Shown: positions 1 to 64,000 of the stretch, in pieces
How positions within the stretch are numbered: the stretch's first letter is position 1
Layout: every line of letters starts with the position of its first letter
NCBI GenBank assembly: GCA_013076295.1
Contig: RQOL01000374.1
Span: 5,260,743 to 5,324,742 of the forward strand
DNA: 64,000 nt
Source of the DNA: Sanderia malayensis
Taxonomy: Eukaryota > Cnidaria > Scyphozoa > Semaeostomeae > Pelagiidae
Direction: 5' to 3'
Notes under the pieces: generated by a model
Told to the model about the DNA's origin: nothing
Databases searched by the model: none
Seen by the model: the letters and a program-made list of their open reading frames with translations, nothing else
Translations under genes and position numbers: made by a program

Positions 1-2
1 TA

Positions 3-176
3 AGAGAAGAAAGAGAGTAAAGGGAGCCTTTGTAACAAGGGGTCCTAATTGGGTGCATTCACTTGATGGCCATGCCAAGCTAATGGGTTATCAAAAAAAT
101 TCGTTTCCATTGGCAATATACGGTTGTCTTGATTCAGCAAGCCGGAAGTTACTTTGGTTAAAATTTGGCGAGCAAT
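3..176 (+). pseudogene. Integrase-core (DDE) gene, fragment A
   Basis: The + frame from base 3 reads as the core of a retroviral-type integrase domain: a WVHSLDGH motif supplying the first catalytic Asp, then PLAIYGCLDSASRKLLWL. Such genes are multicopy in many invertebrates (recall of the family, not searched). The frame stops at an ISL2EU-type insertion. Host sequence ending AGCAAT (176) joins TCTGAC (6555) to give the continuous family motif SNSDP. One base upstream (near 170) is out of frame, so the gene was already decaying or carries a sequence error. The gene resumes at 6555 and, after a second interruption, at about 9300. The 5' part lies outside the window. Confidence 0.7.
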
Positions 177-254
177 AAGACACTTTCACTTGTCACATGA
201 CCATTATGTAATCTTATTTCTGATTGGCTGATTTCACCTGGAGGGCAAATTCGC
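177..254 (+). repeat. ISL2EU left terminal inverted repeat
   Basis: Begins AAGACACTTTCACTTGTCAC. Its reverse complement matches 6475-6552 with only a few mismatches. It contains an inverted CCAAT box (CTGATTGGCTG), likely the core of the transposase promoter, about 90 bp upstream of the transposase ATG at 315. Confidence 0.9.
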
Positions 255-1569
255 TGGAAGAAACAAATTGCCTAATAACGCAAACTTTCTTTCTGTGAAA
301 CGTTCTTGATAAAAATGGTCGTTACGTGCTCTATTTGCAGGGCAAGGGCCAAACGTGGTTCCTATGTAAGTTTTCATTGCCGCCCCTTAAGCCGCAAGAA
401 GTTATCAAAGTGTTGGATTGATTGTTTACGACTGGATGTGAGAAATATTCCAATCAACAGAAACACACGAATCTGCAACAAGCATTTCCAAGTTCGAGGG
501 ATGAGAAAAACAGGAAAAGTTGTACTTTCCAATTTAAATGCACCCACAAAAAGATCTGCTGACGAGAAAATAGGTGCCCTGAATATATTGGCAGATGCAG
601 TGCTGATTTTGGAAGAGGAGCAGCCACAAGAGAAGCAGAATAATATTGATGCACTCTTAACCCTTGCTGATTTATGTGCAGAGCAATGTCACCAAAACAC
701 CCAAGATCCTCTCACAATATTAGCAACTGTTTGTGAACAAAAACAAGCATTACAGGTTACTGATATCGAAAAGGAAATAAATGAAAATGCCAAATATAGC
801 AGTCAAAATGTGGATTACATTACATCTCTTAGATTGGAGATTGACAAGTTGCAGGATAAAGAGCTGACAGTTAACAATATAACAAAAGATAAACAGAAAC
901 TCAAAGTTTTTACTGGTTTTAAGGATGTTATTTTACTTCAAATTTGTTTTGATTATGTTACTGATCACCAACTGTATGGAAATGATAGGGCTGAGTTTTC
1001 TCTTCAGCAACAAATCCTCATTGTTTTGATGCGACTGCGTTTGGGGCTGACAGAGCAACATCTTGCCTTTGTTTATGGTGCCTCTTTGACAACAATTAGC
1101 AGAATATTTTCAAAATGGATTCCTGTAATGTACAGAAGATTTCGTCTTCTCAATATCTAGCCCTCCAAAGAAAAGATTTTGAGCACAATGCTTTGTAGCA
1201 TTGCCAGGAAAGTTCCTGATTTGTGTGTCATAATAGATTGCAAAGAGATGCGGATTCCGACACCTCAGAACCCAATTGCAAAGCAATTGACATTTTCAAG
1301 TTATAAGAGTAATAACACTGCCAAAGTCTTAATTGGTATATCACCTTCTGGTGCAATAAGCTTTGTATCTGAGGTGTATGGAGGGAGCATAAGTGGTAAA
1401 GAAATTACAAAAAGGAGCTGTATTCTGGATAAATTTCAAGAATCTGACATTCTAATGGCAGACAGAGGATTCACAATCCATGATGAAACCAAGATAAGAG
1501 GAAACACCTGCATTTACCAGTAAAGGAGAGCAGTTAGACCCTTTTGAAGTTGCAAAAAGCAGAAGAATA

Positions 1570-1595
1570 CAGTAAGTCCCCGCAACTAAGAAACT
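1570..1595 (+). repeat. pogo left TIR
   Basis: 26 bp starting CAGTAAGTCCCC, preceded by TA; perfect inverted match to 4663-4688. Confidence 0.93.
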
Positions 1596-1826
1596 CATTC
1601 TTTCAGATCAGGCTGTTTGGTTTCTTATAAAGAAGCAAAAAATCTAACCGCAGGCTGTAGTTTCTTGTATGCACATTAAGAAACTCAACAATACAAATCA
1701 CTTGCGCCTCCTTAATGGCGGTTTTAGAGACTGCGGGCCCCTGGGCCAAAGACCCCAACAGACTTCTAATTTGATGTTATCTACCCAATTTCACATTTTT
1801 TCTTTGTTGCAGGGCCCTTTTCTGGA

Positions 1827-1863
1827 CATAAAAAGCGCAGGCCTGGGGCCTGCGCTTTTTATG
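1827..1863. repeat. Perfect 17-bp hairpin inside the pogo element
   Basis: Arms CATAAAAAGCGCAGGCC (1827-1843) and its exact reverse complement (1847-1863) are separated by TGG. It lies in the 5' non-coding part of the pogo element, between the left TIR and the HIRAN-like ORF. Its function is unknown; it could be a small palindromic insertion or a transcript 3' structure. Confidence 0.85.
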
Positions 1864-2114
1864 AGGGTCACTCTCTGTGTGTAAGATTTTCTGGGCCGAA
1901 GGAAGGTTGACAACAAATTTTCTGGACTCACAGCTGTAAAACATGTAAAACAAGTTAGGAAGGTAATCTCCAAGTAGACCACAACCACACCAAGAGGCTG
2001 ACTGCCCAGAACAATCCCTTGCCTAAAACATCAAAATGGAGAATTTGCTTGCGCACAATAAAAACAAAATTGTTTGATTTATGCAAGTATCAATGACTTA
2101 AATGCAGATTAATG

Positions 2115-2561
2115 TCATTTTTCTTGGGTGCCATGCATGATTATTTCAGGTTTTCTGGAGGTTTCCACACCCTCTTTCTGTAGGGCACACACAAGCTTGT
2201 CCCGCAGTCTTTCCACGTATTGCTTACATCCACTAAACTTCAACTCAATTGGCACCTCCACACCCATTCCTTGACCGGCGTTAAATCTTTTTCCAATGAC
2301 CTCTGCATCAAGATCCCCACCACCTTGCAGAAATTTAAAGCAGAGTTTTGAAAGATACTTTGGTATGTGACCAACAATCTGTTCATTTTCCTCACACATC
2401 AATTTTATTGCATATTTATCCTTTGCAATAGCTTCAGGATCACATTCAAGATCAGTTGTCAATATTTCTCCCAATTTCAATTTATGCTTTGAAAGATATA
2501 CGTGATAACCTCTCATCGCAGTTTCCACGTACATACACGCTTGTCCCATATAGGCCGCCAT
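2115..2561 (-). CDS. HIRAN-like accessory ORF of the pogo element
   Basis: An open 148-codon frame with ATG at 2561. The protein contains the pattern I associate with HIRAN-like proteins: VETAMRGYHVYLSKHKLKLG, then a CDPEAIAKDKYAIKLM stretch, then IVGHIPKYLSKLCFKFLQ-GG. HIRAN domains in HLTF-type helicases bind 3' single-stranded DNA ends. In a transposon such a protein could act on the excised or gapped DNA; that role is inference. It lies within the pogo TIRs and is transcribed away from the transposase (ATG 2671), leaving a 109-bp shared promoter interval. Unlike the transposase it has no in-frame stop. It could instead be a captured host fragment. Confidence 0.65.
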   Translation of the reverse strand: MAAYMGQACMYVETAMRGYHVYLSKHKLKLGEILTTDLECDPEAIAKDKYAIKLMCEENEQIVGHIPKYLSKLCFKFLQGGGDLDAEVIGKRFNAGQGMGVEVPIELKFSGCKQYVERLRDKLVCALQKEGVETSRKPEIIMHGTQEK

Positions 2562-2670
2562 ATTGGCACAACACTTGGAGTTGTTGTCATTGCTTGTCAG
2601 ACTAATGTGGTTGTTGTTGCTGTATTGTCAGTCGGAAAGTATGCAACAGAGATGAGATGGTTTTAAAAAG

Positions 2671-4446
2671 ATGGCATCCAATCAAGAAAAGAATCTTTCC
2701 ACACCACGACAGGCCACATTGGCAAATTTTGGATTCACGAAGTCAGTGAAAACCTCACGAGGAAACATCTATCAAGTCGAACTGAACAAGTCTGCATCAG
2801 AAAAGTCGAACACAGTCTACTGTCCTCACTGCGCCCCAGGTTCCAAATCTTGAGGTGGTTTCAAATCAATACAATAATTGAACCATCACATCACATACAA
2901 ACATCCAACATGCGATCTTGTTCCAAAGCAAAAAGACAATGATGCCTCTCAAACAAATGATATAACAGACAAAATGAATACTAACATAGAACTGAATGCT
3001 TCCTTTACACAACAGGCAAGTATTCCATCATGTGAACAAGAAAATGAAGCAGCAATGACCATTGAAGCACCGAGGAGGACTGAAAGGGCAGTAAGAAGGA
3101 AATCATATACTTTGCATTTCAAACTCAAAGTTATAGATGAGTTACAAAATTTTGTCAAAAGCAAAAATTTCAGTGATAAATATAAATACATTGCTGAAAA
3201 GTATGGAATATCCAAATCAATGGTATGCAAATGGAATAAACAGAAAGAAGATATGAGACAGGAAGCTATCAAGTTGAAATTAAAGAAAACCAGAATTGGT
3301 ACTGATAGTGCAAGCACTGGAAGAACAAGAAGAATTTTAAGAAAGTTTCGACTGAGAAAATATTCACGGGCTGAAAGCAGAATAGTTTCAGATATAAAGC
3401 AGCAAAGAACAAAGGCTTTTAAAGTCAGTGGAAGATGGATAAAGATCAAAATGAAGCAAGCCATCATAGAGTTTTATGGAAATGAGATGGCAGAACACTT
3501 TAAAGCCTCCAAGAACTGGCTGTACAGATTTACACAGAGGAATGAACTTTCTCTTCGAAGAAAAACTAATTAAAAAAAACTGAGCGGAAATGATAAATTG
3601 CCTATCATCCAAAATTTTCACAGGCAATTGAGACAAGACATAAAATCCAAAAGGCGCAGGGATGGATTTGTTGATTTCCATGCCAAATGGGGCAGATGGA
3701 TGCCATCAAGACGGTACAATGTTGATCAAGTACCTTGCCCCTTCATCATAAATCAAAACCAAACATATGATGAAAAGGGGAAAGCTGGAATTTGGATTTC
3801 ACAGCCAGGAAATGGATTGGATAAGAGGCAATGTACTCTGCAGCTCTGTATATGCCCAGATGACCCACAAGTTGTTCCTCCATCCATTATCTTCAGAGGC
3901 AAGGGGAATGTTCCAAAAAAGGAAAAGGATGCATATGATAAGAGAGTTCATATTTACTGGCAGCCAAGTGCCTGGATGGATAGTAATGTTGCACTGAAGT
4001 GGGTAAAGAACACATTTGCCCCTGCAGTGTGCAAAAAATCAGAAAATGTCCTGTTTCTGGACAACCTGAGTTGTCAAATGACTCAACAGTTTCATTCAGC
4101 ATGCAAACAATTTGCATCAACTTTAGTTTACCCACTACCACCAGGCGAAACCGACAAATGCCAGCCAGTTGATCAGGGAGAAGGATACATGATTAAGCAA
4201 TTAATTGGACAGGAATTAGACAAGTACTTGGAAGAAGATGATAATTTGGAAAAGTGGCAGACATCATTGACTGCTGGTGAAAGAAGAATACTTCTTACAA
4301 AGTGGGTTGGTGAAGCATGGGAGAAATTGAACACAAATCTCAGTTATAGAAAGAAACTTTTCCAGAAGACTGGACTCCTTATGACTGCAGACGGAAGCGA
4401 TGATGAATTAATCAGACCAGAAGGCTTCCCTAACTACACTTTCTAG
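2671..4446 (+). pseudogene. pogo/Tigger-type transposase (HTH + DDE_1)
   Basis: One reading frame of about 590 codons runs from ATG 2671 to the stop at 4444-4446, broken only by three in-frame stops (TGA 2851, TAA 2875, TAA 3571) and no frameshift. In order: an N-terminal zinc finger (CPHC ... HHITYKH) that contains the first two stops; a psq/CENP-B type helix-turn-helix around YIAEKYGISKSMVCKW; a second DNA-binding region; then the DDE_1 core with Asp in YNVDQVPC, Asp in VLFLDNLSCQ and Asp in CQPVDQGEGYM. This enzyme class cuts at CAGT-type TIRs and duplicates TA, matching the element ends. The few lesions suggest a fairly recent loss of function. Confidence 0.88.
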
Positions 4447-4662
4447 TTATATGATGAGCAGAGCATTGGTATTTTTCATTACTATTTTTCATTGGTTATT
4501 TTCATTGGTATTTTTCAATTTTTATATCTTTAGTATTTTTATTGAAAAAAAAAATGAATTTTTGACTCTTTCACAAGAAACTGATTCTAATTTCAGGCTG
4601 CTTTGTTTCTAATAATATGAGAAAAATATCCAAAAACTGCAGCCTGCTGTTTCTTATATGGC

Positions 4663-4688
4663 AGTTTCTTAGTTGCGGGGACTTACTG
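4663..4688 (-). repeat. pogo right TIR
   Basis: 26 bp ending GGGGACTTACTG, followed by TA; perfect inverted match to 1570-1595. Confidence 0.93.
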
Positions 4689-4858
4689 TAGCAAACACAA
4701 GAATCCATGTGGAAAGGGAAATTGGCTGAGTCAAAGAATACAAAATAACAAGTGAAATTAACACAACACACATTTTGCCTTATTTTAATGAAATATTCTT
4801 TATTTGTTGCATGTTAACAAATTTCCAAGATATTTTAATAACATAAATTTGTGGCCTC

Positions 4859-6443
4859 TTACTTGTTGACATGACATATAGCTAGCTGATTCTTGAAAGA
4901 ATAAATGAATAAAAAAAGTTCCAGTTTTTCTATATTGTTGTTTATCCATTCTTTGCTTGGGGTAATTCTTTCTATAAAAATGTCATTTCCAGTGCCAACA
5001 ACAAAGTCACAAAATTTAAGAATGTGTCTGCCAACATAAAGTGGCAACTGACATTGATGATAGTAATTATGGTTCTTCTTTAACTGAATTTGAGCAGACT
5101 CCTTCATAGTTAGACAAAAACTGCTGCCTTTTGACTTAATTGCCCCTTGTACAGTTTTATTCCAGTGTGATACAGCAGCCTTCACTTTAACACAACCTTT
5201 TAATCCAGAGGACTCACTAACCATTCCATCTGGTGAAGCACCTAACCATCCATACTCTTTATCAATTAGAAAACCAGCATGACTCAGAACAATGTTGTTT
5301 CCATTAACTGCATTGTGGTGCTTGTACCTCAGTAAAATTTCAGATTCCTTTTCTTCCCCATTTTCATAGCTGCAGTTGTAACAGTAGATTTGCTGGTGAA
5401 ACTATCCAATATCGATTTTGGAAAAATATCAGATCTGTTCAGGATTCTCCCACAGATTGATCCAGTGATCCTATCTTTTCTGACTCTGAACCATAAAGGG
5501 CCAGAAGATTGGGATTTTGTTTGCTCAAATATTCCCATTCTCTGTCTTTCTGAAACATTCAAGTTCTCCTTGTAAAGCTCCCATTTTCGTACTGTAGAAA
5601 GATCACTCTCACTTAAGCTGTTTTCCAAGGGTCATGCCTCTGCTGCCATTTTTTCACAGTGATCAGAAGAGCCATTGTCAGAAGAAATACTATATGAGAA
5701 AGGACGCTCATCATTCTAAACAGTTAGAAGAGCAATACTGTGTTTTACAGTTTTTTGATACCTTTCCAGGGAATCATTTAAATTCGGTGCAGCAGTTAGA
5801 TCATATTTAGTGATATTGCCTATAATGTCATCAGGGTTGTGTACCTTAAATTTCGCATTTTTCTTCCTTGGTTCTTTTCTTGCAACAGCAAAATCTATCT
5901 CACTAAATTTTTAGGAGAAAATTTTTTGTTTCTGGGCTTGCTCCACATCATCAGTTGTTCAGTGCAGGACTTTTCCCCTCTGTCACTCCCAAGAAACTTG
6001 CGAGCGAATTCCTCCAAGGCATAACAAAGAGAAACAACATGTTAACAACTGGCATGTGGGCCTTGTCCTGCAACGCAGCCACACTTTAAAAACTGGATCT
6101 TGGCCGTTTTTTCTTCAAGCCTCATCATGAGGTCATCAACATCATCTTTCTTCATTTCGGGCAAGCATTTACTTGCTATAACGATACAGTGGTACACAAC
6201 TTTTACCTTCAGTCCCTGTACGTGGCCTGCTTTGAACAACTGATATGAAGATTCCCGAAGTGTTTTGAAGTCCTTCCTGGCCTCTGCATCTGGGGCTATT
6301 ACGTTGATAAAATAATTTATAATCTCAGACATTGTGAAATTTTCCAATGTTTTCCCTATCTCTGGATGTAAATAACACAGTCCCAATGCAACAAAGTCGT
6401 TATATATTTGAATTTTTTGCTGGCAATCCATGGTAAACAACAA
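4859..6443 (-). pseudogene. YqaJ-type nuclease of the ISL2EU element
   Basis: The frame from 6443 (ATG at 6431 after an alternative start) begins with an N-terminal region ending in a Cys-rich KCGCVAGQGPHASC motif, where a TAA replaces the expected next residue. Later pieces in the same strand include CTEQLMMWSKPRNKKFSP (about 5950), the nuclease entry motif SSGPLWFRVRKDRITGS (about 5500), GASPDGMVS (about 5240) with the metal-binding Asp, and the C-terminal Gln/Tyr block NYYHQCQLPLYV with CDFVV. The position usually Glu in the E-x-K catalytic motif reads Lys here (CVKVKA). Lambda-exonuclease-like YqaJ proteins accompany ISL2EU transposases. This copy is broken by several stops. Confidence 0.75.
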
Positions 6444-6474
6444 ATTTTACTGCTATGCCACTTGTTCTTTCCCT

Positions 6475-6552
6475 GCGAACTTGCCCTCCAAGTGAAATCA
6501 GCCAATCAGAAATGAGATTACGTAATGGTCATGTGACAAGTGAAAGTGTCTC
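6475..6552 (-). repeat. ISL2EU right terminal inverted repeat
   Basis: Mirror copy of 177-254, with a canonical CCAAT box (CAGCCAATCAG) and a palindromic ATTACGTAAT. It lies just upstream of the minus-strand YqaJ gene (ORF from 6443) and probably supplies its promoter. Confidence 0.9.
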
Positions 6553-6554
6553 AT

Positions 6555-6712
6555 TCTGACCCAAAAATAGTGGGCAGATGGTATCTGGAATACCTTTACG
6601 AGACCAGAATGATTGGTCATAATTTGCGCATTGATAAAGGAACTGAGACTGGAGACATGGCTACGATACATGCATTTCTTATGTCTGAATTGGGAATTGA
6701 AGATCCCGTGGC
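6555..6712 (+). pseudogene. Integrase-core gene, fragment B
   Basis: Continues fragment A beyond the ISL2EU element: SDPKIVGRWYLEYLYETR, then LRIDKGTETGDMATIHAFL, which contains the second catalytic Asp (IDKGTE). Similarity ends at about 6712, where the sequence becomes the 3' end of a different integrase gene on the opposite strand. Confidence 0.7.
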
Positions 6713-7218
6713 TTCAGCTGATGTGGTGAATAGTTTCGGACAGAACTCATAGGATGGTGATTCCAGTCATGCATGAGTTCTTTCAGCACTTCGTTGATGC
6801 GTGGAGTAAAAATCAAATGAAAAACATATAGATGGACCTCATTCAAAGGATCTAGTATTCCGCAGTCTTCCATGTAATAAAATAATGTATGAAATCTCTG
6901 TATAGTGGATCGCTTAACATCCAGCCATAAACGCTCGATCCTCTGATTATGAACAGAAGATCCTGTGATAAAACTACCCCTATTAGGCTATCTGTTGTAA
7001 ATCATAAAACGTGCGACATCCACATTTTCAACTCCCATATCTGCTCTTACTCGAGATGGCAGACCATGCACATCTACTTCCTCCTGAAATAATCTGAGTA
7101 CTGTTGATGCCTTGTTGTTACTGCTGCACTGTAAGAACACAATCTTCCGGCTATACCCATCAATGCCTCCATGTATGATAAGTCACCAACGGATGAGCTT
7201 GTGATTCCCATCAATGTG

Positions 7219-7364
7219 CCTGGAACAATTTCAACAGAATTTGTGAACAAACCCACAAAACACCAGAGAAGGAGCATTTATTTAATATTTATTGGAAAAA
7301 AGGCAAATTATGCTTTGAATAAAATGTAATTATTGCAAAAGTCAGTTATGCTCGAAAAACTCAC
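7219..7364 (-). other. Intron of the second integrase gene
   Basis: Donor GTGAGT (from 7364) and acceptor TTCCAG (to 7219). Splicing joins TG|G to restore the Trp-His-Ile-Asp-Gly catalytic motif, so the intron is well supported by frame and family. Confidence 0.8.
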
Positions 7365-7647
7365 CATAACGAATTGGGGCTAGGAACACTGTAGGATCTT
7401 CTGACAATCGCTGTTGTGCGCCTTAAAATTCTGCTCATAGGATCCACTTCCATTATAGCATCTCTAACTCTTCTTCGGTGAACATTAATTCCTCTGGCGC
7501 GTAATGCCCCGATGACCATTGTCTCACCAATGTCCGGAAGAGCATCAAGAATACTTCGGATAATTTCACATAAATTTTCGTGAGTAATTGTCGTATAAGT
7601 TACTCTTGCACCAGAGTTGGGAGATATCAGTAAACCATATTCCATGC

Positions 7648-8217
7648 AAGGCAATTCGACATGGAAATTAGTCACGAAAAAAGCAAGATCCTGACAACTT
7701 CGAGACAGAATGAGCGCAATGAAACGGAGGAGAAGGTCATGATAGACGGAAATGAACTCAAAGAAGTACACCAATTCAAATATCTTGGAGCAGTGATGAA
7801 CGAAGATGCTACCTTGTCAACAGAAATCAAGACTAGACTGGCAATGGCGACAAGTCAAATGGCCAAGTTCAATCACATTTAGAAGAGTAGAGAGGTGGGA
7901 GACAAAACAAAGATACAATTAATGAGAGCACTAGTGACCGCCGTGGCCCTATATGGGTGGGAAGCATGGACCTTGAGCAAACAACTGGAAAAGAAAATAA
8001 CAGCTTTTGAGATGAGATGCTTTCGACGACTGCTAGGAATCCATTGGCGTGATCACCGCACCAATGTATCAGTCATCGAGGAGATAGAGACGAAGATCGG
8101 AGACTTTGAACGACTGCTGGACACGGTGAAGAGGGGGAAACTTCAATGGTTTGGACACGTCACGAGGAGACCCGGCACTCTTGCACATACGGGTGTGACC
8201 TGACCTGACCTGACCTG
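7648..8217 (+). mobile_element. 5'-truncated LINE with 11-bp target duplication
   Basis: The 3' end of a non-LTR retrotransposon flanked by ATATTCCATGC (7637-7647 and 8218-8228). The element ends in four or more TGACC repeats (8196-8217) instead of poly-A. Precise duplication plus 5' truncation show target-primed insertion into the antisense integrase gene. The clade is not resolved from this piece. Confidence 0.9.
7661..8203 (+). pseudogene. Reverse-transcriptase C-terminal region of the LINE
   Basis: Two stretches in frames offset by a lesion near 7882: VHQFKYLGAVMNEDATLSTEIKTR... and LMRALVTAVALYGWEAWTLSK followed by EMRCFRRLLGIHWRDHRTN and LQWFGHVTR. The FKYLG, YG-E-WTL, RRLLGI-W-D-RTN and WFGHV motifs are typical of the region after the catalytic palm of LINE reverse transcriptases. 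The catalytic domain and endonuclease are absent. Confidence 0.85.
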
Positions 8218-8760
8218 ATATTCCATGCGCCTGCGACGCAGGGTTTTTGTAGATACTTTTAAGAGATGTGCCACCAATTTCCAGATTTTGAACAATTCAA
8301 AGTAATGTTCAATGTTTTCTTGTGAGATTACTTTTCTTGGCCGACCATTTCCAGAATTTTCTCTATCTTGAATGTTGCCACCCTCAAAATCATATAAAGG
8401 ATGCCCTTGTGTTAAGGAGTCATCAATATTCCTGTATGCTGAAATTGCTTCTTGGATTATAGCACCTATATCATTTGCAAAATTGGAACCTAAATCTCCA
8501 TCCTCATTCTGCTCAACGTATGACTTTATGAAAGACAGTCAATTAATAATTCTCTGTAACTTTGTGTGCCATTCCTCTAATATGCCATTTGTGGAGAATA
8601 AGCTTTTTTGAGCTTCTTCAATTTGAGCTGGGATTGTACGGAGAAACGCAAGAACATCATCGACGACTGGTAGAATCAACTCCTGTCCCTCTGCCATCTT
8701 GTTCGCCACTGACTTTACACGATGTGTCACACCATACTCAGAGCGCATGCGCTAAAACTA

Positions 8761-8929
8761 TACATGAATTTTTACGGTATAGAATTTGCATACATGAATT
8801 TTTATGGTATACAATTTGCATACATGAATTTTTACGGTATACAATTTGCATACAAGAATTTTTACGGTATACAATTTGCATACATAAATTTTTACGGTAT
8901 ACAATTTGCATACATGAATTTTTATGGTG
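8761..8929. repeat. 30-bp minisatellite, about 5.6 copies
   Basis: Unit TACATGAATTTTTACGGTAT plus ten more bases, repeated in perfect 30-bp register with few substitutions. It lies immediately upstream of the minus-strand integrase start, so it may mark the edge of that insertion. The open frames across it are by-products of a period divisible by three. Confidence 0.95.
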
Positions 8930-9295
8930 TTTTTATGAATTCATGGTATAAAATTTTGGAAGAGATGAGTGTTATTAAAAAGTATATCAAATAAAAATAT
9001 TAGATACATTTGTCCCCTATGGTGCCTCATACGTCGTAACTCTACTTCAAAGAGCAGCTTCAATATCTCAAAGAGAATATGTTTTATAATCCACAAATTG
9101 AATTGGACAGGTTTTTATTCAGGTTTTTATGAGCTCCCTCTTGTATTGTCCCACTTTTTAGTATCCCCATATGCCCCTGGAAATGCAAAGTGCTCCGGCA
9201 ATAGACCCTTCATCTTATTTCGAGGGGGTTGATCAGTATAGGTCAGTCCATTTACATTTTCATGCCATTATTTTCCATTATGTACTGATTATACT
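8930..9295. other. No gene recognised
   Basis: AT-rich sequence between the minisatellite and the last integrase fragment. Short open frames here show no family motif. The TACTGTCTTCTCAG at about 9297-9310 could be a splice acceptor for integrase fragment C. Confidence 0.5.
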
Positions 9296-9299
9296 ATAC

Positions 9300-9716
9300 T
9301 GTCTTCTCAGGAAGTTGCTATTATATGTGTACATACCAGTGCTGCAGAAGGAGTTGGGTGTGTTCAGAGAAACCATCTGGAACAACCATAGAATTCGGAA
9401 CCAAAGAGAAACAAATTTGACATCTGGGGTTCCAAATCACATCTATAGCTTCCCTGAGAAATATGGATTGGAAAATTGTGGTTTGTAAATGAAGATCTTC
9501 TTTCATACAATATTAAAAAATGTAAACTCAATTTTATCAATTGAAATTGAAATACACAAAAAGCTGTTTTAGAGGCAAACTATCTAAAGTTTCTGGCGTT
9601 CTTGAATTCGACAATGATTAAGTTGATGTGACCTTCAGAGAGCAGTGCAAACAAATAATTGAGAAGCCAGAGGAAATAGAGTCAAAGAACTGTGTCAATG
9701 CATTTATATACGTTTA
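9300..9716 (+). pseudogene. Integrase-core gene, fragment C (C-terminus)
   Basis: Starts after a possible splice acceptor with LLLYVYIPVLQKELGVF, then WNNHRIRNQRETNL, then GVPNHIYSFPEKYGLENC, the usual C-terminal block of this integrase family. After a stretch with stops the frame ends with VTFREQCKQIIEKPEEIES near 9700. It matches the paralogue of fragments A and B rather than the antisense gene. The part between B and C, including the final catalytic Glu region, is missing or displaced. Confidence 0.65.
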
Positions 9717-10901
9717 ACAGAACTTCCAGCCAAACGTTTGTAACCACACCCTTGAATGTCTAATACCATCAATTTCCTGTGTGACTTTTCAAAAGAAAAA
9801 TTAACAAAGGCAGCAGCCTTCAGAGTAATATCAGAGGTGTTGCTGCCATCAATGCTTCCATTGTTGTTTATGTACTTCTCAAAAGTACCCTCCACAAATC
9901 TTTCCAAGGTTGCATATTCTTCAGATGGGAGTTTGCATAGGAAAACATCATTGTAGTTGAGATTTATCACATTTTTTGCACAAAGTTGAGATTTGTCACA
10001 TTTTTTGCACTGCAACTAAACAAATTGACAAAATGCTGGGCTAAACTGTTTGTCTGGACGCACTTTTTGGCTTGCATTTCTGGTGTTGGACCAAGTTGTT
10101 GGATGCAATCAAGTGTGCTTTGTTTGTATTTCTTGACAACCCATTTTCCACTGAACCCTGACGATGTCGCAACTGCTTTATATGCCTCACGGAATCCGCC
10201 TTCTGCCAACTTATGATCCTCAATAGACATTTCAATAGTCTGTGGCACACTGGACCACATTTGTGCATCAAAATCAAAATGGAACACCACAATTATAGTC
10301 AGATTTCTAGACAAAACTTTTCCCAAATTCATCATTTGGGAAATTGAGATACTTTGTGCGTAAGCACTTCTTTTTTTAGAGGTGCCTCTGAGACTGTAAC
10401 TACCACGCTCTTTTGGGGGTTATTCCGGGGGTTGTTGTGCTGATACCAGAGCATCCGATTTTGTGAATAACCTTTTGATGCCTTTAAGGGGCGAATTGAA
10501 ATTGCTGTTGCCATCATCGTCACTTCCATCATCAATGGGAGAGTATGTGGCATAATCCTGGGAAGAGCGGGTGGATTTCAGAAATCTCACATGAATTAGT
10601 TTAAGGTTTGGAATTTGAGATACTGTTGTGCATGTTGTTGTGCACCTTGTTCCCCTGCTAGTATCTCGCATTTGAAACCGTCTCCAAGTATCGCCTTGAA
10701 ATGTTTCTCACAAGCTTCTCTGATGCCATCAATAGTTAAGTCGGCCTTTCCGTAGGGAACGAACTCGCGAGCACTGATGCGACCAAACTTTTGGGCCTTT
10801 CCTGAGACTGAAGAAGTCAATCGCTTCACCGCTATGGCGTTGTTAATTACAATTATGCCATTCAACGTGTTAGGACATATATCGGAGTTAAAGCTAACCA
10901 T
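9704..10901 (-). pseudogene. Alpha-kinase gene, decayed and 3'-truncated
   Basis: Minus-strand pieces in shifting frames. An N-terminal region (from 10901) carries GRISAREFVPYGKADLTI and, after a frameshift, SQIPNLKLIHVRF. A Ser/Asp-rich linker follows, then an alpha-kinase domain: TIEMSIEDHKLAEGGFREAY (Gly-rich loop), KWVVKKYKQSTL with the ATP-binding Lys, ATLERFVEGTFEKYINN, and KLMVLDIQGCGY with the conserved Asp of the DIQG motif. The domain ends abruptly after DIQGCGY. Alpha-kinases (eEF2K/MHCK type) phosphorylate Ser/Thr in helices. At least three frame breaks exclude a working protein from this sequence. A host gene or a captured copy are both possible. Confidence 0.75.
9956..10013. repeat. 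29-bp tandem duplication in the alpha-kinase gene
   Basis: Two copies beginning GTTGAGATTT(A/G)TCACATTT, at 9956-9984 and 9985-10013, three differences. It contributes to the kinase frame break. Confidence 0.9.
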
Positions 10902-10904
10902 ACC

Positions 10905-11421
10905 ATACGAGAAATCATCAGTAATTTTGACAGAGTCGGTGGCACAAGTAAAGAAGAGATTTGAAGACTGCCAAAGTTTAAGCTTTCTGACTTGTCATTC
11001 ACCAAAGGTTGCTTACACTTTAACTGTGCCATCATTTTCTGAAACTTACAAAAGCCTAACATACCTCAATGAGGTAGGTGATCTAGAGGCTGTTGATCAA
11101 GAGTAGCGGGCACATGGAATGAATCCTTCATCGAGCGAAGGAATGCCATCCTCAGAATACCGGAGGGTGGCCTATGAAGAACAAAATTCAGGAGGTGGCA
11201 AGATCAACGCAAACTTGGCCAAGGTAATAGGTGTGCTATTGTGGTTTCCCTTCTCCAATGCTGTAGCCGAAAGGCTTTTTAGTCAGCTTTCTTTGATTAA
11301 AAAGAAACAGAGAGCATCACTGAAACACGAAAGCTTGGTTGCACTGTTGCAAGCTAAAATGCACTTCAATGCTCCAGCCCGGAAAATATCAGCCTACAGA
11401 AGAAATGTTATCCCTCCATAG
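10905..11421 (+). pseudogene. hAT transposase C-terminal fragment
   Basis: The + frame reads ESVAQVKKRFEDCQSLSFL, then LEAVDQE-stop-RAHG (TAG 11104 where the family has Trp), then the hAT dimerisation block VLLWFPFSNAVAERLFSQLSLIKKKQRASL. The N-terminal and catalytic parts are absent. It abuts the 5' end of the antisense alpha-kinase gene at about 10901. No TIR was found. Confidence 0.75.
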
Positions 11422-11559
11422 GGAAAAGCTTTCCAATGCAATGGAATCAACAGCTGAAGAGCAACATAAGAACTTTCTTAAGGATTTATAAACACTTATC
11501 AATCCATGCCTTCCATTCATTATTAACATTGGTTTGTATCTCATTGTTCTAGTTTCTTT

Positions 11560-14190
11560 TCCTCAAAAATTGTTCTGTTGCATAAAGGTAGTTTTTCATT
11601 GATTGTCACTAAAGTAGAGAGAACAATAAAGGATGGCTCAGTAAAATGCAAAGAACAGATAATGAGTATGTTAAAGACCATCTGTAAAAACATAGGAAAG
11701 GAGAAAAAGGGGTGTCGATATACAGGGGTTGAAGGTGGCGCTTTCTCGAAATTAATGGAAGTCACACTAATATTGGGTGGACCAAGAGTCATTGCAGATA
11801 ACCTACATGGTCCACACATTGATTTAGTGAAAATATGGCATCAAAGGTTATCCTTCAAGTACGACTTTCAGAATTGCAAAGAAAATGTGAAATATACGGA
11901 ATTAATGGCTTCAAATTATATGGAGCCATCAAAGAGAAACTTAATAGAAAAGAAAATATACCTTATTTAAAGATTGAGGATGAGACTGCTAGATTGAGCT
12001 TGTTTGGGGCTATTGCTGACTTAAAGAGGCCCGTCATCGTGAAGACTTCTATGCAATCAATGTTAGTTATGAGCAAGGGCGATATGAACAGTTAGTTAAA
12101 GATATGAATAATTCCAAGATAGCAACAATGGCAAGAGCAATTATGGTCAACCCCTTGCACCCAGTGCATTTGCAAGCAACATGTAATGCATTTTTCATGA
12201 GACTGTTCTTCGACAATGGAACAAGTATGATTTGCTGTGTAATGAATACCTAGATTCTGTTTTAGACCCAGGAAATGGGAATCACTGCGATGGTGACTCC
12301 AGCTGAAGAAAATTGTTTTTGGCTCAGTTATCAGATGCAAAAAAGGACAATATTTTAAGCCTGTACCTATACCTGAAGGATTTCTTTTTAGTGCAAAATT
12401 GGAGGCAGTTGAAGGAAATGAGCAACAGTTACGGAGCTTATCAGATTCTGGTTACACACACAATCATAAGAAGCTGGATAATCACTTCATCAATATATGT
12501 ATAATCATGCCGGGGCTCTACTCAACACAACATAATGGTATTAGGCCATTTTAGAACACTTTTCTCTCCACGAACATGGATTAAAAGATGAAGATGTCAA
12601 CAAGCAAGATCGGCAGAGCTGGGCTTCAGCGAAACGAACAACATTTCCAAAGGTAGAAAGATGTCTGGAAGACCTTGTTGGAGTGCAAAATTCTGATGGC
12701 ATTAGAGACCCAACTCTTCGTGGCACATCAATATATCTGGAGTTTGTATTCTATTACATGGAAAAGTTCAGCAGCCTTCAGGCATCACTTTCTGAAAGGA
12801 TATGGTATGCTGTGGGAAACCATGTTGTGATGCGTGCTGGACTCACACTGAAGGAAAATTTCGTTACGAGAGAAACATTCCAGGATATCCTTCTTTCTAC
12901 CCACACAGACGTCATTTTAATTGCATGGTTTGCAGAGCACCATCCCAACATCACATGTTTTCTTAATTTTTTGGAACTGACGTAGTTGAGGTTTAATTTA
13001 GCCAAAATGGATCCTGGGTAATTAACAAACACACATACACACTAATGGAAATTGGTTAGAAACCGTACCCCAATGAACAGATCAAACCAGATAAGGGTGT
13101 CAAATCCATTGTTAAGCTTTAGAATGGCACATAGTAAAAAGGACAACGTCTGAGAGAAACAATATGCTGAAATTGGAAGAAATGAACTGAAAGAGCAATT
13201 GCCAAATCTATTGAAACGGTATTCAGCAGAAGAGGTAGCCGAAGCTTGGAAAAGTTGAATAGAGCTAGGACAAGATATGGCAAGAAGGGCGTCTGTGAAC
13301 TACATGGAGGCAGGTGAAGAGGCAGAGATGGTGATGGTGATCATGTTGCAGGTTGCTTGTTTTTCAAGCCTTTCATGAAGTTCGAATTGATGTTTGATGA
13401 TATGCCCTCTGAAGAAGCTGTCCAATGTAGCCCACCGGAAGAAAATGAAGATGGTTGCACATCATTTCAAGAAGGTGTAGAGGAAAGTGTGATAGATGAG
13501 AATGTTGATCAAATGTTGATAAACGAATCTCGGCAAGCTTTGGTGCAAGAATCGGAGAGTTGTATTGAAGAAAATGCAAGTGAAGAAAGTGCTCAACAGT
13601 TCAGCTCAAAAATATTTCTTCCTGCATTGGAAGCATATAAGTATAAATCACAAGTTTTTTCTCAGTTAGCGACAAGAGAAAACATTTCTGCTGACAGGTC
13701 AATTTGTGTCCAATCTTCAAACCGGCCAGAAAACAACAATGCAAATAACTTGGCTAGGGATATGGTCAACCTATTTGATTACGTAGCTATACGCTCAGAC
13801 AGAGATGAAGAATTTTACATTGCTCAAATCAAGCTGATCTTTAGACACTATACCACATCAAACGAAAGAAAAAGATGAGTAGAGTATGTCAGACCTTTTA
13901 ATATCCGACAAATGATGAACTGGACTGCACTGCATTGCACTGGTGGATCAGAATTGGACCTTGAAAGAACTGACATTCACTCAGAGGTTCCATGTGAAAA
14001 TGTTATACAGAAAGTCACTGTGACATATCGACCAGATGCCCAAATGTATTGCCTTTCTGCTATTGACAAACAGTCTCTGGATACTTACTTTTCGCAAAGA
14101 ATATGCCAAAGTAACTTGGCCGATGGCGGAAGACGATTAACTCAACAGATAAACAGGTATAGCAGGTATAGCTCAAGGGGCGACAGATAG
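11560..14190 (+). pseudogene. Remains of a large uncharacterised gene
   Basis: Broken + frames keep recognisable order: LMEVTLILGGPRVIADNLHG (11750), NIPYLKIEDETA (11970), MARAIMVNPLHP (12130), EHGLKDEDVNKQDRQSWASA (12570), CLEDLVGVQNSDGIRDPTLR, NFVTRETFQDILLSTH (12860), FSQNGSWVINKHTYT (13010), then an acidic tail region ending 13878 and a last frame 13912-14190. From memory this resembles a multicopy uncharacterised protein family of invertebrates, often near transposons; I assign no function. Many frameshifts and stops. Confidence 0.5.
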
Positions 14191-14541
14191 ACAGGGCATA
14201 TGCTAAACACACCTCACATCCCGCCTAACATTTGTTTTTATTCTTGATACGTGCTACGGAGGTCTTGGAATATCAGAAACTATCAGATGACTTTTTGGGA
14301 AACGCCCAGTCTTGACGTTGTTGATGACGCCATAGCTGGTACAAAGTTGACCTTGAATCAACTATAACTTCTCTCATACTCCCTTAATTTAATAAATATT
14401 AACAGTTTGTGCTCCTTGCATAAATAGCGATAATTTCATATATAATTAAATTAATTTGCACATGTCAGCATTTTTGGTGATGACGTCATCCAAAAATTTT
14501 TCCACAGAAGTAATCCCAAACTGATTAAAGTTATACTAGGA
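14191..14541. other. No gene recognised
   Basis: AT-rich host flank of the hAT element. It contains an imperfect palindrome TTTTTGGTGATGACGTCATC... centred near 14484 with a CRE-like TGACGTCA core. Confidence 0.5.
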
Positions 14542-15014
14542 ATCCCATACCAGTCTGGAAACTTTGCAATATGCGCGGGCAAGTTGTAAATAAAAAATTT
14601 TGACTGCGCGGTCAAACAGCCAAAAAAAAGCAAAATGGCGCAGTTGGGAATGGCGTAAAAATTTTATGTTGAAAACGAGTTTGCAGCATTTTGCTATGAC
14701 GTCTTTGATGATAGATTATTTGTCTGACTTCATTGGCTTTCATTCACAGTTGTTACACTCCAGTGTTTACTGGAAGTCATTTCTTAAAAATTCCTGAAAA
14801 CGGAAGACTGATTTGCAAATTTGTAACTTTTTTATGTATGAATGATAAATAATTTCACAAAATACATGCGAATCAAATTTCAAACAAACATTTGTCTCAA
14901 CGAAAAAAACCATATCATGTATTAATAACATTTTTAACATTAACATTAATCACATGTAAGTTTGGCTGGTTTGTCCTTGTATGAAGAATGTTAGGAATGC
15001 AAAAAAAACTTGAA

Positions 15015-15088
15015 CACAAATGGATATAGAATTACAATAAAAACGCCTGAGGAAACAACACAAATGGATATGGAATTACAATAAAAAC
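15015..15088. repeat. Tandem duplication in the hAT 3' region
   Basis: ACACAAATGGATAT(A/G)GAATTAC plus following ATAAAAACG occurs twice about 44 bp apart, just downstream of the transposase stop; each copy supplies an AT-rich 3'-UTR segment. Confidence 0.8.
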
Positions 15089-18000
15089 GGGAGCCTAACT
15101 TCAGCTGTATTCAAACGGTCCAAAACTTTTGACAACTCCTTATTAGATCTTTTGGAGCGATTGTCCTTATAGATGGGAACATTATGTTTTGGAAGATGTG
15201 CCTCTCTGTCTCCATTAATATACATTTCTGCAATTGATTTTATTGCTGATCTACACTGAATCATTGGTGGAAAACACCAGTCAATCTTGGAACGCCATCC
15301 CAGTACAGCAATGCTTTGTCCTCCATCCATTTCTTGTTTCTCAACGATAAAAAGATTCCGCTGCTGCTTCAGTTCCAGTCTTCGCGTACATTATATCAAA
15401 CACAAGGCAGAATTCACTACCAACAAGCGTGTAGAAGACTTCATCAATATATAACAACTCTATTACATTACGTTCTTCCAAAGCTACAACCATTTTTTTC
15501 CCGTTGCTAGTCTTGACTTCGAAAAGATTAGCCAGAGTGAATTCCGGAGAACTAAAGATAGAGAATTTTACGACATAGTGATCACCTACAGACTCCCTCT
15601 TGATTTGACGAACTTCACATTTTCCAACACCTAAACTAACCACTTCCCTGAAGAAAACAGAAAAATGATTGCAAAACAATGATCCCCAGATAGCCTCAAC
15701 CAATGCTGACTTCGAACTCCAAAAGATCGTAAATGCAAAGTCCTCACTCAGCTCAAAGTTTTGTTCAACAATATGAGGAAGACCCGAAACAAATCTAACA
15801 CATTTTTTGAATGCCTCCAAACCAAGTTTCGAAAACTCTTTCTTGCTAACTGGGTGTGCCGGCCCTTCCTTCTCTCCACAAAGCCCTTCTACCAACATGC
15901 CAAAATCTAAGCATTCGCTCAACAAAATATTAAGATCGGAGAAGCTTGATTTGTACCTTTCATCCATCTCACTTACAAGCTTCTCAGCAAGATCTTGTAA
16001 GTCACTGACACATTCTTTTATTTCTCTAGCTTCCCAACGCACAGGCTTCCCTTCCTTTTCCTCAACCACAAGCCACCCAACCTCCAACTGACTTTTTCCG
16101 AATTTCAAATCTCTGATTTCATCAATGTGACGACCAAACCAAGGACATATTGATGTTGATGGGTTTTCCAAGCTCCAATTTAATTTTCTCCAGCTGTTCC
16201 TTTGCTTTTGGGATGTAAATTTCCAACCAGGCACCCAACTTGCCTGCCCTTCCAGCATCAAAACAACAAGAGGCTACAAAACATCAAGAATTCCACACAA
16301 ATCAGCACAAAAATCTTGCCCGTACAATCTGTAGCCAACATCTCCTCGATTATCGTGATCTTTGTACGTCTCTATGTAGACTTCAAGGCTATTTACCAGA
16401 TTTTGAAGTGACAAATAGCTAGAGCCCATGAAACGTTGATGGGCAAAAGAGTTGGTCACTCGGAATGGAAGCTTTAATTCCTTTGCAGTTTCCCTAGCAA
16501 CACTGTGGAGTTTTCCATGGCCAAAGAGCTGGTGGTACAAAGCTGTTCTCTTGAGAATTCTGCTGACGAATGGTGTATCTTTGTATGCACCGAAAACCTT
16601 GTATATCCAGTGTCCTGGGTCCCATTGTACTGGCCACCAGAATGGATTACTGATTTCACCATCAAGGTCAACGCCCTTTTCTCTCTCGTACCTTTCTATT
16701 AATTCAGTAATAGGCCTTTGCATGGCTGTTTCAAATGGTGCATTTAAGTACTGCCCATCTGTACACTTGCCTTGCATTTGCATTAGCTTTTCCCCCTTAA
16801 TGCCAGCATGCAACTCGAGATCTTTAATAATGGCTGATGCCAATGCTTCACCTTTTCCAGTTTCCCCATCGGAAGTGTACTAAACAGGGCTAACATTCAA
16901 TGGTATTGCTTGTCGTTTACCATCCACAACAGGGCAGATCATAGTAGCTTGATTTGTTATCCTGTGGTTGGTTGATTTGTCTGCCGTTACATAAAAATGG
17001 GGGGGGGGGCATGCTTGTGCTTGGTAATGGCATGTTTACGAACTGTCGTGTTTTCTTGTCAACATAAGAGCAAGCAACTTTTGCCATGTCATTAAAAAGC
17101 TTTCTGGAATGACCATAGTCTCCTACGCTCGCACCTGCTTTGTGTAGTTCGGCAATTCTTGTTTCGTATTGAATAGCAGCAGACTTAGATTTAACAACGC
17201 CAAGTGCTGTTCTGATTTGATTTTGCACAACAGTTGTTCTTGTCTTGTTTTCTTTTTGCATCGATTTCTGATGTTGCAATGCAAGAACATGTGTATCTGA
17301 TGACATGTGTTCGGCGATTTTGAATTTTTGGTCGTACTTGACAGTGTTTGGTCTTTTGTCAAACGGGCTTTAAGCAAAGGCAAAACAAGTAAGACAACGT
17401 AAAATTGTCAAATCACTGTCATACCTTACTTGAAAGTCAGGAAATGCTTCTGAAAGCTCTTCGAGGTTATTGATTTCTGCCATTGCTTGCCTGGCTGGCT
17501 GTTTGATACCTGCTGAAGACTTCTGTCCAGCTAAGAGCTTTGCAACTTTATTAGCGATTGCATCAGAGAGTTTGTCGATTTCAGTTTTATTTCCGCTACA
17601 TTGGCTGCATTGTTGTTCCTGTGTTTTTCGGAGAAACAAATGTAAAGTTCCTTGGTATTTTGGAACTTGATTCTGTTCTTCGTGTAACTCTTCCATATTG
17701 AATTCGCTATGAAAAGAAATTTAAATTCAGTAATATTTGATTGCAGTTCATAATTTTACTTCCATATGTAGACAAGATGATAGGATAGATGGACACTGGT
17801 GCTTGGTTCCAACATTTCTCCAATTTATTAAATTTTCAATTTAAGCATTTAACCAAAAACATAATATAAACAACATGATGATGATACATACTTGACAGTT
17901 AAACTTTCGCTTGGATCATCAACCGAGGTATTATCACTGGTAGCTGCCATCGACAAAGGTACACTAAAAGTATTCAAGTTAATATATTAAAAAAGTTTAT

Positions 18001-19031
18001 TTATTGTCTGATATGTTTCACTGTCATTTGTTCTCGAATTAACATTTTTCTATTTGAAATTAGAGGTAACAAACAGTGAAAAAAGCAAAAAAAATAACCT
18101 CAACGAAATAACCACATTGCTATAAATGAAACTTTAAAGCAAATGTGAAAAGTGCAAAGAGTTCTTACAAAATTAGATTCCGTCTTACCTTTTCCCTTCT
18201 GCATTATCACAAACATCCGAGCGAGGTGAGACAGTTTCTTTGGCTTTTGGTGGAGCACTGCTTGTAGGACTGTAAATGATAGTTAAAGTGTTTATTAACC
18301 ATTCAATTCCGCCTATTCATAAATACCACACTGTAACAAGTTTGACAAATTTAATACTGGATGCTATAAAAGAATGCATCATTATAAACTGGATACAATA
18401 ACAAACACACAGGTGAGACTATAATGTTCAAGGAACATACCGGTTAGTCTTTTCTTGAATTCTTGTGTATTCTTTGTGCGCATCTCTGGCCATGATGGAA
18501 TTTTCAGGAACAATTAGTTGTGCATCAAATTCTTTCCCCTTGTGCGTTGTTTTGATGTGCTGGGTGATGGTTGACTTGTGGTATCTGCTTAGCCAAAATT
18601 TATCTTTCTTATCTTCAAAGCATTTTAGACAGAACCCTAACTTGGTATTTATATGCCCAGATTTTTGCCGTTTTCTCCTGTCCACATCGACATCACTTTT
18701 GTTTGTCCTCTTGAAGTTGAAGTGCTTTATAAATGCTAAGAGAAAGAGACATATATAAATCAGGGTTGGAATTATATGACCACAAATTGCTATCAAAAAG
18801 TGCATTTCAACATATAAATCGCAATCTTCTGCACAAGTTGTGGAATGACAATATTCATGAAACAGCATTTGGTTTGGTACCAAATGCTGCAGCTGCAATA
18901 GCATTAATAAAAAGAATGGCCTTGATAACACAACTGGAAATCAAATTAAGATCGAGAGATAAAAAAGATAATAATAAAATATAATCCGTTTACTTACAAT
19001 CAGGGTCGTCATTGAATTCCTCCTTCTCCAT
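15076..19031 (-). CDS. Six-exon BED-finger hAT-like transposase gene (minor lesions)
   Basis: Exons: 19031-18998 (ATG, MEKEEFNDDPD), 18735-18441, 18269-18189, 17963-17892, 17707-17425, 17367-15076. All introns are GT-AG and the phases join cleanly. Exon 2 encodes a BED/C2H2 finger (CLKCFEDK ... ITQHIKTTHK) with a basic RRKRQK stretch. Exon 6 encodes the RNase-H-like core: FYVTADKSTNHRITNQA (first Asp), KCTDGQYLNAPF (second Asp), QWDPGHWIYKV. No canonical hAT dimerisation block is seen at the end. Defects: an 11-C run near 17004 that is off by one, TAG at 16882-16880 and 16276-16274, and a T-run shift near 15346. These could be decay or homopolymer sequence errors. The gene fills the hAT element, so it is the transposase. 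Confidence 0.7.
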
Positions 19032-19600
19032 GATTAGGTCACTGTGCTGGAGAATTTCTCAAATAACTCTGGTTACAATACAACAACAATGAGCTTCTTA
19101 CAACAAACAAAACAATGACTTTGCAGCGTAGTAAGGTTGGACAAGTCAGAAAAAACGACACATGTGTATTCTAGCTCGAATAATCAAAATCTAAGTCATT
19201 TAGTTACAATGAATCATTTAAAATAAAAATCATAGAAGTATCACACGCTTGTGAGTCACAAGCGCGTGAGTTGATCACAAGGCAATTTCGTAATATTACG
19301 AACATATATAGAATTACATCATTACAAAATATATAACGATTACATCAGCTGCAACAACTCCATTCAACACTTCAAAAGAAATCCATGTTCCCATGGTTTA
19401 TATGTCATTTGCTTAGTAACATTTTCAACAACAAAAGACTCTTTGTGCACGGCGACAATAGAATCAGTTGGAACTTCAAATTTGCTCGGCGAAATAAAAC
19501 GCATGTTGCTATTTGCGCGGGCAAGTTGACTGGCCGTGCAGCCAAGTGCGCGGGCAAGTTATTGCGCGTGCACAACAAAGATTCCAGTCTGGATCCCATA

Positions 19601-20380
19601 TTGGAAGTTGGTGCTGCCGAGTCCAGAAGAATCAGTGATAATAATTTAGATACTGAAGTGTTAGATACTGGAGTGAAAGGAAATGTCCGCATTATAGAGA
19701 TGCAGTCATTGCAGTATTTTGACAAAAATATTAATGAAGGCATTATAGTAATGCCTATTTCTTTGGGCACATTCCACAATCCGTGGCTGCTGTATTTGTT
19801 GTGTGGAGAAAGCCGTCAGAGAGCGTTCTTCAAAAAATGTACACAGTAAAACAGTAACAAAACAGTATTAATAATAATCATTGGATAATAACATGATAAA
19901 AGGTAACGAAATATAATTGTGAAATTTTGTAAAATGCCAACCTCTGGTTTTCAGAAAAACAAAATTGAAAGTTAATGGAGTGATATATCCATTAATAATT
20001 TTTGTAAATCAATAAACTTTGTATATATCAATGTTGAAGTTAGAGAGTGGAGAATTTTAGTTCTGAATTTCATGAAAATCAAAGGTACCTAAAGATATAG
20101 GATATAATATATAAGAACTTGCCAGTGAAAAAGTAGACTTTCAACATAATGGTATGTATTTGGATGAATTGCAGAAAGAGGTTTTTGGTGCACACAGATA
20201 CAGCAATAAAATGGATTTTTTGCAACTCGGTGATCAAAATGGTGTTTGTTAGAACTTATTTGATTGGTGTCACTGGCATGTTACTAACCATATATAGGTA
20301 TATATGCAATCCTGTTGCATAATACAAGTGAACAAAACGAATATATTGCAAAACAAAACAAATTTAAGTGGAGTTGATAC
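19601..20380. other. No gene recognised
   Basis: AT-rich. The apparent open frame 19385-19849 crosses the right end of the hAT element and is not a gene. Confidence 0.6.
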
Positions 20381-20482
20381 GTCAATAAATGTCTGTCACT
20401 TTCAAATCTGCAGAATTAAGTGCAGTTAAATGTCAATAAATGTCTGTCACTTTGGAATCTGCAGAATTGTATGCAACTTCAA
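20381..20482. repeat. 51-bp tandem duplication at the 3' end of the RPA-like ORF
   Basis: GTCAATAAATGTCTGTCACT starts at 20381 and again at 20432. The second copy overlaps the last codons and stop of the minus-strand ORF, so the duplication copied the ORF tail downstream. Confidence 0.9.
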
Positions 20483-21377
20483 ATGGTTCATGCTGGAGCA
20501 TCAATTCTGTGAATTGCATCTCTGTCAGGTCATCAGGACAATCCTCGCTTTTGTTCACAATGCTCATAATTTGTGGGTGGAAGATGTTGACAAAGAACTT
20601 GCTATCACTTTTGTCTTCATCCTTGATGAAAAGCCGAGCAAAGTAAGTGATCTTTGAAGCATCACATTTTTGGATCAGTTTGCAGCCATCACATTTCATC
20701 AATTCACCTTGTCCCACTACCTTCTGTGAACAAGATGTGCAAGAAAAGAATTTGTTGAATCGCTTCACACCAATTACAGACACAAGTGCGCGATTAGTTG
20801 CCATTTCACTAACAGATGGTTCTACTTCAGGCAGCTCCTGTTGGAAATATTCAGTTTCACCAAGACTGAAAACGGATTTTGCTGTGTTGACGAAAATTTC
20901 ATCAGTATACTTATCTTTGCGTACTCTGAAATTTCTGAACATATATGTTTGACCTTCCTCTACAAGAGAGACCCACTCTTCCCAAAATACAGCATTTATG
21001 CTTCCAGTTGGGTCCACAAGTGATGCAGATGTCTTCTTGAAAGAGCCTTTATCTGTTGAAAATGTTTTTATGGCTGACAAATTCTTCACAGTGGCCTTAA
21101 AGGAAACAAGTTGCTGTGGTGCAAGACTTTTGATTGATGTGATCTGAGTGAGCTGTTCATTGTCTGCATTCATCATTTCAAAGTCAAGTTCATCCTTTAA
21201 CTGCTTGACAATGGTGGAGTTCTTGATGACAATGTTATTGTATCTCTCATTGTAGTCATACTTAGTGATCTTCACTGGACAGTGTGCATCCATAGCTCTC
21301 TTTAATGGGTTGATTTTTTGTGGCGAGAAACATATAGCCTTTTGCATTTCATTCTCACCCGTTTGCAATTGGCACAT
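20433..21377 (-). CDS. RPA70-like single-strand DNA-binding protein, Helitron-associated
   Basis: An intact 314-codon ORF with no stop. Residues near 60-180 fit OB-fold strands (QQLVSFKATVKNLSAIKTF, SASLVDPTGSINAVFWEEW, YMFRNFRVRKDKY). A C4 zinc ribbon follows (CTSCSQKVV ... MKCDGCKLIQK), then a last OB-like segment. RPA70 binds single-stranded DNA during replication, and RPA-like ORFs are common second genes of Helitrons. It is co-oriented with, and downstream of, the PIF1-type helicase remnant starting at 23798, so it is best read as part of that Helitron. The intact frame beside a broken helicase is notable. Confidence 0.75.
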   Translation of the reverse strand: MCQLQTGENEMQKAICFSPQKINPLKRAMDAHCPVKITKYDYNERYNNIVIKNSTIVKQLKDELDFEMMNADNEQLTQITSIKSLAPQQLVSFKATVKNLSAIKTFSTDKGSFKKTSASLVDPTGSINAVFWEEWVSLVEEGQTYMFRNFRVRKDKYTDEIFVNTAKSVFSLGETEYFQQELPEVEPSVSEMATNRALVSVIGVKRFNKFFSCTSCSQKVVGQGELMKCDGCKLIQKCDASKITYFARLFIKDEDKSDSKFFVNIFHPQIMSIVNKSEDCPDDLTEMQFTELMLQHEPFEVAYNSADSKVTDIY

Positions 21378-21862
21378 TGAATAATGTACCCATTTTGGTT
21401 ATGTTGAGTGACATCATGGACATAACAGTGGATCTCATCTCATCAATTTATTGAAAGCTCTGTTACACACTCTTTTGGAAATTCTGGTTTCGAAATGTCA
21501 CTTTGGTGGCAAATACTCCAGCTTGTGGCTGTAGCCTTTTTTAGGAGACTCGGCATAAATTTGGATAAAATATAAAAATGGTTTGCTTTTTTTGTGGGAG
21601 ATTTTGTAGCATTATAGGCCAAGAGGTTATAATAAAAAGAGAAGAAAAGAATGTTGTTCAAGAATAGAAAGCAAAGATAAGAACATATACGACACTCACC
21701 ATTATCGATTTTTTCTTTGTGAACTTTCAATCTAAAATATTGAAAAAAATAAACTGTGAGGACTTTCAATGCATAAGTGATGATATTTTGTAGTGAAATA
21801 TTTATTTGATTTGTTGAGTTTGTTCTGTGTTATATATATTACATAGAAATGAAAATTGTGAA
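21378..21862. other. No gene recognised
   Basis: AT-rich spacer between the helicase C-terminus and the RPA-like ORF on the minus strand. Confidence 0.5.
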
Positions 21863-23812
21863 CTAAAAGTTTAGTTGATTTATGGATTGTGCAGTTGTTT
21901 GGGCTAAATCATCTGGTGGTTTTTCCTCTCTCAATCTCAGTGCAAATGATGAAGAGTTTGAGAATGTTGTGAGCCTTTCATATGACATTGGTTCAATAAC
22001 AATGGATGAAAGAGTTTTTACTCTAGTGAGTGCAACAGATGAAATTCCTGGCGACTTTTCAGATTTGCCAATATTTACCCAAGCTTTGGGTAGCGTCAAA
22101 CCCTGGCTTTTATGAATGGTGAATGACCATGCAAGCCGTAATGGCAGTTGTTGTCTTTCTAAATTGTTAGATTTGGAGTCCATACAAGTAAGTGTAACTG
22201 GTGATATTGGTACACAATGTGGGTGTTCGTGCATCCAAGATGGTCCTGTGTATTCATCAAATCTCACAATACCGTAAATCTTCGAATTGCCCCCCTCCTG
22301 GAATAAGCCCCCCCTTGAATAAGCCCCCACCCTAGAACAACAAATTGTTAATAAGCCCCCCCCCTCGAATAAGCCCCCACCCCAAACATGCTGATGTTTG
22401 CGTACAGCGAGTTCGAGAAAATTTTGTTTTTCTGACCGTTTTTTCACCAATATCTGGGCATTCTTCTGTTTATCTGTGTATGCAAAATACTTTGCTGGAA
22501 CAACTAAGCCAATTTCCCGTTTATTTTCCCAGTAACAACGTCAATTTTTGTGCCATATTTCAAATAGTTTTATAAGCCCCCCCCCTTGAATAAGCCCCCC
22601 TCGAATAAGCCCCCCTCTGAAAGTGTCAAAAATAAATAAGCCCCCACGGGGCTAATTCGAGGATTTACGGTAACTGCTGTTGGTAATTTGGGTGGTTGTA
22701 TTCCAATACCATATATTATGTCATGTATTTGTCCAATTGCCCCATTACAAAGCCCAACTGAAGGCCATAAATTCATGGTCAACAGGACTCTAGCATTTTT
22801 TGCAAGATGGAGTTCAGGTTGCGATCCAGAGAACTCTACTGAGCTCAAAGTTTTTGCTGAAATTGGTGAGTGATATGAGCAATAGGTGTATTTAAGGCTA
22901 ATAAACTGTTTTGATTATAATTTGCAACATCTTCATTACTATAGAACAATCTCACTGCATCATGAAAGTAAGATAAGTTTGGTACTGCTGATGGTTGTCG
23001 TGTTAAGATAGTTTGCCAGTCCTGCCTGCTTGTTTGTCCTTTTCTTAATCACATTAACAAGCTGCGAAACCCAATACTGTCTGTTGTATTACCTTGAACT
23101 CTTTGGTTAACATCAAGTTTAATAACTTTATTAAACATCATAAATGCAAGATAGCCTTGTTCACCTATTTCAGACGATGGTTTGTGGTAATATAATGGCT
23201 TATCTGCAACAGGAGGCAATTGTGCTGGATCTCCAACTAAAATAAGAGATTTGCCTCCAAATATTGTATCATGCACAGCAGTTGCTTGTCGGCAATGCCT
23301 GTCAATCCTGCCAAATGTTTTTTGGCCAAGCATTGAGTATTCATCGACAATGATATAATCAGTGTTCTTCGGGGAATCCTGCAATCTTGGAAGACTTTCC
23401 CCTGCAAGTTGTTTGTGCCCTTTTATTCATACTGGAAGCTTTAGGAGGGAATGAATGGTGATTCATTTTATGTTAAATGCTGCTTTTCCTGTAGTTGCTG
23501 TTATGGCACATTTTTCTCGTAATGTATTTTTTATTGCATTAATTAAGTAAGTTTTACCAGTACCAGCTTCTCCGATAATTATTAAACAAAGAGGCTCTTT
23601 TGCTCTGTTTTCATTACAATGGTGGTTAATAATGGTATTGTAAGCAGATCTCTGTAAATAATTTAATGTTGACAAGTCAACTTCATCATAATGATGAATA
23701 TTGTTTGTAAACTGGTGTCGATTTGTTGTTACCCAAGTTGTCAATTCACCCAGTTGTTCAGCGCTATAATGTTCCCTGGTTTCATGCCAGGTTGTCAAAT
23801 TATTCTCATCAA
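21863..23812 (-). pseudogene. PIF1-type helicase of a Helitron, 5'-truncated
   Basis: Minus-strand order: STLNYLQRSAYNTIINHH, Walker A GEAGTGKTYLINA (about 23560), Walker B YIIVDEYSMLG (about 23355), LILVGDPAQLPPV, a TGA at about 23049, ARVLLTMNLWPSVGLCNGAIG (about 22770), then a MITE (22272-22670), then LRLAWSFTIHKSQGLTL and a VALTRVKTLSSIVIEPMSYERL C-terminus. Removing the MITE and one TA rejoins PTAV-IVRFDEY in frame. The N-terminal Rep domain is missing because Helitron unit 1 is inserted at 23813. A gap with stops lies between 23049 and 22848. Confidence 0.8.
22272..22670. mobile_element. 399-bp MITE with TA duplication, internal AATAAGCCCCC repeats
   Basis: The ends CCGTAAATCTTCGAATTG (22272) and the inverted CCGTAAATCCTCGAATTAGC (from 22670) are flanked by TA (22270-22271, 22671-22672). 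The interior repeats AATAAGCCCCC-like units close to both ends. No ORF. TA target suggests a mariner-type source transposase. Confidence 0.88.
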
Positions 23813-24068
23813 TCTATATATACTATTCTACGATCACACGTGACCCGCCGACTGGGAACAATGCCCATTGTCTTTTGAACAATCGACGTTCGACCAAACA
23901 ATGGGATCAAAGGAATTTCGTTGTGATCAAAAAGGCTTTTTTCCTGGAGGTCAATAAGGGTGGAAATGGGTATAGAAATGATCGCTCTATTGCGCTGATC
24001 ACAGTAAAGCTTTCCGCTAAGTTCTACTCCAAACGGTTCGGGAGTTATGGGCCATTTTGTGTTCCGAC

Positions 24069-24083
24069 TTTCTAGAAAGTTCC
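24069..24083. promoter_or_regulatory. Heat-shock element, unit 1
   Basis: TTTCTAGAAAGTTCC: three alternating pentamers TTC-GAA-TTC with exact 2-base spacing, the consensus for HSF trimers. 256 bp inside the 5' end of the Helitron unit. Confidence 0.65.
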
Positions 24084-25280
24084 GAGGACGGAGTTAATGA
24101 GATGCAAAACGAGCAAGGAGAAGCACGTGTTTTTTTAGTTGAAGGGGCGCCAAGTTGCTCGGGTTCAAACGTGAATACGTGCAGGAAATGAATTGTAAAG
24201 ACGTGTCAATTGTTGTCAAGACCTGTGGAAACAATTGGTGAACAATCATTTCAAGGTATTTCCTTTATTCAATTGTTTTTGGCTTTAAATAGCACGAGTT
24301 TTGTTTTGTTTAACCTCACGTTTTTCTTTCGGCTCGAGGGCCTAACCAAAACACGAAGACAATTTTGATTTTCTCGGGTCGTTCTGGGCCGATTTTCTCC
24401 ATTTAAACTTTCGATAACTGTTTATTTACACAAGAACTAAAGTTATATGGCTTTGTTTTTTTTGTTTTGTTGATTTTCCTCTGTTTTTGGACAGTTTTGG
24501 CCGAGTTTGGGTTTTGCTGGAAAACACGAAATTTTCATGCCACACTCGTGTGTTTTGCATTTGCAAAAATCATTTTTTAACCTGCCAAAACTTTGTTTTT
24601 TTCACCCAAATACTTTCGATAAATGTTCGCCAAGCTATTAGCTTCATGTTGATATATTCGTGGGTTCTGTAGGACAAAAATTGGCCACGTTAATTTAATT
24701 TGAAACTTGGTGAATCGTGTTTGAAATGATATTTTTTGCAGGGGTTTGATTTCACTGCCAATTTTGGTCAAGAAAATCATGTCTTGGACTTCAAAAATTT
24801 ACAACTAAAATTGCGAAAAGCTTTTCATATGCACCCAAATACTTTCGATATTTATTTGCCAAGGTATTAGCTTCATGCTGGTGTAATTTGAGTTCAAATG
24901 GACAAATTTTGACCAAGTTAGGGGAATTTTTGTGTTCTTAAAGTTGGCTGATGAATAAATTTTTTCACGGCTTTTGTGTTGGGCTGCACTAAATGCTCTC
25001 TTAAAATTCAAAACAACACTGTTAAGAAATGTGAATATATTTATCGGATTCGCTGTTTCCTCAGCTACAGTTTGATATAATTTTTATTACAGATTGAGTT
25101 TGAATTTTCCAGGATTGATTAAATTTTTGAAGGCAACTTTTTTTTTCAAACTTCACACTGAAGCTATCAACTTTCAGAAGCGGCTTTCAATGGGGCTGCA
25201 GGGTGGGCGCTGGGCGGTCGATTGCCAGGGGGGAGGATTCGACCTCCCACCTTTACTTTCTTTAGAAATGTTGCGTCGTA

Positions 25281-25745
25281 GTATGTATTGTAGGGTATGT
25301 ATTGTAGGTTATGTATTCTAGGGTATGTATTGTAGGGTATGTATCGTAGGGTAGGTATTGTAGGATATGTATTGTAGAGTATGTATTGTAAGGTATGTAT
25401 TGTAGGGTATGCATCGTAGGGTATGTATTGTAGGGTATGTATTGTAGGGCATGTATTGTAGGGTATGTATCGTAGGGTATGTATTGTAGGGTATGTATTG
25501 TAGGGTATGTATTGTAGGGTATGTATTGTAGGGTATGTATTGTAGGGTATGTATTGTAGGGTATGTTTTGTAAGGTATGTATTGTAGGGTATGTATTGTA
25601 GGGTATGTATTGTAAGGTATGTATTGTAGGGTATGTATTGTAGGGTATGTATTGTAGGGTTTGTATTGTAGGGTTTGTATTGTAGGGTATGTATTGTAGG
25701 GTATGTTATGTAGGGTATGTATTGTAGGGTATGTTATGTAGGGTA
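25281..25745. repeat. 14-bp minisatellite, unit 1
   Basis: Monomer TGTATTGTAGGGTA with variants at the second half of TGTATT (CGTA, TTAT) in continuous register. Because 14 is not a multiple of three and the minus strand has few stops, it produces long false ORFs. Confidence 0.97.
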
Positions 25746-26285
25746 TGGGCATGAGCGGTAGCGAATGCAGCGCGCGAAGCGCGCCAACCAGATTAAGCTT
25801 TGTTTACTTGACGGGCTCCGGGGAGGGAGCGAAGCGACCGAACCCGGCCCATGTATGTATGTATGTATGTATGTATGTATGTATGTATGTATGTAGGTAT
25901 GTATGTATGTATGTATGTATGTATGGGCATGAGCGGGAGCGAATGCAGCGCGCGAAGCGCGCCAACCACATTAAACTTTTTGTACTTGACGGGCTCCGGG
26001 AAGCGAGCGTAGCGAGTGCCCCCGGCTAGTCTATATATACTATTCTACGATCACACGTGACCCGCCGACTGTGAACAATGCCCATTGTCTTTTGAACAAT
26101 CGACGTTCGACCAAACAATGGGATCAAAGGAATTTCGTTGTGATCAAAAAGGCTTTTTTCCTGGGGGTCAATAAGGGTGGAAATGGGTATAGAAATGATC
26201 GCTGCATTGCGCTGATCACAGTAAAGCTTTCCGCTAATTTCTACTCCAAACGGTTCGGGAGTTATGGCCCATTTTGTGTTCCGAC

Positions 26286-26300
26286 TTTCTAGAAAGTTCC
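26286..26300. promoter_or_regulatory. Heat-shock element, unit 2
   Basis: Same TTC-GAA-TTC trimer at the same distance from the 5' end of the unit. Confidence 0.65.
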
Positions 26301-27493
26301 GAGGACGGAGTTAATGAGATGCAAAACGAGCAGGGAGAAGCACGTGTTTTTTTAGTTGAACGGGCGGCAAGTTGGTCGGGTTTAAACGTGAATACGTGCC
26401 GGAAATCAATTGTAAAGACGTGTCAATTGTTGTCAAGACCTGTGGAGAGAATTGGTGAACAATTATTTCAAGGTATTTCCTTTATTCAATTGTTTTTGGC
26501 TTTAAATAGCACGAGTTTTGTTATGTTTAACCTCACGTTTTTCTTTCGGCTCGAGGGCCTAACCAAAACATGAAGACAATTTTGATTTTCTTGGGTCGTT
26601 CTGGGCCGATTTTCTCCATTTAAACTTTCGATAACTGTTTATTTACACGAGAACTAAAGTTATATGGCTTTGTTTTTTTTGTTTTGTTGATTTTCCTCTG
26701 TTTTTGGACACTTTTAGCCGAGATTGGGTTTTGCTGGAAAACACGAAATTTTCACGCAACACGCGTGGGTTTTGCATTTGCAAAAATTAATTTTTAAACT
26801 CCCAAAACTTTGTTTTTTTCACCCAAATACTTTCGATAAATGTTCGCCAAGCTATTAGCTTCATGTTGATATTTTCGTGGGGTGTGTAGGACAAAAATTG
26901 GTCATGCTAATTGAATTTGAAAGTTGGTGAATCGTGTTTCAATTGCTATTTTTTGCAGGGTTTTGATTTCACGGCTATTTTTGATCAAGAAAATCATGTC
27001 TTGGACTTCAAAAATGTTCAACTAAAATTGCGAAAAGCATTTCAAATGCACCCAATTACTTTCGATACTTATTCGCCAAGGTATCAGCTTCCTGTTGGTG
27101 TAATTTGAGTTAAAATTGACAAAGTTTGACCAAGTTAGGGGAATTTTTGTGTTTTTAAAGTTGGCTGATGAATAAATTTTTTCACGGCTTTGTTGTTGGG
27201 CTCCACTAAATACTCCCTTAAATTTCAAAACAACACTGTTAAGAAAAGTGAATATTTTTATCGGATTCGCTGTTTCCTTAGCTACAGTTTGATATATTTT
27301 TTATTACAGATTGAGTTTAAATTTTCCAGGATTGATTAAATTTTTGAAGGCAACTTTTTTCTTCAAACTTCACACTGAAGCTATCAACTTTCGGAAGCGG
27401 CTTTCAGGGGGGCAGCGTGGGCGCCGGGCGGTCGCGTGGCAGGGGGGATGATTCGACCTCCCACCTTTACTTTCTTTAGAAATGTGGCGTCGT

Positions 27494-28226
27494 GTGTATT
27501 GTAGGGTATGCATTGTAGGGTATGTATTGTAGGGTATGTATTGTAGGGTATGTATTGTAAGGTATGTATTGTAGGGTATGTATTGTAGGGTATGTATTGT
27601 AAGGTATGTATTATAGGGTATGTATTGTAGGGTATGTATTGTAGGGTATGTATTGTAGGGTATGTATTGTAGGGTTTGTATTGTAGGGTATGTATTGTAA
27701 GGTATGTATTGTAGGGTATGTATTGTAGGGTATGTATTATAGGGTTTGTATGGTAGGGTATGTATTGTAGGGTATATATTGTAGGGTATGTAGTGTAGGG
27801 TATGTATTGTAGGGTATGTATTGTAGGGTATGTTATGTAGGGTATGTATTGTAGGGTATGTATTGTAGGGTATTTATTGTAGGGTATTTATTGTAGGGTA
27901 TGTATTGTAGGGTATGTATTGTAGGGTATGTATTGTAGGGTATGCATTGTAGGGTATGTATAGTAGGGTATGTATTGTAGGGTATGTATTGTAGGTTATG
28001 TAGTGTAGGGTATGTATTGTAAGGTATGTATTGTAGGGTATGAATAGTAGGGTTTGTATTGTAGGGTATGTATGGTAGGCTATGTATTGTAGGGTATGTA
28101 TTGTAGGGTATGTATTGTAGGGTATGTATTGTAGGGTATTTATTGTAGGGTGTGTATTGTAGGGTATGTATTGTAAGGTATTTATTGTAGGGTATGTATT
28201 GTAGGGTATGTATTGTAGGGTATGTA
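27494..28226. repeat. 14-bp minisatellite, unit 2
   Basis: Same monomer. A variant block (TTTGTATGGTAGGG ... ATATATTG ... GTAGTG) is shared with unit 7, so these two arrays are related. Confidence 0.97.
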
Positions 28227-28350
28227 TGTAAGTAGGTATGTATGTATGTATGGGCATGAGCGGCAGCGAATGCAGCGCGCGGAGCGCGCCAACCAAATTA
28301 AGCTGTGTTTACTTGACGGGCTCCGGGGAGGGAGCGAAGCGACCGAACCC

Positions 28351-28620
28351 GGCTCATGTATGTATGTATGTATGTATGTATGTATGTATGTATGTATGTA
28401 TGTATGTATGTATGTATGTATGTATGTATGTATGTATGTATGTATGTATGTATGTAGGGTATGTAGGGTATGTATGTATATTATGTATGTAGGGTATGTA
28501 TGTAGGGTATGTATGTATATTATGTATAGTATTTATATATAGTATATAGGGTATGTATTGATGTATATATTTATGTATAGTATCTATAGTAAGTATGTAT
28601 GTATTGTAATGTTATGTAAT
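28351..28620. repeat. TGTA microsatellite, unit 2
   Basis: Over 25 pure TGTA units directly after the internal 3'-like module, decaying into TATATA before unique DNA begins at about 28620. Confidence 0.95.
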
Positions 28621-29395
28621 GCTTCTAACTTTTGTAATTTTTCAAAAAAGATCACTGCAAAACAGACACTGTCCTTCTTTATGAACAAATGATCTTCAAT
28701 TAACAAAAATGAACTCACCTCACTATAATAATGTTCACAAGGAATGACCGCAAACATTCACTTTATGTCTGGGCACCTGAAAAACAAGAAGAAATCATGT
28801 AATATACTTTATAGCATGTTGGCTCATCTCAGTTCTTTGCATGTGGCCTGAAGTCTATAAATGTAAGTAATTTATTGTAACTGCAAATCATTAATTACCT
28901 CCACCTCATTTATTCACCCAGTCAAACAACGTACTTACCTTCTTACCTTTGGTCATCCTTCCATGGCCTACTCTTATTATTGGTATTTTTACCAACAGCA
29001 ATATTTCTGAACATATAACAACTCACGAAAAATCAATGTACTTCATTCTCCATGTGTCCGTGGTGGAATACTACCTATGTTTTTGCTGTTGTTGTGTTCA
29101 ACAACCTCTGTCCAATACATCATCACCATCAAAATCCCCACAACGCCATGGTGAGAAATGATCTATTTCTAGATAACATGCATAATAAAGTCCACCAAAT
29201 TATTTCTTATACTTAGAGATTACAAAACGACACTTCTCCCATCATCAACAAACAACAACGTCGTTTTCTCTTCGGTGCCAAGTACATGCTGTTCCTGTTA
29301 TTGTTTTCAACTGCCTCACTGTCGAATGGATCATCATTAGAATAATAATAACAACAACGAGGCACGCCGCCGAATAGAGGCCACAAACTTTCAAA
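28620..29395. other. Unique DNA, no gene recognised
   Basis: First unique segment of Helitron unit 2. A diverged duplication is visible on the minus strand (the segments near 29110 and 29330 both contain GATGAT ... TTGGACAG/TTCGACAG ... GTTGAA-ACAA). Weak splice-like sites occur at 28722 and 28777, but no coding frame holds. Confidence 0.4.
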
Positions 29396-29425
29396 TTGGC
29401 GCGAATTTAAAATAGCAATTGCGTC
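29396..29425 (+). promoter_or_regulatory. E2F-like / TTGCGTC promoter module upstream of Rep/helicase
   Basis: TTGGCGCGAATTTAAAAT followed 13 bases after GGCGCGAA by TTGCGTC. The same arrangement occurs at 39728-39756. A GTAAGT donor at 29549 fits a non-coding first exon running toward the Rep gene (ATG 30562). Confidence 0.35.
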
Positions 29426-30561
29426 TTTACTTTCTTGCTATACCAAATGTAAAATTTGTTGTTAGAAATTGGCAGATAATTATAATTATATTACAATTTT
29501 TTGTATATATCGACAAAAGCATTGTTAGAAAGATTGTTTTATTTTATTGGTAAGTTGAATGTTGAAATTTACCTTTCCTAAACAATCCTTATTTACACCG
29601 ACAGCGTCTTCTTTAAAGCAACCGTTGTCTTTCATTGCATCGCAATGCACTGTCTTTTTAGCGTTTCTGTCATGTGGTTTTTTAGCGTTTCTGTCATCTG
29701 GCTTCTCCGTTAATGTCCAGCCACTTTTGTTATTATTAACAAAGTAAAGTAAAGTGAAGTTTTTTATAAAGTATGTATTTCACTCCTTCACTTCAGCATG
29801 ACATTTTCTTCTCATTTCTTCACTCAACTCAATCAACATAATAATATACAAGTTAAACATGTTAAACATTCCTTAGTATTAATGGCAACTTTCTCTTTAC
29901 AAGATAATCAATTCATCCAAATCATCTTTCTTCTTTTGTAAAAACAGGATTTCCAAAAAAGTTGAATCCTCAAAATATTTGGTGAGTGTCACAACAATTG
30001 CTCTTATACGAAGCCTATTTTAATTAATGTTTAAATGCCTCACTCTGTAATGTACATTCATATACCAAATTTTAAGCTTAACTACTATATTTAAAGTAGT
30101 ATTAACAATTGCAACAAATTCTTATCAATAGAAAGCAAATTTACTGCACAATGCAAATAAAATCTAGCCTTTACAAACACATCAAATGTAGGTTTATAGA
30201 TTTTTCTTTGCAAGAATGAAATGGATGATTAACTTTTCAAATCCATTCATTATCACAACTGTTTTCCTTTTAGTTGTTAAAGAACACAATAGAGAGAGTG
30301 ATGTAGGTCATAAGATAAAGTGCTCCAATATTTTTTATTGGAAACTTTCAATAACCAATAATTTAATTCAACAATCAAGAGTAATTCCAAACATTTCTTA
30401 CAATTATGTTTTAAATTATTTATTTTATCTTGCAGCTCACCACAAAACAACAAACCCATCACAAAACTTGCTCACAAAAATCACTCTTATTTCAAATTTT
30501 CACTTAAATTGGGTTGCATATAAAACACATTTTTTTCTTTTTTTATATTATCTCTTGCAAA

Positions 30562-33500
30562 ATGCCAAGAAAAGCCAAAAAGGGCATTACCGGCACCAGT
30601 CGTCGTAATCAAATGCGGGATGCAGCTCGCCGCCGTCGTGAGAATAACCAACAGCCTCATCCTGCTGATTTGCCACCTGATAATATGGTACAGGAAGCAG
30701 TGAATGATCTTCACCAGTTGCAACAAGAATACCCTCAGCAACCAGCCCCAGAATATCAACCACTCCCACTTCATTATCCACAAATGCAGGCATTATATGT
30801 GCCATGGCAACTACCTGTGATGCTTCCCCACTACGGACTTATAGCAGTTCACAACCAATAAACAATGGCTTACAATATCCTGCAGCACTGGCCCCTCAAC
30901 TTCAGGTACACAACTCAATAATTTCTGCTAATCTTTTCAAAATAAGATAACTCTATATTATACAGCTTTTTGTAATTAAAAATATCAAATTAAACCAGTT
31001 ATTATATCAACCAAATTATCAATATTTTTCCATCTGCAGGTACCGCCGATGGTTATGCAGTTGCAACCACCCCTTCTGAATCGTAATCATGAAGGTCAGC
31101 AGCAATACAAACGGCAGATGTGGAGATGCTTAATGTAAATCAAGCTCAAAATGAGAATGAGGTAAATTAAAATTCTTACCACAACCTAACTACAGTTAGG
31201 CAATTCCATTTTCCATAACCCAAATGCCTCATGTAAATTGCCCTATTTTACACATGTATCATACGTTTTCATATGAATTTTTATCAATTTACATAATCAC
31301 ACAGCAATGACGTTTAAATTTCCAATAACTAATTACTTCATGTAACTAATTTCATTTAATTTTCATTATCAACAGATACGGCCAATGCAGATGCAACCCG
31401 AAACACATATTGAAAATGAATATAATGAAATTGAAAGGCCGGCACAACCTGATGAAATCAACGTGGAACAACACATTCCCATTCCACATGATAATCAGGT
31501 AAAACAGACTACCATCACAATTGGCTTAGAATACACCAGTCATTCTCTATAGCACCATGTCAGCAAATTATTTTGCTCTCTAAATAGACATATCTTCACA
31601 AGTTTCAGTTTTATGCATTTCAAAACACATGACTGAATTATATTAACTAAGATTACATTGAATTTCAGGATCCACAAGTATTGCCTGCTGCTATGCAATT
31701 GCAAGCCAACGTTCAAATGACAATGAAGAGAATGAAATAGCGGTACAACCACAAGAAGTTGAAATGCAACACGAAATCCCACCACAACACCAAGATGATG
31801 TCCCTCAACCCATCGAACAACAAGCAAGGGAAGTAAATCAACCTATTGTTGAAATTCCTCAATTCTCCCCAATGCCTCATCATCTTGGAAAATGACGAGG
31901 ACATGTATTCACTGTGAAGCAAAATACTTTCGAGAGGAACTCAACTCAAGAAGGCAATACAACAAATGTTGCTTGGGAGGATTAATAACTCTCGATCCCA
32001 TTCAACCACCCCCGGCAAATGTGATGCATTTATACACTGGAACTACTGATGAATCTAAATATTTTCTCAAAAATTTCCGTAGATACAATTCACTAATGGC
32101 GATGGCATCCTGGACAGCTAATGTTGTAAGACACGCTAATGCAGGACCACCAGTCATCACCATACATGGAAGTGCATACCATATGACAGGTAAATATAAT
32201 GTCCGTCTCTTATCTCTTATATGATGCTACATTTTCATATAATAGCTTCACATGATGAAACGGATGTTGACAGAACACTCAATTCATTTCCGACCCAACA
32301 TGCAATGGATAAGCTCTCTATGCTTGCCTGAATATGAAGAGTTGTCCAATCGAAAATCAAGGCGCTTTATGATGCTTTCATAACAAACATTTGCTGCATT
32401 GAAAATTACATTTGATATAACGAAGTACAATTTGTAATGTTTCCTTGCATTCAACAGGGGTAACAGAAACTGACAGGTCCAGAAAATATGCAGAATTATA
32501 TATTATGGACACCCAACAGGCACTGCAAGAACGTCAGAACACAGCCAGAGAACAAAACTTGGACTTAGACATGGTGGCGCTGCTGCAAAACGAATTAATG
32601 GCAGTAAATCGGTTTGCTCAACATTTTAAAACAATGGGAGAAGTACTGGAAGAGCAAAGGCAGCAAGCCATTGCCAATGACCAGCCTATTCCCACGTTCA
32701 AGATGATTATTACCGGTCGCCCAGAACAAGATCGAAGATATGACAATCCTACTGCCAGAGAAATTGCAGCAGTCTACACTACACGCAATGGCGGTGCTCC
32801 TAATCCCGAGAATAGAGAGCTTCAAGTTCGAACAAGGCGTGGTAATCTTATGAAGATTAATGCCTTAGCTCCTGTTGCGGATCCTCTAACCTATCCATTG
32901 TTGTTCTTTCAGGGTGATCGTGGATACAGCTTGGACCTTCAACGTCTACCTACACGTGAAGGACAAGGCCAGCAAAATGCTGATCGTAACCACCGTATTA
33001 GACTCACAATCGCCGAATATTATTCGTACCGAATACAAGTCAGAAATCAACTGTCTACCATCCACAGGGCAACACTTCTCTTTCAACAATATTTAGTGGA
33101 CGCATACACCAAAATAGAAGGAAACAAGCTCAACTGGATTTTGCACAATCAACGGCAATTACGTGCTGACAGTTATCGAGGCCTAATGGATCACCTGAAC
33201 AGAAGGGCTGAAATCGAAAATCAAATGGCCAGGGCAAACAATCCCAACGAACCCCTTCATTTGATGTCGGTCGTGTTGTGATACTTCCCTCATCTTTTTC
33301 AGGCAGTCAACGAAATATGTACCAGAACTTTCAAGATGCAATGACTATCGTCAGAAGTATGGCAAGCCTGACATCTTCCTAACCATGACGGCCAATCCCA
33401 GATGGAAGGAGATTTCAGAGAACATTCTACCACACCAGAAGGCAAATGACCGGCCTGACATCGTCACACGAGTATTTCAACTCAAACTACAAGAACTACT

Positions 33501-36500
33501 GGAAGATATCCTTCACAAGCACATTCTGGGACACACTATTGCACATGTATATGTCATCGAATTTCAGAAGAGAGGACTACCACACGCTCACATGATTCTG
33601 TTCCTGTCTGAGGCTGATAGACCGCGAACACCCGAAGAGGTAACATCTACAACAATAATTTATATATAGAGTACGATATATAATCATCTGTTGTATTGCT
33701 TAGTAAAACACAATGCATTTTGATGTGTAGAACTTACATGTGATATTTTTCCTCGAAACCTACAGGTAGATCGACTCATATCAGCTGAAATTCCGGACCC
33801 ACAGGATGCAAGATATCACAAGTTAGTGCTGAAGCACATGACACATGGACCATGCGGTGATATAAACCCCGGATGTGTTTGCATGGAGAATAACAAATGC
33901 AAGAAACGATTTCCGAAAGATCGCACTGCCGAAACACAACTTAATGCGAATGGTTATCCACTCTACAGACGACGCTGTCGTCACCCCAGTCAATCTAGAA
34001 GATCGACTTCTAGATGATACATGGGTTGTGCCACATAATCGCTATCTTCTACTCAAGTATCAGTGTCACATTAATCTCGAAATATGTAGCACTGTGAAGT
34101 CCGTGAAATATATTTTCAAATATATTCATAAAGGACAAGATATGGCAACGTGGAAATTCTGGAAGGACAGCAGCAACAAGTACCTCAAGATATTGAGCAC
34201 GATGAAGTACGCCAATACATCAACGCTCGGTATATTGGACCACACGAAGCTGTTCACAGAATATTCCAATTTTCCATGCACGAGAAAAGTCACACTATAA
34301 AACGTCTGCATGTTCATTTACCTGATCAGCAGACCGTATACTTTCAGGATAATGGAAGGGTCGAACAATTACAAAACATCAATGAAAAAACCACACTGAC
34401 GTCTTGGTTTGAATTGAATGCACAAGACCCGGCTGCACGCCAATATCTCTATCACGAGATTCCTGAACACTATGTTTTCAACGAGCGCACCAAAACATGG
34501 AAAGCAAGACAGCGGAGAACACTGCCTGTCATAGGCAGAATATATCAAGTTCACCCACGACCATGTGAGCAAAGGTTCGCACTGAGACTATTGCTTCTCC
34601 ATAAACGAGGTGCCACGTCGTTTGAAGATCTTCGTATGATAGAAGGAAACCTATGCAATTCCTTCAAAGACGCTGCTTTAGCTCTAGGTCTGTTGGAAGA
34701 TGATGCTGAAATCATACGCTGTTTGGAGGAGGCAGTCATTTTCAACATGCCAGTACAACTGAGACAGTTGTTTGCAACATTACTCCTTTTTCAAACACCT
34801 TCTGATATCGCAGCACTCTTCAACATGTTCAAAGAAGCATTAAGTGAAGACTTTGTACGACGTGATCAAGTCAATCATCCAGATATGGCCATAGCTTTTG
34901 AAGACCGACACATGTATCAATGTCTACACGACATTGACGAAAATTTGAAAGTACATGGTCAATCGATCACTAATTATGCTGACCTTCCTCAACTTCCAGC
35001 CGACTATGTCATTCCTGAACGAGGTACTAATGTGTTATTTTCAAATATGTACTGTATTAGTAAGAATATATTAATGTATCCTAACATCGTGCAGACAAGG
35101 GCATTTACGTATTTTTGCACAATGATTTTCCTAGCTTTCTTTCCAATGTTATTGCAAAATATTTCACTTTTTATTACAGAGGAACATGACATCGATGTTG
35201 GCAATGCCAGAGAGGAAGGAGAACGAATGCTGGCCGCATTGAACCCTGAACAGCGAGCCATATACACGGGAATCACTGATGCTATCAACGCGCAATCCAA
35301 ACAGAACTGTCACTTTGTTGACGGGCCGGCTGGAACCGGCAAAACTTTCCTTTACAACACGTTGGTTCACAATCTGCAAGCCAATGGACATAAAGTTCAG
35401 TGCATGGCGTGGTCAGGAATTGCTGCAACACTGCTCATAAATGGTAGAACTTCACACTCTACCTTTCAAATTCCTATACCACTTCAAGCTGAATCAACGT
35501 GCAATGTCAAGAGACAGAGCAGGAGAGCACAGGTATTGCGTGAAACTACCCTATTCATATGGGATGAAGCTTCCATGATTCCCGCACTTGCATTACAAGC
35601 AGTCGACCGACTGCTTCGAGACATTACACATGTCGACAGACCATTTGGTGGCAAGTTCATGCTACTTGGTGGTGATTTCAGACAAGTTCTACCTGTCGTC
35701 ACGAAAGCAGGAAGGGAAAGAATTGTAGCAGAGACTCTAAAATCACACCAGATCATTGATCTATGGACAAAGTTTCAGCAGCATCGTTTACACACCAACA
35801 TGAGAGCCGTTCAAGATGATTCATACCGTGAATTCTCAGAATGGCTTCTCAGACTTGGCAACAAGCAAGAAGCACACGATGCACTGGACAACGTCATTCT
35901 GCCACAACAGATATGCACTTCGTCTAAAGAAGACATGCTGAACTTCATTTTTCCCAGGCCGAACACACCAGATTCACACCTAATGATGGATCCTGTAACA
36001 ATGTCTGAACGCTGTTGCCTGACTCCGAAGAATGACTTATCACATCAAGTGAACGACTTAATTCTGGACAGACTTCAAACAGCCGAAAGAACTTATTACA
36101 GCACAGACAGTGTTGTCACAGACGATCCAGATGAGGAAGAGGCCTACCCCATTGAATTTCTCAACCAACTCACTCCGAATGGAATGTCGTTGCACAGACT
36201 TAAACTCAAGGTAGGAAGAGTACAATATTTCATCCTATTAACATTAAATTATTATGTGCAAAGGTAGTGCACCATAAAAAAGCCGTCATTAATCACAAAA
36301 ATATTCATTGCATTAGGTTGGTGCAACGATCATTCTTCTGCGGAATCTCAATCCAAAGAAAGGTCTTTGCAACGGAACAAGACTCATAGTTCGGCATCTC
36401 CGACGTCACGTGATTACGGCAGAGATCATTACGAAGGAGCACAGAGGACAACGGGTCATGATTCCCAAGATCACAGTCTCCACTCAGGACACGGAAATGC

Positions 36501-36736
36501 CGTTCAAAATGAAACGCCGACAGTTTCCAGTCAGACTTGCATACTGCTTGACAATCAACAAGGCACAGGGGCAATCCCTGAGGTATGTTGGTTTGTACTT
36601 ACCTGAGCCCGTGTTCACACATGGTCAGTTATATGTGGCCATGTCAAGAGCAACATCATTTAACGGGCTAAAAGTATTCCTCCCAGAGGAAACACACAGG
36701 AAAACAAAGAACATTGTTTTCCAAGAAGTCCTGTAA
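30562..36736 (+). pseudogene. Helitron Rep/PIF1 helicase gene with introns
   Basis: ATG at 30562, about 40 bp after a CATATAAAA box. Exons about 30562-30905, 31040-31161, 31376-31498, 31669-32189, 32458-33639, 33766-35023, 35180-36210, 36317-36736, all GT-AG; one more exon between 32190 and 32457 is likely. N-terminus is Gln/Pro-rich. Then a CIHCEAKYF zinc motif and FRRYNSLMAMAS (Helitron N-domain); the HUH Rep core with FQKRGLPHAHMILF and the two-Tyr motif KYIFKYIHKGQD; and the PIF1 helicase with GPAGTGKTFLYN, FIWDEASM, GGDFRQVLPV, LTINKAQGQSL and YVAMSRATS. Rep nicks and rejoins single-stranded DNA ends while the helicase unwinds. About six single-base frameshifts (for example near 31884, 33356, 33975, 34145) break the frame; either decay or sequence error. 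Confidence 0.88.
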
Positions 36737-39725
36737 AGGCTTCATCCTAGAGCGACCATCTGCACAGTTGCTCTACAGAGGGCTGCCTACCAAAACGCAC
36801 ATACACACATTCAAGGGTACGGGTATTGTGTGTCAACGCAGATCACGTCGCACATAAGTGTGATGTACAGCCGTTACTGGCACCTTTCTAGAATGCATTC
36901 ATTCTAGATAACACTGATCTGCGGAGACCAACTGGACATTACACCCTCCACATGTCCAGGGGTGACTGCACCACACACAGCAGTCGGCACAGTCCTGAAT
37001 CCTGCGTAGCGCCCGATTATTAAGAGTTATGCGTTGCCATTTTCTCCGATATTGCCTATGGGAAAGTGGATTTCCTTACTCTGTGAAAACTGCAAGTTGT
37101 CCCTTAAGGATAGTTACTTTTTGCAAAACATCGCACTATCAATAACATCCCCCCCTCTCCTTTTAATACATGAACACTTGATCTAAAATCTATAGAGGCC
37201 CCTTTGTGTTTACTGTTATATATTTCCAAATTTCAATTGCACTTTTCACCAACAAGGAAAACTCGAACAAAGGTTACTCCTTGACGCTGGTGTTCGAGCT
37301 TTTAACTAATGTAACCGGCAATCTTATTCTTTTTTTTTGCTATGTACAAACGTAATCCTCAAAACAAACGAACGCGGTTATTGAAAGAATACATTCACGC
37401 CGTGGCAGAGATGTATGCTTGCTGAGAGTGAAGTGGTATTGAAGAATCCAAATTGAGGTACTGTCATTTTGCTAAAGACGTCGCTTAACCAATCAATTTT
37501 GCAACCTGAACTACGGATTGTATGTATCAATTTTTATGGATATTGACCATTCACCAATTTTAATAGTAGACTATATCATGACTCAACCCTTCGCATTCGT
37601 ACTTCGCATACAATACAAATATCTATCCACGTCCTTTCAAAACATGTTTTTTGTACTGTATTGTATATCTTTCAGATCTTCCGCATTAATAATAAGGTTT
37701 TTAAATTAGCGATTTACGTTTTCAATAGAAGATTGCCAGGACTGTAATTTTATCTATCGTTACAGTTTCAATATTCATATATTCGTGTATTTGACCCATG
37801 TAAATCTCCATTCAGTAATATCATAACAAAATTTATCGACTTCATTTTAAATTAGATGCATTTCTCCTAATATCATTGAAACGAGGCGAGACTTCTGTCT
37901 CCCATTTCAAACGCCTTTCTGCTATCTATGTATGATTTTCATCTATGTTATGTCTCATCATCGCACTATTGTTGCCTGCCGGGTCAAAGTTTCTGTCTGC
38001 CAACAATTGGCATCGAGTTGGATTTTCTTGCTGAACTCAATGAAATTATACCTCATAAAGCCTTCCTGGCTCAAAGGAAACAACTACCCTGCTGTTGACT
38101 AAAGGTAAATAAGGTTCATTTTCATTTTGGACAATCAATGATATCCCAACATGAGCCTGCTTTCATTTCTGTTTATCCAAGATGTTTAATTGTTGTAATG
38201 TACATGAAGGAAACCAGTGAAAGTCAAGTTCAAGCCCTGGGAAAAATCCACACTTTATTTACTTACCCCCTTCCTCATTGCACGTGCATTGCATAACTCT
38301 TTTGTTGAATACACTCATTAATGCTCTTTTCCTATTTTTTGTACAGATTCATTTAGTCAAAGGCAATGGAAAATTAAATCAATGGTTCAAAATGTTCTCT
38401 TCAAATTATTTCCCAAGTCAGGTATAATATTCAAGGTATGATGCTCTCTGTTCCATATGAACAATTAATGCACCTTCCTTGAAAAGCAGACTGAATAAAT
38501 AAAGGCTGGATAATATTTCTACATTGACTACCACTAAATGTTTTCTTAACGAATCACTTACAGTATTCCAAACCTGTAGGTACTTCATTCTTCCTCATTG
38601 TCACTTAATCATGTTCCTTATCAGGTAGATGTGTTGTCGTAAGCTCAGTGTGCCAGGCATAGACGGCAATGATTTCACAACCATTACAGCAAAACATTTT
38701 CAAATTTAGTGGGAAGCATACATTGTATCAATCACTGATAGAATCCTCCATTACATTGGACAAAACAAGCTAAGATGGCTCTTACCACACAAGCAAACAT
38801 TATTAATGCATTTTAATAATCTATATGTCCATAAATATGTCTTTCTTATCTTACTTGAATATTGAGAGTCTTGCATGATAAGTTTCCCATTGTAGACATC
38901 TTTTTAACCAGAACCTCATAGTGTATGGTGTCTCCTCATTCATTCACTATGGAAGTGCTTGACAAAGTATTTCTGTTTTTTTTTAATCAACAACATTCTA
39001 ATTGTATATATCATTGACACTTGCTTATGTTTTCAGTATGTAGACACTGTATTACATGAATTGTACTACCATCTTATAATGTGTCTTATATCATAAAGAG
39101 CTTTCCCATACAATTAACATGCAAGCACAGAAACTTATTGAATCCTCAGAACAGTTACAACATAATGGCAACTTGAAGTAACAAACTTTTTTATAAGGAA
39201 CCTACATGCATGAGGTAGAAAACTTAAGGAACGTTTACTACTACAGACCAAATCACCAAGGCATCTTTTAATTTTTAGTATATTAATATTTCCGCAGTAT
39301 TTAAAATTAGGAAGCCGGTTCCATTGATTTTCAGTACTTTTACATTATATGAAGCTTCTTCATGTGTTAACCTCTTATCCTTTCACACAGCAAAACGATG
39401 AATTTGAATGCTTTTCTTGCGTCTGTACTAATAATGTCCACCAAATGCCAAACTTGGCGAAATTAAAGACCTTTTACAACTACAAGTGATCAAAGGATCT
39501 CAAAATAACAAACCTAAACAACTAGGCCCTGAGCTAGGTTCCTTATAAAAAAACGTGTATTCTCATCGCAATTGTAATTTGTGTTATCGCATGTTTCCAA
39601 GTTTTGTTGCTCTTGAAAACTACAATCACAATACAATCAATGCAGCACCGCGTAATGTCCTGCAGGTAATAATACTATTATCATCAGATTTTCACGGGAA
39701 TTTCGGCGTCCTAGCAACAAAAATA
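36737..39725. other. Unique DNA, no secure gene
   Basis: Three kilobases after the Rep/helicase stop. Possible short exons at 38071-38104 and 38347-38435 with GT-AG borders could join (LPGSKETTTLLLTK|DSFSQRQWK) and end at a TAA with AATAAA near 38500, but no start is found and no family is recognised. Confidence 0.3.
36887..36908. repeat. 9-bp palindrome TCTAGAATG-CATT-CATTCTAGA
   Basis: Perfect arms with a 4-base loop, 150 bp after the Rep/helicase stop. It includes a TTC-GAA heat-shock dimer. It may be a transcript 3' structure or a cryptic end. Confidence 0.85.
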
Positions 39726-39727
39726 GC

Positions 39728-39756
39728 GGCGCGAAATTTAAAATTTTTCTTGCGTC
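39728..39756 (+). promoter_or_regulatory. E2F-like / TTGCGTC promoter module upstream of the 146-aa gene
   Basis: GGCGCGAAATTTAAAAT then TTGCGTC 14 bases after GGCGCGAA, matching the module at 29396. It is followed by non-coding exon-like segments (donor GTAAGT at 39820; exon 39974-40012) leading to the ATG at 40245. Confidence 0.35.
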
Positions 39757-40244
39757 ATAGAGGAAATAGCGTGCGTAAAAATTTTTTCCAAGCCACCACA
39801 ACAAAAACAACAATTTACGTAAGTACATGTATTTTTAATGTTGCTTTTACTTTCACATGAAAATACAGGCTATTTATAACTAAACAGCTTTAAAAAAGCT
39901 CAAAGTGCTATATTTTATGTCACAATTGCCATTGCAGTGGATATTATCACAATAACAATTTTATCCTTTACAGGTTCACTTGAAATAGATAATTATTGCA
40001 AATACTGCTGCCGTAAGTTCATGTATTCAGTTCTGCATTATCTGCCTGCCTTTAGTCTTTCCTCTTCATTGTAAGAAAAATAATTATTATTCATTATCTG
40101 CAGAAAATAAAACTGTGTCATATTAATACATTAAAAGTATATATTATTGTAACATCCACAGAACTGTAGAGGCAAAATCAAACAACTGATAGCCTATTAA
40201 CTCACCTTTCATTGAATGACAATATATTTATATATAGTGTAAAC

Positions 40245-40921
40245 ATGGATAGTGAAAATGAACTTGCCATCAATGATGAGCCTGCAGCAGTTGAGCCTGC
40301 AGCAGTTGGGCCTGCAGCAGTTGAGCCTGCAGCACCTGAAGTACCAAAGGAACCCACAGTGGTTTACTGTGGTGAGGAAACTAAGGTAACATTGACAAAT
40401 ACTTTCATCCATATATTGATAAATGTAAATAAATGTTATGCATAGATTATGAAACTGCTTTACAAGGAAAAACAATTGTATCCTATGCAAGTCACTGTTT
40501 TTAATATATTGTTCTCATATTAATCTTAGCTAATAAATTTTACTGACATTGCGTCACTAAAAAGGCAATGTGCCTTCAAGTTCACTGCCATTAAAAGAGG
40601 CACCAAATTTCATTTCGTCAGCACCCAAGATGGGCATTTAACAAAGGATGAAATAGCGTAAGTTGCAATGCAATATTTCCATCTCATTTGTGTGTATAAC
40701 ACATTGCTTACTTTCAACTCCTTCTGTAACAATGCCCCTTTCTCTACAGGAAATCTGAAGAACTAAAAATAAAAATAATAGCAAAAAAAAGATTCAAAAA
40801 ATTAAAAAAACCAGAACAAAAAAATAAAGAAAATAAAGTTGAAGAGCACACGAGGTGCATGTGGGCAGATGTGCCCACAAAAGAAATTTTGTCTTTAGTT
40901 AGGGGCAGAGACAAAAAATAA
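40245..40921 (+). CDS. Three-exon gene for a 146-aa Lys-rich protein, function unknown
   Basis: Exons 40245-40385, 40530-40657 and 40750-40921, each with canonical GT-AG borders; the phases (0 and 2) join without a stop and total 147 codons. The N-terminus is acidic with a 15-bp tandem repeat giving EPAAV three times. The middle reads LKRQCAFKFTAIKRGTKFHF. The C-terminal third is very basic (KKRFKKLKKPEQKNKENK, a likely nuclear signal) and ends RCMWADVPTKEILSLVRGRDKK. No known domain is recognised. It sits downstream of Rep/helicase inside Helitron unit 2 with its own promoter-like module and 5' non-coding exons. It is intact, unlike the Rep gene. It could be a captured host gene or a Helitron accessory gene. 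Confidence 0.7.
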
Positions 40922-41077
40922 TTGTAAGTGTTAATGTTTGTCTTTTGTTGGTGTTAATGTTTGTCTTTTGTTGGTTTTCTCTCCATGTTATTTGTTTGTT
41001 TTATTTCATTTTAAAATTATACATTATCCTGATAACAGTGAATAATAATAACATTGTGGAAAATTATAACAAGACTA

Positions 41078-41609
41078 TTACCTTTCAAAAACCATGCATT
41101 TGGCCAACAAATATTTGCCACCAACAGTACCTTTAAACTCTTCTTTCATATGCTGTGACACAAACCCTAAAAATTTGCAAGAAATGTATTTCAAAAACCC
41201 GTCTTTATAAATGAACTAGATGGCCTTTCGGAAGCGTAATGATCCCCTATAATTGAATACTTACCTGAAGAACAGTCAAAAATTGCCTCCATTAACATGG
41301 CGCTACACAAGTTATGCACCACCTAAAATGCACAAATAGTACATGTAATAAAATGTAAAAAGAACACAATGTTATATCATCTTCAAATACAGACAATGTG
41401 TCATATCTCTAGCATCCTTTTTCTTACATGTGGCCTATTCTCAAGGGATTTTGTCAAATACTATATTTCCTAAAGTCTTATACGCTGGTAAAATGAATCA
41501 AAACCTTAACAGAAACGCTACAGATTTATTTTAAAGATGTAACTTGAAAGATCGCAATGATATGGTACGATCTGGAAAACCAACTTACCATTGCAAGTGA
41601 CCCACTCAT
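41078..41609 (-). CDS. Three-exon gene for a 55-aa protein, function unknown
   Basis: Minus-strand exons 41609-41589 (ATG, MSGSLAM), 41322-41265 and 41166-41078, with GTAAGT donors, TTTTAG/TTTTTAG acceptors and matching phases; 56 codons including TAA, followed by TAG. The protein (MSGSLAM|VVHNLCSAMLMEAIFDCSSG|FVSQHMKEEFKG...) shows no recognised domain. It converges on the 146-aa gene, with 156 bp between their stops. Tiny size makes a non-coding RNA with a chance frame possible, but three frame-keeping splice joins argue for coding. Confidence 0.5.
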
Positions 41610-41758
41610 GAACAAAAAAGACGAAAGGAAGGACGCACTGCCAGCATGTTCTTTGTTCAGCCCAATCCAACTCAATCAGAAAATTACGTCAAAACCAGAC
41701 TGCATAACAATAAAATTTGTTGTATGATTTTGATTTATGCTGTCTTTCGTCAACGTAG

Positions 41759-42822
41759 CAATTTTTCATATTCGTGGTTGTGCTGTCCCAATATTTGTTT
41801 CCAAAATCTTGGATCGCAACGGAACTTGATGCTAAAATAAAACAAAATAAAGCTGAAAAACACATTCATTTTGCCGTAGCTGAGGGGTAAGTAGAGTTTA
41901 CTTTTAGTTTCACCCCATTCAAGTTGACATTTAAACTACAAATTTCTTAGGCCAATTGTATAATCGGTTTTGTCTGTCTGTAACTGTAATGTCATACTAT
42001 AAAGTCATGTCATACTGATCAATATTAATTTCTTTATTTCTTTTCATATTGACATACATTAAATCAACATCAAGGGAAATTAAACTCGACAGATTCTCTC
42101 TTTATTTAACATTATTTTTGAACTTAAGATGTCATGGTCTCTGTAACCTCTATTTTCAGGCAGGTTCATAAGTTTCCCCACCTTCCTATTGTATCCTATT
42201 GTTTACCAAGTGCTGATTGCTATCCTATAATAACAACGCCTGTAAACAGCACATGCTGTAAGGCAACCTTTTTCAAATTCCTCATTTATATTTATTCATC
42301 CACGCTAAATGGACCCTCTTAATCATGTGAAAGAGAGGAAACTATTGTTGCTCAAGTCACACTTAATTTTTGCTATGAGGACTTTTAATATATTCTTAGT
42401 ACAACGTTACAATACAGTCAAGAAAGTCCCAATTGTTATTCCAGTTAAAGAAAGTCACCAATTATGAAAAAGCCATTTTACGCCATCAACTTATTCAGCT
42501 CCCAAGGGCTATCTTATCAAAATCCAATTATTTTTTACCCTCCATAATAATATACCAACATGTTAAATAAAATATAATTTGTTTCTTTCACGTTGTAGAT
42601 CTACTGATATACATCTTTGCACAAATGCAAGTATTGGAGGCTATATACCTATTGCTTTATTAAAAATCAATGCGTCAGTATCATCTTATCATGGAAACAA
42701 AACCATACCTCTGTAAGTCAACTTTAATTTAAATTCTGGATGCTCATCATAGATCATCCTTTACTGTTCATATTAGCTTGACAAAGGACCACAGCCAAGT
42801 CTCAATGGATGCACTCAACTAA
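41759..42822 (+). CDS. Three spliced exons of an unknown gene (5' end not found)
   Basis: Exons 41759-41886, 42599-42712 and 42777-42822, acceptors GTAG, TTGTAG and ATTAG, donors GTAAGT twice; the frame continues through both joins to TAA at 42820 (95 residues). Text includes PKSWIATELDAKIKQNKAEK, HIHFAVAEG|STDIHLCTNASIGGY and SMDALN at the end. No Met occurs in the first exon, so an upstream exon is needed. No family recognised. It lies between the 55-aa gene and the 3' end of Helitron unit 2. Confidence 0.45.
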
Positions 42823-43014
42823 CAGCAGGCTAATTGTTGTTGTCCCTAAAACAAAACAAACTTTGATGTTGCATCTTATCTACTATAATAACATCAGTAC
42901 GAGGCTTATCTCATAAGAACGAGGATTTCAAATGTAAACGAGGCTGATCGCTAAAACTAATTTTCATGCATGTTAAACACTACAATCGTGACAATAGATA
43001 GACAGGGGAGCCAG
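42823..43014. other. Last unique DNA before the Helitron 3' module
   Basis: No gene seen. From 43015 the sequence (GCGAGCCAAACCACTGTACG) matches the 3'-end modules of the other units, which ties the unique block to this Helitron's 3' end. Confidence 0.5.
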
Positions 43015-43408
43015 GGCGAGCCAAACCACTGTACGTGGGGTGGCAAAGGGCATGAGCGTTAGCGAATGCAGCGCACGAAGTGCGCCAACCACATTAAACT
43101 TTTTTTACTTGAGGGACTCCAGGAAGCGAGCGTAGCGAGCGCCCCCGGCTAGTCTCTATATAATAAAATGTGATCACACGTGACCGGCCGACTGTGAACA
43201 ATGCCCATTGTCTTTTGAACAATCGACTTTCGAAAAAACAATGGGATCAAAGGAATTTCCTTGATATCATAAAAGCTTTTTTTCTGGGGCTCAATAAGGG
43301 TGCAAATTGGTATCAAAATGATCGCTGCATTGTGCTGATCACAGTAAAGTATGTGGCTAATTTCTACTCCAAACGGTTCGGGAGTTATGGCCCATTTTGT
43401 GTTCCGAC

Positions 43409-43423
43409 TTTCTAGAAAGTTCC
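43409..43423. promoter_or_regulatory. Heat-shock element, unit 3
   Basis: Intact trimer although the surrounding 5' module of this unit is diverged. Confidence 0.65.
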
Positions 43424-44141
43424 GAGGACGGAGTTCATGACATGCAAAACGAGCAGGGAGAAGCACCTGTTTTTTTAGTTGAACGGGCGGCAAGTTGCTC
43501 GGGTTTAAACGTGAATACCTGCCGGAAATCAATTGTAAAGACGTGTCAATTGTTGTCAAGACCTGTGGAGACAATGGGTGGACAATTATTTCAAGGTATT
43601 TCCTTTATTCAATTGTTTTTGGATTTAAATAGCACGAGTTTTGTTTTGTTTCACCTCACGTTTTTCTTTCGGCTCGAGGGCCTAACCAAAACACGAAGAC
43701 AATTTTGATTTTCTCGGGTCGTTCTGGGCCGATTTTCTCCATTTAAACTTCCGATAACTGTTTATTTACACAAGAACTAAAGTTATATGGCTTTGTTTTT
43801 TTTTGTTTTCCTGATTTTCCTCTGTTTTTGGACAGTTTTAGCCGAGTTTGGATTTTGCTGAAAAACACGAAATTTTCAAGCAACACGCGTGTGTTTTGCA
43901 TTTGCGAAAATTCATTTTTAGCCTGCCAAAACTTTGTTTTTTTCACCCAAATACTTTCGATAAATGTTCGCCAAGCTATTAGCTTCATGTTGATATTTTC
44001 GTGGGGTGTGTAGGACAAAAATTGGCCACGTTAATTCAATTTGAAAGTTTTAGTGTTTTTAAAGTACCTTGATGAATTCATTTTTAAACGGCTTTTAGGG
44101 GGGCGGCAGGGTGGGCGCTGGGTGGTCGCTTGCCAGGGGCA

Positions 44142-44718
44142 AGTATCGTAGGGTATGTATCATAGGGTATGTATTGTAGGGTATGCATTGTAGGGTATGT
44201 ATTGTAGGGTATGTATTTTAGGGTATGTATTTTAGGGTATGTATTTTAGGGTATGTATTTTAGGGTATGTTTGTAGGGTATGTATTGTAGGGTATGTATT
44301 TTAGGGTATGTATTGTAGGGTATGTATTGTAGGGTATGTTATGTAGGGTATGCATTGTAGGGTATGTATTGTAGGGTATGTTATGTAGGGTATGTATTGT
44401 AAAGTATGTATTGTAGGGTATGTATTGTAGGGTATGTATTGTAGGGTATGTATTGTAGGGTATGTTATGTAGGGTATGTATTGTAGGGTATGTATTGTAG
44501 GGTATTTATTGTAGGGTATGTATTGTAGGGTATGTATTGTAGGTTATGTATTGTAGGGTATGTATTGTAGGGTATGTATTGTAGGGTTTGTATTGTAGGG
44601 TAAGTATAGTAGGGTATGTTATGTAGGGTATGTATTGTAGGGTATGTATTGTAGGGTATGTATTGTAGGGTTTGTATTGTAGGGTATGTATTGTAGGGTA
44701 TGTATTGTAGGGTATGTA
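44142..44718. repeat. 14-bp minisatellite, unit 3
   Basis: Same monomer with a run of TGTATTTTAGGGTA variants at its start; a distinctive block (GTAAGTATAGTAGGG) recurs in unit 4. Confidence 0.97.
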
Positions 44719-44759
44719 TGTATGTATGTATGTATGTATGTATGTATGTATGTATGTAT

Positions 44760-45304
44760 GGGCATGAGCGGGAGCGAATGCAGCGCGCGAAGCGCGCCAA
44801 CCAGATTAAGCTTTGTCTATTTGACGGGCTCCGGGGAGGGAGCGAAGCGACCGAACCCGGCCCATGTTGTTATGTATGTATGTATGTATGTATGTATGTA
44901 TGTATGTATGTATGTATGTATGTATGTATGTATGTATGTATGTATGTATGTATGTATGTATGTATGTATGTAGGTAGGTATGTATGTATGTATGTATGTA
45001 TGTATGTATGTATGTATGTATGGGCATGAGTATAAGCGAATGCAGCGCACGAAGTGCGCCAACCACAGGCGAGCGTAGCGAGCTAACCCATTGTATGTAG
45101 AGTTGAAAAGGGCATGAGCGTAAGCGAATGCAGCGCACGAAGTGCGCCAACCACAGGCGATCGCAGCGAGCTAACCCATTGTACGTGGGGTTGAAAGGGG
45201 CATGAGCGGGAGCGAATGCAGCGCGCGAAGCGCGCCAACCACATTAAGTATTTGTTGCTTGGGGGGCTCCGGGGAGGGAGCGTAGCGACTGGGCCCCCGG
45301 CGAG
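44760..45304 (+). repeat. Cluster of four Helitron 3'-end modules, unit 3
   Basis: Modules start at 44760, 45020, 45109 and 45198. The middle two end in GAGCTAACCCATTGTA; the last ends CCCCCGGCGAG. Confidence 0.9.
44872..45021. repeat. TGTA microsatellite, unit 3
   Basis: About 37 near-perfect TGTA units between two 3'-like modules. Confidence 0.95.
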
Positions 45305-45562
45305 TCTCTATTATATAATCTACGTCGACACGTGACCCGCCGACTGTAAACAATGGGCTATTGTTTATTGAACAATCGACGTTCGACCGAACAATGGGAT
45401 CAAAGGAGCGGGCGTTGCCACTCAAAGGCTTTTTTGCTGGGGGGTCAATAAGGGTGCAAATTGGTATGGAAATGATCGCTGCATTGTGCTGATGAAACTA
45501 AAGCTTTCCGCTAATTTCTAACCCCAGCGGTTCGGGAGTTATGGCCCATTTTGTGTTCCGAC

Positions 45563-45577
45563 TTTCTAGAAAGTTCC
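45563..45577. promoter_or_regulatory. Heat-shock element, unit 4
   Basis: Intact TTC-GAA-TTC trimer in the second 5' subtype. Confidence 0.65.
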
Positions 45578-46768
45578 GAGGACCCAGTTAATGAGATGCA
45601 AAACGAGCAAGGAGAAGCACGTGTTTTTTTAGTTGAACGGGCGGCAAGTTGCTCGGGTTTAAACGTGAATACGTGCCGGAAATCAATTGCAAAGACGTGT
45701 CAATTGTTGCCAAGACCTGTGGAGACAATTGGTGAACAATTATTTCAAGGTATTTCCTTTTATTCAATTGTTTTTGGCTTAAAATGGCACGAGTTTTGTT
45801 TTGTTTAACCTCACGTTTTTGTGTTGAGCCGAGGGCCTAACAAAAACACGAGGACAATTTTGATTTTCTTGGGTCGTTCTGGGCCGATTTTGTCCATTTA
45901 AACTTTCGATGACTGTTTATTTGCACAAGAACTAAAGTTATATGGCTTTGTTTTTTTTGTTTTGTCGATTTTCCTCTGTTTTTGGACAGTTTTAGCCGAG
46001 ATTTGATTTGGCTGGAAAACACGAAATTTTCAGGCAACACGCGTGTGTTTTGCATTCGGGAAAATTAAATTTTAACCTGCCAAAACTTTGTTTTTTTCAC
46101 CCAAATATTTTGGATAAATGTTCGCCAAGCTATTAGCTTCATGTTGATATCTTCGTGGGGTGTGTAGGACAAAAATTGGCCACGCTAATTGAATTTGAAA
46201 GTTGGTGAATCGTGTTTCAATTCCTATTTTTTGCATGGGTTTGATTTCACGGCTATTTTTGATCAAGAAAATAATGTCTTGAGCTTCAAAAATACCCAAC
46301 TAAAATTGCGAAAAGCCTTTCAAATGCACCCAATTATTGTCGATACTTTTTCGCCAAGGTAACTGCTTCATGTTGGCGTAATTTGAGTTAAAAAGGACAA
46401 AGTTTCACCAAGTTAGGGGAATTTTTGTGTTTTTAAAGTTGGCTGATGAATAAATTTTTTCACGGCTTTGTTGTTGGGCTCCACTAAATACTCCCTTAAA
46501 ATTCAAAACAACACTGTTAAGGAATGTGAATACTTTTATCGGATTCGCTGTTTCCTCAGCTACAGTTTGATATAATTTTTATTAGAAATTGAGTTTAAAT
46601 TTTCCAGGATTGATTAAATTTTTGAAGGCAACTTTTTTTTTCAAACTTCACACTGAAGCTATCAACCTTCGGCTTTCAGGGGGGCGGCAGGGTGGGCGCT
46701 GGGCGGTCGATTGCCAGGGGGGAAGATCCGACCTCCCACCTTTACTTTCTTTAGAAATGTTGCGTCGT

Positions 46769-49700
46769 AGTATGTATGGTAGGGTATGTATTGTAGGGTA
46801 TTTTTTGTAGGGTATGTATTATATGGTATTTATTGTAGGGTATGTATTGTAGGGTATGTATTGTAGGGTATGTTATGTAGGGTATGTGCTGTAGGGTATG
46901 TTATGTGGGGTATGTATTGTAGGGTATTTATTGTAGGGTATGTATTGTAGGGTATGTATTGTAGGGTTTGTATTGTAGGGTATGTATTGTAGGGTATGTA
47001 TTGTAGGGTATGTATGTAGGGTATGTATTGTAGGGTATGTATTGTAGGGTATTTATTGTAGGGTATGTATTGTATGGTATTTATTGTAGGGTATGTATTG
47101 TAGGGTATGTATTGTAGGGTATGTATTGTAGGGTATTTATTGTAGGGTATGTATTATATGGTATTTATTGTAGGGTATGTATTGTAGGGTATGTATTGTA
47201 GGGTATGTTATGTAGGGTATGTGCTGTAGGGTATGTTATGTGGGGTATGTATTGTAGGGTATTTATTGTAGGGTATGTATTGTAGGGTATGTATTGTAGG
47301 GTTTGTATTGTAGGGTATGTATTGTAGGGTATGTATTGTAGGGTATGTATGTAGGGTATGTATTGTAGGGTATGTATTGTAGGGTATTTATTGTAGGGTA
47401 TGTATTGTATGGTATTTATTGTAGGGTATGTATTGTAGGGTATGTATTGTAGGGTATGTATTGTAGGGTATTTATTGTAGGGTATGTATTGTATTGTATG
47501 TATTGTAGGGTATTTATTGTAGGGTATGTTATGTAGGGTATGTATTGTGGGGTATGTATTGTAGGGTATTTATTGTAGGGTATGTATTGTAAGGTATGTA
47601 TTGTAAGGTATGTATTGTAGGGTATTTATTGTAGGGTATGTATTGTAAGGTATGTATTGTAAGGTATGTATTGTAGGGTATGTATTGTAGGGTATGTATT
47701 GTAGGGTATGTATCGTAGGGTATGTATCGTAGGGTATGTATTGTAGGGTATGTATTGTAGGGTATGTATTGTTGGGTATGTATGGTAGGGTATGTATGGT
47801 AGGGTATGTATTGTAGGGTATTCATTGTAGGGTATGTATTGTAGGGTATGTATTGTAGGGTATGTATTGTAGGGTATGTATTGTAGGGTATGTTATGTAG
47901 GGTATGTATTGTAGGGTATCTTATGTAGGGTATGTGTTGTAGGGTATGTATTGTAGGGTGTTTATTGTAGGGTATGCATTGTGGGATATGTATCGTAGGG
48001 TATGTATTGTAGGGTATGTATTGTAGGGTATGTATGTAGGGTATGTATTGTAGGGTATGTATTGTAGGGTATTTATTGTAGGGTATGTATTGTAAGGTAT
48101 GTATTGTAAGGTATGTATTGTAGGGTATTTATTGTAGGGTATGTATTGTAAGGTATGTATTGTAAGGTATGTATTGTAGGGTATGTATTGTAGGGTATGT
48201 ATTGTAGGGTATGTATTGTAGGGTATGTTTTGTAGGGTATTTATTGTAGGGTATGTTATGTAGGGTATGTATTGTAGGGTATGTATTGTATGGTATGTTA
48301 TGTAGGGTATGTGTTGTAGGGTATGTATTGTAGGGTATGTATTGTAAGGTATTTATTGTAGGGTATGTATTGTAGGGTATTTATTGTAGGGTATTTATTG
48401 TAGGGTATGTATTGTAGGGTATGTATTGTAGGGTTTGTATTGTAGGGTATGTATTGTAGGGTATGTATTGTAGGGTATGTATCGTAGGTTATGTATTGTA
48501 GGTTATGTACAGCAGAGTATGTATTGTAGGGTTTGTATTGTAGGGTATGTATTGTAGGGTATGTTATGTAGGGTATGTATTGTAGGGTATCTTATGTAGG
48601 GTATGTGTTGTAGGGTATGTATTGTAGGGTATTTATTGTAGGGTATGCATTGTGGGATATGTATCGTAGGGTATGTATTGTAGGGTATGTATTGTAGGGT
48701 ATGTATGTAGGGTATGTATTGTAGGGTATGTATTGTAGGGTATTTATTGTAGGGTATGTATTGTAAGGTATGTATTGTAAGGTATGTATTGTAGGGTATT
48801 TATTGTAGGGTATGTATTGTAAGGTATGTATTGTAAGGTATGTATTGTAGGGTATGTATTGTAGGGTATGTTATGTAGGGTATGTATTGTAGGGTATGTA
48901 TTGTAGGGTATTTATTGTAGGGTATGTATTGTAGGGTATGTATTGTAGGTTATGTATTGTAGGGTATGTATTGTAGGGTATGTATTGTAGGGTTTGTATT
49001 GTAGGGTAAGTATAGTAGGGTATGTTATGTAGGGTATGTATTGTAGGGTATGTATTGTAGGGTATGTATTGTAGGGTTTGTATTGTAGGGTATTTATTGT
49101 AGGGTATGTATTGTAAGGTATGTATTGTAAGGTATGTATTGTAGGGTATGTATTGTAGGGTATGTATTGTAGGGTATGTATCGTAGGGTATGTATCGTAG
49201 GGTATGTATTGTAGGGTATGTATTGTAGGGTATGTATTGTTGGGTATGTATGGTAGGGTATGTATGGTAGGGTATGTATTGTAGGGTATTCATTGTAGGG
49301 TATGTATTGTAGGGTATGTATTGTAGGGTATGTATTGTAGGGTATGTATTGTAGGGTATGTATTGTAGGGTATGTATGTAGGGTATGTATGGTAGGGTAT
49401 GTATGGTAGGGTATGTATTGTAGGGTATTCATTGTAGGGTATGTATTGTAGGGTATGTATTGTAGGGTATGTATTGTAGGGTATGTATTGTAGGGTATGT
49501 ATGTAGGGTATGTATTGTAGGGTATTTATTGTAGGGTATGCATTGTGGGATATGTATCGTAGGGTATGTATTGTGGGGTATGTATTGTAGGGTATGTATC
49601 GTAGGGTATGTATCGTAGGGTATGTATTGTAGGGTATGTATTGTAGGGTATGTATTGTTGGGTATGTATGGTAGGGTATGTATGGTAGGGTATGTATTGT

Positions 49701-50882
49701 AGGGTATTCATTGTAGGGTATTTATTGTAGGGTATGTATTGTAAGGTATTTATTGTAGGGTATGTATTGTAGGGTATGTACTGTAGGGTTTGTATTGTAG
49801 GGTATTTATTGTAGGGTATTTATTGTAGGGTATGTATTGAAGGTTATTTATTGTAGGGTTTGTATTGTAGGGTATGTATTGTAGGGTATGTATGTAGGGT
49901 ATGTATTGTAGGGTATTTATTGTAGGGTATTTATTGTAGGGTATGTATTGTAGGATATGTATTGTAGGGTTTGTATTGTAGGGTATGTATTGTAGGGTAT
50001 GTATTGTAGGTTATGTATAGCAGAGTATGTATTGTAGGGTTTGTATTGTAGGGTATGTTATGTAGGGTATGTATTGTAGGGTATGTATTGTAGGGTATGT
50101 ATCGTAGGGTATGTATTGTAGGGTATGTATTGTAGGGTATTTATTGTAGGGTATGTATTGTAAGGTATGTATTGTAACGTATGTATTGTAGGGTATGTAT
50201 TGTAGGGTATGTATTGTAGGGTATGTATTGTAGGGTATGTATCGTAGGGTATGTATCGTAGGGTATGTATTGTAGGGTATGCATTGTAGGGTATGTATTG
50301 TTGGGTATGTATTGTAGGGTATGTATTGTAGGGTATGTATCGTAGGGTATGTATTGTAGGGTATGTATTGTAGGGTATTTATTGTAGGGTATGTATTGTA
50401 AGGTATGTATTGTAACGTATGTATTGTAGGGTATGTATTGTAGGGTATGTATTGTAGGGTATGTATTGTAGGGTATGTATCGTAGGGTATGTATCGTAGG
50501 GTATGTATTGTAGGGTATGCATTGTAGGGTATGTATTGTTGGGTATGTATGGTAGGGTATGTATGGTAGGGTATGTATTGTAGGGTATGTATTGTAGGGT
50601 TTGTGTTGTAGGGTATGTATTGTAGGGTATGTATTGTAACGTATGTATTGTAGGGTATGTATTGTAGGGTATGTATTGTAGGGTATGTATTGTAGGGTAT
50701 GTGTCGTAGGGTATGTATCGTAGGGTATGTATTGTAAGGTATGTATTGTAACGTATGTATTGTAGGGTATGTATTGTAGGGTATGTATTGTAGGGTATGT
50801 ATCGTAGGGTATGTATTGTAGGGTATGTATTGTAGGGTATGTATTGTAGGGTATGTATTGTTGGGTATGTATGGTAGGGTAT
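46769..50882. repeat. 14-bp minisatellite, unit 4 (4.1 kb)
   Basis: Higher-order repeats: the rare GTGCTGTAGGG variant at 46886 recurs at 47221 (335 bp); the GTATCTTATG variant at 47917 recurs 671 bp later; GCATTGTGGGATATG recurs at 47976, 48647 and 49540. Confidence 0.97.
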
Positions 50883-51256
50883 GTATGTATGTATGGGCAT
50901 GAGCGGTAGCGAATGCAGCGCACGAAGCGCGCCAACCAGATTAAGCTTTGTTTACTTGACGGGCTCCGGGAGGGAGCGTAGCGACTGGGCCCCCGGCTAG
51001 TCTATATATACTATTCTACGATCACACGTGACCCGCCGACTGTGAACAAAGGCCTTTGTCTTTTGAACAATCGACGTTCGACCAAACAATGGGATCAAAG
51101 GAATTTCGTTGTAATCAAAAAGGCTTTTTTCCTGGGGGTCAATAAGGGTGCAAATTGGTATCAACATGATCGCTGCATTGCGCTGATCACAGTAAAGCTT
51201 TCCGCTAATTTCTACTCTAAACGGTTCGGGAGTTATGGCCCATTTTGTGTTCCGAC

Positions 51257-51271
51257 TTTCTAGAAAGTTCC
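51257..51271. promoter_or_regulatory. Heat-shock element, unit 5
   Basis: Intact TTC-GAA-TTC trimer. Confidence 0.65.
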
Positions 51272-52458
51272 GAGGACAGAGTTAATGAGATGCAAAACGA
51301 GCAAGGAGAAGCACGTGTTTTTTTAGTTGAACGGGCGGCAAGTTGCTCGGGTTTAACCACGAATACGTGCCGGAAATCAATTGTAAAGACGTGTCAATTG
51401 TTGTCAGGACCTGTGGAGACAATTGGTGGACAATTATTTCAAGGTATTTCCTTTATTCAATTGTTTTTTGCTTTAAATAGCACGAGTTTTGTTTTGTTTA
51501 ACCTCACGTTTTTCTTTCGGCTCGAGGGCCTAACCAAAACACGAAGACAATTTTGATTTTCTTGGGTCGTTCTGGGCCGATTTTCTCCATTTAAACTTTC
51601 GATAACTGTTTATTTACACGAGAACTAAAGTTATATGGCTTTGTTTTTTTGTTTTGTTGATTTTCCTCTGTTTTGGACAGTTTTAGCCGAGATTGGGTTT
51701 TGCTGGAAAACACGAAATTTTCACGCAACACGCGTGTGTTTTGCATTTGCGAAAATTAAATTTTAACCTGCCAAAACTTTGTTTTTTTCACCCAAATACT
51801 TTCGATTAATGTTCGCCAAGCTATTAGCTTCATTTTGATATTTTCGTGGGTTCTGTAGGACAAAAATTGGCCACGTTAATTCAATTTGAAAGTTGGTGAA
51901 TCGTGTTTCAATTGCTATTTTTTTCACGGGTTTGATTTCAGGGCTATTTTTGATCAACAAAATCATGTCTTGGACTTCAAAAATGTACAACTAAAATTGG
52001 GAAAAGCATTTAAATGCACCCAATTACTTTCGATACTTATTCGCCAAGGTATCAGCTTCATGTTGGTGTAATTTGAGTTCAAATGGACAAATTGTGACCA
52101 AGTTAGGGGAATTTTTGTGTTTTTAAAGTTGGCTGATGAATAAATTTTTCACGGCTTTTGTCTTGGGCTGCACTAAATACTCGCTTAAAATTCAGAACAA
52201 AACTGTTAAGAAATGTGAATATATTTATCGGATTCGCTGTTTCCTTAGCTACAGTTTGATATATATTTTATTAGAGATTGAGTTTAAATTTTTCAAGATT
52301 GATTAAATTTTTGAAGGCAACTTTTTTTTTCAAACTTCACACTGAAGCTATCAACCTTCGGCTTTCAGGGGGGCGGCAGGGTGGGCGCAGGGCGGTCGAT
52401 TGTCAGGGGGGAAGATTCGAGCTCCCACCTTTACTTTCTTTAGAAATGTTGCGTCGTA

Positions 52459-53218
52459 TAGTATGTATTGTAGGGTATGTATTGTAGGGTATGTATTGTA
52501 GGGTATGTATTGTAGGGTATGTATTGTAGGGTATGTATAGTAGGGTATGTATTGTAGGGTATGTGTTGTAGGGTATGTATTGTAGGGTATGTATTTTAGG
52601 GTATGTATTGTAGAGTATGTATTGTAGGGTATGTATTGTAGGGTATGTATTGTAGGGTATGTATTGTAGGGTATGTATTGTAGGGTATGTGTTGTAGGGT
52701 ATGTATTGTAGGGTATGTATTGTAGGGTATGCATTGTAGGGTGTGTATTGTAGGGTATGTGTTGTAGGGTATATATTGTAGGGTATGTATTGTAACGTAT
52801 TTATTGTAGGGTATGTATTGTAGGGTATGTATTGTAGGGTATTTATTGTAGGGTATGTATTGTACAGTATGTATTGTAGGGTATGTATTGTAGGGTATGT
52901 ATCGTAGGGTATGTTATGTAGGGTATGTATTGTAGGGTATTTATTGTAGGGTATTTATTGTAGGGTATGTATTGTAAGGTATTTATTGTAGGGTATGTAT
53001 TGTAGGGTATGTATTGTAGGGTATGTTATGTAGGGTATGTTATGTAGGGTATGGGTTGTAGGGTATGTATTGTAGGGTATGTATTGTAGGGTTTGTATTG
53101 TAGGTTATGTATTGTAGGGTATGCATTTTAGGGTATGTATGTAGGGTATGTATTGTAGGGTATGTATTGTAGGGTATGTATTGTATGGTATGTATTGTAG
53201 GGTATGTATTGTAGGGTA
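52459..53218. repeat. 14-bp minisatellite, unit 5
   Basis: Same monomer, no clear higher-order pattern. Confidence 0.97.
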
Positions 53219-53335
53219 TGTATGTATGTATCGGCGTGAGCGGTAGCGAATGCAGCGCGCGAAGCGCGCCAACCAGATTAAGCTTTGTCTACTTGACGGG
53301 CTCCGGGGAGGGAGCGAAGCGACCGAACCCGGCTC

Positions 53336-53425
53336 ATGTATGTATGTATGTATGTATGTATGTATGTATGTATGTATGTATGTATGTATGTATGTATGTA
53401 TGTATGTATGTATGTATGTATATAT
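53336..53425. repeat. TGTA microsatellite, unit 5
   Basis: Pure TGTA units between an internal 3'-like module and the terminal module. Confidence 0.95.
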
Positions 53426-53787
53426 GGGCATGAGCGGGAGCGAATGCAGCGCGCGAAGCGCGCCAACCACATTAAACTTTTGTTGCTTCGGGGGCTCCGG
53501 GAAGCGAGCGTAGCGAGTGCCCCCGGCTAGTCTCTATTATATAATCTACGTCGACACGTGACCCCAACCCGCCAAACAATGCTCCATTGTCTCTTGAACA
53601 ATCGACGTTCGAACAAACAATGGGATCAAAGGAATTTCGTTGTATCCATAAAGGCTTTTTTTTGGGCTGCAAATAAGGGTGCAAATCGGTATAGAAATGA
53701 TCGCTGCATTGTGCTGATGACAGTGTACTATTTGGCTAATTTCTAACCCCAGCGGTTCCGGAGTTATGGCCCATTTTGTGTTCCGAC

Positions 53788-53802
53788 TTTCTAGAAAGTT
53801 CC
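53788..53802. promoter_or_regulatory. Heat-shock element, unit 6
   Basis: Intact TTC-GAA-TTC trimer. Confidence 0.65.
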
Positions 53803-54992
53803 GAGGACCAAGTTAATGAGATGCAAAACGAGCAGGGAGAAGCAGGTGTTTTCGTAGTGAAACGGGCGGCAAGTTGCTCGGGTTTAACCGTGAATACGTG
53901 CCGGAAATCAATTGTAAAGACGTGTCAATTGTTCTCAGGACCTGTGGAGACAATGTGTGGACAATCATCTCAAGGTATTTCCTTTATTTCATTGTTTTTG
54001 GCTGAAAATAGCACGAGTTTTGTTTCGTTTAACCTCACGTTTTTCTTTCGGCTCGAGGGCCTAACCAAAACACGAAGACAATTTTGATTTTCTCGGGTCG
54101 TTCTGGGCCGATTTTCTCCATTTCAACTTTCGATAACTGTTTATTTACACGAGAACTAAAGTTATATGGCTTTGTTTTTTTTCTTTTGTCGATTTTCCTC
54201 TGATTTTGGACAGTTTTGGCCGAGTTTGGGTTTTGCTGGAAAACACGAAATTTTCAAGCAACACGCGTGTGTTTTGCATTTGCGAAAATTATTTTTTAAC
54301 CTGCCAAAACTTTGTTTTTTTCACCCAAATACTTTCGATAAATTTTCACCAAGCTATTAGCTTCATTTTGATATTTTCGTGGGTTCTGTAGGACGAAAAT
54401 TCGCCACGTTAATTTAATTTCAAAGTTGGTGATTCATGTTTGAAATGCTATTTTTTGCACGGGTTTGATTTCACGGCTATTTTTGATGAAGAAAATCATG
54501 CCTTGGACTTCAAAAATTTACAACTAAAATTGCGAAAAGCATTTCAAATGCACCCAATTACTTTCGATACTTATTCACCAAGGTATCAGCTTCATGTTGG
54601 TGTAATTTGAGTTCAAATGGACAAATTTTGACCAAGTTAGGGGAATTTTTGTGTTCTTAAAGTTGGCTGATGAATAAATTTTTCCACGGCTTTTGTGTTG
54701 GGCTGCACTAAATACTCTCTTAAAATTCAAAACAAAACTGTTAAGAAATGTGAATATATTTATCGGATTCGGTGTTTCCTTAGCTACAGTTTGATATATT
54801 TTTTATTAGAGATTGAGTTTAAACTTTCCAAGATTGATTAAATTTTTGAAGGCAACTTTTTTTTTCAAACTTCACACTTAAGCTATCAACATTCGGGAGC
54901 GGCTTTCAGGGGGGCAGCGTGGGCGCGGGGCGGTCGCTTGGCAGGGGGGAGAATCGACCTCCCACCTTTACTTTCTTTAGAAATGTGGCGTC

Positions 54993-55598
54993 GTGTGTAT
55001 TGTAGGGTATGTATGGTAGGGTGTGTATTGTAGGTTATGTATTGTAGGGTATGTATTGTAGGGTATGTATTGTAGGCTATGTATTGTAAGGTATGTATTG
55101 TAGGGTATGTATAGTAGGGTATGTTATGTAGGGTATGTATTTTAGGGTATGTATTGTAGGGTATGTTATGTAGGGTATGTATTGTAGGGTATGTATGGTG
55201 GGTATGTATTTTAGGGTATTTATAGTAGGGTATGTATTGTAGGGTATGTATAGTAGGGTATGTTATGTAGGGTATGTATTGCAGGGTATGTATTGTAGGG
55301 TATGTATTGTAGGGTATGTATGGTAAGGTATGTATTGTAGGGTATGTATTGTAGGGTATGTATTGTAGGGTATGTATTGTAGGGTATGTATTGTAGGGTA
55401 TGTATTGTAGGGTATGTATGGTAGCATATGTATTGTAGGATTATGTATTGTAGGGTATGTATTGTAGGGTATGTATTGTAGGGTGTGTATGGTAGGGTAT
55501 GTATTGTAGGTTATGTATTGTAGGGTATGTATTGTAGGGTATGTATTGTAGGGTATGTATTGTAGGGTATGTATTGTAGGGTATGTATTGTAGGGTAT
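54993..55598. repeat. 14-bp minisatellite, unit 6
   Basis: Same monomer, no clear higher-order pattern. Confidence 0.97.
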
Positions 55599-55979
55599 GT
55601 ATGTATGTATGTATGTATGGGCATGAGCGGGAGCGAATGCAGCGCGCGAAGCGCGCCAACCACATTAAACTTTTTGTACTTGACGGGCTCCGGGAAGCGA
55701 GCGTAGCGAGTGCCCCCGGCTAGTCTATATATACTATTCTACGATCACACGTGACCCGCCGACTGTGAACAATGCCCATTGTCTTTTGAACAATCGACGT
55801 TCGACCAAACAATGGGATCAAAGGAATTTCGTTGTGATCAAAAAGGCTTTTTTCCTGGGGGTCAATAAGGGTGGAAATGGGTATAGAAATGATCGCTGCA
55901 TTGCGCTGATCACAGTAAAGCTTTCCGCTAAGTTCTACTCCAAACGGTTCGGGAGTAATGGCCCATTTTGTGTTCCGAC

Positions 55980-55994
55980 TTTCTAGAAAGTTCC
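55980..55994. promoter_or_regulatory. Heat-shock element, unit 7
   Basis: Intact TTC-GAA-TTC trimer. Confidence 0.65.
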
Positions 55995-57186
55995 GAGGAC
56001 GGAGTTAATGAGATGCAAAACGAGCAGGGAGAAGCACGTGTTTTTTTAGTTAAACGGGCGGCAAGTTGCTCGGGTTTAAAGGTGAATAGGTGCCGGAAAT
56101 CAATTGCAAAGACGTGTCAATTGTTGTTAGGACCTGTGGAGACAATTGGAGGACAATTATTTCAAGGTATTTCCTTTATTCAATTGTTTTTGGCTGAAAA
56201 TAGCACGAGTTTTGTTTTGTTTCACCTCACGTTTTTCTTTCGGCTCGAGGGCCTAACCAAAACACGAAGACACTTTTGATTTTCTCGGGTCGTTCTGGGC
56301 CGATTTTCTCCATTTAAACTTTCGATAACTGTTTATTTACACGAGAACTAAAGTTATATGGCTTTGTTTTTTTTGTTTTGTTGATTTTCCTCTGTTTTTG
56401 GACAGTTTTAGCCGAGATTGGGTTTTGCTGGAAAACACGAAATTTTCACGCAACACGCGTGTGTTTTGCATTTGCGAAAATTAAATTTTAACCTGCCAAA
56501 ACTTTGTTTTATCCCCCAAATACTTTCGATTAATGTTCGCCAAGCTATTAGCTTCATTTTGATATTTTCGTGGGTTCTGTAGGACAAAAATTGGCCACGT
56601 TAATTCAATTTGAAAGTTGGTGAATCGTGTTTTAAATGCTATTTTTTTCACGGGTTTGATTTCACGGCTATTTTTGATGAAGAGAATCATGTCTTGGACT
56701 TCAAAAATGTACAACTAAAATTGCGAAAAGCTTTTCATATGCACCCAAATACTTTCGATATTTATTTGCCAAGGTATTTGCTTCATGCTGGTGTAATTTG
56801 AGTTCAAATGGACAAATTTTGACCAAGTTAGGGGAAGTTTTGTGTTTTTAAAGTTGGCTGATGAATAAATTTTTTCACGGCTTTGTTGTTGGGCTCCAAT
56901 AAATACTCCCTTAAATTTCAAAACAACACTGTTAAGAAAAGTTAATATTTTTATCGGTTTCGCTGTTTCCTTAGCTACAGTTTGATATATTTTTTATTAC
57001 AGATTGAGTTTAAATTTTCCAGGATTGATTAAATTTTTGAAGGCAACTTTTTTCTTCAAACTTCACACTGAAGCTATCAACTTTCGGAAGCGGCTTTCAG
57101 GGGGGCAGCGTGGGCGCCGGGCGGTCGCGTGGCAGGGGGGAGGATTCGACCTCCCACCTTTACTTTCTTTAGAAATGTGGCGTCGT

Positions 57187-58376
57187 GTGTATTGTAAGGT
57201 ATGTATTGTAGGGTATGTATTGTAGGGTATGTATTGTAGGGTATGTATTGTAAGGTATGTATTATAGGGTATGTATTGCAGGGTATGTATTGTAGGGTAT
57301 GTATTGTAGGGTATGTATTGTAGGGTTTGTATTGTAGGGTATGTATTGTATGGTATGTATTGTAGGGTATGTATTGTAAGGTATGTATTGTAGGGTATGT
57401 ATTGTAGGGTATGTATTGTAGGGTTTGTATGGTAGAGTATGTATTGTAGGGTATATATTGTAGGGTATGTAGTGTAGGGTATGTATTGTAGGGTATGTAT
57501 TGTAGGGTATGTTATGTAGGGTTTGTATTGTAGGGTATGTATTGTATGGTATGTATTGTAGGGTATGTATTGTAAGGTATGTATTGTAGGGTATGTATTG
57601 TAGGGTATGTATTGTAGGGTTTGTATGGTAGAGTATGTATTGTAGGGTATATATTGTAGGGTATGTAGTGTAGGGTATGTATTGTAGGGTATGTATTGTA
57701 GGGTATGTTATGTAGGGTATGTATTGTAGGGTATGTATTGTAAGGTATGTATTGTAAGGTATGTATTGTAGGGTATGTATTGTAGGGTTTGTATTGTAGG
57801 GTATGTTATGTAGGGTATGTATTGTAGGGTATGTATTGTGAGGTATGTATTGTAAGGTATGTATTGTAGGGTATGTATTGTAAGGTATGTATTGTAGGGT
57901 ATGTATTGTAGGGTATGTATTGTAAGGTATGTATTGTAGGGTATGTATTGTAAGGTATGTATTATAGGGTATGTATTGTAGGGTATGTATTGTAGGGTAT
58001 GTATTGTAGGGTATGTATTGTAGGGTTTGTATTGTAGGGTATGTATTGTATGGTATGTATTGTAGGGTATGTATTGTAAGGTATGTATTGTAGGGTATGT
58101 ATTGTAGGGTATGTATTGTAGGGTTTGTATGGTAGGGTATGTATTGTAGGGTATATATTGTAGGGTATGTAGTGTAGGGTATGTATTGTAGGGTATGTAT
58201 TGTAGGGTATGTTATGTAGGGTATGTATTGTAGGGTATGTATTGTAGGGTTTGTATTATAGGTATGTATTGTAGGGTATGTATTGTAGGATATGTATTGT
58301 AGGGTATGTATTGTAGGGTATGTATTGTAGGGTATGTATTGTAGGGTATGTATGTAGGGTATGTATTGTAGGGTAT
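57187..58376. repeat. 14-bp minisatellite, unit 7
   Basis: The variant TTTGTATGGTAGAG at about 57424 recurs 196 bp later, exactly 14 monomers, and a related block recurs about 504 bp further. Confidence 0.97.
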
Positions 58377-58399
58377 GTATGTATGTATGTATGTATGTA

Positions 58400-59245
58400 T
58401 GGGCATGAGCGGCAGCGAATGCAGCGCGCGAAGCGCGCCAACCAGATTAAGCTTTGTCTATTTGACGGGCTCCGGGGAGGGAGCGAAGCGACCGAACCCG
58501 GCCCATGTTTGTATGTATGTATGTATGTATGTATGTATGTATGTATGTTTGTATGTATGTATGTATGTATGTATGTATGTAGGTAGGTATGTATGTATGT
58601 ATGTATGTATGTATGTATGTATGTATGTATGGGCATGAGCATGAGCGAATGCAGCGCACGAAGTGCGCCAACCACAGGCGAGCGTAGCGAGCTAACCCAT
58701 TGTATGTAGAGTTGAAAAGGGCATGAGCGTAAGCGAATGCAGCGCACGAAGTGCACCAACCACAGGCGAGCGCAGCGAGCTAACCCATTGTACGTGGGGT
58801 TGAAACTGGCATGAGCGGGAGCGAATGCAGCACGCGAAGCGCGCCAACCAGATTAAGCTTTGTTTACTTGACGGGCTCCGGGGAGGGAGCGAAGCGACCG
58901 AACCCGGCCCATGTATGTATGTATGTATGTATGTATGTATGTAGGTATGTATGTATGTATGTATGTATGTATGGGCATGAGCGGGAGCGAATGCAGCGCG
59001 CGAAGCGCGCCAACCAGATTAAGCTTTGTTTACTTGACGGGCTCCGGGGAGGGAGCGAAGCGACCGAACCCGGCCCATGTATGTATGTATGTATGTATGT
59101 ATGTATGTATGTATGTATGTATGTATGTATGTATGTATGGGCATGAGCGGGAGCGAATGCAGCGCGCGAAGCGCGCCAACCACATTAAGCCTTTGTTGCT
59201 TTGGGGGCTCCGGGGAGGGAGCGTAGCGACCGGGCCCCCGGCTAG
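58400..59245 (+). repeat. Cluster of six Helitron 3'-end modules with TGTA spacers
   Basis: Each module starts GGCATGAGCG and carries AGCGAATGCAGC followed by the hairpin GCGCGC-GAA-GCGCGC (GCGCAC-GAA-GTGCGC in some). Internal ones end CCCGGCCCATGTATG or GAGCTAACCCATTGTA; only the last ends CCCCCGGCTAG, the functional-type terminus. Confidence 0.9.
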
Positions 59246-59502
59246 TCTATATATACTATTCTACGATCACACGTGACCCGCCGACTGTGAACAATGGGCT
59301 ATTGTTTGGTGAACAATCGACGTTCGAAAAAACAATGGGATCAAAGGAATTTCGTTGTGATCAAAAAGGCTTTTTTCCTGGGGGTCAATAAGGGTGCCAA
59401 TTGGTATCAAAATGATCGCTGCATTGCGCTGATCACAGTAAAGCTTTCCGCTAATTTCTACTCCAAGTGGTTCGGGAGTTATGGCCCGTTTTGTGTTCCG
59501 AC

Positions 59503-59517
59503 TTTCTAGAAAGTTCC
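59503..59517. promoter_or_regulatory. Heat-shock element, unit 8
   Basis: Intact TTC-GAA-TTC trimer. Confidence 0.65.
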
Positions 59518-60469
59518 GAGGACCGAGTTAATGAGATGCAAAACGAGCAGGGAGAAGCACGTGTTTTTTTAGTTGAACGGGCGGCAAGTTGCTCGGGTTT
59601 AAACGTGAATACGTGCCGGAAATCAATTGTAAAGACGTGTCAATTGTTGTCAAGACCTGTGGAGACAATTGGTGAACAATTATTTCAAGGTATTTCCTTT
59701 ATTCAATTGTTTTTGGCTGAAAATAGCACGAGTTTTGTTTTGTTTCACCTCACGTTTTTCTTTCGGCTCGAGGGCCTAACCAAAACACGAAGACAATTTT
59801 GATTTTCTCGGGTCGTTCTGGGCCGATTTCCTCCATTTAAACTTTCGATAACTGTTTATTTACACAAGAACTAAAGTTATATGGCTTTGTTTTTTTTGTT
59901 TTGTTGATTTTCCTCTGTTTTTGGACAGTTTTGGCCGAGTTTGGATTTTGCTGAAAAACACGAAATTTTCAAGCAACACGCGTGTGTTTTGCATTTGCGA
60001 AAATTAATTTTTAACCTGCCAAAACTTTGTTTTTTTTCACCCAAATACTTTCGATAAATGCTCGCCAAGCTATTAGCTTCATGTTGATATTTTCGTGGGG
60101 TGTGTAGGACGAAAATTGGCCACGTTAATTTAATTTGAAACTTGGTGAATCGTGTTTGAAATGCTATTTTTTGCAAGGGTTTGATTTCACGGCTATTTAA
60201 ATCATGTCTGGGACTTCAAAAATTTACAACTAAAATTGCGAAAAGCTTTTCATATGCACCCAAATACTTTCGATAAATGTTCGCCAAGCTATTAGCTTCA
60301 TTTTGATATTTTCGTGGGTTCTGTAGGACGAAAATTCGCCACGTTAATTTAATTTGAAAGTTTTGGTGTTTTTAAAGTAGGTTGATGAATTCATTTTTTC
60401 ACTTTCAGAAGAAACGGCTTTTAGGGGGGCGGCAGGGTGGGCGCTGGGTGGTCGCTTGCCAGGGGGAAG

Positions 60470-63400
60470 TATGGTAGGGTGTGTATGGTAGGGTATGTAT
60501 CGTAGGGTATGTATTGTAGAGTATGTATTGTAGGGTATGTTTTGTAGGGTATTTATTGTAGGGTATGTTATGTAGGGTATGTATTNNNNNNNNNNNNNNN
60601 NNNNNNNNNNNNNNNNNNNNNNNNNNNNNNNNNNNNNNNNNNNNNNNNNNNNNNNNNNNNNNNNNNNNNNNNNNNNNNNNNNNNNGGGAGATCGACCTCC
60701 CACCTTTACTTTCTTTAGAAATGTTGCGTCGTAGTATGTGTTGTAGGGTATGTATTGTAGGGTATTTTTTGTAGGGTATGTATTGTAGGGTATTTATTGT
60801 AGGGTTTGTATTGTAGGGTAAGTATAGTTGTATTGTGGGTATGTTTGTAGGTTTTTTGTATTTTTGTATTTTAGGGTATGTATTGTAGGGTATGTATGTA
60901 GGGTATGTATGTATTGTAGGGTATGTATTATAGGGTATGTATTGTAGGGTATTTATTGTAGGGTATGTATTGTATGGTATTTATTGTAGGGTATGTATTG
61001 TAGGGTATGTATAGTAGGGTATGTTATGTAGGGTATGTATTGTAGGGTATGTATTGTAGGGTATGTTATGTAGGGTATGTATCGTAGGGTATTTATTGTA
61101 GGGTATGTATTGTAAGGTATGTATTCTAGGGTATGTATTGTAGGGTATGTATTTTAGGGTATGTATTCTAGGGTATGTATTGTAGGGTATGTATTGTAGG
61201 GTATGTATTGTAGGGTATGTATTGTAGGGTATGTATTGTAGGGTATGTACTGTAGGATATGCATTGTAGAGTATGTATTGTAGGGTATGTATTGTAGGGT
61301 ATGTATTGTAGGGTATTTATGGTAGGGTATGTATTGTAGGGTATGTATTGTAGGGTATGTATTGTAGGGTATGTATGGTAGGGTATGTATGGTAGGGTAT
61401 GTATTGTAGGGTATTTATTGTAGGGTATGTATGGTAGGGTATGTATGGTAGGGTTTGTATGGTAGGGTATGTGTTGTAGGGTATGTTATGTAGGGTATGT
61501 GTTGTAGGGTATGTATTGTAGGGTATGTATTGTAAGGTATGTATTGTAGGGTATGTATTGTAGGGTATGTATTGTAGGGTATGTATTGTAGGGTATTTAT
61601 TGTAGGGTATGTATTGTAGGGTATGTATTGTAGGGTATGTATTGTAGGGTATATATTGTAGGGTATGTATTGTAAGGTATGTATTCTAAGGTATGTATTG
61701 TAGGGTATGTATTGTAGGGTATGTATTGTAGGGTATTTATTGTAGGGTATGTATTGTAGGGTATGTAGTGTAGGGTATGTATTGTAGGGTATATATTGTA
61801 GGGTATGTATTGTAAGGTATTTGTTGTAGGGTATGTATTGTAGGGTATGTATTGTAGGGTATGTACTGTAGGATATGCATTGTAGAGTATGTATTGTAGG
61901 GTATGTATTGTAGGGTATGTATTGTAGGGTATGTACGGTAGGGTATGTATTGTAGGGTTTGTATTGCAGGGTAAGTATAGTAGGGTATGTATTGTAGGGT
62001 ATGTGTTGTAGGGTATGTGTTGTAGGGTATTTATTGTAGGGTATTTATTGTAGGGTATGTATTGTAGGGTATGTATTGTAGGGTATGTATGTAGGGTATG
62101 TATTGTAGGGTATGTATTATAGGGTATGTATTGTAGGGTATTTATTGTAGGGTATGTATTGTATGCTATTTATTGTAGGGTATGTATTGTAGGGTATGTA
62201 CAGTAGGGTATGTTATGTAGGGTATGTATTGTAGGGTATGTATGGCAGGGTATGTATGGTAGGGTATGTATTGTAGGGTATTTATTGTAGGGTATGTATG
62301 GTAGGGTATGTATGGTAGGGTATGTTATGTAGGGTATGTATTGTAGGGTATGTATTGTAGGGTATGTTATGTAGGGTATGTATCGTAGGGTATTTATTGT
62401 AGGGTATGTATTGTAAGGTATGTATTCTAGGGTATGTATTGTAGGGTATGTATTTTAGGGTATGTATTCTAGGGTATGTATTGTAGGGTATGTATTGTAG
62501 GGTATGTATTGTAGGGTATGTATTGTAGGGTATTTACTGTAGGATATGCATTGTAGAGTATGTATTGTAGGGTATGTATTGTAGGGTATGTATTGTAGGG
62601 TATTTATGGTGGGGTATGTATTGTAGGGTATGTATTGTAGGGTATGTATTGTAGGGTATGTATGGTAGGGTATGTATGGTAGGGTATGTATTGTAGGGTA
62701 TTTATTGTAGGGTATGTATGGTAGGGTATGTATGGTAGGGTTTGTATGGTAGGGTATGTATTGTAGGGTATGTTATGTAGGGTATGTGTTGTAGGGTATG
62801 TATTGTAGGGTATGTATTGTAAGGTATGTATTGTAGGGTATGTATTGTAGAGTATGTATTGTAGGGTATGTATTGTAGGGTATTTATTGTAGGGTATGTA
62901 TTGTAGGGTATGTATTGTAGGGTATGTATTGTAGGGTATATATTGTAGGGTATGTATTGTAAGGTATGTATTCTAGGGTATGTATTGTAGGGTATGTATT
63001 GTAGGGTATGTATTGTAGGGTATGTATTGTAGGGTATTTATTGTAGGGTATGTATTGTAGGGTATGTAGTGTAGGGTATGTATTGTAGGGTATATAGTGT
63101 AGGGTATGTATTGTAAGGTATTTGTTGTAGGGTATGTATTGTAGGGTATGTATTTTAGGGTATGTATTCTAGGGTATGTATTGTAGGGTATGTATTGTAG
63201 GGTATGTATTGTAGGGTATGTATTGTAGGGTATGTATTGTAGGGTATGTACTGTAGGATATGCATTGTAGAGTATGTATTGTAGGGTATGTATTGTAGGG
63301 TATGTGTATTGTAGGGTATTATGTAGGGTATGTATTGTAGGGTATGTATTGTAGGGTATGTAATTGTAGGGTATGTATGGTAGGGTATGGGTATGGTAGG

Positions 63401-64000
63401 GGTATGTATATGTAGGGTATTTATTGTAGGGTATGTATGGTAGGGTATGTATGGTAGGGTTTGTATGGTAGGGTATGTATTGTAGGCTATGTTATGTAGG
63501 GTATGCGTTGTAGGGTATGTATTGTAGGGTATGTATTGTAAGGGTATGTATTGTAGGGTATGTATTGTAGGTATGGTATTGTAGGGTATGTATTGTAGGG
63601 TAATTTATTGTAGGGTATGTATTGTAGGGTATGTATTGTAGGGTATGTATTGTAGGTATATATTGTAGGGATGTATTGTAGGTATGTATTGTAGGGTATG
63701 TATTGTAGGTATGTATTGGTGTATGTTATTGTAGGGTATTATTGTAGGGTATGTATTGTAGGGCATGTAGTGTAGGGTATGTATTGTAGGGTATATAGTG
63801 TAGGGTATGTATTGTAAGGTATTTGTTGTAGGGTATGTATTGTAGGGTATGTATTGTAGGGTATGTACTGTAGGATATGTATTGTAGGGTATGTATTGTA
63901 GGGTATGTATTGTAGGGTATGTATTGTAGGGTATGTATTGTAGGGTATGTATTGTAGGGTATGTACTGTAGGATATGCATTGTAGAGTATGTATTGTAGG
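60470..64000. repeat. 14-bp minisatellite, unit 8 (interrupted by gap)
   Basis: Split by Ns at 60586-60685 and by a 48-bp 5'-module tail. The marker GTACTGTAGGATATGCATTG recurs at about 61247, 61863, 62534, 63248 and 63963, a higher-order period of 0.6-0.7 kb. Register is poor at 63300-63760. Confidence 0.95.
60586..60685. other. Assembly gap (100 N)
   Basis: Exactly 100 Ns, a usual placeholder for a gap of unknown size, between two minisatellite blocks; a Helitron 5'-module tail begins directly after it. Confidence 0.99.

Follow-up and report, generated by a model that had tools for sequence, protein, structure and literature searches.

Serial insertion at resident termini as the probable main origin of a tandem Helitron array in Sanderia malayensis

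Introduction

How does a row of complete Helitrons come to lie head to tail, without a single host base between one element and the next? A contig of Sanderia malayensis (RQOL01000374.1) raises this question in a stretch of 64,000 nucleotides, here called the window. The initial annotation of this DNA saw two possible routes to such an array: rolling-circle concatemers could have been inserted in one piece, or new copies could have entered repeatedly at the 3' end of a Helitron already present. Tandem Helitrons have so far been read as evidence of rolling-circle concatemers. Below, a hyphen within a sequence marks the point of joining.

Results

Complete Helitrons belonging to several subfamilies make up the array (Table 1). 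All seven junctions that had been claimed to be base-perfect and free of host bases were located at the positions given, and each passes directly into TCT(A/C)TAT on its 3' side (7/7), with CTAG on the 5' side in six cases and CGAG in one (45301-45304). The array extends beyond the 64-kb window, and the eight or more head-to-tail units originally counted become at least ten in a row when those outside the window are included. The lengths of units 1-7 were measured as 2152 to 17123 bp, in agreement with the earlier range of 2.15 to 17.1 kb. Every unit start is TC (10/10), the 3' ends are CTAG (8/9) or CGAG (1/9), and both ends are present in all nine bounded units. Arrays of the same 14-bp repeat that forms the satellite of unit 4 are present in all eight window units. 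By counts only, 5' types occur in mixed combinations with 3' types, both in single units and over the junctions. A single gap of 100 N (60586-60685) lies within unit 8, and none of the seven window junctions is at an N run. The 3' end has a GC-rich imperfect stem; the stability of one tail, folded with DNA parameters, was not above that of shuffles (z 0.62).

Table 1 Features of the tandem array, in window numbering
Feature	Position	Strand	Length (bp)	Remarks
Unit 1	23813..26029	+	2217	5' type A; first in row; host A before (CATCAA-TC)
Unit 2	26030..43152	+	17123	type-A head; holds Rep/helicase gene
Unit 3	43153..45304	+	2152	5' type B; terminus CGAG
Unit 4	45305..51000	+	5696	5' type C; 14-bp satellite, ~295 copies
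Unit 5	51001..53530	+	2530	5' type A
Unit 6	53531..55723	+	2193	5' type C
Unit 7	55724..59245	+	3522	5' type A
Unit 8	59246..64000 within window, ends 68114	+	8869	5' type A; length in all
Unit 9	68115-71289		3175	outside window
Unit 10	begins 71290			outside window; start only
14-bp satellite (GTATGTATTGTAGG)n	46770..50886	+		inside unit 4
RepHel region	32421..36736	+		unit 2; spread over several frames
Helitron_like_N	32421-33669	+		unit 2 RepHel region
Two-tyrosine stretch	33866-34300	+		unit 2 RepHel region
PIF1 helicase	34150-36736	+		unit 2 RepHel region
Base-perfect junctions	26029/26030, 43152/43153, 45304/45305, 51000/51001, 53530/53531, 55723/55724, 59245/59246			

Judged by sequence, the units bear the canonical features of Helitrons, i.e. 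TC and CTAG ends, a predicted Rep with HUH and two tyrosines, and a predicted PIF1 helicase like that of Helraiser. The Rep gene described as embedded in the array is real, with matches to Helitron_like_N and PIF1 in unit 2. The helicase is predicted there by PF05970 (E 6e-59), and a single-frame Rep-helicase fusion was not seen in this unit, the region being divided between several frames by either introns or decay. Two stretches of unit 2, GLPHAHMILFL and KYIFKYIHKG, which we take to be the HUH and tyrosine motifs, align to Helraiser, which is also the best match of the RepHel region among solved structures (7lcc, E 2e-119). Host-flanked 5' ends are preceded by A (unit 1, L021, L023 with the same flank as L021, L028, L038 and L075), and the one host-like 3' end (L063) is followed by T.

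The initial annotation regarded so long a tandem run as unusual, a view that was not borne out: tandem arrangement is the common state of the family here. In the 184-Mb genome the 5'-end pattern gave 668 matches and its reversed control none, while the 3' pattern gave 638 and its control none; copies were found on many contigs. The proposed count of tandem against solo copies showed AG directly before 517 of the 668 matched 5' ends, and these figures together place the junctions beyond chance. A sample of 30 5' ends that follow A, C or T contained 22 with a family tail within five bases, and A precedes six of the seven 5' ends sampled without a family tail. Junctions one base short (CTA-TC) numbered 23. 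An origin of these by insertion between the last two bases of CTAG was rejected, since the expected partner, the reciprocal CTAGG-TC, had no match in the genome against these 23.

Adjacent heads in the window are 42-97% identical, i.e. neighbours differ by 3-58% and in subfamily, and among 38 heads the downstream unit was the closest match of the upstream unit in one of nine adjacent pairs. With 40 of 1422 candidates scored, the best non-self match of unit 1 reached 96% over 888 bp, and as a match to unit 1 the neighbouring unit 2 was surpassed by six other places in the genome. As the neighbours are mostly not close relatives, the window array is not a simple concatemer. Of the two routes first proposed, repeated 3'-end insertion fits the window better, and insertion of a whole concatemer was rejected for it. 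Tails and the heads following them were unlinked over 42 unique junctions (Mantel r -0.03, p 0.64) and over 35 nonredundant ones (r -0.12, p 0.96).

Elsewhere, near-identical neighbours were found on C68 (99.8%) and C109 (99.7%), and C45 carries a two-unit repeat of ~4.33 kb with at least six 3' ends, its heads in two stretches being ~100% identical. Since some neighbours are near-identical, local amplification also occurs in some arrays, and the concatemer route retains a place in these concatemer-like or recombination-amplified stretches. Same-type neighbours were above chance in the listed contigs (16/26 against 9.5 expected, p 0.008, units below 9 kb), a count that takes in some duplicate contigs. 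Look-alikes of the junction between units 1 and 2 occur on C121 and L066, where the heads are 1.1% and 1.9% different and the last 120 bp of the tails 1.6% and 0% different, respectively; the tails are 96-97% identical over 250 bp, and the upstream head on C121 is 95% identical. Because these places are similar on both sides, the junction may be partly inherited.

Nineteen copies have a 38-bp head signature in common. Sixteen adjoin a family tail, two lie in host DNA, and one adjoins another hairpin ending in CTAG (L082), which was not counted as a Helitron tail. The 16 tails represent 15 distinct sequences, with a median of 13 differences over ~95 bp. Thirteen of the 19 junctions are exact CTAG-TC behind family tails and one is CTAG-TC behind the L082 hairpin; the others are CTA-TC (one), CTAGTCTA-TC (two) and host A-TC (two). 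For ten of the copies, identity over 888 bp is 98% or higher, and of these eight stand behind family tails (seven distinct), one behind the L082 hairpin and one in host DNA; four others are only 96-97% identical and five were absent among the full-length matches listed. The youngest sampled copies appear to have landed mostly at the termini of older ones, and this pattern suggests that the element's own ends serve it as a landing site.

The order of insertion, which we infer, was tested via the closeness of surviving relatives for two pairs only. On C172 the signature copy has a relative at 100% (by rounding), and the unit upstream of it has none above 97% among the matches listed (40 of 1540 candidates scored). 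For units 1 and 2, the best match was 96% for the former and, in a sample of heads, 98.9% for the latter (a unit on contig C121), which is weak evidence because of the look-alike junctions on C121 and L066. No age gradient along the array was seen by eye in the terminal branches of eight units. Footprints were found on the 5' side as CTAGTCTA-TC and on the 3' side as CTAG-TATATACTATTC (L059, L062), and insertion between A4 and T5 of a resident 5' terminus would leave just such traces.

Discussion

The array was probably built mainly by serial single insertions, directed by Rep, at the terminal junctions of resident copies. Each insertion would be placed after CTAG at a resident 3' end or, within the array, between CTAG and TC. 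The donor would presumably be a Helitron circle, and Rep, with its HUH and two tyrosines, would nick the resident hairpin-CTAG-TC in the same way as this junction on the circle. The 5'-TC of the new copy would be attached to the 3'-OH of the resident CTAG, and its own CTAG to the T downstream. Every insertion would create a further junction, making arrays self-renewing landing pads. In some arrays units are also multiplied locally by a second process, either recombination or rolling-circle amplification. A further reading, put forward tentatively and with a chance close to even, is that the family is a self-targeting transposon, whose Rep uses the resident CTAG-TC as a site-specific attachment site, so that a first insertion seeds an array capturing most later ones. 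Our confidence in both readings was lowered by the look-alike junctions on C121 and L066.

Exact CTAG-TC joints without a host base would also arise if later units inserted 5' of a resident at the normal A-T target, which is one of the two readings given for the maize r1 pair (PMC2267711). The A before six of seven sampled ends without a tail and the host A before unit 1 agree with such growth. However, many different units would then have had to insert, at a later time, 5' of the near-identical copies, and one of these units (on C172) lacks a relative above 97% among the matches listed. Unit 1 would be the youngest, whereas its private branch is 0.026 against 0.0015 for unit 2 (69 heads), and insertions inside existing junctions (CTAGTCTA-TC) were also observed. 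We regard 5'-side growth as unlikely. A few original junctions could have been copied by unequal exchange or homologous recombination, either among units or between circles and arrays, perhaps via the 14-bp satellite, and the satellite in 8/8 window units, the mixed end types of single units (counts only) and the recurrence of some junctions with both sides alike, including that of units 1 and 2, point in this direction. Integration of a circle by a single crossover would nevertheless keep its own tail before its own head, while the signature heads have 15 tails, and exchange within the satellite would leave the pairs of tail and head intact, of which no linkage was seen over 42 junctions. Recombination is thus considered improbable, and circle integration by this means was rejected as the main route because signature heads are preceded by so many different tails, some look-alike junctions notwithstanding.

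Insertion of entire rolling-circle concatemers or multimer circles is a less probable source still. It would account for the near-identical neighbours on C68 and C109 and for the C45 two-unit repeat, but not for the differing subfamilies and 3-58% divergence of window neighbours, nor for 15 different tails, instead of one, upstream of signature copies; for the whole window array a concatemer was rejected because of neighbour divergence. An assembly artefact, in which separate Helitrons were joined through collapsed repeats, might be suspected from the satellite-rich units, the many short contigs among the loci and the N gap in unit 8. Given 517 places where a 5' end follows AG directly, and no N run at the seven window junctions, it is hardly credible.

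Tandem Helitrons are already known, and it is the present scale and the self-targeting evidence that look new. Helraiser forms circles with precise CTAG-TC junctions (PMC4778049, PMC5876387), and in vitro its transposase cuts them at the point of joining (PMC5876387). The bat elements Helraiser/Helibat1 share with the present family the TC and CTAG ends, a RepHel with HUH and two tyrosines, and the PIF1 helicase; they are, however, reported at host AT sites, whereas most matched copies here lie on the ends of relatives, and the 14-bp satellite and repeated pseudo-tails belong to the Sanderia family. In maize r1, unlike Helitrons are joined as CTAG-TC with a G/T junction, and noncanonical insertion at GT of the resident 3' end is the other reading given (PMC2267711). 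That case is a single pair, its order unresolved there, in contrast to the hundreds of junctions and the near-identical copies behind many residents here.

Plant centromeric Helitrons form rolling-circle-amplified tandem arrays of several to several hundred repeats (Xiong et al. 2016, via PMC12628747). These are described as truncated, and many have one 3' end but multiple 5' ends, whereas here both ends are present in 9/9 bounded units and subfamilies are mixed. Transposon dimers in Drosophila, attributed mainly to insertion-site preference (McGurk and Barbash, via PMC12628747), resemble the present case in being tandem copies and differ from the long mixed rows of Helitrons at one exact junction. 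Helitrons and Helentrons with internal satellites, in oyster and others, likewise hold a tandem satellite within an element with conserved ends, but there the satellite is dispersed or expanded, while here whole elements stand end to end (PMC12628747).

For the window array, repeated insertion at the ends of residents is the better explanation, and tandem Helitrons need not mean concatemers. Homing of Helitrons onto their own termini was not found described in the literature searched; if self-targeting is true, it would be a homing, largely host-sparing mode of transposition. If Rep does target its own terminal junction, this would provide a testable model for the growth of Helitron arrays and satellites, and the family would be a eukaryotic transposon that limits gene harm by landing on itself.

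Results

When the sequence was read, the seven CTAG|TC junctions of the initial annotation (the bar marks the junction) were all in place and base-perfect, and the row, for which at least eight units had been claimed, was found to comprise at least ten, all in the same orientation, on reading a further 30 kb. The window occupies 5.26-5.32 Mb of the 5.91-Mb contig C303, in a genome of 184 Mb and 918 contigs. Unit 8 is followed directly by unit 9, of a different 5' type (TCTAATATATATATTC), and this by a tenth unit of the same type as unit 9; both begin TCTAATAT. The heads (5' parts) of the window units are roughly 1 kb long and begin TCT(A/C)TAT, and the units also carry a 14-bp satellite, tail-like modules adjoining ATGT repeats, and a GC-rich tail (3' part) with terminal CTAG or CGAG. 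The internal tail-like modules have C(T/C)CATGT in place of CTAG, then ATGT repeats, some being tandem with a period of 146-194 bp; possibly they are disabled terminators arising from end bypass. By eye, the tandem repeat of unit 9 looks similar to the 88-bp repeat found in the tails of units 3 and 7.

The embedded Rep gene already noted in the array proved to be a RepHel gene in unit 2, with Helitron_like_N, GLPHAHMILFL (which we take to be the HUH motif), KYIFKYIHKG with its two tyrosines, and a PIF1 helicase. Both peptides align to Helraiser (7lcc), the bat Helitron transposase. The gene is spread over several frames, reflecting either introns or decay.

Features of the array, its surroundings and related loci (window numbering unless a contig, C, or locus, L, is named)
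Feature	Location	Strand	Character
Relics of two other DNA transposons	306-1160 and 2878-4446	+	THAP/HTH_Tnp_4 protein; Tc5-type DNA-binding domain with DDE_1 transposase
Tail-like modules within units	25827, 28332, 44840, 53312, 58481, 58887, 59053
End of unit 8	68114		CTAG
End of unit 9	71289		CTAG
Tandem repeat in unit 9	L041:6381-7223		115 bp, 7.3 copies
BEL/Pao-like sequence	L043:5113-9114, further downstream of unit 10 start		1333-aa retrotransposon reading frame; Peptidase_A17, RVT_1, DUF1759
Pair of adjacent units on C172	10665 (upstream), 13734 (downstream)
Signature copies at least 98% identical to C172 copy	C172, C170, C676, C241, C191, C759, C866, C105, C462 (431-1314), C102
Signature copy L082	C866:536878		young copy
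Two-unit repeat on C45	1.35-1.37 Mb (L047, L048; 1.351-1.374 Mb)		about 4.33 kb

In the genome-wide count of tandem versus solo ends that had been proposed, 668 matches (reversed control, 0) were obtained with a 33-base pattern for the 5' ends of three head types, and 638 (control, 0) with a 3' pattern. AG stood directly before 517 of the 668 5' ends and A, C or T before 125; 26 made up the rest. When the flanks of 30 of these 125 were read by eye (duplicates in this sample being L011/L024/L027 and L021/L023), 22 lay at most five bases behind a family tail, as CTA|TC, CTAGTA|TC, CTAGTCTA|TC, CTAGTC|TC and similar forms, seven did not, and one was truncated by the end of a contig. Four of the seven tail-less ends (L021, L023, L028, L038) were flanked by host sequence, with no family motif found in the 1.5 kb upstream, and three (L012, L013, L029) were, by eye, beside or inside other family sequence. 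T and then a base other than C followed 46 of the 638 3' ends; among 12 of these examined, nine (including the near-duplicates L053, L056, L057 and L058) led into a head without its first bases or of another type, one into a head with extra bases and one into host-like sequence (L063), and one was uncertain (L054). A listed 5' end came directly after 48 of 100 listed 3' ends; behind the remainder the next head can be of a type outside the 5' pattern. These flank counts indicate that the tandem state is common for the intact ends of this family, and the end totals are lower bounds, since the patterns catch only intact ends of certain types. CTA|TC junctions, without the terminal G, occur at 23 places genome-wide; a genome-wide search gave no match to CTAGG|TC, the reciprocal form.

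One head variant (CCAGGAAACGC..) defines a subfamily whose 38-base signature was found 19 times, and its copy on C172 contains Rep reading frames, divided among at least two frames, that resemble those in unit 2. Behind family tails, 13 copies are joined at exact CTAG|TC, one at CTA|TC and two at CTAGTCTA|TC; one further copy (L082) is joined at CTAG|TC to a different hairpin that ends in CTAG, and two have host A|TC (L028, L075). The 16 family tails represent 15 distinct sequences, those of L018 and L080 being alike. Over 888 bases, ten copies (C172 itself included) share 98% identity or more with the C172 copy, with six exact CTAG|TC flanks (one of them L082), one CTA|TC, two CTAGTCTA|TC and one host flank. 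Four of the other nine are at 96-97%, and five are absent from the full-length matches listed. The hairpin exactly in front of L082 is strongly folding (CTAGGGAGG..CCTTCCTAG) and perhaps the 3' end of another Helitron family.

Discussion

We propose that units were inserted serially at resident CTAG|TC junctions. Tandem Helitrons or derived elements are described in bats, maize, rice and Drosophila in the available text of PMC5148889 and PMC5876387; truncated arrays in plants, many of which combine several 5' ends with one 3' end, are cited from Xiong et al. 2016 in excerpts of a review (PMC12628747), and a Fusarium paper, in the portion available, describes a FoHeli4 lying two bases away from another one and, in Metarhizium, a tandem run of three copies. 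In the literature searched, judged by titles and the abstracts shown, no description was found of Helitrons preferring their own terminal junctions as insertion site. According to excerpts of PMC4778049, Helraiser circles with a precise CTAG-TC junction are active donors, and the transposase in vitro cuts the plus strand at that junction, one product being bound via a 5' phosphotyrosine (PMC5876387, in part). Junctions within a resident array are arranged like the circle junction; by analogy, Rep would open the resident and the incoming junction alike and then exchange their ends.

An exact CTAG|TC could result if a unit inserted behind the CTAG of a resident, with G|T as the target, or from canonical insertion on the 5' side, at host A plus resident T, and both readings are given for a maize pair in the available part of PMC2267711. 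On C172, where a pair was tested on both sides, the upstream unit has no relative above 97% and the downstream unit one at 100% by rounding, among the matches listed; the downstream unit, having the closer relative, is probably the newcomer, as judged from sequence identity. Units 1 and 2 agree in direction (best match 96% versus 98.9%, the latter within a sample of heads), but this pair is weak evidence, because C121 and L066 carry junctions that resemble theirs on both sides. The footprints, CTAGTCTA|TC on the 5' side and CTAG|TATATACTATTC on the 3' side (L059, L062), fit further insertions within the 5' ends of residents, at A4|T5, each side having been read at separate loci. By eye, no age gradient along the array was seen in terminal branches, a pattern more in keeping with insertion at any of the junctions than with growth strictly from one end.

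Had the signature copies come from a concatemer or a recombining circle, their own tail would be expected before their own head; this was not seen, and neither is taken as the main source, because the tails are many and different. Near-identical neighbours, suggested initially as the mark of concatemer insertion, are lacking in the window, where adjacent heads are 42-97% identical, and are present elsewhere, in C68 (up to 99.8%) and C109 (99.7%). With 38 heads compared, the downstream unit was the closest match of the upstream unit in one of nine adjacent pairs (units 1 and 2), and unit 1 is matched more closely by six other places in the genome than by unit 2 (scores computed for 40 of the 1422 candidates). 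The divergent adjacent heads and these better matches rule out a simple concatemer for the window array. The C45 repeat consists of two different Helitron units, with six 3' ends listed at near-equal spacing and heads about 100% identical in the two 10-kb stretches read, and is a two-Helitron composite amplified as one. Neighbours share a 5' type in 16 of 26 adjacent pairs of the listed contigs versus 9.5 expected (p 0.008), and in 2 of 7 pairs in the window versus 3.0 expected. Serial insertion and local amplification both seem to be at work.
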